From a virus: a DNA stretch of 40,157 bases. The translations under genes were made by a program, and so were the position numbers. The notes beneath the pieces were generated by a model that had not been told where the DNA came from, searched no databases, and worked only from the letters and a program-made list of their open reading frames with translations. Shown one piece after another: positions 1-40,157 of this stretch. The DNA lies in IMG/VR virus record IMGVR_UViG_3300023179_000232, positions 1-40,157 of that record; one strand, written 5' to 3'. Position 1 is the first letter of the stretch, and every line of letters begins with the position of its first letter.

Positions 1-588
1 TCCGGCGACTCCGGCACGCCGGAGGAGGTCGCCACCTACCGCAAGGCCATCGGCGTGCCGGAGTCGCCGGAGGGCTACAACCTCAAGCCGGAGCAACTGC
101 CAGAAGGCGTCACATGGGATGACAACGTGGCCAAGAAGGCCGCGGAACTGGCCCACAAGCACAACGTGCCTGCCGCCGCCATGCAGGAGTTCATGAAGTT
201 CGACATGGAGCGGGCCGCGCTGATGAACCAAGCCGCGGCCAACATGATCGAGCAGCAACTGGAGGCCGGTCGCGCCGAACTGCAAAAAGTCTACGGCGAC
301 AAGATGCCCGAAAAGATCGAACTGGCCCGCCGCGCCGCGGTGACCGCCGGAGTCGATCCGACCTCGCAAGGCTTCGTCGATCCGCAAGTGGTCAAGGCAA
401 TCGTCTCGCTGGCCGAGAAGCTCTCCGACGACAAGCTCGTCGCGGGCGACCAGACCGGAGCCAGCAGCACGCGCTCGCGGGCAAGGGACATTATGACCAA
501 CCAAGCCAATCCGCTCTACGCCCGCTACCAAGAGGGTGATCCCGAAGTGGTGGATCAAGTGCGCCGGATGCTGACCAGCGCCGGTTAA
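1..588 (+). CDS. Capsid assembly scaffold protein, C-terminal part (5' partial)
   Basis: This is the C-terminal part of the head scaffolding protein. Scaffolds of T7-like podoviruses fill the procapsid, guide shell assembly and leave before packaging. The reading frame is open from base 1, and codons from base 15 onward repeat those at the right end of the window, where the gene starts at 39730. Joined across the circle it gives about 291 residues: an Ala/Thr/Ser-rich N-terminus, a DWLPEKFW motif, then a charged helical body with repeated VATYRKAIGVPESPEGYNL-type sequence. The C-terminus is helical and ends in QVRRMLTSAG. The first five codons differ from the right-end copy. Assignment rests on the DWLPEKFW-type motif and the position after portal; it is the usual scaffold slot, but here an accessory island follows instead of the capsid gene. 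Confidence 0.85.
   Translation, partial: SGDSGTPEEVATYRKAIGVPESPEGYNLKPEQLPEGVTWDDNVAKKAAELAHKHNVPAAAMQEFMKFDMERAALMNQAAANMIEQQLEAGRAELQKVYGDKMPEKIELARRAAVTAGVDPTSQGFVDPQVVKAIVSLAEKLSDDKLVAGDQTGASSTRSRARDIMTNQANPLYARYQEGDPEVVDQVRRMLTSAG
15..140. repeat. Terminal direct repeat, left copy (circular join)
   Basis: These 126 bases are identical to 40032-40157 and lie in the same reading frame of the scaffold gene. The simplest reading is an assembler overlap at the join of a circular or circularly permuted genome. The 14 bases before the repeat (1-14) do not match the bases before the right copy, so the left tip is either a minor variant or an assembly artefact. Confidence 0.95.
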
Positions 589-598
589 TCGGCTCATC

Positions 599-1414
599 AT
601 GGCCAAACAAACACCACGCCCGCAGTTGCTGGTCGTCGTCAGCGATCTGCATTGCGGGTCGAGCGTCGGGTTGATGCCGCCGGACAGTGAAAGCATCAAC
701 GGCAACACCATCGGCTTCGGCAAGAACGTCCACCAAGCATGGCTCTGGGAAAAATGGCAAGAGGCCCAATCCCAAGTGTCGGAGATCGTCGGCAACGATT
801 CGTTTGCCTTGTTGGTCAACGGCGATGCCACCGAGGGCATCCACCACAAGTCGCCGGAAGTCGTCGCCAGCTTGATCGAACTGCACTGCAAGATGGCCGC
901 GGAGGCGCTGCGCCCGCTTTCCCAAGCCGCCGCGCAGACGCTGGTCACCAAAGGCACCGAGTGCCACACGCACGAAATCGAAAGCTACTTGGCCAAGCTC
1001 ATCGGAGCCAAAGACGGCGTGGCCCGCGAGAAGTGGCTTTTCCGCATACACGGGTGCCTCATCGATGCCACCCACCACATCGGCGTGACCAGCCGCGCTT
1101 ATCTTGAGGCCACCGCCATGAGTATTGCGATGGGCAACGCCCGCCTCAACTCGCTGCGTAGCGGCCACGAACCGGCCAAGGTCTACCTCCGCGCCCACCG
1201 GCATTGCGGAGGCTGGTTTTCGGACGGGGCGTCCATGCTCTGCATCACCGGAGGCTGGCAGTTTCTGACAAGGCACGCGCACAAGGTGGTGCCGGACGCC
1301 ATCCCGCGTCCCAGCATGATGGTGCTGGACTGGCGCAACTCGCCCGAAGGCGGCTTGCCCGCCGTCCACAACCTGCACTTCAACCCGCCCGCGCCGGAGG
1401 TCGCTGACCTGTGA
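599..1414 (+). CDS. Calcineurin-like metallophosphoesterase
   Basis: A 271-residue predicted metal-dependent phosphoesterase, probably cytoplasmic; the substrate is unknown. The family motifs appear in order: D16-L-H18, G74-D75 (GDATEGIH), a divergent G118-T-E-C-H122 where the family usually has GNHE, H158-H159, and A198-H199-R-H201 where the family has GHxH. Most metal ligands are therefore present, although the Asn of the GNHE block is replaced. It starts 10 bases after the scaffold stop and its TGA overlaps the GTG of the next gene, so it is read with the late structural genes. Such a gene is unusual between scaffold and capsid, so I infer an accessory (moron-like) function, for example nucleotide or RNA-end processing. 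That role is a guess; the fold is well supported. Confidence 0.8.
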   Translation: MAKQTPRPQLLVVVSDLHCGSSVGLMPPDSESINGNTIGFGKNVHQAWLWEKWQEAQSQVSEIVGNDSFALLVNGDATEGIHHKSPEVVASLIELHCKMAAEALRPLSQAAAQTLVTKGTECHTHEIESYLAKLIGAKDGVAREKWLFRIHGCLIDATHHIGVTSRAYLEATAMSIAMGNARLNSLRSGHEPAKVYLRAHRHCGGWFSDGASMLCITGGWQFLTRHAHKVVPDAIPRPSMMVLDWRNSPEGGLPAVHNLHFNPPAPEVADL

Positions 1415-1665
1415 AAAAGGTCACCGCCGAGCAGTTGACCGCGTCGGCATGGGCCGCAGCCTTGGCTACTCCCAAGGAGGTTGACGAGGTGCCGGAGGGC
1501 TGGCTGACCGCCAAAGAAATATCGGCCAAGCTGGGCAAAGCCACACCCACCATCGGGGCAATGCTTTGCCGCGCCGTGGCCGAGGGCCGTTGCGAGCGCA
1601 AGACGTTCCGCATCACCACCGGACAGGTCAATCGACCGATCCCGCACTACCGCTTGCTCAAATGA
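1411..1665 (+). CDS. Small winged-helix-like DNA-binding protein
   Basis: An 84-residue protein starting at GTG, which overlaps the preceding TGA as GTGA. The segment GWLTAKEISAKLGKATPTIGAML looks like a helix-turn-helix (tri-helical) region. It is followed by CERKTFRITTGQVNRPIPHYRLL, which fits the β-hairpin wing of a winged helix. It may be a small regulator. It could be the missing lysogeny or late-gene regulator, but it is embedded in a late operon and nothing ties it to a specific operator. Translation is probably coupled to both neighbours through overlapping stop and start codons. Confidence 0.6.
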   Translation: MKKVTAEQLTASAWAAALATPKEVDEVPEGWLTAKEISAKLGKATPTIGAMLCRAVAEGRCERKTFRITTGQVNRPIPHYRLLK

Positions 1666-1724
1666 GCATTGACGATAACCCGCGCAAGTCAAAGCGCATC
1701 ACGCCGCGCCAAAGTCTCCAATGA
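1662..1724 (+). CDS. 20-codon minigene linking two overlapping genes
   Basis: A 20-residue ORF (MSIDDNPRKSKRITPRQSLQ) whose ATG overlaps the previous TGA (ATGA at 1662) and whose TGA overlaps the next ATG (ATGA at 1721). It bridges the two flanking genes exactly, with no spare base. It is either a genuine basic micropeptide or merely a translational-coupling bridge that carries ribosomes to the metalloprotease gene. The perfect double overlap is the only evidence. Confidence 0.4.
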   Translation: MSIDDNPRKSKRITPRQSLQ

Positions 1725-2011
1725 GCCGCCGCACCCCTACCAAGCGCGTTTCCATCGACGGCAAGCCTTGGCGGATCAAGATCCAGCGCCCGCCAGCCCG
1801 CGAGTCCTACGACGGCCTGTGCGTCAAGGACGACCGGACAATCTACATCCACCCCGACGCCATCGGCCACCGCGGCATCGAACTGGCCTGCCATGAGATT
1901 GTGCATGCCCGCCTTTTCGACTTGGACGAGGAATGCGTGGACGAGATCGGGCGCTTGGTCAGCGAGGTCTGCAACTGGCTGGCGCGGCAAAACGACGGAG
2001 TCATCGGGTGA
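1721..2011 (+). CDS. HExxH mini-metallopeptidase
   Basis: A 96-residue protein with the zinc-metallopeptidase motif H58-E59-I-V-H62 followed by an acidic helix (DLDEECVDEIG) in which E71 or E75 could be the third metal ligand. The preceding TIYIHP strand and GHRGIELACHE helix match the layout of small SprT-like or ImmA/IrrE-like proteases. In other phages ImmA-type proteins cleave repressors, and SprT-type proteins cut DNA-bound proteins. Which applies here is unknown. It is translationally coupled through the 20-codon minigene. No signal peptide is seen, so it is probably cytoplasmic. Confidence 0.65.
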   Translation: MSRRTPTKRVSIDGKPWRIKIQRPPARESYDGLCVKDDRTIYIHPDAIGHRGIELACHEIVHARLFDLDEECVDEIGRLVSEVCNWLARQNDGVIG

Positions 2012-2076
2012 CCGGCGCATACTTTTTGCACCGTAGTTCAAGCCTGCTTTGAACTATTGATCAAAACATACTCCAA

Positions 2077-2232
2077 ATGACCTTTACGCCGCTGCTCATC
2101 ACAACCATCTGCTACCTTGTGACGGCAGTGGGCTTCTGGCGCGAGGGCAACGCCGGTCTGGCCATCGCCTTTGCGGGCTACGCTTTTGCCAACTTCGGGT
2201 TCCTGTGGATCTGCTTGAACGGCCAGCCGTAG
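2077..2232 (+). CDS. Small two-helix membrane protein (possible holin)
   Basis: A 51-residue ORF starting at ATG 2077 with two hydrophobic segments, about residues 4-20 (TPLLITTICYLVTAVGF) and 27-46 (GLAIAFAGYAFANFGFLWIC), separated by a charged WREGN turn. This is the hairpin shape of a short class II holin, but other phage inner-membrane proteins look alike. It lies 65 bases after the metallopeptidase, away from the lysis cassette at 23.2-24.1 kb. That makes a superinfection or accessory role equally possible. Confidence 0.5.
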   Translation: MTFTPLLITTICYLVTAVGFWREGNAGLAIAFAGYAFANFGFLWICLNGQP

Positions 2233-2256
2233 ATCGACTCACATTCTAAACATTTT

Positions 2257-2356
2257 GGCGGTGCGGCGTGGAGCAGGACACGCAGCCAGACAGTGGACTG
2301 TCACAAAATAACCCAAGAATATGTGACAACAGCGGGTGCAAATCCCGCCACCGCCT
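2257..2356 (+). tRNA. tRNA-like cloverleaf, isotype undetermined
   Basis: A 100-base element with tRNA ends. A perfect 7-bp acceptor stem pairs GGCGGTG (2257-2263) with CACCGCC (2349-2355). A D-arm-like hairpin GCGT/ACGC spans 2266-2283. A perfect 5-bp T arm pairs GCGGG with CCCGC (2332-2348) around the loop TGCAAAT, with G instead of the usual T55. CCA is not encoded. The 48-base middle has no standard 5+7+5 anticodon arm. It forms either GACAG-TGGA-CTGTC (2289-2302) or TGTCACA/TGTGACA (2299-2305 with 2322-2328), which exclude each other. The length suggests a long variable arm as in Ser/Leu tRNAs. It may be a degenerate tRNA, a tRNA with an insertion, or a tRNA mimic. Confidence 0.5.
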
Positions 2357-2476
2357 TCCCGCTCTGTTGCTAATTACGCAAAAATTGGTAGCAAAGGAGT
2401 AGTTTTATACCCGAACTGGCAAGTATTTCTTACAAGTTGCCGTTCGTCCTCACTCTGAAATGTCGCCGTGCGACGA

Positions 2477-2495
2477 CCTGTCACTTAGTGACAGG
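2477..2495. promoter_or_regulatory. Perfect 8-bp inverted repeat (candidate operator)
   Basis: CCTGTCAC-TTA-GTGACAGG is a perfect hyphenated palindrome in the AT-rich gap. The half-site shares CTGTC with the ACTGTCNGACAGT operators near 26 kb, but the arrangement differs. No T-run follows, so a protein-binding site is more likely than a terminator. Confidence 0.5.
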
Positions 2496-2517
2496 AAATG
2501 TCGACGTTTTGCAGAAA

Positions 2518-2567
2518 CTTAAACACGTTGCCTTCAACATGTTTAAGAAATCGACACGTTTCTTAAA
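2518..2567. promoter_or_regulatory. Two overlapping inverted repeats (alternative hairpins or operators)
   Basis: CTTAAACACGTTG (2518-2530) pairs with CAACATGTTTAAG (2535-2547) over 13 bp with one mismatch and a CCTT loop. TTTAAGAAA (2542-2550) pairs with TTTCTTAAA (2559-2567), with an 8-base gap. The two share 2542-2547, so only one can form at a time in RNA. It could be a compound operator or an attenuator. Confidence 0.5.
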
Positions 2568-2654
2568 TAGGGGCCGGTCTTATTAAAGGTTGCACGCCAT
2601 TTCCTCCAAATGTTCCAAAAGACCATTTGCGAGAAGTCGCATGCAACGTGTTAC

Positions 2655-2861
2655 TCATGTCCCAAACAGATCCATAACGCGATTCAGCGCAGCAAGCTCG
2701 CGCTTTGGATTATGGCGACCGTCAGTTGTTATAGAATTTTCGTAGTCGCCATCGCCGTTCGCCGCATAAACAAGAAAGCGCAACATGTGGTATTCGGACT
2801 TGGTTAAACGCAGCGTGTAGCCGCGCCGAGTGCGTTTGATAGAGGATTTGGTTTTCATCAT
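2655..2861 (-). CDS. Small basic protein of unknown function (minus strand)
   Basis: A 68-residue ORF starting with two Met codons. It is Lys/Arg-rich at the N-terminus (KTKSSIKRTRRGYTLRLTKSE) and otherwise has a protein-like composition ending in LAALNRVMDLFGT. It is the only candidate besides the integrase on the minus strand. The region is non-coding on the other strand apart from a less protein-like 65-codon ORF. No clear ribosome-binding site is visible. It could be a small regulator transcribed away from the late genes. Its reality is uncertain. Confidence 0.4.
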   Translation of the reverse strand: MMKTKSSIKRTRRGYTLRLTKSEYHMLRFLVYAANGDGDYENSITTDGRHNPKRELAALNRVMDLFGT

Positions 2862-2908
2862 AAGGAAGTATCCAGCGGCTCGCTCAAGTTCAACAAGTAG
2901 TTGCGTTT

Positions 2909-2922
2909 TGTTTGACTAAACC
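2909..2922 (-). promoter_or_regulatory. Dispersed motif site 1 (reverse; 12/14)
   Basis: Read on the minus strand this is GGTTTAGTCAAACA: the 10-bp core TTTAGTCAAA is exact and two flanking bases differ from the consensus. It is followed on the + strand by CTTGCGCCA, a companion sequence also found after the genes ending at 19168 and 33530. Confidence 0.65.
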
Positions 2923-3089
2923 CTTGCGCCAATTTCCGGCGCAGCGTAATCGTCAGCACAGTTAGGCAGACAACTCCTTGTGGAGCCTGTCCAACGCGCA
3001 TGCCCAAGGCCGACGACCCGCCCGTGGCGGATAATCGGTAGCGCCGAGGACACCACAAACAAACAACCCGACGAGATCCGCACGATGCG

Positions 3090-3103
3090 GGTTTAGTCAA
3101 AAC
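3090..3103 (+). promoter_or_regulatory. Dispersed motif site 2 (exact)
   Basis: GGTTTAGTCAAAAC matches the consensus exactly. It starts on the last base of the hairpin CCGCA-CGA-TGCGG (3078-3090) and is followed by the AAAGGAG ribosome-binding site and the capsid ATG at 3120. Its position suggests control of the most heavily expressed late gene. Confidence 0.75.
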
Positions 3104-3119
3104 CAAAGGAGAAAAACCT

Positions 3120-4028
3120 ATGTCTGCTATCAGTCAAATTCCGCAGTATTTCACGACGGAATTCACCAGCAACTGGGAGCATCTGCTTCAGCAGAAAGTT
3201 TCCAAGCTGCGTGAATACGTTTCCGTCGAGAGTGTTCGCGGCAAAGAAAAAACATTCAACCAACTGGCCGCGGTCGAAATGACCAAGATCACCAACCGCG
3301 CCTCTGACACCAACATCAGTGACGTCACGCTGGCCAAACGCTGGCTCCGTCCTTACCCGTATGAACACGCCACGTTGTTCGACGAGTGGGATGCCGAGTA
3401 TCTTGGCGAAGTCAGCCTGCCGCAGTCCGAAACCGTCAGCAACCATGCGATGGCCTACATGCGGACTTGCGACAAGGTCATCATCGACGCCGCGCTGGGA
3501 ACCGCCTACACGGGCGAAACCGGCGTGACCCCGACCAGCTTGCCTTCGGGCCAGAAGGTCGCCGTCGATTACGTCGAAACCGGCAGCGCCGCCAACAGCG
3601 GTCTGACCATTGCGAAACTTCGCCAAGCCGCCTATCTGCTCAACGACGCAGAGGTGGACGACAGCGATCCTCGCGTCATCGTGGTCAGCGCCAAGCAAAT
3701 CCAAGATTTGCTCCGCACGACCGAAGTGACGAGCGCCGACTACAACAGCGTCAAGGCGCTGGTGCAGGGCCAACTCGACACCTTCATGGGCTTCAAGTTC
3801 CGCCGCGTGGCGTCGTCCTTGCTGCCTTACAACGCCAACACGGGCGTCCGCACCTGCTTTGCCTACGTCCGCTCCGGCGTCAAGCTGGCCGACGCGGGCC
3901 GCAAGGTTCATGTGGACATCCGCGCCGACAAATCGCACGCGCTGCAAATCCGCACCGTCGCTTCCTTGGGCGCGACCCGCATGGAAGAGAAGAAGGTCGT
4001 GGAAGTTGCCGCCGACGAGGTTCTCTAA
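3120..4028 (+). CDS. Major capsid protein
   Basis: A 302-residue shell protein resembling the phage capsid family common in small-tailed phages. Recognisable stretches are RPYPYEHATLFDEWD near residue 80, and a C-terminal part with YVRSGVKLADAGRKVHVDI then SLGATRMEEKKVVEV. This last part is typical of the conserved end of the family and matches an HK97-type A/P domain pattern. AAAGGAG lies 7-8 bases before the ATG, the best ribosome-binding site in this region, as expected for the most abundant virion protein. It is followed 32 bases later by a small structural gene with its own AGGAG. The capsid is separated from the scaffold by the 2.5 kb accessory island. Confidence 0.88.
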   Translation: MSAISQIPQYFTTEFTSNWEHLLQQKVSKLREYVSVESVRGKEKTFNQLAAVEMTKITNRASDTNISDVTLAKRWLRPYPYEHATLFDEWDAEYLGEVSLPQSETVSNHAMAYMRTCDKVIIDAALGTAYTGETGVTPTSLPSGQKVAVDYVETGSAANSGLTIAKLRQAAYLLNDAEVDDSDPRVIVVSAKQIQDLLRTTEVTSADYNSVKALVQGQLDTFMGFKFRRVASSLLPYNANTGVRTCFAYVRSGVKLADAGRKVHVDIRADKSHALQIRTVASLGATRMEEKKVVEVAADEVL

Positions 4029-4060
4029 TCAACAACAATCAACCATAGGAGAATCAACAA

Positions 4061-4531
4061 ATGGCTACGTTCTACACCGACATCGCTCCGGAAAATCTGG
4101 AGCTTAACGTCCGCAACCGCGTGGACGGCGACCTTGTCAAAGGCAACGTCGTTTACGCGCAGGCGACCTACACCACCACCGGCACCGAAGCGGCCACCGG
4201 CGACAACATCAATGTTGCCGTGTTGCCCGTCGGCGCGATCCCGCTGCCCGAACTCTGGCGCGTCAACAACGAGGCGTCCTTGGGCGGCTCCGTTGTGGCG
4301 ATCCCGAAGATCGGTGACGCGGGCGACGACGACCGTTACAGCGCGACCTCCATCTCGCTGAACAGTTCGACCGCCGGTTCGCAGGCCGTGACCCCGAACC
4401 TTGGGGTCAGCGTGCTTCCGCGTTACGTTGTGACCGACGCGACCCGCACCGTGGTCGCCGCCATCACGCGCACCAACGCGCTCACCGCAGGCAAGAAGAT
4501 CAGCTTCTTGCTCGCGTTCCGCATGCCCTAA
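4061..4531 (+). CDS. Small head-associated structural protein (probable decoration protein)
   Basis: A 156-residue protein with no family I can name. It is rich in Thr, Val, Ala and Gly with alternating hydrophobic pattern, suggesting mostly β structure (for example GDNINVAVLPVGAIPLPELWRV). It has a strong AGGAG 9 bases before its ATG, comparable to the capsid's, implying high expression. The position directly after the major capsid and before the head-tail adaptor fits a decoration or minor head protein, but that is inferred from context only. A probable terminator follows at 4551. Confidence 0.65.
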   Translation: MATFYTDIAPENLELNVRNRVDGDLVKGNVVYAQATYTTTGTEAATGDNINVAVLPVGAIPLPELWRVNNEASLGGSVVAIPKIGDAGDDDRYSATSISLNSSTAGSQAVTPNLGVSVLPRYVVTDATRTVVAAITRTNALTAGKKISFLLAFRMP

Positions 4532-4550
4532 ACGGGAACTCACAGCCGCT

Positions 4551-4574
4551 GGCAGACCGGCTCAATAGTCTGCC
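4551..4574 (+). terminator. Stem-loop after the capsid pair (probable terminator/attenuator)
   Basis: GGCAGAC (4551-4557) pairs perfectly with GTCTGCC (4568-4574) around a 10-base loop. It is followed by a pyrimidine-rich ACCTCTTTCACTTTC rather than a pure T-run. It could partially terminate after the capsid and decoration genes, separating strong from weaker late expression. Confidence 0.5.
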
Positions 4575-4589
4575 ACCTCTTTCACTTTC

Positions 4590-5195
4590 ATGGCCGACGA
4601 AACCTCCATCTGCAACTTGGCGCTGGCCAAGCTGGGCATCAGCCCGATCATGGCGCTGACCGACGACAGCAAGCAGGCCCAGTTTTGCAACAGGTTCTAC
4701 GCCCAGACCCGCGACGAGGTCTTGCAGTCCCACCGCTGGAACTTCGCCATGCGGCGGGCCGCGCTCAACAAGCTCTCGACCGCCCCGCAGAGCGAATGGG
4801 CCAGCGCCTACCAGTTGCCGGTCGATTGCCTGCGCGTGGTTCAACTCAACGGCTACGAACCCACCGAAAGGCTGGGGGAGTTTAGTGTCGAAGCCGATCA
4901 GCTTCTGACCAACGCCGAGGAAGCCAACATCCGCTACATTGGGCGGGTCGAAGACGGCGCGTTTTACCACCCGCTCTTTGTCCACGCCTTGGCCACCATG
5001 CTGGCCTCGCGCTTGGCAGGCCCGCTGACCGGAAGCCGCAACATGCCGCAGGAACTGTTGCAAGAATACGAGGCGCTGACCGGCCCCAAGGCCCGCATGG
5101 CCGACGCCTTTGAGCAACGGCTGCAACGCAAAATGCCTTGGGTCAACAGCGACCTTGTTGCCGCCCGCTACACCAAGTTTCCCAGCAGCCAATAG
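4590..5195 (+). CDS. Tail tubular protein A (gp11-like head-tail adaptor)
   Basis: A 201-residue protein matching the T7 gp11-type adaptor that forms the ring beneath the portal. The family pattern is clear. It begins ICNLALAKLGI, then CNRFYAQTRDEVLQSHRWNFAMRRA (residues about 30-54), the Trp-containing SEWASAYQLPVDCLRV, and a helical C-terminus with ATMLASRLAGPLTGS. Gene order adaptor-nozzle-core proteins is as in other T7-like virions, which supports the assignment. It starts after the stem-loop at 4551 and ends four bases before the nozzle gene. Confidence 0.85.
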   Translation: MADETSICNLALAKLGISPIMALTDDSKQAQFCNRFYAQTRDEVLQSHRWNFAMRRAALNKLSTAPQSEWASAYQLPVDCLRVVQLNGYEPTERLGEFSVEADQLLTNAEEANIRYIGRVEDGAFYHPLFVHALATMLASRLAGPLTGSRNMPQELLQEYEALTGPKARMADAFEQRLQRKMPWVNSDLVAARYTKFPSSQ

Positions 5196-5198
5196 GTC

Positions 5199-7910
5199 AT
5201 GGCCAATCTCCTCGTCACCGCCCTCAATGCAGGCGAGTTAAGTCCATACATGGACGCCCGCACGGACGTCGAAAAATACCGCTCCGGTTGCCGCACGCTG
5301 GAAAACATGGTCGTCCTGCCCTACGGAGGCGTTTACCGGCGCAGCGGCACCGAGTATCTGGGCGAAGCCAAAAACAGCAACCGGCGCTGCCGCTTGATCG
5401 GGTTCAACTTTTCCACGACCACCCGCTTTGTCTTGGAGTTTGGCCACCTTTATGTGCGCGTCTGGGGCAACGACTCTCCGGTCATGCACCCCGCCGGAGC
5501 CGCGTGGGCGACCGGCACAGCCTATGCCATTGGCGACATCGTGACCAGTGGCGGCACAACGTATTACGCCGTCACCGCCCACACAAGCGCCGCGGCCTTT
5601 GCCACCGACCTTTCTGCCGGTCGCTGGTATGCCCAACCGGCCAGCGGCGTCTTGGAATTTCCGTCGCCCTATCAAGAAAGCGAACTGCGCGAACTGCAAT
5701 ATGTGCAAGTCAATGACATCATGTATATCGCGCACGCCAACCACGCGCCGCGCAAGCTGTCCCGTCTGGCAGACGACGACTGGACGCTGGTGCCGGTCGA
5801 GTTTAAGTGGCCGCCGCTTATTGACAACGCCAACACTGAGGAAATCACGCTCAACGCCAGCGCCTTCAGAGGCAACATCACCGTTTCGGCCAAAGACAAG
5901 GGCGGAAGCGCACGCAACAACACGTTTTTAAGCGGCCATGTCGGCTCGCACTGGGCCATCGAATACGCCCGAAAAAGCAGCAGCTTGACGCTCACCATTG
6001 GAGGAAACTTTGTGTCTGACTTGGAGTTGGACATTGGAGGCCAGTGGACGCTTACCACGGTCGGAACATGGCTTGGAACGCTGCGCCTGTTGCGCTTTCC
6101 AGACAGCGTCGTTGATAACTTCGGCTATTACCAAATTGGATCGGCCACCAGATCCGGCACAGCGGCCACCATCACGTTGGCCAACCACGGGGTCAATACC
6201 AACGATTTGCTTTATGTCAACTACGTCCAAAACGTGGGGATGGGCGGATTGGGCGCGGCATTGGTTTCTGCCACGCGGACGGGGCCGGACACCTTCACCA
6301 TTCCTGTCAGCAACACAGGCTCCACAAGCGTTGCCACGTTTTTCTTCCAGAACATCACGCGCATGGAGGTTATCCGAGAATTTAAAAGCGAAACAACGGC
6401 GCGAAACATTATCGCGACTGGAGAAGCTCTGACGCGAGGAGTCTACAAGCTGCAAGTGCTGGATTATGTTTCCTCCACCAACGCCAAAGCGTTTTTTGAA
6501 TCTTCCGATTTCACCAACGGGGGATCTTTTGTCATCAACTCAATCGTCAGCGGAGGCGCAAGCGCCAACGCAACGGTCAAAACTTTTCTTGGCACACGGG
6601 TGCCTCCAGACACTTTGCTGTGGAGCGAGGCCGCATTCTCCGGCGTGCGCGGCTACCCGCGGGCCGTGGCCATCCACGAACAGAGACTTTGCTTCGGCGG
6701 CACCGCCCACCAGCCCAACACTGTTTGGTGCAGCAAAGTAGACGACTTTGAAAACTTCCAACTGGGGAGCAGCGCGGACGACGGGTTGCAATTCACCGTG
6801 GCCTCGTCCGAAGGCAACCGCATCGAATGGATGTTCAGCCAACAGCGACTTATGATCGGCACCAGCGGCGACGAGTGGACAATCGGCGGGGCCAACAGCG
6901 GCGAGGCATTCAGCGCGACCAACGTGCAGGCCCAGAAGCAGTCGTCTTTCGGCTCCAAGACTATGCGGGCCATCCTGCTCAACGACGTTTTGCTTTTCGT
7001 CCAGCGCCGCGGGCGCAAGGTGCGAGAACTGACCTACAGTTTTGAAAGAGACGGATGGGTTGCGCCGGATCTGACTGTTTTGTCCGAGCATGTGACCCAA
7101 GGCGAACTGGTCGAATTGGCCTTCCAGCAGCAGCCCGACGCCATCCTCTGGGCGGTGCGGGGCGATGGTCAACTGGTTGGCATGAGTTACGAGCGCGACC
7201 AACAAGTTGTCGCATGGCACCGGCACACGACCGACGGGGAATTTGAGTCCGTCGCCACCGTCTACGGACTCTCCGGCGCGGACGACGAGGTCTGGATGGT
7301 GGTCAAGCGCACCATCAACGGGCAGACCAAACGCTACATTGAACGCTTTAAGGCCGACAACCGCGCCAAGTTTGAGGCCCAGACCAAGGAGGATTGGTGG
7401 TATCTGGATTGCGCCAAACGCTATTCCGGCACCGCCACGGCCACCATCACCGGACTGTCCCACTTGGAAGGCAAGACCGTCAGCGTCTTGGCCAACGGGG
7501 CCGTCCAGCCCGATGAGACGGTCGCCGGAGGCCAGATCACCCTCGACAAGACCTACACCAAGGTGCTGGCCGGTCTGCCCTACACCTCGACCATCCTTCC
7601 CATGAAGTTCGACTTTGATCTGCGCGACGGCCCGACCCGCGGGCGCAAAAAGCGCATCAACCGTATCGAGGTCAGCCTTTTCAAATCTTTGGGCGGGGAG
7701 GCCAGCACCAATGGCAGCAACTGGCTTTGGATCTACCCGCGGGACTTTGACGACCCGATGGACGCCAGCCCGCCGCCTTTTTCCGGCGATGCCGAGGTCG
7801 TCGTGGCGGGCGATTACTCCGACGACAGCGACATCTATTTGCGCCAGCGCCTGCCTTACCCGTTCACCGTCCGCGCCCTTGTCGTAAAGCTCGACGCATA
7901 CGGGGATTGA
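5199..7910 (+). CDS. Tail tubular protein B (gp12-like nozzle)
   Basis: A 903-residue protein that would form the tail nozzle through which DNA leaves the virion. The N-terminus has the hallmark LNAGELSPYMDARTDVEKYRSG and NMVVLPYGGVYRRSGTEYLG, followed by FNFSTTTRFVLEFG. The middle contains GYPRAVAIHEQRLCFGGT and the GSSADDGLQFTVASSEGN / IGTSGDEWTIGG propeller-like segment characteristic of this family. The C-terminal part (VSLFKSLGG, then PYPFTVRALVVKLDAYGD) is β-rich. The start ATG is close behind the adaptor stop. Codons 230-400 are more AT-rich than the rest, suggesting a replaced variable module. Confidence 0.85.
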   Translation: MANLLVTALNAGELSPYMDARTDVEKYRSGCRTLENMVVLPYGGVYRRSGTEYLGEAKNSNRRCRLIGFNFSTTTRFVLEFGHLYVRVWGNDSPVMHPAGAAWATGTAYAIGDIVTSGGTTYYAVTAHTSAAAFATDLSAGRWYAQPASGVLEFPSPYQESELRELQYVQVNDIMYIAHANHAPRKLSRLADDDWTLVPVEFKWPPLIDNANTEEITLNASAFRGNITVSAKDKGGSARNNTFLSGHVGSHWAIEYARKSSSLTLTIGGNFVSDLELDIGGQWTLTTVGTWLGTLRLLRFPDSVVDNFGYYQIGSATRSGTAATITLANHGVNTNDLLYVNYVQNVGMGGLGAALVSATRTGPDTFTIPVSNTGSTSVATFFFQNITRMEVIREFKSETTARNIIATGEALTRGVYKLQVLDYVSSTNAKAFFESSDFTNGGSFVINSIVSGGASANATVKTFLGTRVPPDTLLWSEAAFSGVRGYPRAVAIHEQRLCFGGTAHQPNTVWCSKVDDFENFQLGSSADDGLQFTVASSEGNRIEWMFSQQRLMIGTSGDEWTIGGANSGEAFSATNVQAQKQSSFGSKTMRAILLNDVLLFVQRRGRKVRELTYSFERDGWVAPDLTVLSEHVTQGELVELAFQQQPDAILWAVRGDGQLVGMSYERDQQVVAWHRHTTDGEFESVATVYGLSGADDEVWMVVKRTINGQTKRYIERFKADNRAKFEAQTKEDWWYLDCAKRYSGTATATITGLSHLEGKTVSVLANGAVQPDETVAGGQITLDKTYTKVLAGLPYTSTILPMKFDFDLRDGPTRGRKKRINRIEVSLFKSLGGEASTNGSNWLWIYPRDFDDPMDASPPPFSGDAEVVVAGDYSDDSDIYLRQRLPYPFTVRALVVKLDAYGD

Positions 7911-7919
7911 CATTAGCGT

Positions 7920-7933
7920 GTTTTGACTAAACC
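7920..7933 (-). promoter_or_regulatory. Dispersed motif site 3 (reverse, exact)
   Basis: GTTTTGACTAAACC is the exact reverse complement of the consensus. It fills the gap between the nozzle gene and the ATG at 7935, ending one base before that start codon, so a bound protein would sit where the ribosome-binding site should be. Confidence 0.75.
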
Positions 7934-7934
7934 C

Positions 7935-8351
7935 ATGAGCCAGCCCGTTCTTCAACTTCGCATGTTCGACCGCGACAAGGATCACGCGCTGCTCGTCGAT
8001 TGGTGCAACGCGCACGGCGGCGAAGTCACTCCAGCCCATTTGCTCCCGCCGCTTGGCGTGATCGTGCAGCAAGACGGCGAGGATGCCGCCATACTCTTTT
8101 TGTATTACGCGCTCTCCGCGGGCGTCTGCTTTGTCGATTGCGCCGCCACCCGCCCGAAACTTTCCCTCAAGGAATCCATCGAGTGCTTTGATGTCGCCAT
8201 TGGCTACCTCAAGAGCGAGGCGCGTCATAATGGCTACCATGTCATGCTGGCCCACGCTTCTCCGGCAGTGGCGCGTTGCCTGTCGCGGATCGGGTTCCAA
8301 AAAAACAAGGAGTCTTTGGTCAGAATGTTTTGTCTGACCGACGAAAACTGA
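7935..8351 (+). CDS. GNAT-like protein in the T7 gp13 position
   Basis: A 138-residue protein that follows the nozzle gene, the slot of T7 gp13. The pattern GVIVQQDGEDAAILFLYYA, then CFVDCAATRP, then FDVAIGYLKSEARHNGYHVMLAHASPAVARCLSRIGF resembles the β-strands and final helix of an acetyltransferase (GNAT) fold. The usual acetyl-CoA-binding Q/RxxGxG/A loop is not evident, so enzymatic activity is doubtful. It probably helps assemble the internal core or tail. I prefer ATG 7935; the in-frame TTG at 7923 would place four codons inside the dispersed motif. The gene ends two bases before the next start. Confidence 0.6.
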   Translation: MSQPVLQLRMFDRDKDHALLVDWCNAHGGEVTPAHLLPPLGVIVQQDGEDAAILFLYYALSAGVCFVDCAATRPKLSLKESIECFDVAIGYLKSEARHNGYHVMLAHASPAVARCLSRIGFQKNKESLVRMFCLTDEN

Positions 8352-8352
8352 C

Positions 8353-9015
8353 ATGCCGCAAATCGCCGTCCCTCTTGCCATTACCGCCGCGGTGTCCAGC
8401 TTGGCCTCCGCAGGAATGTCTTTCTACGGGCAGCAGCAGCAAGCCGCCGCCGCCGAGCGTTTGGCCAACTACAACTACCAAGTGCAGTTGCAGCAGATGC
8501 AGATGCAGGCGCAAATGCAGAAGATTGCCGCCGAGCAGCAATACCAAGCGGGCATGCAGAACGCCACCGCGATGCAGAACGAAGGACTGCGCGTGGAACA
8601 GGAGGCCCGCGAACGGGCCAAGCGTATGCGGGCCGAAAACGAGCGCCTCTTGGGCCAGCAGCGGGCGCAGTTCGGCAAGGCGGGCGTGACCAGCGCCGGT
8701 TCGCCTTTGGCCGTCATGGCCGAATCGGCGGGCCTCATGGAACTCGCCGTGGGCGACGAACTCTACAAGGCCGACTTGGAGCGCAGCGCCTACTTTCGCA
8801 AGGCCGAGGTCGAGAAGTGGCAGGCCGGATATTCTTTGGTGGACAAAGCCGCCGCCGACTACAACGCGGCCAGCGCCGCCTACCGCACCGCGCCGATCCT
8901 TTTGGAAGGCCAGAACACCGCCAGCGCCCTGCGCGTGAACAGCTACGGGTCGCTCATTTCCGGCGTTTCCCAAGCCGCAGGCATTGGGGCGAACTACAAC
9001 TTCAAGTCCCGCTAA
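8353..9015 (+). CDS. Internal virion protein (gp14-like)
   Basis: A 220-residue protein of the gp14 type, which in T7 is ejected and forms the outer-membrane part of the DNA channel. It has a hydrophobic N-terminus (VPLAITAAVSSLASAGMSFYG). A long Gln/Met/Ala-rich coiled coil (residues about 25-100, QLQQMQMQAQMQKIAAEQQ) follows. Then comes the family signature QRAQFGKAGVTSAGSPLAVMAE, and a Gly-rich C-terminus (SLISGVSQAAGIGANYN). Position between gp13-like and gp15-like genes agrees. It starts two bases after the preceding stop. Confidence 0.8.
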   Translation: MPQIAVPLAITAAVSSLASAGMSFYGQQQQAAAAERLANYNYQVQLQQMQMQAQMQKIAAEQQYQAGMQNATAMQNEGLRVEQEARERAKRMRAENERLLGQQRAQFGKAGVTSAGSPLAVMAESAGLMELAVGDELYKADLERSAYFRKAEVEKWQAGYSLVDKAAADYNAASAAYRTAPILLEGQNTASALRVNSYGSLISGVSQAAGIGANYNFKSR

Positions 9016-9017
9016 TC

Positions 9018-11030
9018 ATGGCCAACATCCCGCTCGTCCAAATCCCCAACGCCCCGCAGACCGGCTCGACCGCCGTGCCGCTGCCGGTGGGGGCCATCCG
9101 CACGCCCGACGTCGAACTCATGGGCATGATCGACGACGCCAGCTACATGGCCGTGGGCCGCGCCTACGAGAATCTGGGCAACGCCGGTCAGCAAGCGGCC
9201 AACGTCTTGGGCGACTTTTCGCTGTCGATGGCCCGCGCCACCGACGAGGCCAACCTTGCCGCCGCCGACCGCATCAAGACCGACATGCTCTCAAAGTTCG
9301 ACGCCGAGGTAGCCACCAAGCCGGAGAGCGAGTGGAACGCCATTTGGGAAAACAACTACGCGCCCAAGCTGCGCGACCAAGTGACCTCGCTTCGCATGAC
9401 CACCCGCGACGGACTCAACCGGCGCGACATCTGGCTGGCCAACACCGAGAACGCGGTGAAGGCGCAAGTTTTCACCAGCGCCAACAAAGCCATCGTCCAG
9501 CGCGGCAAGCAGGAGATCACCAACTACATCGACCGCGCTATGGGCGAGGGTCGCTGGGAGGACGCGATGGCCGGATACAAACGCGGGGCAGCAGCGGGTT
9601 TTTGGACGCCGGAGGACGCCGAGGCGGGCATGATCAAGATCGAAGAGGAGCAAAAGGTTTCCACAATGACCCAAGCCATCCAGCAAAACCCCGCCCAGTG
9701 GCGCAAGGAACTGGCCAAGTATCAGAAAGAGGGCAAGAACCCCCACAAGCTGCGCCCCGAACAGGTGCTGCAATTCCGGCGCATGGCCGAGGGCAACCAC
9801 GCCCAGCTTCTCGACGACCTCAACAACCAAATGCTCAACCGCTTGGAAACCGAGAGCGCCGCCATCACCAACGACCAGATCGAAGAATTTTACAACCGGC
9901 CCGACGTCGATGCTCCGCGGGAACTCATCAACAAGATGAAGGAATACCGCGACTTCAAGTATGCCGACACGCCGGAAGGCCAAGCCGAGCAGGCCACGCG
10001 CTTCAGTGACCTTTGGCAGAAAATTTTCAGCTACGACGCGGAGAAGGACATCAGCATGGCCGATCCCGACACACACAAGCGCGAATACCAGCGCCTCATC
10101 AGCGAGATCGTCACGACCGCGCCGGAGGGTCAGCGCAAGCCATTCATGGACACGCTTGACAAGATGGTCAGCGATGCCAACCAAGGCGTCAAAAGCCGCG
10201 CCGACGAGATCACCAAGGGGCTGACCGACTTGACCGGCAAGCTCGCTTCATGGGGTCAACTGGGCGACGACGGCGGGTGGAAGGAAGTGACCAAGGACGG
10301 CAAGACCGAGCGCGTGCCGAAAGACCCCGCCATGCAACTGCAAGTGCAGACCAAGCGTCTGGAGATCACCAACGACATCCGCGCCATGCTGCGCGAGAAC
10401 CCCGACCTCACCGAGGAGCAGGCAATGGAACGGTTCAAGGGCATTTTGGAAAACCGCTTGGACGGCGGGGCGCTGTTCATGCAGCAGCCCGACGAGGAGG
10501 GCTGGTGGGATACCTTTAAGTCCTTCATTCCGGCAGCGGGAGCCGCGGCTTTGCCCGCGCCATTGCAGGCTCCGGCCAGCATGATGTTCCGCGGGGCCAA
10601 GGCACCGGCTTCGATCCGCCACAACAACGCCGGAGCCATGTGGTATGTCGGCGGATGGCAGAAAAAATTCGGAGCCGAGTTTGGTCAGAACCTCAACGAC
10701 GGTCTGGGCCAAGGCAACCAGATCGCCAGCTTCCCCACGCCCGTGCATGGGGCCGCGGCGCTCATGTATCAGCTTGACCGCCCCATCTACCGCAACAGCA
10801 GCGTGCGCCAAGCCATTGCCAAATGGAGCGGGGGCAACAACGTATCCAGCTACCTTTCGGTGCTGAAATCGGCAGGGTTTAGTCCAAACCAAAAAGTGGC
10901 CGACATCATGTCCTCGCCGGATCAAGCCATTGCGTTTGCCAAGGCGATGGCCCGCCACGAAGCCGGAACAGATTACCCGATGAATGACGACCAGTGGCAG
11001 CAAGCCTTCGCCATGTTCCAGCAGGCATGA
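9018..11030 (+). CDS. Internal core protein (gp15-like) with C-terminal peptidoglycan-hydrolase-like domain
   Basis: A 670-residue protein, mostly charged helix (residues 1-520), as expected of a core protein ejected into the periplasm. A Pro/Ala-rich linker (about 510-530, PAAGAAALPAPLQAPA) leads to a distinct C-terminal domain beginning SIRHNNAGAMWYVGGWQ. This domain has a RxNNAG/RxNNPG-type motif, then FPTPVHGAAALMYQLD and AIAKWSGGNNVSSYL. That pattern matches lysozyme-like or transglycosylase-like domains carried by many virion proteins to open the cell wall during injection. In T7 itself such activity sits in gp16, so the fusion to gp15 is notable. The TGA overlaps the next ATG (ATGA at 11027). 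A one-mismatch copy of the dispersed motif lies in the C-terminal coding part. Confidence 0.7.
   Translation: MANIPLVQIPNAPQTGSTAVPLPVGAIRTPDVELMGMIDDASYMAVGRAYENLGNAGQQAANVLGDFSLSMARATDEANLAAADRIKTDMLSKFDAEVATKPESEWNAIWENNYAPKLRDQVTSLRMTTRDGLNRRDIWLANTENAVKAQVFTSANKAIVQRGKQEITNYIDRAMGEGRWEDAMAGYKRGAAAGFWTPEDAEAGMIKIEEEQKVSTMTQAIQQNPAQWRKELAKYQKEGKNPHKLRPEQVLQFRRMAEGNHAQLLDDLNNQMLNRLETESAAITNDQIEEFYNRPDVDAPRELINKMKEYRDFKYADTPEGQAEQATRFSDLWQKIFSYDAEKDISMADPDTHKREYQRLISEIVTTAPEGQRKPFMDTLDKMVSDANQGVKSRADEITKGLTDLTGKLASWGQLGDDGGWKEVTKDGKTERVPKDPAMQLQVQTKRLEITNDIRAMLRENPDLTEEQAMERFKGILENRLDGGALFMQQPDEEGWWDTFKSFIPAAGAAALPAPLQAPASMMFRGAKAPASIRHNNAGAMWYVGGWQKKFGAEFGQNLNDGLGQGNQIASFPTPVHGAAALMYQLDRPIYRNSSVRQAIAKWSGGNNVSSYLSVLKSAGFSPNQKVADIMSSPDQAIAFAKAMARHEAGTDYPMNDDQWQQAFAMFQQA
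10876..10889 (+). promoter_or_regulatory. Dispersed motif site 4 (intragenic; 13/14)
   Basis: GGTTTAGTCCAAAC differs from the consensus at one base. It lies inside the gp15-like gene in the codons for AGFSPNQ, about 140 bases before the next gene starts. Being coding, it may be a chance match, or a site reachable from the 11027 start. Confidence 0.4.
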
Positions 11031-14000
11031 TCAGCTTCGCCGCCACCCCGCAGTCCAAGGAAGCGCAGCAGGCGCGGGCCTACACCGACCCCAGCGCCGG
11101 AGCGCCGCCCTCACGCCGCAGCGGCTCCAACGCGCCCTACGTTGATCGCGACCACTGGAACAAGGTTTTCACCGACCAGACCTACTTCGACTCCATCGCC
11201 AAGCAGAAGGGCATGGCCGAGGGCGCAAAGGTCAGCCTGCATGGCGACGACTACGTCTACCGGCAGGCCATGATCGGCTACTTGGCCGACACTCGCAACG
11301 TGCCGCTCGACGACATGCGGTCGATCTTTGACGCCGAGAAAGACAGCTTCGCCCAGAAGGTCTTGGGCAAACAGACGGCCAGCGCCCGCGAAATGTTTGA
11401 ATGGCAGAAGAGCAAGTTTGAGCGCGACAACGAGAAACAGGCCGCGGCACGCCAGATCCTCAACAACGTCGCGCAGCGGGCCATCACCGACTTCGCCACC
11501 GGAGGCGACACGCCTTTTGTCGAGAGCGTGGCCAAGGACATCGATGCCGCGGGCGACATGTTCAGCGACGAGGAAAAGTCCCTGCTCTGGCAGCAAGCCG
11601 AGGAGAACGACATCAAGCTCCGCGCCACCCAGATGCGCTTTGCGCCGGAGGCCAAGTTCATTTTCGACGCGCTGCGTCAGACGACCGGAGAGGGCGCGGG
11701 CTTTGGCGCTCCCGACATGCGCGAGATGGCCACCCGCTTTGCCAAGCTGCCCGACAACCAGCGCCGCGCCATCTACGAACTGGCAGGCAGCTTTGCCCAA
11801 CTCAACCAGACCGACAAGGGGTTCTGGTATCAGTTGGCCGAATCCCTTGGCCGCGGGGCCAGCGACATTGTCGAGCGCGTGCCGCGCAACATGAAAGAAC
11901 AGGCGCTCCGCAACGACCTTCGCTTGCTGGAAGGCGACCAGCCCGTCTTTGCCGGAACCGGCGTGCAGGGCGTGGCCTATAGCGCCTTCGGCACCAAGGC
12001 GCTGACACCGGAAGAACGCGAGCAGGCCGCGGACAAGGTGCGCGGCGAACTGGGCGTCTTCAAGGTCGAGCGCGAATTGCGCGACTTGGCCGAGCGGGTC
12101 ATTGATCCGATCAAGACCGTCACCGTCCTGCCGGAAATCGTCGAGGAAGGCTTATACGGTGCCGCCCGCAGCCTTCCCTATACCGCCGTCGCCGCGGTTC
12201 CCTACGCGGGCGCTCCCGCGGTCGCCGCCGCCCTCTACAGCAGCAACTACGACCGGATCATGCTGGAGTATCCCGACATCGATCCCGACAAGGCCGCGCT
12301 TCTCGCCGCCATCTCCGCGCCTATCGAAGCGGGACTGGAGCGCATGAAGGTCAACACCATCGTTGGCCGGTTGCCGTTTTTTGGAGGTTTAGTCAAACGC
12401 TTCCAGCATCCCAACCAGCGCAACATCACCCGCATCGCCATCGGCGGGGCAGGGGTTTTGGCCGAGCAAAACGCGCAGGAGATTTTGCAAAACGCCACCT
12501 TCCCCTTTGTCCAAATGATCGGGGCCGCGCTCGACCAAGACATCCCCGAATACAAGCTCGACTTGGCCAGCATGCCGCGGGACTTGGCGGTGCAGTTTGT
12601 CGCCCTTCTCCCGCTCTCCCTCATGGGTATCGGTGCGCTGTCCTACCGCGAAATCAGCCGCGGAGAAAACTATCTGAAAGAAAAGCCGACGCTGATGAAA
12701 GTGTTGAGCGAAGAGGCTGCTGACCGCGTTTTGGGCGCAACTACGCCGGAAGAAGCGCGGGCCATCTTCCGCGAAGAATACGCCAAGCGCACACCCGAAG
12801 AGGTCAAAGCCGCCGCCCAGCGCGTCGTCGATGAAGTCCTCGCCCTGCGCGAGAAGTCCAATCCTGCCGCCCTGCCGCGTCTGGAGAAGCAGGGTGCCGA
12901 CTACGTTGTCCTCTCGCCGGAAGGCAAGGAACTGGCCCGCTCGACCGACCAGACCGCCGCCGAGCAGGCGCTTGTTTCCGCCCGCCGCGAGACGGTGCAA
13001 CGCGAAATGCGCGATGTTCACACCGGCATTAACGAAGCCGTCGCCTTTATCCAGAAGGTCAACGAGGCCCGCCAGCGCGGCGAGGACGTCGCCAAGATCA
13101 TCCGCGAGGAAGCACCCCGCACGCTGCTCGACGACTACGAGGCCAACCCCACGCAGGAAAACCTCGACCGGCTCTTTGAGACTGTCCGCGCCTTCGGGCA
13201 GGAGATCAACGAACCCGCCGAACTGGCCAACTTCCCCGTCACCGGCAGCAACCAAGGCGCACTGCGCGAGGGTATTTGGCGCTCCATCATCCGCATCAAC
13301 GAGGGCGCGGACGGCACCATCGTCATGCGTGAGTTCGCCCAAGACAATCTCAAGCGGGCGATTGCCGAGGGCCGCACCACGTTGGACTTCGTCCGGCAAC
13401 AACTCAACGACATCCTGCCGCAGATCGACAGCGACCGCATGGAGCGCCAGCTACGCACCGAGACGGACACCGACGTCATTGAAGCCTTCTCCGACATTGC
13501 CTTGGCCTACTTCCGCGGCAACATCCGCGACGAGCAAATTCCCGCGGGCCTGCGCGGATTCATCCGGCGCTTGGCCATCTTCACCCGCGACATCTTCCGC
13601 CGCGCCTACAACCTCGCCCGCCTCCGCGCCGAAGGGAAACTCGACCGCGACTTTGAGGCGCTCTTGGCCGAAGCCGTCGGCGTTGACCAGCAGGCGCTGG
13701 TAGACCGCTCCCGCGAAAAGACCGCGCAGGAGGTTGCGCCGGAGACGGCGAATTATTCGATTGGCGTCAGTTCGCAACAAGACGCCGACTACCTCGCAGC
13801 CGTCGAGCGCGGCGACATGGAAACGGCGCAGCGGATGGTGGATGAGGCGGCGAAGGCGGCTGGGTATGATATTGGGCCGGTATATCATGGGTCGCCGGAA
13901 ATAAGCATAACCACATTCAACACAACAAGCCCGCCTCGCAGAACTGGCGATTCCTCGGATGCTCAGTTGGGGGCTTTTTTCACAGATGACATCCCTGCCA

Positions 14001-17000
14001 CGAGACAATTTAGAAGTATAAATGAAATAAACCCATTCACGGGGGAGTTAACACAAAAACCGCTAGGCAGGCTATACTCTGTTTTTCTAAAGGGGACACT
14101 AGCCAGACTGAATAATTCATTAGTCAGCGAGCTTGCTGACCTCGTAGGTTATCCGTCCGAAGGTTATTGGGATAGAGACCCGTGGAGAAATGTGTCGCAG
14201 ATTACAAATCATGCGGGTGCTGAGAGTGTCCGTGCGGCATTGCTTGGCATGGGCTTCAACGGAGCCTATGTCAAGACAAGTGTTGATTCTGTCACGAAAT
14301 CAAAATCCGCATCTGGTTACAAAAAGATAACTCAGTATGTCGTCTTCAACCCCACCCAAATCAAATCCGCCGACCCCGTCACCTACGACGCCTCCGGCAA
14401 CATCATCCCGCTCTCCCAGCGTTTCGATGCGACGACGGCGAATATCAATTACTCCATCGTCCGCTCCGTCGATCACTTCAAAAACGACACGCGCTTCGAC
14501 AAGCTCGTCAAGGACGGGCGCGTGTTTACCGGCGTGGATGTCAACGACTTCACCGACATGCACATCCTGCTGCATTCGCCGGACAATGCGTTTGCCGGAA
14601 CGATCCAGCTAAAGGACGGCAGCGACATCACCGGCAAGGGCGGCGTCTACTATCCGGCGCTCTATGCCGACAAGAACTACTTCTGGGCCTCGACCGAAGC
14701 GATGGTCATGCGGACGGCCAACCACCTCAACGAGATCGGGGCCAAGAACGGCGGCAGGATTCTCATGGGCCTTGTCTCCGCGCCGGTCGAGAAACTGTTT
14801 TCCTCGACATCGATGGCCACGGGCGTCGTCAAGTTCCTCAACGCGCTGACCACCGATTCCAAGGCGGGCCTGCGTAAGAGCGACCTCAACGCCATGCTGG
14901 TTACCGCCAGCAAGGTTGAGGTCATCGTTCCGAGCAAGACCAAGGAGTCCAAGAAAACCTTCAAGCTCAAGCTCAAGGCCAGCGATAGCTACGCGACCAA
15001 CCTCGCCAAGATCGACCAGCTACTGGAACCCTCCGGCTCCATCTTCCAAGTCCGCAAGGCGTTTGTGGAGTCGCTGGCCGAGCAAGTCTCCAAGCACCTC
15101 AACGCCAAGCCCGAAAGCGCCAAGTATGTCGCGGGCATTCTGGCCGACGCCGAGAACAAGCACGCCAAGAGCGCCATCAAGCGCGGCACGCTATCCAAGG
15201 CGTCCTTCCTGCAAGGGCTGGGCAACATGCTCACCGAACCATTCCTGCGCGACTTCCAAGAGCATGGCAGCGGCAAGATTTACGCCATCGTCGAGGTCGA
15301 GGGAGAGGTCAAGGGCATCGCCACGACCGAGCATGAATCGTATCCGGCGACCATCGTGCCGGTTAACAAAAAGTCCAAGGTCAAGCTGCACGTTTTGAAA
15401 GAGGCCGTCGATTGGCAGGACGTCGTCGGCAAGGAGACGGGCCAATACGCCACGCCGCAGGAGCGGCTCAACTTGCTGCCTACATCCGGCATGTCTTCGA
15501 CTTCGCTCAAGGTGCTGGGCGTCAAGGCGGGCAGCAGTGCGGCTCCAATTAACTATTCTATCCTTGCCCGCTACGAGGGCATGCCGAGCGTCGTCGTCGA
15601 GGGCGGGCGTCCTTACTCGCCCATCGTCCGCGACCTGTTGCAGCGCCGCGCTGCGGGCGAAGACATTCCGCGGGCGGTCATCGACAAAGCCATCAACGAC
15701 AACTTTCCGGCGCAGCTTGTCGAGGTGCCTCGCTCCGTAGCGGAATTGCCAGACCGCGCAACAATTGACGACGCCATTGACAAGGGTCAGCGCGACAAGC
15801 GGGTTGATGTCTCGACAATCGAAGCCGGTGAAAAGGTTGCCATCCGGCAAGATGTTCCGGCCATGACGCGCAAGGGCGTTGGCGTTGTCACCGTAAAGAG
15901 CAAGGCTGGAAACTCCTACGAAGCCGCCGTTCGCATCACCGAACCAGAGTTTATCCTCAACGAAAAGAAGTCGCTGCGTATTGCGATTGGCGAGGCCAAG
16001 GGGCCGCACATTGTGATCAACGGCAAGTGGGCCGCGGATCAATCGATGCCCGACGACTTGGAGACTTGGACGCAAGTGGGCTACAACCCAGACCGCCACA
16101 GCTTCTACTACGACCGCGCCACGATGCAGCAAATTGTCGGAGGCTCCGAGGCGTATCAGATTGGCAACACCGTTTTCGTCAAAGACGCGCAGTATGGCGA
16201 CGGCCAGATTTCCGACATTTCCTACTCCATCTCCACCCAGTCCGAAATCGACCGCGTCGGCGCGGCGTTGAACCGGCTCGACCGCGACCCGCTGGAGCGC
16301 GTCAAAATCTACGAGAAGGCGCAGGAGAAGTTCCTCCGCGTCATGGCCGACAACCGCGACATGCTCGCGGCGATGGAAGGCGGCGACCTCTCGCAGATGC
16401 GCCGCACGCAAATCCTTCAAGCCTTGGGCGAACTCGACGGCATCCTTTCGGTGCTGCCTCCGGAAATCCGCAGCAAGATCGGCGGCTACACGCAACTGGC
16501 CAAGGTCGATCCGATGGACGTCTTCAAGGGCGACCAGAAGGTCAGCGAGGTCAGCGGCATGCAGGGGGCCATCATTTCCGCGTGGATGCGCGAGGGGCTG
16601 AACATTGGCGAGGCGCAAAAGCAAACCGAACTGCCCGACGGATACCGCGCCGAGCGCAACATGGAACCGGCCCGCGCCGACCGCGCCATTGCCGACGTTT
16701 TCATCGGTCGCCTCGACCGGATCAACCGCGAACTGGAGCGGTTCCTGCGCGACGAATACAATGACGCAGCGGTCGAACTCTTCAAGCGGGCCAAGCCGCA
16801 GCGCAGCGGGGCAGGGGAGAAGCCCAAGGGCAAGCTGGGCGCGGACGTCCACACTCTGTTTGACACACTGAAAGAGGCCACCGAGTGGAGCGCGGAGAAG
16901 GCGCAGGCAATGGCCGATACGGAGCTAATGCGTGCAGAAAGCGGCGAACTCGACCCATACGAAGCCAACCACGCCATGATGACCGCGCACTTGTTGCCGC

Positions 17001-19168
17001 TCTTTGCCGACTGGCAAAATGCCGACAGCACCCAGCGGGCATCCGCGGTCGCCGCTGGTCTTGATGTGCTGAACAGGGCATACAAGGGCGAGCAGCAGCG
17101 CCGGTTGGCCGAGCGCCAAAAACGTGGCTTTGACCGCACCGACTTGTCCGACGACGCCGGAGTCACGGCCAGCGACGACAAGGCGCGGCAGGACAAGCTG
17201 AAGTCCGAGAACAGTCTGCCGAGCGAGTTTGAATCCGGCATGCTCAACCTCGTCAACTTCGACCAACTGCTGCGCTACATTTTTGGCGACGACAGCAAGG
17301 TCGCCCGCGAACTATCCGACCGGCAGCGCAAGGCCGACAATGCCAAGAGCGACGACATTGCCGCGATGTCCGACGAGTGGGCCGCGTTCCTGTCCCGTCT
17401 GGGCGGCGGCGAGATGCAGGGGCAGCAGTTGCTATTTGAACTCTCGCGCATGGACGAGGAGATCGACGGCGTCTCCTACAGCCAAAACCAATTGGTCGCC
17501 ATCACCATGATGTGGATGCAGCCCAAGGGTCGCCAGCACATGGAGGGCTTTTTTGACAGCGACGGCAATCCGTCGGGCAACTGGCACTACAACCAAGACT
17601 TCGTCAACAAGGCCGAGAAGCTCTTGCGCCCAGAGGCCAAGGCAATCCGGCAATACCTCCTCGACAAATACGAAGCGGAATACGAGGCCATCAACAGGGT
17701 CTACCGCAAAGTTTACGGGATGAACCTTCCCAAGAACCAGTTCTACTCCCCGCTGGTTGTCGAAAGCATCAACGCGCCGGAACAAGCTGGCGTCGATCCG
17801 GTGACCGGAGCGGTCTTTACCGCGGGAGCCAACTCGCCCAGCGCCCTGCGTTCCCGCGGCGGGGCCATTGCCCAGCCGGTCTTCCGCGATGCGGTGCAGA
17901 CCTACTTCGGCCACATGCTCCAGATGGCGCACTGGAAAGCCTACGCGCAATTCAACAGCGAAGTGTCCGGCATCTTGGGTCACCGCGACACACGCATGGT
18001 CGTCAAGGGCAAGGCGGGCGAGCAAGCCGCAACGGTGATGAACAACTGGATGCAATACTTCCGGCAAGGCGGAAACAAAGACGCGGCCAACCACTTGGCT
18101 ATTAACAAGTGGATCAACCGGATCACCGGAAACTTTGCCGCCATCTCGCTTTTCGGGCGCGTCTCGACCTTGGCCCTACAGGTCACCCAGCTTGGCGCGG
18201 CGTCGGCCAAGATGCCGGTGGGCGCTTACCTCTCGCGCTTCGGCAAGCTCATGTCCGGTCGCTTGGGATGGACGACCGCGCTGGAGAGCGACTACATCCA
18301 GCGCCGCATCAAGGACATGCCGCCCGCGGTCGCCTTGGCCATGCAGGGATTGCAGGCCAAAAGGCCCAGCCAAATCCGCAATGCCGCCCGCTGGCTTGGC
18401 CAGCACTTGAGCGGATTCGACGGGTTCTTCACCGCAGGCACCTACGCCATCGTCTACGACTACCAACTCACCCAAGCCCGCCAGAACGGCATGGGCGGGC
18501 AGGAGGCCGCGGATTACGCCCGCGAGGCCACCGAGCGCATCGTGGACGAGATCGCCCAGCCGACGCGGGCCGGTGCGCGGTCGATCTTTGAGATCAACAG
18601 CACCAACCCCGTGGCGCGGGCCGTGTGGGCCTTTTCTTCGGAGGCTCGCAAAAACATGGGCCTGCTCATGTATAGCGGGGCCAAGGGCGGCACGCGCAAC
18701 TTCGGCAAGGCGCTGACCTACGTTTTACTGCTCAACGGTCTGGTGGGCATTGTCATCCGCAACGCCTTCCGCGACATGCGCGACGAGGACGACGAGGAGA
18801 TTTTCGACGAGAAAAACTGGGGCTGGAAACGTCTGGCCGCGCAGTTCATTAGCGACCCGATCTACGGTATCCCCGTGGTTGGCGAAACTATCGAAACCGG
18901 CGTCTACGCCGCGTTTGGCGTCTACAAGCCCTCCGGCCCTCTCTTCGATGTGGCCCGCGGAGTGCCTGCCGCCACGCGCATGGTGACCAAGTATCCGATG
19001 GAACTATTGGAGGGAGATGCCGAGTTCCGCGACATCGTGGCCGACGTCAACCGCATTCTTGGCACCGCCGGTTTGTTTAACAGCACCATCGCCGGAGCCG
19101 CATCCATCAGCAACTTGGTCAAAGACGCATTTGAGGTGGGCGACAACGCGCTGACCAACGACGAGTAA
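11027..19168 (+). CDS. Giant polyvalent virion protein (gp16 position) with ADP-ribosyltransferase-like module
   Basis: A 2713-residue protein directly after the gp15-like gene, the slot of T7 gp16, and probably injected with DNA. Residues 1-908 are helical with hydrophobic stretches near 390-410 (AAVPYAGAPAVAAALY) and 520-540 (VQFVALLPLSLMGIGAL). Four (N/S)YSI junctions at 909, 1141, 1509 and 1732 delimit modules. Residues about 948-1130 look like an ART-PolyVal ADP-ribosyltransferase: VYHGSPEI, then GAFFTDD, VFLKGTLARL, GFNGAYV and YVVFNPTQIKSAD. Residues 1145-1508 are unrecognised. Residues 1513-1731 resemble a large-polyvalent-protein-associated domain (TWTQVGYNPDRHSFYYDR). The C-terminal 980 residues include membrane-like helices (TYVLLLNGLVGIVI). 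I chose the start at 11027 because of the ATGA overlap. Such proteins are thought to protect entering DNA or modify host targets; the targets here are unknown. Confidence 0.8.
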   Translation: MISFAATPQSKEAQQARAYTDPSAGAPPSRRSGSNAPYVDRDHWNKVFTDQTYFDSIAKQKGMAEGAKVSLHGDDYVYRQAMIGYLADTRNVPLDDMRSIFDAEKDSFAQKVLGKQTASAREMFEWQKSKFERDNEKQAAARQILNNVAQRAITDFATGGDTPFVESVAKDIDAAGDMFSDEEKSLLWQQAEENDIKLRATQMRFAPEAKFIFDALRQTTGEGAGFGAPDMREMATRFAKLPDNQRRAIYELAGSFAQLNQTDKGFWYQLAESLGRGASDIVERVPRNMKEQALRNDLRLLEGDQPVFAGTGVQGVAYSAFGTKALTPEEREQAADKVRGELGVFKVERELRDLAERVIDPIKTVTVLPEIVEEGLYGAARSLPYTAVAAVPYAGAPAVAAALYSSNYDRIMLEYPDIDPDKAALLAAISAPIEAGLERMKVNTIVGRLPFFGGLVKRFQHPNQRNITRIAIGGAGVLAEQNAQEILQNATFPFVQMIGAALDQDIPEYKLDLASMPRDLAVQFVALLPLSLMGIGALSYREISRGENYLKEKPTLMKVLSEEAADRVLGATTPEEARAIFREEYAKRTPEEVKAAAQRVVDEVLALREKSNPAALPRLEKQGADYVVLSPEGKELARSTDQTAAEQALVSARRETVQREMRDVHTGINEAVAFIQKVNEARQRGEDVAKIIREEAPRTLLDDYEANPTQENLDRLFETVRAFGQEINEPAELANFPVTGSNQGALREGIWRSIIRINEGADGTIVMREFAQDNLKRAIAEGRTTLDFVRQQLNDILPQIDSDRMERQLRTETDTDVIEAFSDIALAYFRGNIRDEQIPAGLRGFIRRLAIFTRDIFRRAYNLARLRAEGKLDRDFEALLAEAVGVDQQALVDRSREKTAQEVAPETANYSIGVSSQQDADYLAAVERGDMETAQRMVDEAAKAAGYDIGPVYHGSPEISITTFNTTSPPRRTGDSSDAQLGAFFTDDIPATRQFRSINEINPFTGELTQKPLGRLYSVFLKGTLARLNNSLVSELADLVGYPSEGYWDRDPWRNVSQITNHAGAESVRAALLGMGFNGAYVKTSVDSVTKSKSASGYKKITQYVVFNPTQIKSADPVTYDASGNIIPLSQRFDATTANINYSIVRSVDHFKNDTRFDKLVKDGRVFTGVDVNDFTDMHILLHSPDNAFAGTIQLKDGSDITGKGGVYYPALYADKNYFWASTEAMVMRTANHLNEIGAKNGGRILMGLVSAPVEKLFSSTSMATGVVKFLNALTTDSKAGLRKSDLNAMLVTASKVEVIVPSKTKESKKTFKLKLKASDSYATNLAKIDQLLEPSGSIFQVRKAFVESLAEQVSKHLNAKPESAKYVAGILADAENKHAKSAIKRGTLSKASFLQGLGNMLTEPFLRDFQEHGSGKIYAIVEVEGEVKGIATTEHESYPATIVPVNKKSKVKLHVLKEAVDWQDVVGKETGQYATPQERLNLLPTSGMSSTSLKVLGVKAGSSAAPINYSILARYEGMPSVVVEGGRPYSPIVRDLLQRRAAGEDIPRAVIDKAINDNFPAQLVEVPRSVAELPDRATIDDAIDKGQRDKRVDVSTIEAGEKVAIRQDVPAMTRKGVGVVTVKSKAGNSYEAAVRITEPEFILNEKKSLRIAIGEAKGPHIVINGKWAADQSMPDDLETWTQVGYNPDRHSFYYDRATMQQIVGGSEAYQIGNTVFVKDAQYGDGQISDISYSISTQSEIDRVGAALNRLDRDPLERVKIYEKAQEKFLRVMADNRDMLAAMEGGDLSQMRRTQILQALGELDGILSVLPPEIRSKIGGYTQLAKVDPMDVFKGDQKVSEVSGMQGAIISAWMREGLNIGEAQKQTELPDGYRAERNMEPARADRAIADVFIGRLDRINRELERFLRDEYNDAAVELFKRAKPQRSGAGEKPKGKLGADVHTLFDTLKEATEWSAEKAQAMADTELMRAESGELDPYEANHAMMTAHLLPLFADWQNADSTQRASAVAAGLDVLNRAYKGEQQRRLAERQKRGFDRTDLSDDAGVTASDDKARQDKLKSENSLPSEFESGMLNLVNFDQLLRYIFGDDSKVARELSDRQRKADNAKSDDIAAMSDEWAAFLSRLGGGEMQGQQLLFELSRMDEEIDGVSYSQNQLVAITMMWMQPKGRQHMEGFFDSDGNPSGNWHYNQDFVNKAEKLLRPEAKAIRQYLLDKYEAEYEAINRVYRKVYGMNLPKNQFYSPLVVESINAPEQAGVDPVTGAVFTAGANSPSALRSRGGAIAQPVFRDAVQTYFGHMLQMAHWKAYAQFNSEVSGILGHRDTRMVVKGKAGEQAATVMNNWMQYFRQGGNKDAANHLAINKWINRITGNFAAISLFGRVSTLALQVTQLGAASAKMPVGAYLSRFGKLMSGRLGWTTALESDYIQRRIKDMPPAVALAMQGLQAKRPSQIRNAARWLGQHLSGFDGFFTAGTYAIVYDYQLTQARQNGMGGQEAADYAREATERIVDEIAQPTRAGARSIFEINSTNPVARAVWAFSSEARKNMGLLMYSGAKGGTRNFGKALTYVLLLNGLVGIVIRNAFRDMRDEDDEEIFDEKNWGWKRLAAQFISDPIYGIPVVGETIETGVYAAFGVYKPSGPLFDVARGVPAATRMVTKYPMELLEGDAEFRDIVADVNRILGTAGLFNSTIAGAASISNLVKDAFEVGDNALTNDE
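12386..12399 (+). promoter_or_regulatory. Dispersed motif site 5 (intragenic; 12/14)
   Basis: GGTTTAGTCAAACG has the exact 10-bp core and encodes GLVKR within the giant protein. It lies far from any gene start, so it is either a chance coding match or, if the motif is a roadblock or stoperator, an intragenic stop site. Confidence 0.4.
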
Positions 19169-19193
19169 ACTCTTGCGCCACCACAACCACGAA

Positions 19194-19207
19194 GGTTTAG
19201 TCAAATC
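19194..19207 (+). promoter_or_regulatory. Dispersed motif site 6 (13/14)
   Basis: GGTTTAGTCAAATC sits six bases before the ATG at 19214. Upstream, right after the preceding stop, is TAAACTCTTGCGCCA (19166-19180). Read as a promoter, TTGCGC (-35) and TTTAGT (-10) would be 17 bases apart, an ideal sigma-70 spacing. TAAAC and GTTTA could also pair as a stem. Confidence 0.65.
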
Positions 19208-19213
19208 ACTACT

Positions 19214-20251
19214 ATGGCCGTCCAGTCCGATACCTCTTCCATTAGCTACACCGGAAACAACAGCACCGTTACGACATACGCGGTGCCGTTTGTCTTCTTG
19301 GAAAACTCGCACCTTGCCGCGACGGCCAAGGTCATTGCCACCGGCGTCGAAACCGCGGTCACGCTGACCAACCACACCGGAGCCGGTAACGTCAACGGCG
19401 GCACCGTCCGCACCGCGGTCGCCGTTCCCGCGACCTCCACGCTGACCATCTTCCGCACCGTTCCGGCGACCCAGACCACGACCTACCAAGAGGGCGGCGA
19501 CTTCCCCGCGGCGTCCCATGAGCGGGCCTTGGACAAGCTGACCATGATCTCGCAGCAACTAAAGCGCGACATCACAAACGCCACTGCTACTTTTGGATTT
19601 CAAACAGTTCAGTCATTAAGTTTTGCGGCGAACGGATCTTTTGTAAAAGCGTTGTATCCGTGGGCGAAAATTGTTCGCGTGTTTGCTGTTGGAGGCGGTG
19701 GTGGTGGGGGAGGTGCCGCAACAACATCGTCCTCGCAAGTTGCGGTTGGGGGTTCTGGAAGTGGCGCTGGCGCGGGCGTTGTCATTGTGGATGTTGATGA
19801 TTTGAGCGCATCTGTGGCCATTACGGTGGGCGCTGGGGGCGCTGGCGGCGCGGCTGGAAACAACGCTGGATCGAGTGGGGGCGACAGTTCTTTTGGCTCT
19901 TTTATCACCGCCAAGGGCGGGCTTGGAGGATCGGGCGGCGCTGCCGTTACTGCTCCAGTTATTGTTAACGGAACCGCTGTTGCAACGGCGAATGTGGCGA
20001 CAACTGTCTACAGCGGAAGTCCCGCACTTCCAACCTACGCAACAGCAGCGCAAGTTATTGCTCCGGTGTCTGGATCAAGCATTGCCGGAACCGCCGTGCT
20101 TCCTAATGCAACAACGAGCGGGGCAAATGGAGCCAATGCAACTTTGTTTGGAAGCGGCGGAAGCGGAGGCTGTAATGCCGAAAATCAAGCATCGGCAAGG
20201 TCTGGAGGAAGCGGAAGCGTGGGCATAGTTATTGTGGAGGTGTTGGGCTAA
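19214..20251 (+). CDS. Tail fibre/adhesin with T7-gp17-like N-terminus and Gly-rich tip
   Basis: A 345-residue receptor-binding candidate. The N-terminal 135 residues match the T7 tail-fibre attachment domain: SYTGNNSTVTTYAVPFVFLENSHL, then FRTVPATQTTTYQEGGDFPAASHERALDKLTM. After a short linker, residues 150-345 are Gly-rich (VGGGGGGGGA, VGAGGAGGAAG, GGLGGSGG). They resemble the polyglycine-helix tips of T4-type gp38 adhesins, with small loops between Gly runs that usually set host range. The tip is visibly more AT-rich than the N-terminal domain, suggesting exchange of the receptor-binding end. The stop codon overlaps the next ATG (TAATG). Confidence 0.75.
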   Translation: MAVQSDTSSISYTGNNSTVTTYAVPFVFLENSHLAATAKVIATGVETAVTLTNHTGAGNVNGGTVRTAVAVPATSTLTIFRTVPATQTTTYQEGGDFPAASHERALDKLTMISQQLKRDITNATATFGFQTVQSLSFAANGSFVKALYPWAKIVRVFAVGGGGGGGGAATTSSSQVAVGGSGSGAGAGVVIVDVDDLSASVAITVGAGGAGGAAGNNAGSSGGDSSFGSFITAKGGLGGSGGAAVTAPVIVNGTAVATANVATTVYSGSPALPTYATAAQVIAPVSGSSIAGTAVLPNATTSGANGANATLFGSGGSGGCNAENQASARSGGSGSVGIVIVEVLG

Positions 20252-20397
20252 TGATCTTGGAACTCAAAACATCCGCCGCCATGCTCACCGCCGGAACCTT
20301 CGGCGTGTTCGCCACTGCGTTTCTGGTCATAAATTCCTTTGACAGGCGCAGCGCGGCCTCAAAAGCAATTAGCGTTCTTGGAGTAACTACACCATGA
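20251..20397 (+). CDS. Small single-helix membrane protein
   Basis: A 48-residue ORF whose ATG overlaps the adhesin stop (TAATG) and whose TGA overlaps the next ATG. Residues 9-27 (AAMLTAGTFGVFATAFLVI) form one transmembrane helix, followed by a charged SFDRRSAASK segment. Together with the next gene it forms a pair of tiny membrane proteins after the fibre gene, a place where podoviruses often carry holin or pinholin genes. No family is recognised. Confidence 0.5.
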   Translation: MILELKTSAAMLTAGTFGVFATAFLVINSFDRRSAASKAISVLGVTTP

Positions 20398-20597
20398 TTC
20401 ACGACCATCACCACTACGCGACGTTTGCGCCGTTTATCAAAGGCGTCACCGGAATGGTCGCCTCGTTCAGCGGCGTTTACATCAGCTACATGGCGCATAT
20501 CGAAGCCTTCCTTCGCTTAACCGGCGTGGCGCTGGGATGCCTTTGCGGCATCGCTTCGCTGATCTCCATCGTCCGCAACATGCCTCCGCGTAAATAG
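20394..20597 (+). CDS. Small membrane protein, holin-like
   Basis: A 67-residue protein. An N-terminal His-rich stretch (IHDHHHYATF) is followed by a hydrophobic helix (residues 13-32), a short AHIEAF turn, and a second helix (residues 41-60, GVALGCLCGIASLISIV). A basic tail RNMPPRK follows. Two helices with a positively charged end is a common holin shape. It is coupled to the preceding 48-residue ORF by ATGA. A holin role is an inference from topology and size; another holin candidate lies in the lysis cassette at 23.4 kb. Confidence 0.5.
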   Translation: MIHDHHHYATFAPFIKGVTGMVASFSGVYISYMAHIEAFLRLTGVALGCLCGIASLISIVRNMPPRK

Positions 20598-20598
20598 T

Positions 20599-20853
20599 AT
20601 GAGCGTCAAAATCCAAGACTGGAACAAAGTTGCATCCACCGTTGTCCTTGTCGCGCAGGGGCCGGATGGCAAGCCTGCGCTGCTCGCGGAGAACAGGCCC
20701 GCCTACGACTACCGCAGCTTCACTTGGGCTGGCACCAACTGCACGCAGATCGTCTACAAACAAGGCGGCGCTTCCGGCACGACGGTGCTGACCGAAAACT
20801 TCACCTACGACGGCAACGGCAACGTGCTGACCCAAACGCTGACCTACCCTTAA
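20599..20853 (+). CDS. Small β-rich virion-associated protein, unknown
   Basis: An 84-residue protein starting one base after the preceding stop. The sequence (VASTVVLVAQGPDGKPALLAE, then GTTVLTENFTYDGNGNVLTQTL) looks like alternating short β-strands with a YDGNGNVL turn resembling repeat proteins. It lies between a holin-like gene and a large fibre gene, so it may be a small fibre accessory or connector protein. I recognise no family. Confidence 0.55.
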   Translation: MSVKIQDWNKVASTVVLVAQGPDGKPALLAENRPAYDYRSFTWAGTNCTQIVYKQGGASGTTVLTENFTYDGNGNVLTQTLTYP

Positions 20854-20856
20854 GCA

Positions 20857-22524
20857 ATGGCGTGGAAATACAATCCATTCACTGACGCGCTGGATCTCAC
20901 CGGAGCGGGCGGGACGAGCTACATCGATGGGGTAGTGGCTGACAGTTCATTGCTACCCACCACCCTTGGAACACCAGCCCTCGACTCCGTATATTTAACC
21001 AAGGCCGGAAGCGGCGTGTGGCTAATTTCTCGACGCCCCGCGGGACTGTATGTGCGTGTCGCCAACAACGGCGTGGCCGCGGACTGGACATATCTCGGCG
21101 CGTTTCCCGAAGTAAACGCAGACGGCAACTGGGAACTCTACAACTCGACTGACCCTACGAAGGAATTGAAGTTCGACCTGTCCGGCATCAGCACCTCGAC
21201 CGTTCGCACATTAACCGCCCCCAACGCTTCCGGCACCATCAGCCTCCAAGGCCACACCCACGTCGCCAGCGACATCACCAGCGGCACCTTCGACAACGCC
21301 CGCATCAACTGGGCTGCTCCCAGTGCAATCGGCGGAACCACCGCCGCCGCCGGAACCTTCACCACGCTCACGGCCAACAACGGCACCCTCACGGCGTCCG
21401 CGCCTGTTTTGGATCTGTCGCAGACTTGGAACGCAAGCGGAACCACGTTCACAGGACTGCGCGTCAATGTAACCAACACGGCGAGCGCGACCGCCTCGCT
21501 TCTCATGGATTTGCAAACAGGCGGCACCACGCAATTCAGTGTTCGCCGTGATGGCTCTGTGTTTGGAGGTTATTACAGATTTACAAGTTTAGACGTTGGC
21601 TTTTTTGTGCATAGTGTTGGCGGACAAGAAGTCGCGTTTGGGCCATCACCTAACCACTGGTATACCATAACCAGCACACGATTGCGTCTTTCGGGAGATA
21701 TTTCGCTGGGTCGCAGTGGATCGGCGGGGCAGGCGGTAGATTGCGTTCTGGTGCGCGACGACGTGGGAGTCCTTGCCCAGAGAAATGCGGCGAATGCCCA
21801 GACCTTTCGTATCTACAATACAACAGACGCAGGGCTGACGAATTTTGAGCGCGGATTCATGCGGTGGAGCGGAAACATTTTTCAAATAGGCAACGACAAA
21901 GGCGGCACAGGATCGCGTAGAACGCTGGAATTTGTGACGGATGGCACGGCTCGCTGGCGAGTTGGCGATGGTTCCATAAGTTCAAACCCGTCCATGCTGG
22001 CTCTTGGCAATATCGGCATTTTCGGCACGAACGAGAGCTACAACGTCATCATCGCGACAGGAGCACAGGGCACGGTCAATGCTGGCGTCTTCAGCCCAAA
22101 CGGAAGCAACACGGGCTATCTCGCCATCGGCGAGTCTCTGCACTTGGGCTTGACCAGCAGCGGCACCACCGGAGATGTGCGACTCGTGCGCGATGCGGCC
22201 AACATCTTGGCATTGCGTAACGGAGCCAGCACGCCGCAAACGTATCGAATCTACAACACATTCAGCAGCGCCACTTCGTTTGAACGTCTGAACATCCGGT
22301 GGGCAAGCAACGAGTGCATCATTGATGCCGAGGCCGGAAGCGGCGGAGGCACGCTGCGCGGCATTCGCTTTGGTTCAGCGACAACATCTCTGCTCGGTTT
22401 CTACAACGCCACGCCCATAGCGCAGCCCGCCGCTGTGGCCGATGCCACTGACGCCGCTTCCACGCAAGCCCGCCTCAACGACCTGCTCGCCCGCCTCCGC
22501 ACCATCGGAATCATCGCCACCTAA
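20857..22524 (+). CDS. Tail fibre/receptor-binding protein with repeated β modules
   Basis: A 555-residue fibre protein. The N-terminus (KYNPFTDALDLTG) and residues 140-175 (GHTHVASDITSGTFDNARI, AIGGTTAAAGTFTTLTAN) are typical of tail-fibre shafts. Two diverged copies of a module follow, around residues 294-350 and 445-505. They share the pattern VRD, then LAQRN/LALRN, QT(F/Y)RIYNT, FER, RW, N and I, and suggest stacked β-prism or β-helix repeats. The C-terminus (DATDAASTQARLNDLLARLRTIGIIAT) is a heptad-like trimerisation helix. Part of the middle (codons 230-310) is AT-rich, suggesting recombination. Starts four bases after the preceding stop. Confidence 0.75.
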   Translation: MAWKYNPFTDALDLTGAGGTSYIDGVVADSSLLPTTLGTPALDSVYLTKAGSGVWLISRRPAGLYVRVANNGVAADWTYLGAFPEVNADGNWELYNSTDPTKELKFDLSGISTSTVRTLTAPNASGTISLQGHTHVASDITSGTFDNARINWAAPSAIGGTTAAAGTFTTLTANNGTLTASAPVLDLSQTWNASGTTFTGLRVNVTNTASATASLLMDLQTGGTTQFSVRRDGSVFGGYYRFTSLDVGFFVHSVGGQEVAFGPSPNHWYTITSTRLRLSGDISLGRSGSAGQAVDCVLVRDDVGVLAQRNAANAQTFRIYNTTDAGLTNFERGFMRWSGNIFQIGNDKGGTGSRRTLEFVTDGTARWRVGDGSISSNPSMLALGNIGIFGTNESYNVIIATGAQGTVNAGVFSPNGSNTGYLAIGESLHLGLTSSGTTGDVRLVRDAANILALRNGASTPQTYRIYNTFSSATSFERLNIRWASNECIIDAEAGSGGGTLRGIRFGSATTSLLGFYNATPIAQPAAVADATDAASTQARLNDLLARLRTIGIIAT

Positions 22525-22530
22525 CGACTT

Positions 22531-22839
22531 ATGCTAACCAACCCTAATCCCATCACCACGGAACCCGTAGCCGCCAAGGTCTACGACCGTCTCCACGTTT
22601 ATAGTCTCTCGGCCATCCAGCCGACAACGGACAGCGGTTCCATCACCGTCGAGTTGCTACCCGCAACCGCAGACGGCGAACTGGCAAACGGCTCGCTCGT
22701 CCAAAAGATGACCGCGCCGTTGACGCCCGAAATACTCGCAGCGGTGCCCGAATTGGCCGCAGCGTTCGCCGCCGTCCTCGCCGCCATCCCCGCGACCCAA
22801 GCCTACTTGGCCAGCCAACAGGAGCAGCCCAATGAATAA
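22531..22839 (+). CDS. Unknown protein downstream of fibre
   Basis: A 102-residue protein with a β-rich first half (DRLHVYSLSAIQPTTDSGSITVELLPA) and an Ala-rich helical second half (ALTPEILAAVPELAAAFAAVL-like). It begins six bases after the fibre stop, and its 3' end overlaps the next gene by eight bases. A small fibre chaperone or cap is plausible from position, but I recognise no family. Confidence 0.5.
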   Translation: MLTNPNPITTEPVAAKVYDRLHVYSLSAIQPTTDSGSITVELLPATADGELANGSLVQKMTAPLTPEILAAVPELAAAFAAVLAAIPATQAYLASQQEQPNE

Positions 22840-22996
22840 GACCGTCACGCTCACCGAAGCCGAAGCCAAGATCGTGCAGCAGTCCCTCGACGCGGCTATC
22901 CGCCAAGGCGGAGCCAATGCCGCGGTGGTCATCTTGCCAATCATGCAGTCTATCGAAAAGCAACTGACCGCGGATGACGGCAACGCTCCAGTTTAA
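22832..22996 (+). CDS. Small helical protein, unknown
   Basis: A 54-residue ORF starting in the overlap with the previous gene (AATGAATAA). One amphipathic helix (TEAEAKIVQQSLDAAIRQGG) is followed by AAVVILPIMQSIEKQL. This pattern, a short helix with IxxxIxxQL at the end, is frequent in small phage proteins near fibres, but no function is known to me. It overlaps the next gene by 23 bases. Confidence 0.5.
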   Translation: MNKTVTLTEAEAKIVQQSLDAAIRQGGANAAVVILPIMQSIEKQLTADDGNAPV

Positions 22997-23192
22997 CCTG
23001 CCCGAAGAGCAGGAAGAATTTCAGTGCGCCGTTGACGGCGGCGAGTGGAAGTCCGCGATGGACGACATGAGCAACTGGCTCCGCTCCAAGCTCAAATACG
23101 AAGAACTAACGCCGGAGCAAGACGCCGCCTACGAGGAAGCGCGAAAGCATCTTTTTACGATACTTGAAGAGCGCGGACTGCAACTTTGGTGA
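22974..23192 (+). CDS. Small acidic protein, unknown
   Basis: A 72-residue acidic, helical protein (FNLPEEQEEFQCAVDGGEWKSAMDDMSNWLRSKLKY). This resembles a widespread short phage family beginning LPEE..EFK.A..G..Y...L.D....LR...KY, whose role is not established. It closes the fibre operon; 39 bases containing a candidate promoter and an exact dispersed motif follow. Confidence 0.55.
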   Translation: MTATLQFNLPEEQEEFQCAVDGGEWKSAMDDMSNWLRSKLKYEELTPEQDAAYEEARKHLFTILEERGLQLW

Positions 23193-23217
23193 ACCCTTGA
23201 CCACCGTCCGGCGTGGC

Positions 23218-23231
23218 GGTTTAGTCAAAAC
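23218..23231 (+). promoter_or_regulatory. Dispersed motif site 7 (exact) with sigma-70-like spacing
   Basis: GGTTTAGTCAAAAC abuts the ATG at 23232 with no gap. TTGACC (23197-23202) lies 17 bases before TTTAGT (23220-23225), so the site could be the -10 region of the lysis-cassette promoter. No Shine-Dalgarno sequence remains before the ATG, so translation would be leaderless or near-leaderless if transcription starts here. Confidence 0.7.
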
Positions 23232-23369
23232 ATGCGTTTCCTACTTCTCATCGCCGCCGTCGCACTGACCGGCTGTTCCAACCTTTCCGAAGTCCGCTTC
23301 GGCTGGGACTTCAAAAACAACTCGCTGACGGTGTCGATGCCGTTGGCAAAACCGACATCAAGCAAATGA
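23232..23369 (+). CDS. Small outer-membrane lipoprotein (possible o-spanin)
   Basis: A 45-residue protein with a type II signal peptide: MRFLLLIAAVALTGC, lipobox L-T-G-C15. Cleavage would leave a 31-residue lipidated peptide (SNLSEVRFGWDFKNNSLTV). It is the first gene of the lysis cassette and overlaps the next gene by four bases. A tiny lipoprotein beside a lysis enzyme fits an o-spanin (Rz1-like) role, but it lacks the Pro-rich tail usual for Rz1 and no coiled-coil i-spanin partner is evident. A superinfection-exclusion lipoprotein is the alternative. Confidence 0.6.
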   Translation: MRFLLLIAAVALTGCSNLSEVRFGWDFKNNSLTVSMPLAKPTSSK

Positions 23370-23533
23370 AAAATTGGCAAACGAGCCTTCTTGGCATCCT
23401 CACCATAATCGCCGCATCCAGCAGTGCTGGACGCGATTTCATCACCACCGGACAGCTTCCCGATCTGGGACTTCTTCTCGCTTCGCTTACCGCGGGCTGG
23501 GGTTTGATCGTGGCACGCGATGCCCGCAACTAA
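23366..23533 (+). CDS. Small membrane protein of lysis cassette, holin-like
   Basis: A 55-residue ORF beginning MKNWQTSLLGILTIIAA with a second hydrophobic segment near the end (GLLLASLTAGWGLIVARDA). This K-N-W-(K/Q)-T-(S/T) start with a closing GxGLxxA(R/K)D is a pattern I know from many short phage proteins next to endolysins, usually called holin-like. The pair of helices and the place between lipoprotein and cell-wall enzyme support a role in lysis. It overlaps its neighbours by 4 and 14 bases. Confidence 0.6.
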   Translation: MKNWQTSLLGILTIIAASSSAGRDFITTGQLPDLGLLLASLTAGWGLIVARDARN

Positions 23534-24095
23534 ACCCAAGACTCGCCCGCGCATTACCGCGCAGGACGTCGAGGAAATTGTCCGCAAGAACGGCGTCAAA
23601 GACGCTGTCGCCATCGTGGGCATTCGCGGCTACTACCTCCGCACCCTTGGCGACCCACGGAAGAACGACCGCGGGATATGGGACGACTGCATTGCGGTGA
23701 TCTCGCCCACAACATTCGCCGCATACAACGGCAACACCGACCCGTCGTTCTGGCGCAAAGGCATTGCGTCACTGGTCGAAGGCGTCCACCGCTACCGGAA
23801 GGGCAAGCACGGGATCTCCCGCGGCAACCCATATCCGGCGCTGCGTCCGGCGACACCGGATGAATCGGTGCCGGTGACGCGGGACGGCGAACTGGGGCGC
23901 TCGCGTGGAATCGCCATAAACATTCACCGCGGGGGAAGCATCGACTCGACATCACAATCTGTGACTTCAAGTCTTGGGTGCCAGACGATCCCACGCGAGC
24001 AGTGGCCCAGCTTCATCGGACTCGTTTACGGGGAGATGGATCGGTATCAGCAGAAGACGGTTCCTTACGTTCTAACGTCGGCACAGAGCGCCTAA
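23520..24095 (+). CDS. L,D-transpeptidase-like cell-wall enzyme (putative endolysin)
   Basis: A 191-residue protein. The N-terminus is basic. The core runs VAIVGIRGYYLRTLGDPRKNDRGIWDDCIAVISP. It ends in INIHRGGSIDSTSQSVTSSLGCQTIP. The H-x-G-G … S-x-G-C arrangement (His about 137, Cys about 154) resembles the HX14-17(S/T)xGC catalytic motif of YkuD-type L,D-transpeptidase folds. Phage members of this class are thought to act on peptidoglycan. No signal peptide is present, so it would need a holin, and a holin-like ORF precedes it. Its last 83 bases overlap the convergent integrase gene. It could instead be a carboxypeptidase of similar fold. Confidence 0.55.
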   Translation: MPATKPKTRPRITAQDVEEIVRKNGVKDAVAIVGIRGYYLRTLGDPRKNDRGIWDDCIAVISPTTFAAYNGNTDPSFWRKGIASLVEGVHRYRKGKHGISRGNPYPALRPATPDESVPVTRDGELGRSRGIAINIHRGGSIDSTSQSVTSSLGCQTIPREQWPSFIGLVYGEMDRYQQKTVPYVLTSAQSA

Positions 24096-25212
24096 TCGCT
24101 TCGGCCATAGTCTGTATCGAAGCATGAGTGTAGTTGTTGCTGACCTTTGTCGAATCGTGGTCGCAGACGAGTTGCCGCACGCGTTGATCAACCCCTGCAT
24201 CGCACATGAGACTGTTGATGGTATGTCGGAAGGAATGAAACGTCTTGTCCGTCATCCCGCGACCTTGGCCTTTCTTCTTGGTTTTCGTCCGTGTGATGCC
24301 AGCGCGGTCGAGCAGATCGGAGAAGTGGCGTGAGGCCACGGATACCGACAGCTTGGCAAGGACGGGGGTGATTTTACCTTTTCCGCGGAGGGTGGAAAGT
24401 TCGCCTACGAGCGGAACCGAGACGACGACGCCTTTGCGGCTTTTCTTCTCCGGCAAAAAGCGCAGGACGCCGTTTTCGATTTCCTCGTAGCGGCGGCGCG
24501 TGGCGTCACCAATTCGCATACCGTAATACAACCCGAATAGACAGGCGGTGCGCCACTCCGACTCCGCGGCGGCAAGGATGGCGGCGATCTCGTCTTTGGT
24601 AAACGCCTTCCGGCTGGTGCCTCCGGTGCGTTGCAGCGAGACAAGCTCCGCAACATTGCTGTCGATCTGCCGGAGCAGAACGGCCCGCCGGAGGACAGAG
24701 CGGACGGCCTTGATGATGTAGACCACGGTCGATTCGGCCAGACCGCTGTCGGCCAGCGACTGCCGGAAGTCCGCGATGTCGTCGGCGGTGATGCCGCGCA
24801 GATCGTGACCGGCGCGGACACCCAGCCAGCGGGCGAAGTGGGCAACGTCATTGCGATACTTCTCCAGCGACCGCGGCTTCGATGATTTGGCCGCGAGCCA
24901 GCCCTCGACGGCCTTGTGCCACGACGTCTTTTTCCGCGGGTTGGCGACGTTGGCCAGCCGTAGGAGCGAGTCCAACCGGCGCTGCGCCCAATGCTCGTCG
25001 ATAGCCTCCGGATTGCGGGCCTCGCGCCCTGTGCGCTCCATTTCGTCGGCAACGGCCTTTGCTGCCCGCTTGGGCGTGGTTTTGTGTGGCAGGCGGGTGG
25101 AACGCATGGTAAGCCTCCAGAAGCCTCCGGCAGGGTATTCCGGCGAGACAATCCACACGCGCATGCGGGCAATCCAATATGGTGACGAGGGGATGGTGGT
25201 AAGCGATGCCAT
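24013..25212 (-). CDS. int: Tyrosine integrase
   Basis: A 399-residue tyrosine recombinase that would join attP to a host tRNA gene and excise it again. The N-terminus (residues 8-60, SPYWIARMRVW, then LPHKTTPKRAAKAVADEMER) resembles the arm-site-binding domain. Residues 95-185 are a SAM-like core-binding domain. The catalytic domain has R233 (YGMRIGDATR), a likely Lys near 257-258 (EKKSRKG), H326-S-F-R329 (FHSFRHT), H352 (CDHDS) and nucleophile Y361 (NNYTH). It is the only confident minus-strand gene. Its 5' end faces attP about 100 bases away, and its 3' end overlaps the lysis enzyme gene. Starting at the first ATG keeps the complete arm-binding domain. Confidence 0.93.
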   Translation of the reverse strand: MASLTTIPSSPYWIARMRVWIVSPEYPAGGFWRLTMRSTRLPHKTTPKRAAKAVADEMERTGREARNPEAIDEHWAQRRLDSLLRLANVANPRKKTSWHKAVEGWLAAKSSKPRSLEKYRNDVAHFARWLGVRAGHDLRGITADDIADFRQSLADSGLAESTVVYIIKAVRSVLRRAVLLRQIDSNVAELVSLQRTGGTSRKAFTKDEIAAILAAAESEWRTACLFGLYYGMRIGDATRRRYEEIENGVLRFLPEKKSRKGVVVSVPLVGELSTLRGKGKITPVLAKLSVSVASRHFSDLLDRAGITRTKTKKKGQGRGMTDKTFHSFRHTINSLMCDAGVDQRVRQLVCDHDSTKVSNNYTHASIQTMAEAIRRSVPTLERKEPSSADTDPSPRKRVR

Positions 25213-25278
25213 AGAAGGCCAAGTTACAACAGCCAGCTATACATTAAAACCCATAAAATGCATAAAGTAAAAGGGGCG

Positions 25279-25289
25279 TTTTACTCTGT
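25279..25289 (+). repeat. Integrase arm-site candidate, left copy
   Basis: TTTTACTCTGT occurs here and again at 25336-25346, flanking the tRNA-like attP core. Direct repeats placed this way are typical arm-type binding sites. Confidence 0.5.
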
Positions 25290-25310
25290 TACAGAAGCAC
25301 TTACACAAAA

Positions 25311-25337
25311 CGAGGGTTCGATTCCCTTCACCCGCTT
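25311..25337 (+). other. attP: attP core: 3' end of a tRNA-Gly-type gene
   Basis: The bases read as a T arm, GAGGG-TTCGATT-CCCTT, then the 3' acceptor strand CACCCGCT. The implied 5' acceptor GCGGGTG is that of common bacterial tRNA-Gly genes. Only the 3' part is present, directly upstream of the integrase gene, which is how phages that integrate into tRNA genes carry their attP core and rebuild the tRNA after insertion. The exact crossover point cannot be seen from one sequence. Confidence 0.8.
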
Positions 25338-25346
25338 TTACTCTGT
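25336..25346 (+). repeat. Integrase arm-site candidate, right copy
   Basis: Second copy of TTTTACTCTGT, overlapping the end of the attP core. Two further short repeats follow: TTAGCACAC at 25370-25378 and 25383-25391, and TTTAGAT at 25394-25400 and 25412-25418. These may be more arm or accessory-factor sites. Confidence 0.5.
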
Positions 25347-25421
25347 AAACACCTCCGGAATCACCCGATTTAGCACACCCAGTTAGCACACGTTTTAGAT
25401 ATTGCATACGCTTTAGATCCG

Positions 25422-25435
25422 CGTTTGACTAAACC
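25422..25435 (-). promoter_or_regulatory. Dispersed motif site 8 (reverse; 12/14)
   Basis: Read on the minus strand it is GGTTTAGTCAAACG, with the core exact. It ends two bases before the ATG at 25438, and so sits between attP and the first gene of the early region. Confidence 0.6.
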
Positions 25436-25437
25436 GT

Positions 25438-25962
25438 ATGCCTTACGCCGACCGCGAGCAGCAACTGGCCGCGATGCGAAAACGCTACGCCGAGCGGTAT
25501 GCGTCGGATCCAAAGTTCCGGCAAGAAGAGGCCAAGCGCAAAGCCCGCCACTATTCGCAGGACGAACTTTATCAGCGGCGAGCAAAACAAAGGGCCGCGC
25601 TGCGACATCGCCGCACTTACATTCCGGCAAGCGAACGCTGCCCGTATCACGCTGCCTTGCTTAAAATCGCCCGCATCTTAAAAAAACTGGAGGGGCATGC
25701 CTGTAAATGTCCTACCCCCGCCGGTAGTGTGGCCGGTGATATGGAACACCAAGCTATTGAACTCATCTTGCAACTTTCACACAGGGAGGGTTTTACCCCA
25801 TCCGAATTGTTGGCTGACGCACTTGACAACTGGCAGACAGTGGATGACAGTTCCCAGTATGAAGAAGAAACCGACCAGCGGCGGGAGGGCGGCGGATCGC
25901 ATCCGCAAGACGCTGTCCTTGCCGCAGGATCTGACGGCTCGCATCCAAGAGGTGGCCGATGA
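25438..25962 (+). CDS. Basic helical protein at the start of the early region, unknown
   Basis: A 174-residue protein. The first 60 residues (YADREQQLAAMRKRYAERYASDPKFRQEEAKRKARHY) are Arg/Lys/Glu-rich helix of a type often seen in phage and environmental bacterial proteins with HNH-like or DNA-associated roles. Two Cys (ERCPYH, ACKCP) could bind metal. Later comes EHQAIELILQLSHREGFTPSELLADALDNW, which looks like a small helical domain. The final 35 residues overlap the next gene out of frame and look less protein-like. Function unknown; it is the first rightward gene after attP. Confidence 0.5.
   Translation: MPYADREQQLAAMRKRYAERYASDPKFRQEEAKRKARHYSQDELYQRRAKQRAALRHRRTYIPASERCPYHAALLKIARILKKLEGHACKCPTPAGSVAGDMEHQAIELILQLSHREGFTPSELLADALDNWQTVDDSSQYEEETDQRREGGGSHPQDAVLAAGSDGSHPRGGR
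25829..25841. promoter_or_regulatory. Palindromic operator copy 1 (ACTGGCAGACAGT, one mismatch)
   Basis: It follows a perfect -35-like TTGACA (25823-25828) and lies 17 bases before the ribbon-helix-helix-like gene at 25859. One base differs from the exact copies near 26.1 kb. Autorepression of that gene is the natural reading. Confidence 0.5.
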
Positions 25963-26077
25963 GCAGTATGCCGGTGATTTCACAAGGGCGACCTTGGAGA
26001 TCCTCGCCACGCGCTATCCGGAGGCCCGCCGGTTCCTGCGCGAAAACACGACCTACAAGCACAGCCGGAAAAAATAA
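25859..26077 (+). CDS. Ribbon-helix-helix-like regulator candidate
   Basis: A 72-residue protein: a basic N-terminus (KKKPTSGGRAADR), a short strand RKTLSLP, then two helices DLTARIQEVADEQ and FTRATLEILATRY. This is the β-α-α layout of MetJ/Arc/CopG proteins that bind palindromes as dimers. ACTGTCNGACAGT operator copies lie just upstream (25829) and just downstream (26092, 26115), so I infer autoregulation and control of the following operon. It overlaps the previous gene by 104 bases and ends within an A/T palindrome. It is one of two lysogeny-control candidates here; a classical CI-type repressor is absent. Confidence 0.6.
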   Translation: MKKKPTSGGRAADRIRKTLSLPQDLTARIQEVADEQYAGDFTRATLEILATRYPEARRFLRENTTYKHSRKK

Positions 26078-26086
26078 TTTTTTTCC
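26067..26086. promoter_or_regulatory. A/T-rich palindrome before early promoter
   Basis: GGAAAAAA-TAAT-TTTTTTCC is an 8-bp palindrome containing the stop codon of the gene ending at 26077. It could act as a bidirectional weak terminator, or as an UP-like element for the -35-like TTGACT at 26089-26094. Confidence 0.45.
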
Positions 26087-26088
26087 TA

Positions 26089-26127
26089 TTGACTGTCCGA
26101 CAGTCCAATGGCAAACTGTCAGACAGT
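26089..26127 (+). promoter_or_regulatory. Early promoter/operator: TTGACT with two palindromic operators
   Basis: TTGACT (26089-26094) overlaps the exact palindrome ACTGTCCGACAGT (26092-26104). A second, ACTGTCAGACAGT (26115-26127), has its centre 23 bases away, about two helical turns, and would cover the -10 region. No strong TATAAT is visible. Two operators over a promoter in front of the recombination operon look like a repressible early control region. Confidence 0.6.
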
Positions 26128-26158
26128 TGATGAATTATTCGTCAGCTACCTACACACA

Positions 26159-26461
26159 ATGAACACACAAACCACCACAACGGGCGCGGGGATTTCCGCC
26201 GCGCATGACGAGTTCGCTCCTCGCCACTACGAAACGCCTTGCGACGAATCTTTCCCGATTGGGCAAGTTCGCTGCGTTGGGGTCTATAACGGCGGCAACT
26301 TGGCGAACTATTGGACGGGGCGCGGCTGGGCGACCAACAAGTGCTATGCCAAACGCTACAAGACGTCCAAGGCCGCAAAAATCGTTGCAACCCGCAAGGG
26401 CGGCAAAGTCTTGCGGTTCTATCGGGACAACGGGGGCAACTATCCTCTGCGCCACGCATGA
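26159..26461 (+). CDS. Small basic protein, unknown, first gene of the repressible operon
   Basis: A 100-residue protein with Thr-rich start (MNTQTTTTGAG) and a basic, aromatic C-terminal half (GVYNGGNLANYWTGRGWATNKCYAKRYKTSKAAKIVATRKGGKVLRFYRDNGG). The AKRYKT … KAAKIVATRKGGKVLRF part recalls the small phage repeat KRFKTLKEAEKFAKK-type domains, but I cannot assign a family. I take ATG 26159 as start because an upstream in-frame ATG at 26108 would lie inside the operator region. Confidence 0.55.
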   Translation: MNTQTTTTGAGISAAHDEFAPRHYETPCDESFPIGQVRCVGVYNGGNLANYWTGRGWATNKCYAKRYKTSKAAKIVATRKGGKVLRFYRDNGGNYPLRHA

Positions 26462-26652
26462 CCGCCGCCCGCGTAATCGCATCCGTCGAGCCGCTGCTCG
26501 CCGCCCAGATCCGTCTGGCGCGGCGATGCGGCGCGGACGAGATCCGCATCCCCATTGGTCGCGCCATCGGCGTGATGCACGAACTTCAGCACCTCCGCGA
26601 TACCGAGCGCCGCGAGCGCCGTCCGGTGCCGCGGGACATTCACCCGATATAG
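26458..26652 (+). CDS. Small helical protein, unknown
   Basis: A 64-residue protein coupled by ATGA to the previous gene. It has two helices (ARVIASVEPLLAAQIRLARRC and GRAIGVMHELQHLRDTERRERR) separated by GADEIRIPI. HELQH contains H-E-x-x-H, but with only 64 residues and no third ligand I regard this as chance. Function unknown; it is part of the early operon before the recombination genes. Confidence 0.5.
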   Translation: MTAARVIASVEPLLAAQIRLARRCGADEIRIPIGRAIGVMHELQHLRDTERRERRPVPRDIHPI

Positions 26653-26667
26653 CAACCTAATCAGCCC

Positions 26668-26841
26668 ATGCCCACCGAACCCACCATCCGCAAAACCATA
26701 TCGTTCCCGCGCAGCCTTGTCGTCCGGCTGGCCGCGGAGGCCAAGTCCGAGCGCCGCCGGTTCTCGCCACAGGTCGTCAAGGCCATCGAAGACCTTTTTG
26801 CGCTCCAAACTGTCAGACAGTCCAAGGGAGGCCAGCGATGA
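26668..26841 (+). CDS. Second ribbon-helix-helix-like DNA-binding protein
   Basis: A 57-residue protein with a β-strand IRKTISFP followed by helices RSLVVRLAAEAKSE and FSPQVVKAIEDLFAL, the short MetJ/Arc-type pattern. Unusually, an exact operator ACTGTCAGACAGT (26809-26821) lies inside its own 3' coding sequence, encoding QTVRQS. The TGA overlaps the next ATG. It and the gene at 25859 could be competing regulators, as in a Cro/repressor-type switch; that is inference. Confidence 0.55.
   Translation: MPTEPTIRKTISFPRSLVVRLAAEAKSERRRFSPQVVKAIEDLFALQTVRQSKGGQR
26809..26821. promoter_or_regulatory. Palindromic operator copy 4 (exact, intragenic)
   Basis: ACTGTCAGACAGT, identical to the copy at 26115-26127, lies within the 3' end of the gene at 26668, 17 bases before the next start codon. 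A 13-bp exact repeat in a coding region is unlikely by chance. Confidence 0.6.
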
Positions 26842-27062
26842 CGCTCATTGATAAAGCCCACGCCGCACCCCGCGGCGACCAGCGCAACTACAGCAACGAA
26901 CTTGTCGATGCCGTCGAAGTGTTGCGCGGCAAGGGCTGGGGCTTCCGCGCCATTCACAAGTGGATGTCCGACCAAGAGGAAGACGTCCACCCCAACTGGG
27001 TCACTTTCGCGTCGGCCATGTGCCAGCGCATTCAACACCGCAGGAACAAGAACACACAATGA
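26838..27062 (+). CDS. Small helix-turn-helix-like protein, unknown
   Basis: A 74-residue protein starting at ATG 26838 in the ATGA overlap. The segment YSNELVDAVEVLRGKGWGFRAIHKWMSDQEEDVHPNWVTFASAM looks like a short tri-helical DNA-binding unit (GWGFRAIHKWM as a turn, WVTFASAM as the recognition helix). This is the shape of domains that choose small regulators or recombinase accessory proteins. The basic tail QHRRNKNTQ would suit DNA contact. No named family. Confidence 0.5.
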   Translation: MTLIDKAHAAPRGDQRNYSNELVDAVEVLRGKGWGFRAIHKWMSDQEEDVHPNWVTFASAMCQRIQHRRNKNTQ

Positions 27063-27244
27063 ACACAGAAGCAGAACTAAAGCTGATAACCTTCCGGTTG
27101 GTCGAAATCACAGCCATACAGTTCAGCGTCGAAGCAACGCTGTGCCGATGGTGGAAATGGCGAAACGACGACGAGCATTGGCGCAACCGCGTCCGCAACT
27201 GCATCGCAGTCCTTCGCAAACTCAAACAAGCGAGGTGGGCCTAA
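27059..27244 (+). CDS. Small helical protein, unknown
   Basis: A 61-residue protein with a long amphipathic helix (ELKLITFRLVEITAIQFSVEATLCRWWKW) and a basic end (RVRNCIAVLRKLKQARWA). ATG and TGA overlap the neighbouring genes on both sides. No function can be given; it sits among small early genes before recT. Confidence 0.45.
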   Translation: MNTEAELKLITFRLVEITAIQFSVEATLCRWWKWRNDDEHWRNRVRNCIAVLRKLKQARWA

Positions 27245-27405
27245 TGGACTACCTCATCATCGTCATCCTCGTAGGGATGTGGATCTGCACCGTCATCGGT
27301 GCCTACAGCGCCGGTTGGATGTCCGGCTGGGATAGGTCGCAGGCGCATCACAAATGGAGCCGCTGGCTGCTCCGCAAATACGAAAACCGATCAGTCCGTT
27401 TTTAG
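27244..27405 (+). CDS. Single-helix membrane protein, unknown
   Basis: A 53-residue ORF with an N-terminal membrane helix (residues 3-22, YLIIVILVGMWICTVIGAYS) and a basic cytoplasmic-type tail (HHKWSRWLLRKYENRSVRF). Its ATG overlaps the preceding stop (TAATGG). Early single-helix proteins of this kind may be involved in superinfection control or host inhibition, but nothing specific is visible. Confidence 0.5.
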   Translation: MDYLIIVILVGMWICTVIGAYSAGWMSGWDRSQAHHKWSRWLLRKYENRSVRF

Positions 27406-27482
27406 GCATGCACAACACCAAACAAAACCCGCCGGAGCAGCATGCCGCCCCGACGGGTCACACAATGAAGGGACAAAATACA

Positions 27483-28220
27483 ATGAGTGAACAAAATGGT
27501 CAACTGGCTCTTCAGAAGACCCAACCCGTCGAGATCCAACTCGACCAACATGGAGTGCAACTGCGCTCCTTCGACGAGATGGCCCGCTTTTGCAAGGCCG
27601 TCGTGAACAGTGGACTGGCTCCGAAGGGCTTTAGCTCGCCGGAGGCCGTCATGGTCGCCGTCCAGCATGGCTTGGAACTGGGCCTCGCGCCGATGCAGGC
27701 GCTCCAGTCCATCGCCATCATCAACGGAAAGCCCTGCATCTACGGTGATGCGGCGCTGGCGCTCTGCACCGCGCACCCGTCGTTTCTAGACATCGAAGAA
27801 ACGGTGGGCCGCGACGGAACAGCCGATGGACACATGGCCACATGCGTGGTCAAGCGCCGCGACCGCAGCGCCGTCGTCCGCACGTTCTCCGAGGGCGACG
27901 CCAAGAAGGCGGGCCTGTGGGGCAAGTCCGGCCCGTGGCAGCAATACCCCAGCCGCATGCTCCAGATGCGGGCAAGGTCGTGGGCGCTGCGCGATGCCTT
28001 CCCCGACGCGCTGCGCGGTCTGGGCATCCGCGAGGAGGTGAGCGACTACCAAGTGAAGGTGGCCCGCGGGCGCGAGGTCGCGTCGAGCGTGGTGCTGCCG
28101 GACGCTCCGAAGAGCGCCGAGGACTTTTTTGAGTCCGCGGTCAGCGCCGACGTCAGCCAACGCGCCGCGCTGGAAGACATCGAAACCGGCGACCTCTTTG
28201 GAAAGGCGGTGGCACGATGA
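27483..28220 (+). CDS. recT: RecT-family single-strand annealing protein
   Basis: A 245-residue recombinase that anneals complementary single strands. Family stretches are clear: MARFCKAVVNSGLAPKGFSSPEAVMVAVQHG, LELGLAPMQALQSIAIINGKP, YGDAALALC, TFSEGDAKKAGLWGKSGPW, and QYPSRMLQMRARSWALRDAFPDALRGL. It is paired with the RecE-like exonuclease 300 bases downstream, a standard phage recombination module. I chose ATG 27483 because AAGGG precedes it at usable distance. In-frame ATGs at 27408 and 27465 would add up to 25 low-complexity residues. Confidence 0.88.
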   Translation: MSEQNGQLALQKTQPVEIQLDQHGVQLRSFDEMARFCKAVVNSGLAPKGFSSPEAVMVAVQHGLELGLAPMQALQSIAIINGKPCIYGDAALALCTAHPSFLDIEETVGRDGTADGHMATCVVKRRDRSAVVRTFSEGDAKKAGLWGKSGPWQQYPSRMLQMRARSWALRDAFPDALRGLGIREEVSDYQVKVARGREVASSVVLPDAPKSAEDFFESAVSADVSQRAALEDIETGDLFGKAVAR

Positions 28221-28399
28221 AGCGCATCATCACGCCGAAGGTCGCCAAGGAGGCCGGTTACCGCGCCATGACCAACCCGTATGTCCTGCCCAAGGAAGCT
28301 GACATGCTGCAAAGCGTCGTCCTCGACATGACCCGCGCCAAGGCCGACTACGCGCTCGTCGCGGTCAGCGAAGATTCAGTGGAGGTGTGGCGCAAATGA
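28217..28399 (+). CDS. Small protein between recT and exonuclease, unknown
   Basis: A 60-residue protein coupled by ATGA on both sides. The composition (KRIITPKVAKEAGYRAMTNPYVLPKEADMLQ, then DYALVAVSEDSVEVWRK) suggests a compact α/β fold with a final β-hairpin. No family is recognised. Its constant coupling with recT and the exonuclease suggests a recombination accessory role. Confidence 0.5.
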   Translation: MKRIITPKVAKEAGYRAMTNPYVLPKEADMLQSVVLDMTRAKADYALVAVSEDSVEVWRK

Positions 28400-28536
28400 G
28401 CGACTACGACTACGAACGCGACGACCGCTGCGACGACGAAGCCAACGAAGGTTTGGCCATCAAGCAAGCCTACGAATGCGCCCGCCGTCATGGCGTGCCG
28501 TTCACCGGACTACCGGAGGATGACGACAATGAATAG
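28396..28536 (+). CDS. Very acidic small protein, unknown
   Basis: A 46-residue acidic ORF (SDYDYERDDRCDDEANEG; about 17 Asp/Glu). It carries the GGAGG that serves as the ribosome-binding site for the exonuclease gene, whose ATG lies within its last codons. Acidic micro-proteins in early operons can mimic DNA, but with no partner known this is only a thought. Confidence 0.45.
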   Translation: MSDYDYERDDRCDDEANEGLAIKQAYECARRHGVPFTGLPEDDDNE

Positions 28537-29341
28537 CGGCATCCTCTCGCTGCCGGAAGCGCAGTATCGCGCCGCCGAAGGCATCAGCAAATCTATGCTT
28601 GACTGGATCGCGCCGCCCAAAACTCCGGCGCACTTCAAGGCCAAGCTCGACGGCCTAATCCCCGACGAGCAGACGCCCGCCATGCGCTTGGGCAGCATGA
28701 TCCATCGCGCCATTTTGGAGCCGGAGACGGTTGCAGGCGCGTGGGTCGTCAAGCCGGAGGGCATGAAGTTCACGACCAAGGAGGGCAAGGAGTGGCAGGC
28801 CGCGCAAACGCTGCCGATCATCACCGCCGCCGAGGCTGATACTATCACCGGCATGCGCGAAAGCGTGTGGTCGCATCCCGCGGTGAAGCGGGTGTTGGCC
28901 AATGCGAAGACCGAAGTTTCGCTATTCGCAAATGGCGAAGACGGCGTCCTTCGTAAGGCCCGCATCGATGCACTGCCGGACGGCGGCAACGTCATTGTGG
29001 ACATCAAGTCCTGCCAGTCAGCCGATCCGGACATGATGGCCAAGTCAGTCGTCAGCTACCGCTACGATGTGCAGGCCGCGTATTACCTCGACCTGTGCCA
29101 GTTGCTTGGCATCGACAAGAGCGAGTTCCTGTTCGTCTGCGTGGAGAAGACGCCGCCGTTTGCGGTCGCCGTCTACGCACTCGACCAGCAAGCCGTTGAG
29201 TGGGGCCGCAAGCAATACCAGCGCGACCTCGCCGCGGTGCGTAACTGCATGGCTGAAGACCACTGGCCGTCGTTTACGCAGGAGATCACAACGCTCGCGC
29301 TTCCGGCGTGGGCGCAGCGTCAAGCGGAGGCGGTGCTATGA
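28529..29341 (+). CDS. RecE-like PD-(D/E)XK exonuclease
   Basis: A 270-residue nuclease of the exodeoxyribonuclease VIII type, resecting double-strand ends to feed RecT. Motifs: Y-R-A-A-E-G-I-S-K-S near the start, LGSMIHRAILEPE (residues about 50-62), the active-site block RKARIDALPDGGNVIVDIKSC containing D and D-x-K (about 146-166), and YRYDVQAAYYLD with the conserved Gln-Ala. The gene begins at ATG 28529 after GGAGG, inside the preceding small ORF. Together with recT it forms a complete homologous recombination pair. Confidence 0.82.
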   Translation: MNSGILSLPEAQYRAAEGISKSMLDWIAPPKTPAHFKAKLDGLIPDEQTPAMRLGSMIHRAILEPETVAGAWVVKPEGMKFTTKEGKEWQAAQTLPIITAAEADTITGMRESVWSHPAVKRVLANAKTEVSLFANGEDGVLRKARIDALPDGGNVIVDIKSCQSADPDMMAKSVVSYRYDVQAAYYLDLCQLLGIDKSEFLFVCVEKTPPFAVAVYALDQQAVEWGRKQYQRDLAAVRNCMAEDHWPSFTQEITTLALPAWAQRQAEAVL

Positions 29342-29637
29342 GAACCGTTGAAACCATTAGTCGTGAATACGACGTCTTGTTCAACGACTTCACCAAAGTC
29401 AGTGACGAACTAAAAAAGGCATACGCTGATATGGACGTCCTGCGCCGCAAGGCCAGCGATGCGGAAAAAAAGCACAACAAGTTGATCGACGAATACAATG
29501 AAGTCGTCGAAAGGCTAAACAGAAGCACCGACAAACTTGCCAATGCGCGGTTTGAGATACGGGCAGAAAAGCGCGTCAACGAGGTGCTGCTTGAAGTGTT
29601 GCGACTTGGTCGCCGCGAACAGGAGGCCGAGGAGTAA
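29338..29637 (+). CDS. Coiled-coil protein, unknown
   Basis: A 99-residue, highly charged protein predicted to be one continuous coiled coil (EYDVLFNDFTKVSDELKKAYAD, then KKHNKLIDEYNEVVERLNR). ATGA overlap with the exonuclease and TAATG with the next gene. It may be a scaffold or accessory factor for the recombination complex. No family. Confidence 0.5.
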   Translation: MRTVETISREYDVLFNDFTKVSDELKKAYADMDVLRRKASDAEKKHNKLIDEYNEVVERLNRSTDKLANARFEIRAEKRVNEVLLEVLRLGRREQEAEE

Positions 29638-29948
29638 TGACCGAAAAAGCCTACGTTCCGTATTGGAGCCGAGGCGTATCGCCCGCCGAGTGGCGTCAGC
29701 GTCTGATGACGCTGGCGCTGCCGGTGCGGCATGCCGCAGCGCGGATCATCTGGTGGGAGACATTGTCCCTCCGGCTGGTTCCCGAACGGGATGATTCGCT
29801 CGACGACATGCTCAAACACGGCGCGGAAGTTCCCGACGAGGAACTCCAAGCCGCGCTGATCAAGATCGGACTTCCGGAAGGCTTTGTCCGCCGCCGGATC
29901 ACCACCCCACCACCGCGCCCACCGCGGCGCAAGAAACCCACACCATGA
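29637..29948 (+). CDS. Unknown protein with Pro-rich tail
   Basis: A 103-residue protein: YVPYWSRGVSPAEWRQRL, then a helix with LALPVRHAAARIIWWETLSLR, and a Pro/Arg-rich tail TTPPPRPPRRKKPTP. It lies between the coiled-coil gene and rusA in the same operon. I recognise no family. Confidence 0.5.
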   Translation: MTEKAYVPYWSRGVSPAEWRQRLMTLALPVRHAAARIIWWETLSLRLVPERDDSLDDMLKHGAEVPDEELQAALIKIGLPEGFVRRRITTPPPRPPRRKKPTP

Positions 29949-30340
29949 TCACAGCAATTATTTTTGGGGAACCCTCGACGGTGACCGCCCAGCAAAAGGG
30001 CGTCTTCGTCCGCGGGGGCAAACCCATGTTCTTCACCAAAAAGAAAGTGGCCGACGCGCAGACCGCGCTGGTGGCCGCGCTCAAGAAACACGCACCGCGC
30101 CAGCCGATAGATTATCCGGTCTTGATCAAGCTGAAGTTCGCTTTCGGTCGCACCAAGGCCCGACCCAACGAGCGGCGGCACGGCAAGCGACCGGACATCG
30201 ATAACTTGGCCAAGGGCGTTCTCGACTGCCTGCGACCGGCGGGCTGGATCACTGACGACGCGCTGGTTGACCAGTTTGTCGCGGAGAAGTGCCGCACCGA
30301 GGAGCCGTATTTGGAAGTCACACTGAAGGAGGCGTTGTGA
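29945..30340 (+). CDS. rusA: RusA-type Holliday junction resolvase
   Basis: A 131-residue endodeoxyribonuclease that would resolve recombination junctions and replication branches. The family signature is plain: GKRPDIDNLAKGVLDCL, then GWITDDALVDQFVAEKC, giving the catalytic Asp cluster (about D78, D80, D96-D97). N-terminal β-strands (AIIFGEPSTVTAQQKG) replace the more usual PPSVNHY start. AAGGAGG inside its 3' end serves the next gene. Confidence 0.88.
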   Translation: MITAIIFGEPSTVTAQQKGVFVRGGKPMFFTKKKVADAQTALVAALKKHAPRQPIDYPVLIKLKFAFGRTKARPNERRHGKRPDIDNLAKGVLDCLRPAGWITDDALVDQFVAEKCRTEEPYLEVTLKEAL

Positions 30341-31176
30341 AACGCCCATCGTTCCAATTTTACCCGTCCGACTGGCGCAACGACTCCGGCCTCCGGCTCT
30401 GCTCGCTGGCGGCGCGGGGGCTGTGGGTCGAGATGATGTGCATCGCCCACGAGTGCGACGAATACGGCAAACTCACGCAAAACGGCAGGGGTTTCTCGCA
30501 CAAAACCCTTGCAAAACTTGTGGGTTTGTCGCCGCAAACCTGCCTCAAATTATTGAAAGAACTGGAGGAGAATAAAGTGTTCTCCCGCGACGAAAACGGC
30601 GCGATTTATTCGCGGCGAATGGTTCGTGATGAGGAGATTAGGAAGATTCGGGCCGAGGCCGGAAGCAAGGGCGGCAACCCGATTTTGCTTGGGAATTTGG
30701 TTAAGCAAAACGGCAAGCAAAAACCAACCCCTTCTTCTTCATCTTCATCTTCTATAGATCATTCTATCCGCCGCGGGTGGACTTTGGAGGAGGTCATTGC
30801 CGCCGGTCAGATGGCCAGCGTGACGCCGGAGGTCTGCAAGGCGTATTACGACGCCCGCGAGGCCGTCGGCTGGGTGGATCGAAATGCCATCGCCATCAAG
30901 TCCATGCCGCATGACTTGTCACGCTTCGCCGCCCATTGGGCCGAGAACGAGCGTAAACGCCCCTCCAAGGCTTTGACTAAACCAAAAGGGGTCTGGGATG
31001 CCAAACAGGGCATCGACGCCTTAAACGCGAAGCTGGAGCGAATGAAGGCCAATCCCAAGTTCCGGCGGCATAAGCCAGAGACGCCTTGGGAGACGGAGTG
31101 GACGCCGGAGGCCAAAGCCGAGGTCGCCGCGATCCGCGCCAAGATCCGCGAATTGGAAGGGGTGGTGGCGGCGTGA
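30337..31176 (+). CDS. Replication-initiator-like winged-helix protein
   Basis: A 279-residue protein starting at GTG (GTGA overlap, AAGGAGG before it). The N-terminus KRPSFQFYPSDWRNDSGLRLCSLAARGLW is the hallmark of a phage replication/helicase-loader-like family. It is followed by a winged-helix region (KTLAKLVGLSPQTCLKLLKELEENKVFS). A Ser-only linker (SSSSSSS, 30730-30755) leads to a C-terminal part with EAVGWVDRNAIAIKSM. It likely recruits host DNA polymerase machinery, since no phage polymerase gene is present. A one-mismatch dispersed motif lies in the codons for ALTKPK. Confidence 0.7.
   Translation: MKRPSFQFYPSDWRNDSGLRLCSLAARGLWVEMMCIAHECDEYGKLTQNGRGFSHKTLAKLVGLSPQTCLKLLKELEENKVFSRDENGAIYSRRMVRDEEIRKIRAEAGSKGGNPILLGNLVKQNGKQKPTPSSSSSSSIDHSIRRGWTLEEVIAAGQMASVTPEVCKAYYDAREAVGWVDRNAIAIKSMPHDLSRFAAHWAENERKRPSKALTKPKGVWDAKQGIDALNAKLERMKANPKFRRHKPETPWETEWTPEAKAEVAAIRAKIRELEGVVAA
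30970..30983 (-). promoter_or_regulatory. Dispersed motif site 9 (reverse, intragenic; 13/14)
   Basis: On the minus strand it is GGTTTAGTCAAAGC with exact core. It lies inside the initiator-like gene. If it binds a protein, it could influence replication at an internal origin as well as transcription; chance is the alternative. Confidence 0.4.
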
Positions 31177-31207
31177 ACCCATTTGACCACACCCATAAAA
31201 TCGCGTC

Positions 31208-31414
31208 ATGCCCAACACGCTGGAGAGCTACATTGAGCATGTCCTCCACGACGACGAGATCACGGTGATGAACATCCTTGCCGAGCATTGCTATCTCGTC
31301 AGCGACAACGCCTTTCGGGCCGGTGACGTCGCCAACTCCGGCGAAGTGGTCGCGTGGATCGAACGCAACCCGCAATACTTTCGGCGCGGTTTAGTCAAAA
31401 CAAAACGGCGATGA
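31208..31414 (+). CDS. Small protein, unknown
   Basis: A 68-residue protein, helical and acidic in the first part (TLESYIEHVLHDDEITVMNILAEHCYLVSDNAFRAGDV), ending in a basic tail (FRRGLVKTKRR). The last codons coincide with the exact dispersed motif at 31388, so the tail GLVKTK is encoded by it. No family recognised. Confidence 0.5.
   Translation: MPNTLESYIEHVLHDDEITVMNILAEHCYLVSDNAFRAGDVANSGEVVAWIERNPQYFRRGLVKTKRR
31388..31401 (+). promoter_or_regulatory. Dispersed motif site 10 (exact)
   Basis: GGTTTAGTCAAAAC overlaps the last codons of the gene ending at 31414 and precedes the ATG at 31411 by nine bases. Exactness and the position before a start codon argue for function despite coding overlap. 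Confidence 0.65.
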
Positions 31415-31524
31415 AACCTTCCGGCGGAACAGGCTGTGTCAACTCGCGTGTGCAAGGGGCATATGTGTGTGGGGGTCGCTTCGGTATGACGCTAATCGAA
31501 GCCCGCCGGAACTTTTTCCGATGA
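31411..31524 (+). CDS. Small ORF of 37 codons, uncertain
   Basis: ATG 31411 overlaps the previous TGA (ATGA) and the stop overlaps the next start. The translation (MKPSGGTGCVNSRVQGAYVC, then GMTLIEARRNFFR) is Gly/Arg-rich with no recognisable domain. The double overlap supports translation, possibly only to couple the neighbours. Confidence 0.35.
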   Translation: MKPSGGTGCVNSRVQGAYVCGGRFGMTLIEARRNFFR

Positions 31525-31895
31525 TGCTGGAACTGCAACGCCCGTTCCCCGTGGACACGCCGATCGGCTACGGCTGGGCGATCATCGTTTCACGCGAAAG
31601 CGGACTGGCCAACGACATTTGGACATGCGCGATGGAACGCGACGGCGCGATCTGCCACTTCCGCAGCGATCAAATCTGGGCGCTCCCCAACGGGACGCTC
31701 GACATCAACACAACACCAACACCAACACAACCATGCAACAATACAACGACGATAACCGAGGAGCAGCGTTCCCGCGCCAGAGCGATAATCCAAAAGCTCC
31801 AAAGTGGTCTGGCCCCGTCAAAATCGACGGCAAAGACTACGAGATCAGCATCTGGGAACAAACCAGCAAAAGCGGGAAGGACTTCCTCTCGCTGA
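31521..31895 (+). CDS. Small protein with 3' end overlapping the SSB-like gene
   Basis: A 124-codon frame. Its first 65 residues look like a real phage protein (MMLELQRPFPVDTPIGYGWAI, then GAICHFRSDQIWALPNGTLDIN). The rest (TTTPTPTQP, then Arg/Ser/Lys-rich) is what one expects from reading the next gene out of frame. The overlap with the gene at 31733 is 163 bases, large for this genome. Either both frames are translated or a stop codon was lost. Confidence 0.45.
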   Translation: MMLELQRPFPVDTPIGYGWAIIVSRESGLANDIWTCAMERDGAICHFRSDQIWALPNGTLDINTTPTPTQPCNNTTTITEEQRSRARAIIQKLQSGLAPSKSTAKTTRSASGNKPAKAGRTSSR

Positions 31896-32008
31896 AGTTT
31901 GGCCCGCCGTGGGTGCCGAAGGAAAAGAGCGGCAACTACAACGCGCCGAAACCGGCGGCACCGCGGGTCACTGACGAACCGGCGACGGACGACGACATTC
32001 CGTTTTGA
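31733..32008 (+). CDS. Small SSB/OB-like protein
   Basis: A 91-residue protein. The stretch GAAFPRQSDNPKAPKWSG, then VKIDGKDYEISIWEQTSKSGKDFLSLKF matches the pattern of DUF736-like and single-stranded-DNA-binding-like β-barrel proteins (GxLF…PxxxGxxxxxGxxYxIsxWxkxxksGkxflSlxf). The C-terminus is acidic (TDEPATDDDIPF), typical of SSB tails that recruit partner proteins. It fits a replication helper beside the initiator-like and recombination genes. The start ATG is immediately before the conserved region. Confidence 0.65.
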   Translation: MQQYNDDNRGAAFPRQSDNPKAPKWSGPVKIDGKDYEISIWEQTSKSGKDFLSLKFGPPWVPKEKSGNYNAPKPAAPRVTDEPATDDDIPF

Positions 32009-32439
32009 TCCTGCACGAGACACAAGCAGACCGGCGCACCGAAGCGCGGATCGTCGAAGCCGTCGCCACCAAGCACGGTTTCGGCACCGCGTTTTGCTCC
32101 AAGGCTTACCCCGTGGACTCCATGTTCATGCGGGGCCGGAGGCCGGTCTGCTTTGTCGAGGCAAGGCACCGCAACAATTCCAAGGACAAGTATCCGACCT
32201 TCATGTGGTCGCTGCAAAAGTTCATCCACGCCAAACAGTTTGCGGAGGTGCTGCCGACCGTCCTGCTCGTCGAGTGGGAGGAGGGCATCTTCAGCCACCG
32301 GATCAACGGCGACCACTACGAGATCGGCTACGTCAACCGCACCGGCACGACCGGACGCACCAGCGCCGACAACGAGCCGGTCATCGAAATACCGACCGAC
32401 AAGTTCAAACAGGAAATACCGAGGGAATACGAATGGTAA
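32005..32439 (+). CDS. Small PD-(D/E)XK-nuclease-like protein
   Basis: A 144-residue protein starting at TTG, overlapping the previous TGA. RRTEARIVEAVATKHGFG, then YPVDSMFMRGRRPVCFVEARHRN, and YPTFMWSLQKFIHAKQFAEV recall a minimal restriction-endonuclease fold: an N-terminal acidic helix, D37 or D38 in the β-hairpin, E-A-R where E-x-K is usual, then a Ser/Lys-containing helix. Related short phage proteins accompany replication genes. The Lys-to-Arg change at the third catalytic position leaves activity uncertain. It overlaps the next gene by seven bases. Confidence 0.5.
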   Translation: MILHETQADRRTEARIVEAVATKHGFGTAFCSKAYPVDSMFMRGRRPVCFVEARHRNNSKDKYPTFMWSLQKFIHAKQFAEVLPTVLLVEWEEGIFSHRINGDHYEIGYVNRTGTTGRTSADNEPVIEIPTDKFKQEIPREYEW

Positions 32440-33105
32440 AGATCGACTACGCCATCCAAACATCCGAGCGCACCCGCGACCGGCTGACGCTTTGCGAAAA
32501 CTGGACGCGCCACGTTCAGAAACCCAGCACCGTCCGGTTCATCAGCGATGAGCAAGTGGGGCGAGGGGATTACTTGTCAGCCATCGACAAGACGATATTT
32601 GCCATCGACACGTTCCAAGTTCGCTACGACTGGCTCTACATCGTGGACGACGACGGCTACGTTGTTCCGCGGCGCTTGGAATTGCGACTGATCGACCTCG
32701 ACCCCGACGAGCATCATGCCATCGGCTGCGTGCAGGGCGTGCTATCCAACGAGACGCACAAGTTTCCGGCGCTGCATGGCGGGTGCGGCTACGCGCTCTC
32801 ACGCGCCACCGCGCTGGCACTGCAACAGCGGCATTGGCATGGCGAACTGGTGGCACCACCGCAGCAGCGATGCGACGGTTGCGATCAATCTGCACCTCAT
32901 GCGCGTAATACCGGAGAACGACTCCCGATTTACATGCAATGCGCCAGCGGAAGATGCGACCGAGACATTCATCGCGTGTCACAAAGCGAAACCCGAAGAC
33001 TACGCACGACTCAACAGCGCACAACCGAACATAGTTGAGGCGAGCGAAGCGAAGCCGAATAAGATAGAGTGGTTTAGGAAAAACGTGGTCAAGAGTTTAG
33101 TTTGA
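32433..33105 (+). CDS. Fringe/GT31-like glycosyltransferase, split by an apparent frameshift
   Basis: From ATG 32433 the first frame contains YDWLYIVDDDGYVVP (D72-D74, the metal/sugar-nucleotide-binding DxD) and HGGCGYALSRATAL (residues 115-127), both signatures of Fringe or β-1,3-galactosyltransferase-type enzymes. The frame then degenerates and stops at 33038. In the +1 frame the family continues from about 32848 as WWHHRSSDATVAINLHLMRVIPENDSRF, including the conserved acidic SSDAT, and ends at 33105. The shift must lie between about 32815 and 32847. It could be a true mutation, an assembly error, or +1 programmed frameshifting. Intact, it might glycosylate phage DNA, a virion protein, or host surface sugar. 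Such enzymes are unusual in phages. Confidence 0.6.
33071..33084 (+). promoter_or_regulatory. Degenerate dispersed motif (12/14)
   Basis: GGTTTAGGAAAAAC differs at two central bases. A second partial copy, AGTTTAGTTTGACC, lies at 33095-33108 just before the small-terminase gene. They may be decayed sites; support is weak. Confidence 0.3.
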
Positions 33106-33131
33106 CCAACAGAGTAGAAAAGATTCACGAC

Positions 33132-33530
33132 ATGACTTCTCAAACCGAAAAAGACAAGCGCATCGACGCCATTGCCGACTGGATCATTGACGGCGTGCGT
33201 TACTCTGAACTCGTTGCAAAAACTTGCAGTGAGTGGAAGGTTTGCCCGCGGACGGCTTACAGCTACATCGGCGCGGCCAATGCCATTGTGCGCGACATCC
33301 GCATGACCATGAAGGAATCGCTGGTGCGCGAAGTGGCCGACAACCTCAAGGACACCTACGAGTCAGCGCGGCGCGACAACGACCACAGTGCCGCCACCGG
33401 AGCCATGCGCGAACTGGTCAAGCTCTTGGGTCTGGCCGAACCGGACAAGACCGAGGTCAAGCACGACGCGACCGACCCAATCAAGGCGCTACTGGGCGAA
33501 ATCGTCAACGCACCGGACAAAGCGCAGTAA
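33132..33530 (+). CDS. terS: Small terminase subunit
   Basis: A 132-residue protein that would recognise phage DNA and bring the large subunit for packaging. N-terminal helices with a helix-turn-helix character (DWIIDGVRYSELVAKTCSEWKVCPRTAYSYIGAANAIV) are followed by a charged coiled helix (RDIRMTMKESLVREVADNLKDTYESARR). Then comes SAATGAMRELVKLLGLAEPDK, the oligomerisation pattern of TerS proteins. An in-frame TTG at 33102 would add ten residues. Two structural-type genes separate it from the large subunit, which is unusual. Confidence 0.75.
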   Translation: MTSQTEKDKRIDAIADWIIDGVRYSELVAKTCSEWKVCPRTAYSYIGAANAIVRDIRMTMKESLVREVADNLKDTYESARRDNDHSAATGAMRELVKLLGLAEPDKTEVKHDATDPIKALLGEIVNAPDKAQ

Positions 33531-33549
33531 ACTCTTGCGCCATTTGCGC

Positions 33550-33563
33550 GGTATAGTCAAAAC
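33550..33563 (+). promoter_or_regulatory. Dispersed motif site 11 (13/14)
   Basis: GGTATAGTCAAAAC lies six bases before ATG 33570. It follows TAAACTCTTGCGCCA (33528-33542) and a GCGC-CATTT-GCGC mini-hairpin. The companion sequence is identical to that after the stop at 19168, which supports a composite element repeated at both places. Confidence 0.65.
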
Positions 33564-33569
33564 ACGCCG

Positions 33570-34040
33570 ATGATCAAACCTCGCTACATTTCCAAAGTGT
33601 CCGTTACGCGACCGGACAACACGACGCCCTACACGGCCAACGACGTCCTTGGCACCGACCCAGCCAGCGTCATCCAGTTCACCAACATCGCGCCCGAAGG
33701 CGGCGGCACAATTGTGCTGCTCTACGCTTCCATGCGGATCGACGCCGGATCAAGCACGCAAGGCCAGACGCGCCTGCACCTTTATTCCAGCGCCCCCGCG
33801 GGCATCGCGGACAACGCGGCCTTCAACCTGCCCTCCGGCGACCGCGACAAGTATCTGGGCTACATCACGCTTTCCGCGCCGGTTGATCTGGGCGACACCA
33901 TGTTCACCGAGGACGACTTTCTCCGCAAAACCATCACCGCAACGTCATCTTCCGTGTTTGCCATTGCCGAGACGACCGCGGCTTTCACGCCCGCGGCGAC
34001 AACCGTTCGCGTGTTGGAGTTACGCAGCGTCGAGGCATGA
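33570..34040 (+). CDS. β-rich virion-type protein between terminase genes, unknown
   Basis: A 156-residue protein with repeating β-strand pattern (VSVTRPDNTTPYTANDVLG, TIVLLYASMRIDAGS, RLHLYSSAPAGIADNAAF, YLGYITLSAPVDLGDTMF). This resembles small head-surface or fibre-type domains with a jelly-roll look and a family often found in short-tailed environmental phages. No ligand is suggested. ATG and TGA overlap the next gene (ATGA). Together with the LamG-like gene it forms an insertion between the two terminase genes. Confidence 0.55.
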   Translation: MIKPRYISKVSVTRPDNTTPYTANDVLGTDPASVIQFTNIAPEGGGTIVLLYASMRIDAGSSTQGQTRLHLYSSAPAGIADNAAFNLPSGDRDKYLGYITLSAPVDLGDTMFTEDDFLRKTITATSSSVFAIAETTAAFTPAATTVRVLELRSVEA

Positions 34041-34861
34041 GCGTTGCCTCCGTCATCGCAGACCAAGGCACCGTGGCCCTCAACCTCATCATCCGCGACA
34101 GTCTGGACAAAGACGCGCTGTCTTTTTGTTCGGCGTCCGGCGCAACCGACAGGCTTGCGTTGTCCAGTTTCGTGCGCGGAGTCAAAGCCCTCGGCCTGTG
34201 GGAAAGCATGGTCTGCTGGCCGCTACGCTCGTCGCAAAACGCCGGCACCGGCACCACGGCGTATTCGCTGGGCGGCTTGGGGACGTTTAATGGGACGCTG
34301 ATCAATGGGCCGACTTGGCAGTCCAATGGCATTTACACAGATGGCGTCAATGATGGCGCTGAGGCGAGTATTCCAGAATCGGCGGCATGGACGGTTCTTG
34401 CCGTGATGAAGCGTGAAAATAACTCGGATAGCGAACCAAAGTATTATTGGGGCTTGGTTGACTCGGCGCAAACAAGCTCGTTACAGGGTGTAACTTATTA
34501 TCTAAAGGACGCGGGCTTGGGGGTGCTTATGTTCGACGGCAGTGCCGCATGGTCCCCCCCCCGCCAAGCAACCAATGCCACGACAAATTTTGGGTTTCAA
34601 AGCGTGGTTTACGAAGAGAGTGGGCCATCTTCAACAAGCTCTCTCAATGGAACTTTTGCCAATTCATCGTCAGCGCCCAACATGTCATCGGTGCGCCAAG
34701 ACAAATTAGTTTTAGGGAGACGAAGATATGACAATGCGGGACAAGCTGAAGCCACGCATGCTTTTTATGCCTATGCCAGCACAAAGCTGGACAATACGAC
34801 AGTCGAGGCTGTTCGCACTCTCTACCGCGCCACCCTCGGCACCGGCCTCGGACTCCCATGA
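34037..34861 (+). CDS. LamG/concanavalin-like lectin-domain protein with C9 tract
   Basis: A 274-residue protein. Residues 75-270 show a laminin-G/concanavalin-like jelly roll: SLGGLGTFNGTLINGPTWQSNGIYTDGVND, SIPESAAWTVLAVMK, TNFGFQSVVYEESG, RQDKLVLGRRRYDNAG and HAFYAYASTKLDNTTVEAVRTLY. Such domains bind carbohydrate or surface structures, so a head-surface or tail-associated adhesin is plausible. A run of nine C (34554-34562) sits in the middle; loss or gain of one C would truncate it, a possible phase-variation tract. The lectin part is more AT-rich than the first 75 codons. The gene is coupled by ATGA on both sides. Confidence 0.55.
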   Translation: MSVASVIADQGTVALNLIIRDSLDKDALSFCSASGATDRLALSSFVRGVKALGLWESMVCWPLRSSQNAGTGTTAYSLGGLGTFNGTLINGPTWQSNGIYTDGVNDGAEASIPESAAWTVLAVMKRENNSDSEPKYYWGLVDSAQTSSLQGVTYYLKDAGLGVLMFDGSAAWSPPRQATNATTNFGFQSVVYEESGPSSTSSLNGTFANSSSAPNMSSVRQDKLVLGRRRYDNAGQAEATHAFYAYASTKLDNTTVEAVRTLYRATLGTGLGLP

Positions 34862-35208
34862 GCAACTTCGAGCAAACCGAACGCATCATCGCCGTGCCCG
34901 CCGACGCTGTGAGCACCATGTTCCCGCAACTCCTCGCGCAGTATGGCCACCCATTGCCCGACGCCGGACGCAGCATCTTGACCCTCGGCGGGCATTGGGA
35001 CGACGCCGCCAAGACCCGCATCCGCGCCGCCAGCTTGGCCGATGGCACGATCACCGGAATGACGCTCACCGATGGCCGCCTCGCCTTCCGCTGCCTCTGG
35101 CAAGCCGACCTCGCCGCCGCCTTTGACGCTGGCGAGATCGACGGTGTCGAACAACTCACCGAAGAAGAATTGGCCAGCTTGATCCCGCCATCGGATGTCA
35201 TCGACTAA
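34858..35208 (+). CDS. Unknown protein before large terminase
   Basis: A 116-residue protein (RIIAVPADAVSTMFPQLLAQYGHPLPDAG, then KTRIRAASLADGTITGMTLTDGRLAFRCLW and an acidic end). Mixed α/β appearance with a final acidic helix. It overlaps the terminase start by 14 bases. No family is recognised; the position suggests a packaging or head-completion accessory. Confidence 0.5.
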   Translation: MSNFEQTERIIAVPADAVSTMFPQLLAQYGHPLPDAGRSILTLGGHWDDAAKTRIRAASLADGTITGMTLTDGRLAFRCLWQADLAAAFDAGEIDGVEQLTEEELASLIPPSDVID

Positions 35209-36736
35209 CGACCTTGCGAATCCGCTCTGGCGGCTCCGCAATCTTTACCACATCAAGCGGGCCGACGACGGGCGCATCATCAAGTTTGAGCCGCGACCGG
35301 AGCAGCAGCGGGTCTACGACATGCTGTTCAAGGAGGGCGTCAAGCGGCTCATCATTCTCAAAGCGCGGCGACTGGGCATGTCTACCGCGCTCGACGTCCT
35401 CTTGACCGACCAGATGCTGTGGAACGCTGGAACGCAGTGCAGCCTTGTCGATCAGACCGCCGCCGATGCCGAGCGCAAGCTGGCCACGATTGCCAAGGTC
35501 GCGGTGGACAATCTCCCCAGCGGCACCTTGCAGCATGTGGAGCGCGTGCGCGACAGCGGCTCTATCCTTGAGGTCAGCGTGGCAGGCAACGTCGCCTCGT
35601 CATTCTTTGCCGGTCTCCGCGCCCGCGGCGGCACCAACAACTGGCTGCACCTTTCCGAGTGGGGCGTCATTCAAGCCGACGACCCGCGCAGATCCGAGGA
35701 AATTCTGACCGGCGCGATCCCGTCCGCGGAGCATGGCCGCATCATCGTCGAAACCACATGGAAGGGAGGGCGAGGGGGCCACTTGTGGGAGATCGTCAAA
35801 AGCGCCTTGGAGACGCCGGAGGAGGCCAAGACCGACAAGGACTGGCGCGTGGTCTTTTTCCCGTGGTGGCGCGACCCGACCTATGTGGTCGAGGGCGATG
35901 TGTCCACGATTAGTCCAGCGATCAGTCAATACTTGGACGAGATGGAGCGCACGACCGGCCACACGTTCACGCCGCAACAGCGGCTGTGGTATGACCGCCA
36001 ACAGCGGCAACTGGGCCTCTTCATCTTCCGCGAGTTCCCCACAACGCTCGACGAGTGCTTCAAGTCGCCGGTCGAGGGCGCGATCTACGCCGCGGAATTG
36101 GACAAGCTCCGCGCCTCCGGTGCCATCAGCGCCTTCAAATACGACAACTCGACGCTTGTCCATACCGCGTGGGACTTGGGGTCGCCGGTCAATACGGTCG
36201 TCTGGTATTTCCAAGTGATCAAGGGCAACGAGATCCGCGTGATCGACTGCGACGTCGATCTGGATCTGACGCCGGTGCAGCGCGTGGGCCACATGCTGGC
36301 CAAGGGCTACGCCTACGGGGCGCACTATTTGCCGCACGATGCCGCGGCGACCCGCACCAGCGGCAAGGCGGACGCCCAAGTCTACACCGAGGCCGGACTG
36401 GCCAACGTGCGCGTGCTGCCAAGGACGCACGACATCTGGATCGGCATCAATGCGTGTCTGCAAATGTTCCCGCGGTTCAGCTTCCGCCTGCCAGCTTGCG
36501 AGCGCGGGCTGGATGCCTTGGCCAACTACGCCTACAAGCGGTCGAGCGCGACCGGCATCGTGGTCAACGAGCCAGTGCATAACTGGGCGTCTCATGCCGC
36601 GGACGCCTTGCGGATGATTGCCGAGGCCGAGATGGCGGGCATGCTCAAGACGGGCTTTGCCAAGCCGCGCCCGACCGTGGTGACAACCGGCATCCGCGAA
36701 CTGGACTTCACCCGCCGAACCATCGTGCGACGATGA
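35195..36736 (+). CDS. terL: Terminase large subunit
   Basis: A 513-residue packaging motor with ATPase and nuclease halves. The Walker A variant is K56-A-R-R-L-G-M-S63-T64. Walker B-like WLHLSEWG occurs near residue 153. VETTWKGG is the coupling motif near 187. The C-terminal RNase H-like nuclease has acidic residues in AWDLGS (about D327), HDAAATRT (about D387) and NWASHAADALR (about D470). It begins at ATG 35195 inside the preceding gene. The terminase type alone does not tell whether packaging is headful; the circular-looking ends favour circular permutation. Confidence 0.9.
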   Translation: MSSTNDLANPLWRLRNLYHIKRADDGRIIKFEPRPEQQRVYDMLFKEGVKRLIILKARRLGMSTALDVLLTDQMLWNAGTQCSLVDQTAADAERKLATIAKVAVDNLPSGTLQHVERVRDSGSILEVSVAGNVASSFFAGLRARGGTNNWLHLSEWGVIQADDPRRSEEILTGAIPSAEHGRIIVETTWKGGRGGHLWEIVKSALETPEEAKTDKDWRVVFFPWWRDPTYVVEGDVSTISPAISQYLDEMERTTGHTFTPQQRLWYDRQQRQLGLFIFREFPTTLDECFKSPVEGAIYAAELDKLRASGAISAFKYDNSTLVHTAWDLGSPVNTVVWYFQVIKGNEIRVIDCDVDLDLTPVQRVGHMLAKGYAYGAHYLPHDAAATRTSGKADAQVYTEAGLANVRVLPRTHDIWIGINACLQMFPRFSFRLPACERGLDALANYAYKRSSATGIVVNEPVHNWASHAADALRMIAEAEMAGMLKTGFAKPRPTVVTTGIRELDFTRRTIVRR

Positions 36737-37122
36737 CGCCGATCGAAAAGTGCAAGATGCTCTACACGCCGCAAAGCCCGCGGACGTTTGAGGAGGACAT
36801 GATGGCGCACTTGGCGCATGGGTATTTTTTTTCCACGCCGGAGTATGTGCTGATGGGCCGTCCGGTCTGGAGCCAAGCCACGCAGGAGCAGATCAATGAC
36901 GTCTGGTGCGCCTTCCCGCCGGAACTGCACGATGCGTGGTATGTCTACGCTTTCGCCTTGGCCGACGATCAAGGTCTGGCGGGTTTAGTCAAAAAACTAT
37001 TGCGCCACATTCCGTTTTATCTTCCGCTCATCGCATGGGAGAGAAGCGGCCATCCGCTGACTTTCTTTTCGACCGACAAACTCATCCAAAAATATGCGCT
37101 TCTACAACTCGTCCAAGATTGA
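36733..37122 (+). CDS. Unknown protein downstream of terminase
   Basis: A 129-residue protein, aromatic-rich (YFFSTPEYVLMGRPVW, then FPPELHDAWYVYAFALAD). I know similar short proteins near the terminase in podoviruses but cannot name their role; the FFSTPEYVLMGRP stretch is their hallmark. An eight-T run lies in this stretch (36825-36832). A dispersed-motif copy encodes GLVKK. It overlaps the next ORF by 29 bases. Confidence 0.55.
   Translation: MTPIEKCKMLYTPQSPRTFEEDMMAHLAHGYFFSTPEYVLMGRPVWSQATQEQINDVWCAFPPELHDAWYVYAFALADDQGLAGLVKKLLRHIPFYLPLIAWERSGHPLTFFSTDKLIQKYALLQLVQD
36982..36995 (+). promoter_or_regulatory. Dispersed motif site 12 (intragenic; 13/14)
   Basis: GGTTTAGTCAAAAA, followed closely by AAACTATTGCGCCA, which is also the companion sequence of other sites. 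This coding position is thus less likely to be chance. It precedes the head-gene group by about 100 bases. Confidence 0.55.
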
Positions 37123-37387
37123 CCTAACGTGCCGTTGCCACTTCGGCGGTGGAGGTTCGGCCCCGCCGCCACCGCCCCCCATGCCCGCGTTCCAAGCGCC
37201 GCCGCTTCCTCCTCCTCCACCACCGCCGCCCCCCCCGCCCGAAATGCAAACGATGGGAGCCAATGACGCCGCCAACATGCAGCGCAGCGCCGCGGCCCGT
37301 CGTTCCGGCTTCCGCAAGTCGATCCTCGCGGGCGAAACCGGCGGCTACGTCAATCCGGCAACGGGAGCCAACAGCCTCTTGGGCTAA
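37094..37387 (+). CDS. Proline-rich small protein
   Basis: A 97-residue protein with polyproline runs (GGGGSAPPPPPP, LPPPPPPPPPPP) and a C-terminal tail RRSGFRKSILAGETGGYVNPATGANSLLG. Small proteins with a polyproline middle and an ILxG…SLLG end are common between terminase and portal in such phages, and I take it for one of those. A role in head assembly or portal interaction is only presumed. The Cys pair near the N-terminus (TCRCHFGGGG) could be a short lipid or metal site. An alternative start at 37182 would remove it. Confidence 0.55.
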   Translation: MRFYNSSKIDLTCRCHFGGGGSAPPPPPPMPAFQAPPLPPPPPPPPPPPEMQTMGANDAANMQRSAAARRSGFRKSILAGETGGYVNPATGANSLLG

Positions 37388-37389
37388 AT

Positions 37390-37632
37390 ATGGGCGCAAG
37401 TCTCTCATTCCTTCCACCGTTGTTGGAGCGCATGCGGCAGGGAATGCAGCGAGCAAAAGCCGCACAGCTATCCCCAGCCGTTGCAACTGGAGCCATGCCA
37501 ATACAAGCGCCGCCTATCGCTCAAAACATGGATGCGCCCGCGCCCCAGATGAGCAAGCGCCGCTCGCTGCTGACCGCACAAGCTGCCACCGGAGGGCGCT
37601 ACGGGAGATTGGCCAAGGATCTTTTGGGATGA
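37390..37632 (+). CDS. Small head-region protein, unknown
   Basis: An 80-residue protein starting two bases after the previous stop: hydrophobic start (SLSFLPPLLERMRQGMQRAK), Pro/Ala middle, and an end SKRRSLLTAQAATGGRYGRLAKDLLG. This echoes the preceding protein's SILAGETGG…LLG tail. The two may be diverged copies of one tail motif. Function unknown. Confidence 0.5.
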   Translation: MGASLSFLPPLLERMRQGMQRAKAAQLSPAVATGAMPIQAPPIAQNMDAPAPQMSKRRSLLTAQAATGGRYGRLAKDLLG

Positions 37633-37635
37633 AAC

Positions 37636-37719
37636 ATGGAGCTAACCTTCCATCTGGCCGTCTTTGCGGTGGGTATCGTCCTGCTGATTACCGCGGCTAA
37701 CGACCCCGACCTCTGGTGA
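37636..37719 (+). CDS. 27-codon single-helix membrane peptide, uncertain
   Basis: ATG 37636, stop TGA overlapping the portal's GTG. The translation is one hydrophobic helix (TFHLAVFAVGIVLLITAA) with an acidic end NDPDLW. Perfect fit between two genes and a helix-like sequence support it, but it is very short. Confidence 0.4.
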   Translation: MELTFHLAVFAVGIVLLITAANDPDLW

Positions 37720-39404
37720 AAGACAACGTCCAACTCGCTGACTGGGTTCTCGCCCGCAACCAAGATTTGGGCGCGGAACGCGCCTCGTGGGACACGCACT
37801 GGCAGGAGTTGGCCGAGTATTTCCTGCCGCGCAAGGCCGAGATCAGCGCCAAGCGCAGTGTGCCGGATTCATCCCGCTACGATGTCCTCTTCGATACAAG
37901 CGCCGTCCAAGCCGCGGCCACGCTGGCCAATGGTCAGCTTGCCTACATCACGCCTGCTGACAGCCGGTGGTTTGTCTACGAGCCGCCCAAAGGGGTCAAC
38001 AGCGACAAGGCCAAGCAGTGGTATGCCAAATGCTCCGAGGCCACCCAGTTGCTTTTGGCGACCAGCAATCTCTACACCGAGATCCACGAACTTTACTACG
38101 ACGACAGCGTCTTCGGGACGTATTGCATGTTCGTCGAGAGTGGCACCAGCCATCCGCTCGTCTTTCACAAGTTCGACATCGGCACCTACAGCTTGGCCGA
38201 GAACGACGAGGGTTTGATCGACACCGTCTTCCGCGAACTGGAACTGACCGTCCTGCAAGCCGCCGACAAGTTTGGCGAGGAAAACCTCGCGCCTGCCATG
38301 CAGAAGAAGCTCGACGAGATCCGGCGCACCGGCAAGGGCGGCACCGTCAAGCACCGCTTCATCCATGCCCTCTACAAGCGCGACGACGCCGACCGCGACC
38401 GCAACAAGGCCGACGGGCCGAACAAGCCTTGGGCCAGCGTCTACGTTGACCAAAGCAACAAGCATGTTTGCCGCAACAGCGGCTACGACGAGAAACCCTT
38501 CTTCGCCGGTCGCCATGTCAAATCGCAGCAGGGCGTCTACGGTGTCTCTCCGGCATGGATGGCGCTACCGGAAGCCCGCCAACTCAATTTCTTGGCCAAA
38601 CAGCTTGACGCCCTCGCGGAGATCAAAGCCTTCCCTCGTCTCCTCATGCCCGCTACGCACGAAGGGGAAGTCGATTTGAGATCGGGGGGCGTCACCTACT
38701 ACGATCCGACCCAGCCCAACGCGCTGCCGCAGGAGTGGGCCACTGCGGGCGACTACCAGATCGGCTTGGAGCGCGAGAACCGCAAGACGCAGTCGATCAA
38801 CACCGCCATGCATGTGGACATGTTCCGCATGTTCGCCTCGCTCGACCGGCCCAACATGACGGCCACCGAGGTCGCGGAACGCGCTTCCGAGAAGCTGGTG
38901 CAGTTTTCCCCGTCCTTCACCCGCAAGACGACCGAACTCCTCACACCCATGCTGCGCGGGGTCTTCGGCATCTTGATCCGCAACGGGCATTTCCCGCCGC
39001 CGCCGCAGGACGCCATTCTCATGGACGCGATGGGCCAGCCCATTTTGCCGGAACCGGAGGTCAGCTATGTCAGCAAGGTCGCCTTGGCCATCCGCGCCAT
39101 GCACAACCTTTCCTTGGCAAGGACGATGGAGCGCAACGCCATCATCGCGCACGTCCGGCCCGAAGTGCTGGACAACTTCAAGTGGGACGTCATCAGCCGC
39201 GAGACGGCCCGCAACGACGGTCTGCCCGCCGACTGGCTCGCTGAAGAGGACGAGGTCGAGAGCGTGCGCCGCGCCCGCGCCGAGGCGCAGGCCAAGATGC
39301 AGCAACAGCAGGAGACGCTCACGATGGCCGAGGCCGTCGGCAAGGCTGGCAGCGTCAAACAGGATTCCGCTTTGGGACGTCTGATGAACCAAGCCACCGC
39401 ATGA
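37716..39404 (+). CDS. Portal protein (T7 gp8-like head-tail connector)
   Basis: A 562-residue portal, starting at GTG in a GTGA overlap. It forms the ring through which DNA enters and leaves the head. The N-terminal SWDTHWQELAEYFLPRKAEI, then DTSAVQAAATLANGQLAYITPADSRWF, and the C-terminal MHVDMFRMFASLDRPNMTATEVAERASEKLVQFSP are family-typical for podovirus portals. The final helix is Gln/Glu-rich (EAQAKMQQQQETLTMAEAV), as in the barrel of long portals. ATG of the next gene overlaps the stop (ATGA). Confidence 0.9.
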   Translation: MKDNVQLADWVLARNQDLGAERASWDTHWQELAEYFLPRKAEISAKRSVPDSSRYDVLFDTSAVQAAATLANGQLAYITPADSRWFVYEPPKGVNSDKAKQWYAKCSEATQLLLATSNLYTEIHELYYDDSVFGTYCMFVESGTSHPLVFHKFDIGTYSLAENDEGLIDTVFRELELTVLQAADKFGEENLAPAMQKKLDEIRRTGKGGTVKHRFIHALYKRDDADRDRNKADGPNKPWASVYVDQSNKHVCRNSGYDEKPFFAGRHVKSQQGVYGVSPAWMALPEARQLNFLAKQLDALAEIKAFPRLLMPATHEGEVDLRSGGVTYYDPTQPNALPQEWATAGDYQIGLERENRKTQSINTAMHVDMFRMFASLDRPNMTATEVAERASEKLVQFSPSFTRKTTELLTPMLRGVFGILIRNGHFPPPPQDAILMDAMGQPILPEPEVSYVSKVALAIRAMHNLSLARTMERNAIIAHVRPEVLDNFKWDVISRETARNDGLPADWLAEEDEVESVRRARAEAQAKMQQQQETLTMAEAVGKAGSVKQDSALGRLMNQATA

Positions 39405-39691
39405 CCACCGACAAAGAACTGGAGCGCAGCAAGTCGCTCCAGCGCATCAACAACGCCTACCACCGCGTCTTCGATTCCGAAGAGGGACGCCTCGTCTTGG
39501 ACAACCTCAAGGCGTATTTCCGGCTGAACCGGCCCGCCTTTGAGCGCACGCTGGGCCGGACGTTTGACCCCATCGCCGCGGCGGTGCGCGACGGCCAGCG
39601 GGAAGTGATCCTCTTTATCGAACACAAACTTTCGCTGCCTGTCGTCGGAGATGCCGACGTCGAGCGGCCCACCACCGAAGTCCTCCGCTAA
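39401..39691 (+). CDS. Bbp19-like small structural protein
   Basis: A 96-residue helical protein between portal and scaffold. The pattern NAYHRVFDSEEGRLVLDNLKAYF, then DPIAAAVRDGQREVILFIEHKL matches the short Bbp19-type family, which has AYxxVFxxxxGxxVLxDL and a GxRxxxxxI motif and always stands beside portal and scaffold genes. Its precise role is not known to me. The stop TAA (39689-39691) is part of a perfect inverted repeat with the dispersed motif that follows. Confidence 0.7.
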   Translation: MTTDKELERSKSLQRINNAYHRVFDSEEGRLVLDNLKAYFRLNRPAFERTLGRTFDPIAAAVRDGQREVILFIEHKLSLPVVGDADVERPTTEVLR

Positions 39692-39709
39692 ACGAGGTTT
39701 AGTCAAAAC
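39688..39709 (+). promoter_or_regulatory. Dispersed motif site 13 (exact) with inverted half-site
   Basis: GGTTTAGTCAAAAC (39696-39709) is exact. With the bases before it, it makes the perfect inverted repeat CTAAAC-GAG-GTTTAG (39688-39702). It lies between the Bbp19-like gene and the scaffold start at 39730, the only gap in this operon. Confidence 0.75.
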
Positions 39710-39729
39710 ACCAACCAACCAACACCACC

Positions 39730-40157
39730 ATGACAGATGCAACCACCACCGCCGCTCCCACCAGCACCACCGCGGACAGCGCCGCTGTTCCCGCGTCCAC
39801 CACACCCGCTGCTAACACCAACGTCACAACCGAAGGGACACTCCTTTCCAGTGCGCCAACCAGCGCCACCGACGCGCCCGCGCCCGAAAGCGTAGACCGG
39901 CCCGACTGGTTGCCGGAGAAGTTCTGGCGCAACGACAAGGCCGACGTCGAAAGCCTCGCCAAGTCCTACCAAGGGCTGGAGCAGCTACTGGGCAAGAAGG
40001 CCAACGCCATTGTCCCGCCCAACGAGAAGTCCACGCCGGAGGAGGTCGCCACCTACCGCAAGGCCATCGGCGTGCCGGAGTCGCCGGAGGGCTACAACCT
40101 CAAGCCGGAGCAACTGCCAGAAGGCGTCACATGGGATGACAACGTGGCCAAGAAGGC
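39730..40157 (+). CDS. Capsid assembly scaffold protein, N-terminal part (3' cut by window end)
   Basis: Start of the scaffold gene, open to the last base; it continues at position 141 of the window after the shared 126 bases. The first 60 residues are Thr/Ala/Ser/Pro-rich and probably disordered (MTDATTTAAPTSTTADSAAV), followed by RPDWLPEKFWRNDKADVESLAKSYQGLEQLLG. This conserved block, DWLPEKFW, marks scaffolds of T7-like phages. In this copy VPPNEKSTPEEVATYRKAI replaces the five-codon variant at the left tip of the window. Confidence 0.88.
   Translation, partial: MTDATTTAAPTSTTADSAAVPASTTPAANTNVTTEGTLLSSAPTSATDAPAPESVDRPDWLPEKFWRNDKADVESLAKSYQGLEQLLGKKANAIVPPNEKSTPEEVATYRKAIGVPESPEGYNLKPEQLPEGVTWDDNVAKK
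40032..40157. repeat. Terminal direct repeat, right copy (circular join)
   Basis: Identical to bases 15-140. Removing one copy joins the scaffold gene in frame and closes a genome of about 40.0 kb. Confidence 0.95.

Follow-up and report, generated by a model that had tools for sequence, protein, structure and literature searches.

Dispersed asymmetric operators are already established in phage P1 and in the cluster A actinobacteriophages. The operators of P1 mostly overlap promoters, and the stoperator of phage L5 is the 13-mer GGTGGMTGTCAAG. In the sections of the literature cited here, P1 C1 has 22 dispersed asymmetric operators of 17 bp (PMC8546580), and the stoperators of cluster A phages such as L5 and TipsytheTRex are many short asymmetric words in small gaps, with a consensus that differs between subclusters (PMC9283540, PMC6550527); one orientation predominates among them, and reversed copies do not work (PMC9283540). 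Three further start-proximal repeats are in print, and the cited sections give them no known function (PMC3203893, PMC4351075, PMC7302621). The Start-Associated Sequence (SAS) of cluster K is a 13-base word directly ahead of many start codons, conserved across subclusters, capable of pairing with 16S rRNA and nearly always of one orientation (PMC3203893). The 17-bp repeat of cluster O, a dyad with 34 copies in Corndog, lies in many short gaps and also in coding sequence (PMC4351075), and the 18-bp motif of Microbacterium cluster EC has 12 copies, many in short gaps, in one orientation and 21-30 bp before starts (PMC7302621).

The window analyzed here, the whole 40,157-nucleotide stretch of IMGVR_UViG_3300023179_000232, is the record of a temperate T7-like podovirus, one integrated relative of which is a prophage in a 2.6-Mb Verrucomicrobia MAG. 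To our knowledge, the phages of this phylum are little studied. A search with the first 25 kb of the window found no near nucleotide relative among named phages, Rfam gave no match at the gathering threshold, and in the open-access literature searched the string GTTTAGTCAAA is absent and stoperators are not mentioned together with Verrucomicrobi.

The original prediction described 13 sites of a 14-bp motif in both orientations, and a motif search of the window recovered every one on its strand, with exact 14-mers at 3090, 7920, 23218, 31388 and 39696 and the 10-bp core TTTAGTCAAA intact at 11 sites (Table 1). Shuffled sequences stay far below this level: with up to 3 mismatches the window holds 17 matches, two of them reverse readings of quasi-palindromic sites, against a mean of 1.88 (sd 1.37, largest 6), none of 100 dinucleotide shuffles reaching 17. 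Sought de novo as a 10-mer, the motif scored 54.8, whereas 40 order-3 Markov genomes reached 17.6 at most. The claimed nearness to start codons also held, as the starts at 3120, 7935, 19214, 23232, 25438, 33570 and 39730 all follow a site by 0-20 bases; that at 31411 follows one by 9 bases, yet this site is inside the 3' end of ORF 31208-31414. Five of the 13 sites (10876, 12386, 30970, 31388 and 36982) are inside clear genes, and site 2909 falls in a doubtful 47-aa ORF. A weaker match at 33071 (2 mismatches) is perhaps a decayed site, because the class-A relatives G013, G033 and G040 have GGGTTAGTCAAAAC ahead of the same small-terminase gene, and another at 10678 (3 mismatches) is perhaps due to chance. 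Terminators are not enriched in the window.

Table 1. Motif sites and related features of the window
Feature	Position	Strand	Relatives and remarks
Distal site of the pair ahead of the major capsid gene	2909..2922	-	Classes B and C likewise have a distal capsid site
Exact site preceding the Shine-Dalgarno sequence of the major capsid gene (3120), 16 bases from the gene	3090..3103	+	
Exact site, 1 base before gp7935, reversed	7920..7933	-	Orthologous sites in classes A, B and E
Site within gp9018 (GGTTTAGTCCAAAC)	10876..10889	+	
Site within the 2713-aa gene 11027-19168, in frame GLVKR	12386..12399	+	
Site 6 bases before the tail-fibre gene (19214)	19194..19207	+	Reversed in classes B and E
Exact site directly adjoining gene 23232 (45-aa ORF, resembling a lipoprotein by eye)	23218..23231	+	
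Tyrosine integrase	24013..25212	-	Temperate life style
Site in the interval from the attP-like stretch to the early region, 2 bases before the MPYA gene (25438)	25422..25435	-	
MPYA protein, candidate binder	25438..25962	+	Family in all five classes
74-aa protein gp26838, alternative candidate binder	26838..27062	+	Modest-confidence model, homeodomain/HTH-like; classes A, B, D and E
Site within the DnaD-like gene	30970..30983	-	The DnaD-like gene of class B contains that class's version
Exact site, 3' end of gp31208, in frame GLVKT	31388..31401	+	
Possible decayed site ahead of the small-terminase-like gene	33071..33084	+	
Site (GGTATAGTCAAAAC) 6 bases before gene 33570	33550..33563	+	
Site within gp36733, in frame GLVKK	36982..36995	+	Orthologous coding sites in A, B, D and E, codons differing by class
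Exact site ahead of the scaffold gene (39730), at 20 bases	39696..39709	+	

The word occurs family-wide, at 5-14 places per record, and its spelling drifts by clade: GGTTTAGTCAAAAC in class A, GG[A/G]TTAGTCGAAA in class B, GGTATCAGTC[A/G]AAAAC in class C and GGATTAGTCAAAAC in class D. It has two parts, the left reading GGTTT, GG[A/G]TT, GGTCT or GGTATC and the right AGTC[A/G]AAA. De novo, the clade-specific version ranked first among 10-mers in each of the 18 family records tested and in 0 of 2 outside the family. In every clade, its own version is found repeatedly at orthologous gaps (capsid, scaffold) and within genes. In a census of 158 deduplicated capsid-anchored loci, among which the range of MCP identity from 44 to 58% is empty, one of these versions was found in 99 of 102 loci at an identity of at least 58% as against 1 of 56 at 44% or below, with 410 matches compared with 0 for reversed words. 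The capsid scans took the best 80 of 594, the best 80 of 295 and the best 80 of 585 confirmed stretches, and the census therefore samples near relatives. Akkermansia prophage loci (MCP ∼40%) are without such a repeated word, and pelagiphage HTVC010P and MW202510 gave no comparable enriched word. One record, G029, shares the class-A word and has core proteins about as far from those of the window as the class-B proteins are. Sites are kept incompletely at given gaps (gp7935, 0 of 9 in class C; portal, 0 of 10 called genes in class A). Among the matches listed in an exact-word scan of viral contigs, many contigs have one copy only, and the two of these checked for membership (G039 and G041) fall outside the family.

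Over 27 sequences, in which sites are related by descent and counts are not independent, 162 of 262 sites fall entirely within gaps, where ∼17 would be expected, and the centres of 112 are at most 30 bases upstream of a called start, compared with ∼9 expected, genes in relatives being calls by a simple ORF scorer. Within gaps of at least 60 bases, the median relative distance to the downstream start is 0.14 in class A (n = 24), 0.13 in B (n = 6), 0.30 in C (n = 30) and 0.07 in D (n = 5), and the single class-E site is at 0.98. The major capsid gene is preceded by two sites in A, B and C. Gap sites divide by strand (plus/minus) as 40/25 in A, 9/4 in B, 8/66 in C, 7/0 in D and 0/3 in E, a bias within clades which may mean that orientation matters. 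At the same gaps, however, orientation flips between clades: sites in the MCP and scaffold gaps are plus in A, B and D and minus in C, and those in the tail-fibre gap are plus in A and D and minus in B and E. Class A itself has reversed sites at gp7935, at MPYA and at the distal MCP position, and some reversed sites end 0-1 base before a start codon. The flips argue against promoter, RNA and start-associated elements. An RNA hairpin (GGTTT/AAACC) was also considered and rejected; by eye, class B and most class-C sites have lost its stem, although a 6-base dyad around TTCG is present at the capsid-proximal site of class C.

Sites inside genes are maintained at the level of codons. The gp36733 site reads GGT TTA GTC AAA (GLVK) in classes A and E, GGA TTA GTC GAA (GLVE) in class B, and GGA TTA GTC AAA (GLVK) in the one class-D record having it. 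TTA makes up 2.3% of class-A Leu codons, yet it is used in 26 of 55 GLV tripeptides. Both the rare TTA codons and the Lys/Glu switch track the DNA word.

Set against the described systems, the parallel with L5 stoperators that had been drawn for this motif stands for dispersal, asymmetry and drift of spelling between clades, and fails for orientation, which is not fixed here but mixed within A and B and reversed between clades at the same gaps. By eye, the L5 13-mer and the class-C word agree at 8 of 13 positions. Cluster A repressors belong to the Rep family (HTH plus stoperator domain) and stop elongation; no homologous one was recognized in the 40 window stretches scanned with PHROGs, and host phylum and virion type differ. 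The P1 operators are likewise asymmetric and scattered over the genome, and the sites here may share their role; they differ from them in sequence and in abutting start codons, and no C1 homologue was recognized in the stretches scanned. Unlike the SAS, the motif is without a Shine-Dalgarno (GGAG-type) core and has both orientations and coding sites. It is neither a dyad, as the cluster O repeat is, nor confined to one orientation and to 21-30 bp before starts, as the EC motif is, and neither host nor sequence is common to it and these two.

We favor, at a probability of roughly 0.6, the reading that the motif constitutes dispersed asymmetric operator- or stoperator-like sites of a putative phage-encoded DNA-binding regulator. 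A phage-encoded protein would bind the two-part word in double-stranded DNA at 5-14 places per record, most of them directly ahead of start codons. Once bound, it would coordinately hold back, or gate, the transcription that enters early and late genes, much as the dispersed P1 operators or the cluster A stoperators do. More tentatively, this may be a new form of dispersed silencing in which MPYA or a partner reads the bipartite word in either orientation and the clades have their own immunity codes. The right half would then be nearly fixed while the left half, length included, drifts between clades, and site spelling and protein-coding sequence would evolve together inside genes.

A promoter element was one alternative raised at the outset; it might be read by a host RNA polymerase that is alternative or modified by the phage, as a late promoter with leaderless messages would be. 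It would suit the adjacency to start codons, the orientation bias within clades and the lack of room for a Shine-Dalgarno sequence after the site at gp7935, at 23232 and at the portal gene in class C, and the window shows no excess of sigma-70-like promoters (1 in 1-20000, where 4.1 are expected; 5 in 20158-40157, where 5.4 are expected). The opposite orientations at the MCP, scaffold and tail-fibre gaps, the reversed class-A sites, coding sites far from starts and the lack of a conserved second box (the best flank position reaches ∼63%, and flanks are without strong conservation) nevertheless make it unlikely, and no phage RNA polymerase was found among the proteins scanned. A structural or segregation site for a phage protein (parS-like, or for condensation, packaging or replication control) could account for the spread round the genome, the two orientations and the tolerated coding sites, the gaps being occupied because they tolerate them. 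With sites in the longer gaps tending to sit near the downstream start, except in the single class-E case, and orthologous starts keeping their sites, we consider it quite unlikely.

Less probable still is a recombination linker, a shared word that lets gene cassettes swap at gene junctions as cluster O phages recombine between such repeats, according to the section cited (PMC4351075). Some sites do head variable genes, such as gp33570 behind site 33550, a gene present in 3 of 10 class-A genomes that opens a set of three extra ones between the TerS-like gene and TerL, and longer flanks are common to two pairs of site regions; the coordinated drift of copies within a clade and the maintenance inside conserved genes with rare codons would be left unexplained. 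That the phage exploits a site of a host regulator or nucleoid protein, the other alternative first raised, is a general possibility that genomes of the presumed host phylum render highly improbable. In 387 genomes of the phylum of the prophage-bearing MAG, searched for the exact class-A and class-C words, no repeated word occurs outside the prophage. The class-A 14-mer has 2 single matches compared with 10 for the reversed control (row count), the class-C 15-mer is confined to that prophage with 0 for its reversed control, and all 6 exact class-C words in the MAG fall on the two prophage contigs.

The prediction of sites for a phage regulator is the best-supported reading, and two candidates for the binder are each conceivable at low odds. 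One is MPYA, a tiny basic protein beside the integrase with a predicted three-helix model; its relatives are 56-67 aa as called, and the window copy has a C-terminal extension. The ORF scorer overlooked MPYA in the window and called it too short in G004 and G043; the protein was rechecked in relatives and window by HMM and frame search. MPYA gave a single chance-like Pfam match (a eukaryotic EF-1 region, E 5.7e-4, 1 of 7 members), a best PHROG E of 0.0077 in 1 of 7 members, a best E of 2.2 against PDB sequences and, for its model, no Foldseek PDB match up to E 10; one relative had no tblastn match at E 1 in 50,697 named phage records. Two genomes, G004 and G043, are class A except at the site before MPYA, which is C-like (GGTATGAGTCAAAACC, the sole copy in each), a case that a strict match of the word with a binder encoded in the MPYA module does not predict. 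The other candidate is the homeodomain-like gp26838, in place of which clade C has an HTH_17-like protein. Its best Pfam matches are XPB_DRD (E 0.0061, 2 of 10 members) and HTH_32 (E 0.014, 4 of 10 members), and its model resembles homeodomain-like chains at Z ∼4, which is not discriminating.

PHROGs scans of 40 window stretches, with the giant gene and gp36733 outside the scan, gave no recognizable repressor and no C1-family match; the sole regulator-type match, of the DnaD-like protein to a transcriptional-regulator family, is weak (E 0.008). Ribbon-helix-helix-like proteins encoded in the early region (25859-26077 and 26668-26841), named by eye and without a Pfam or PHROG match of that kind, were set aside as binders because in class A their number and presumed DNA-contact strand, which we place by analogy to Arc, vary while the word stays constant. 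An N4-type virion RNA polymerase was likewise rejected, the giant protein being without a polymerase family in Pfam (three pieces scanned).

Beyond the precedents of P1 and cluster A, this verrucomicrobial phage family has five spellings of one word, with compensation in coding sequence and orientation flips at orthologous places. It is thereby a natural experiment on the joint change of a regulator and a dozen sites. The clade spellings give a direct handle for finding the binder, and the motif is a simple marker with which to find and classify such phages in metagenomes.

All 13 copies of the 14-bp word listed in the original prediction were found where it had placed them, and its claim that they far outnumber chance was borne out by 17 matches in the window (up to three mismatches) against 1.88 expected. 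The de novo 10-mer score of the word was 54.8, whereas none of 40 Markov genomes scored above 17.6. In class A, the phage group by word spelling to which the window belongs, 26 non-redundant sites out of 112 give a consensus of 12 nearly invariant bases, GGTTTAGTCAAA, followed by A (65%) and C (77%); conservation at the flanking positions of these sites does not exceed 62%. Between clades (classes A-E) the word drifts, with a nearly constant right half, AGTC[A/G]AAA, and a left half that varies (GGTTT, GG[A/G]TT, GGTCT, GGTATC) and is one base longer in class C. A second word, TGGCGCAAGAGTTTA with variants, adjoins four main sites; it has 6 matches in the window at up to three mismatches, against 0.84 expected, and is possibly an extended or paired element.

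The sites are concentrated ahead of genes. Across 27 sequences (25 records including the window, plus two prophage stretches) and allowing one mismatch, there are 262 sites, 5-14 per record. Gaps wholly contain 162 of them (∼17 expected), and 112 are centred no more than 30 bases ahead of a called start (∼9 expected). In gaps of at least 60 bases they tend toward the downstream start, a single class E case being an exception. Orthologous starts keep the word to an extent that depends on clade, as tabulated below; the major capsid protein (MCP) gene has a second, distal site 130-180 bases off in classes A, B, and C, and in class E the distal site stands alone.

Called genes with their clade's own word within 45 bases of the start (gpN, window gene starting at N)
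Gene start	A	B	C	D	E
MCP	9/10	2/2	10/11	2/2	0/1
Scaffold	8/10	2/2	10/11	1/2	0/1
gp7935	9/10	2/2	0/9		1/1
Portal	0/10	1/2	10/11	0/2	0/1

Where the word falls inside genes, codon usage indicates that selection acts on the DNA word itself. The coding site of gp36733 reads GGT TTA GTC AAA AAA (GLVKK) in class A, GGT TTA GTC AAA AAT (GLVKN) in class E, GGA TTA GTC GAA AAA (GLVEK) in class B, and GGA TTA GTC AAA ACA (GLVKT) in the class D record G048, so that the encoded residue tracks the DNA word. With homologous genes counted once per genome, TTA accounts for 2.3% of class A leucine codons, yet 26 of 55 Gly-Leu-Val tripeptides use it, 25 of these as GGT TTA GTC AAA. The corresponding fractions are 7/9 in class B, 2/3 in E, and 1/5 in D; in class C, whose word differs, the fraction is 0/19.

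Orientation is free between clades. Sites in the MCP and scaffold gaps are plus in classes A, B, and D and minus in C, and those in the tail-fibre gap are plus in A and D and minus in B and E, whereas the gp7935 gap has a minus site in A, B, and E alike, 0-1 base from the ATG. Plus/minus totals for gap sites (A 40/25, B 9/4, C 8/66, D 7/0, E 0/3) show that each clade is biased, with A, B, and D opposite in sign to C. Opposite orientations at the same gaps in different clades, together with these biases, are hard to square with a promoter, an RNA element, or a ribosome-binding element. We take the sites to work like the L5 stoperators with which the parallel was originally drawn, or like P1 C1 operators, but in orientation they depart from the stoperators; the motif is not of the type of the cluster K start-associated sequence.

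A census of IMG/VR places the word in a phage family. MCP-anchored scans (the best 80 of 594, of 295, and of 585 confirmed stretches) gave 207 loci, or 158 after dropping those with a sampled 1500-base stretch common to an earlier locus. These 158 loci (1.6 Mb) hold 410 exact words against 0 for the same words read backwards. In these best-80 sets, 102 of the 158 have an MCP at least 58% identical to a query, and they carry the words of class C (75), A (17), B (5), and D (2) or none of the listed words (3); among the last, an 8.8-kb locus spells the word in its own way, GGTCTAGTCAAAA, at 4 places, and two ∼5-kb fragments have no word at all. Only 1 of the 56 loci with MCP identity of 44% or less has the word, as a single copy. 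De novo 10-mer enrichment ranked the clade's word first in each of the 18 family members tested; neither of 2 records from elsewhere gave such a result. Many viral contigs among the matches listed for exact words carry just one copy, so a single exact word is not diagnostic. Another podovirus contig (L344, MCP 39%) has different words, CTCCCGACTC and AACGGAGTCG, in 9-10 copies in 18 kb, which may be an analogous system.

The word is also phage-specific in the genomes searched. Capsid relatives were found at 17 bacterial-genome loci, of which a single one is close (MCP 63%); it lies in the Verrucomicrobia MAG JAGWWS01 (2.6 Mb), whose exact class C words (6/6) lie on two contigs with prophage genes. 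The host-genome comparison proposed in the original prediction, extended over 387 genomes of this phylum, found 2 copies of the class A 14-mer, in two genomes, against 10 for the reversed control (by count of rows); the class C 15-mer is confined to the JAGWWS01 prophage, with 0 for its reversed control. From this integrated relative we infer that the host phylum of the window is Verrucomicrobiota.

By gene content the window is a temperate T7-like podovirus, with RecT, exonuclease VIII-like, RusA, and DnaD-like genes besides those tabulated. The end repeat of the 40,157-base IMG/VR virus record implies that the genome, of ∼40.0 kb, is circular or terminally redundant. A search with the first 25 kb found no near named phage, and the closest MCPs among named phages are those of HTVC010P-type pelagiphages (identity of 45% or less). 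The hairpin-like element, conserved in all classes but D, probably acts as an intrinsic terminator or a processing site. Of the additional genes before TerL, gp33570 is present in 3/10 class A genomes.

Features of the window
Feature	Position	Remark
Inverted repeat	1-21/51-71 (within 1-71)	perfect, 21 bases, left record end; perhaps assembly fold-back
Terminal repeat	15-140 = 40032-40157	126 bases
Second word	2917-2931, 19166-19180, 33528-33542, 36993-37007	beside main sites
MCP	3120	
Hairpin-like element	4540-4590	CCGCTGGCAGACCGG...GTCTGCC, ahead of tail-tube gene
Tail tubes	4590 and 5199	
2713-aa protein	11027-19168	internal virion region
Tail fibre	19214	
Integrase	24013-25212	minus strand
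tRNA 3' end-like stretch	25300-25345	GGTTCGATTCC..., by eye; integrase-MPYA gap
Direct repeat	25370-25391	TTAGCACAC twice, 13 bases apart
MPYA	25438-25962	plus strand; C-terminal extension >100 aa, absent in relatives seen
Small-terminase-like gene	33132	name from position
Additional genes	33532-35208	between small-terminase-like gene and TerL; own motif copy at head
TerL	35195	
Portal	37716	
Scaffold	from 39730	name from position; PHROGs weakly protease

When called proteins were clustered across classes A-E, two families outside the virion and packaging block occurred in all five: the integrase (21 sequences) and the adjoining small protein MPYA (22 sequences). A frame search found MPYA in 23/27 sequences; each of the four without it is either an incomplete record (29-31 kb) or the second of the prophage stretches. 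The RecT and gp7935 families (22 sequences each) are absent from class D, and gp36733 (14 sequences), which lies in the packaging block, likewise spans the five classes. The word abuts the MPYA start codon in 6/8 called class A genes, plus the window, and a degenerate copy overlaps it in classes B and E; in the class C records displayed, MPYA begins a few bases after the integrase with no proper site. Its AlphaFold model has three helices (pLDDT 87, pTM 0.48) and no match in the PDB. MPYA is a candidate binder of the word, but a small basic protein encoded next to the integrase might just as well be an excisionase. An alternative candidate is gp26838 (A 9/10, B 2/2, D 2/2, E 1/1, none of C), predicted with modest confidence to be homeodomain-like (pLDDT 78); eight class C sequences have in its place an early-region gene labelled HTH_17-like by eye. 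Against either protein as binder, records G004 and G043 have class A words throughout the genome, yet the word ahead of their MPYA, which is divergent, is C-like. In the integrase-MPYA gap, the tRNA-like stretch is probably the attP core used in tRNA integration; ARAGORN found no tRNA. The direct repeats beside it, and related ones in relatives (TTATCCAC in G029), resemble Int arm sites or DnaA-box-like words.

We infer that a protein binds the word. The sites would then be dispersed operators for a phage regulator that controls whether host RNA polymerase can enter genes and that most likely represses them in the lysogen.

Follow-up and report, generated by a model that had tools for sequence, protein, structure and literature searches.

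Phage-specific border words separate exchangeable cassettes in a giant phage protein and are candidate protease cut sites

The window analysed here, a virus contig of 40,157 bases taken at its full length, contains an uninterrupted reading frame for a giant protein (P0001) of 2713 residues, which is divided into two cores and three internal cassettes by four copies of a short peptide word, NYSI or SYSI (Table 1). Comparison with related proteins strongly supports these seams as real points of module exchange. From the sequences compared, we propose that they are phage-specific recognition words placed between injected effectors that can be exchanged, and that a protease most likely cuts there; to this reading we give an even chance of being right. 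Polyvalent proteins as such are already known. YSI occurs nowhere else in the chain, the composition of which predicts about 0.26 YSI and 0.026 [NS]YSI. The Y-to-Y distances are 232, 368 and 223 residues, or 229, 365 and 220 once YSI itself is subtracted; the original prediction had given these module lengths and the same seam positions, and all of them were recovered on recount.

Table 1. Coordinates of P0001, its parts and the other genes discussed.
Feature	Coordinates	Strand	Basis
96-aa HExxH protein, CHEIVHARLFDLDEE...VDE; candidate trans-acting protease, low confidence	1721..2011	+	
Internal virion protein, gp14-like	8353..9015	+	phrog_418
Gene in gp15 slot; true start probably near 9012	8817..11030	+	
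P0001, giant seam-divided protein, 2713 aa	11027..19168	+	gene order, T7 gp16 slot
Core A, N-terminal, residues 1-908, clade-conserved	11027..13750	+	
End of core A, residues ~740-880; aligns with HERTH of L063, here MREFAQ	13244..13666	+	
Seam 1, NYSI, residues 909-912, AATTATTCGATT	13751..13762	+	
Cassette E, ART-PolyVal, Pfam match at residues 952-1116	13763..14446	+	
Seam 2, NYSI, residues 1141-1144, AATTACTCCATC	14447..14458	+	
Cassette C, no assigned function	14459..15550	+	homologues in elemo phages, L198, clade members
Seam 3, NYSI, residues 1509-1512, AACTATTCTATC	15551..15562	+	
Cassette D, no assigned function	15563..16219	+	homologues in L013, L010, L039/L040
Seam 4, SYSI, residues 1732-1735, TCCTACTCCATC	16220..16231	+	
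Core B, C-terminal, residues 1736-2713, clade-conserved	16232..19165	+	
Tail fibre	19214..20251	+	phrog_1640 N-terminus

Bases 15-140 of the window are repeated exactly, in direct orientation, at 40032-40157 (126 bases), so that the contig, though classed as linear, probably represents the entire genome. A podovirus block is apparent from PHROG and Pfam matches, with genes for portal (37716), scaffold (split over the contig ends), capsid (3120) and tail tubes (4590 and 5199), and the presence of an integrase (24013, minus strand), RecT and exonuclease VIII indicates a temperate phage. Within this block P0001 occupies the place that gp16 has in T7, preceded by the gp14-like and gp15-slot genes and followed by that for the tail fibre, and on the basis of gene order we infer that the two positions correspond. 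This location also suggests that P0001 is packaged in the virion and injected. Profile searches of the PDB gave no match for core A or core B. The tail-tube-B-like protein encoded at 5199-7910 contains an inserted carbohydrate-binding module (CBM_5_12, residues 102-133). Two other genes stand out: one with a metallophosphoesterase-like reading (599-1414), located between the scaffold and capsid genes and present in one of seven near relatives, and another (31899-33038) with a Fringe-like glycosyltransferase match (PF02434, E 1e-5) that is variable among relatives.

The chain combines several unrelated domains, predicted effectors among them, as expected of a polyvalent protein. Cassette E matches the Pfam family ART-PolyVal with an E value of 4e-6 (28 bits, just short of the curated 31.2). 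Cassette C has a 34.6% match (residues 1152-1496) to a giant protein of a Flavobacterium elemo phage that carries the annotation 'structural protein', and this match spans the cassette almost exactly from seam to seam; its identity is about 35% with the elemo phages and 57% with L198. Relatives of cassette D are found in L013 (97% identity), L010 (77%) and L039/L040 (52-55%, with AASL(D) as the bordering word). Neither C nor D has a match in Pfam or a fold match in the PDB, and D is poorly modelled. In relatives the same slots are occupied by ParB-like (a weak match), GNAT and other ART domains. The original prediction that the modules differ in kind holds for the ART-like first module, through its Pfam match, and for the distinct second one, while its 'LPD-like' label for the third is unsupported, because this module has no Pfam LPD match. 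It had also proposed structure prediction across the seams, and in an AlphaFold2 model of residues 900-1745 all four fall in low-confidence stretches with pLDDT below 50, cassette C being well folded (pLDDT up to 96). As this model is of moderate quality (mean pLDDT 61, with 38% of residues below 50), it gives weak support to the seams being linker stretches.

A clade of proteins sharing cores A and B was assembled by viral-contig searches, and its members were divided at [NSD]YSI, which separated about 20 families of cassettes from two families of cores. The usual layout is A, a variable cassette, C, a variable cassette and B, and cassettes E and D are also found in other slots. All 59 YSI of 17 related proteins sit between the two conserved cores. 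Homology breakpoints lie at most 10 residues from a seam in 113 of 210 cases (54%, compared with 9% for random positions in the region), these breakpoints being derived from overlapping protein pairs and hence not independent of one another. The junctions are exact to the codon and their halves travel separately, the left one with the upstream cassette and the right one with the downstream cassette: NLLNYSI continues as STQ, AAA, ASG, ASK or LAR, and the start of core B, YSISTQ, is preceded by SDIS, VTRS, GAQN, GVDN, AVSN, NLLN or LAAS. The word stays NYSI in the clade, in which the cores fall to 25-45% identity. Some members depart from this rule, as L099, L095, L096 and L019 have no seam after core A and L010 has none before cassette D. 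In L010 an ART cassette and cassette D are fused (residues 952-1479), a natural absence of one seam.

The original prediction had presented the seams as either cleavage sites or linker seams of exchange, and the second alternative is now strongly supported by the breakpoints, by the shuffling of cassettes and by codons that diverge under a retained peptide. Alignment, a check that it had proposed, shows that near relatives keep YSI while swapping modules. As for the contrary case that it had considered, relatives that preserve the borders without YSI, the outcome at greater distance is that the module is retained and has the local phage's word on either side; exceptions are cassette C of elemo, which has no recognisable word, and a few clade members in which one seam is missing.

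Such words are found in other giant proteins. Among 47 non-redundant giant proteins with an ART cassette, the peptide at the end of the ART is found 86 times elsewhere in the protein that carries it, where 25.6 occurrences would be expected, and the word differs from phage to phage: LFSSP in L069 (six copies), AASLD in L040 (four) and YSVR in L017 (four), which unbiased word counts also rank as top repeats, and further [YF]SLK in L045, [YF]SLS in L014, YSVLS in L079 and NYSI in the window. Since the ends of the ART cassette are recognisably homologous, the flank on its left can be set against the flank on its right. For 44 cassettes, the left flank scored on average 23.2 against its own right flank and 14.1 (sd 0.70) against those of other proteins, and none of 20,000 permutations (maximum 17.3) reached the observed value. 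In this form the test was frozen and then applied to a fresh set of 46 cassettes, drawn from GTDB genomes and from further viral contigs, with a closely similar outcome (21.5 versus 14.2, sd 0.64, maximum 17.3; the observed value was again not attained in 20,000 permutations). Together the two independent sets comprise 90 non-redundant cassettes, which come from bacterial genomes as well as viral contigs. When the conserved DI end was left out, the scores were 19.6 versus 12.2 in the first set and 17.7 versus 12.2 in the second. The effect is not universal: a shared word of three or more letters is seen in roughly half of the cassettes. The possibility that YSI is simply part of the ART fold, which typically ends in DIRYS, was rejected, because YSI also closes cassettes that are not ARTs and because the flank match survives removal of DI.

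The same cassette can be followed through a change of word. Cassette D is bordered by NYSI and SYSI in the window and by AASL and AASLD in L040 (52% identical), cassette C by NYSI on both sides in the window and by SFSV on both sides in L198 (57%), and cassette N by NYSI and SYSI in L096 and by SYAV and SFAV in L103. In L069 the Pfam domains ART, helicase and methylase, and RadC lie between LFSSP or SSPT words and none of them is interrupted. The giant protein of elemo, which has module C, shows no recognisable or repeated word, and no clear repeated word was seen in the isolate-like phages elemo and MW202426. The seam words are absent from the other ORFs of the loci examined and from the other virion genes of this genome. 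That the word is conserved as a peptide and co-varies within proteins suggests that it is recognised by something phage-specific. Searches of the open-access literature, a scope outside which many subscription papers fall, returned no description of such words.

If the words were recombination scars, formed by exchange at a short shared linker sequence and kept by copying, with no role for the protein, breakpoints would be expected exactly at the words, as is observed. The seam codons separate two situations. In the window's clade, the Y, S and I codons of different seams of one protein are identical in 152 of 282 comparisons, against 144.7 expected from the protein's own codon usage, and in L069 they are likewise at chance (23 of 75, 23.8 expected), indicating that the peptide, and not the DNA, has been retained and that it outlives DNA homology. 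Moreover, the first and last seams maintain distinct codon sets across the clade, seam 1 being encoded by AATTATTCGATT in most members and the last seam by TACTCCATC. A DNA-level repeat was therefore rejected for this clade, but not for some other phages: in L079, L017, L083, L021 and L280 the seam codons resemble one another more closely than expected from codon usage (161 of 301 overall, versus 102.4), so that recent DNA copying contributes there. L079 also has three tandem ART-type cassettes with the same word, YSVLS, between them (residues 1072-1580), and as their codons are largely shared this array is probably a recent duplication. Scars come third in our ranking and are unlikely. A somewhat better, though still rather unlikely, candidate is that the words serve as binding sites, each repeat docking a partner (a core domain, the gp14- or gp15-like proteins, the portal or a chaperone) that would space, pack or unfold the modules, either inside the head or as they pass through the tail. 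The word would then differ between phages because the partner does, and conservation at the peptide level, phage specificity and absence from other proteins would be explained as well as by cleavage; that no peptidase family, nor a prohead protease, was found in the window by Pfam and PHROGs searches also favours docking. However, no partner was found, a single site would suffice unless the modules were handled one by one, and NYSI is constant across a clade in which the cores themselves have diverged widely. Cleavage would be the most economical form of phage-specific recognition, and the seams have what is expected of a multi-site protease substrate: a repeated site, located at domain borders, in linkers, and conserved as peptide.

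The identity of a protease has been approached from three sides. Autoprocessing by a zincin metallopeptidase within the chain was proposed for polyvalent proteins generally by Iyer et al. 2017 (PMC5512222), and a few relatives do have HExxH, which L063 carries where core A ends and which L005 and L011 carry within cassettes. P0001 itself has none, 26 of 29 clade sequences, including the window and some fragments, lack it, the NYSI members among them keeping their seams, and the matching stretch of core A reads REFAQ or EEINH; the clade's giant proteins being mostly without the motif, this explanation is very improbable. Residues ~740-880 of core A could possibly be a decayed zincin, judging from the alignment; a poor AlphaFold model of residues 601-918 (pLDDT 63) gave no zincin match by Foldseek. 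Cutting by a prohead protease would predict the motif in other head proteins together with a protease gene, and neither was found within the loci examined. The PHROG 'protease' match of the ORF split over the contig ends was rejected, as this product is low-complexity and scaffold-like, lies between the portal and capsid genes and matches a family of 'unknown function' better than the one labelled 'protease'.

There is also a 96-aa protein, with the motif CHEIVH, that might act in trans as the protease reading NYSI; this is the most specific form of the cleavage proposal, and an improbable one. It is present, at 85-94% identity and with HExxH intact, in all seven near-complete NYSI relatives, where it is retained although neighbouring accessory genes vary or drop out, and it is missing from the syntenic slot of G016, the nearest relative with another word (S[YF]AV), as well as from G008, G017 and G022. 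The association with the word is, however, a single evolutionary contrast confounded by kinship, and the protein has no Pfam family and only a weak match to a PHROG of unknown function. No relative of it was found in cultured phages.

In the cleavage reading that we favour, P0001 would be a large virion-packaged protein, probably injected with the DNA, in which the four YSI separate independent effector cassettes. The reader of the word would differ from phage to phage and would most likely be a trans-acting protease that cleaves the chain at each word or beside it, either during head assembly or after entry. Cutting would free the effectors (ART, ParB-like and GNAT domains, and domains C and D) from cores A and B, which would remain with the ejection machinery, and the use of one word throughout would allow any cassette to fit any slot. 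With somewhat less confidence, the injected effectors of many unrelated tailed phages could be taken to form true polyproteins, in which each phage would have a processing word of its own and a specific protease to read it. Cassettes travelling between phages would be fitted anew, on either side, with the word of the recipient, so that the word acts as a standard connector. This bears on the question of how one giant chain yields many activities after passing through a narrow tail. Phage-specific border words make direct and cheap testing possible (terminal peptides, seam mutants), provide a sequence rule by which giant phage proteins lacking annotation could be divided into real domains and, through word co-variation, open a route to the cognate reader.

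The gp14-gp15-gp16 system of T7 shares with the window the gene order, the slot for a giant gene between gp15 and the tail fibre and a gp14-like PHROG match; it differs in that cores A and B have no sequence or profile match to solved structures. T7 gp16 is not known to be built as an array of cassettes. Polymorphic toxins likewise exchange modules at a short border that stays constant, as with the VENN motif of CdiA. MuF and CDI/Rhs toxins, composed of a constant region followed by an exchanged toxin, resemble P0001 in this respect, although P0001 has several borders per protein, internal cassettes between two cores and a word that changes with the phage.

Another giant protein, the DarB-like gp69 of phage JC1 (4515 aa, in the Bcep22-like phages), has been shown to be in the virion by mass spectrometry (PMC9144972). 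The phage polyvalent proteins described in PMC5512222 are, like P0001, very large and multidomain, are encoded among virion genes and include ART-PolyVal, and the ART, ParB-like, GNAT and RadC domains of the relatives of P0001 are found among them too; they differ in the zincin proposed for them, the motif of which P0001 lacks. Word searches of that paper brought up no repeated phage-specific linker peptide. The closest parallels for the proposed cutting are DarA of phage P1, which is cut by the prohead protease Pro (PMC12810830), and the head proteins of SPN3US, which gp245 cuts at a short motif (PMC10052503). In both, one protease acts on head-packaged proteins, recognising several sites by a short motif, as is proposed for P0001; yet the sites of prohead proteases recur in several head proteins, whereas the word of P0001 is confined to one protein, lies at the borders of its modules and varies with the phage.
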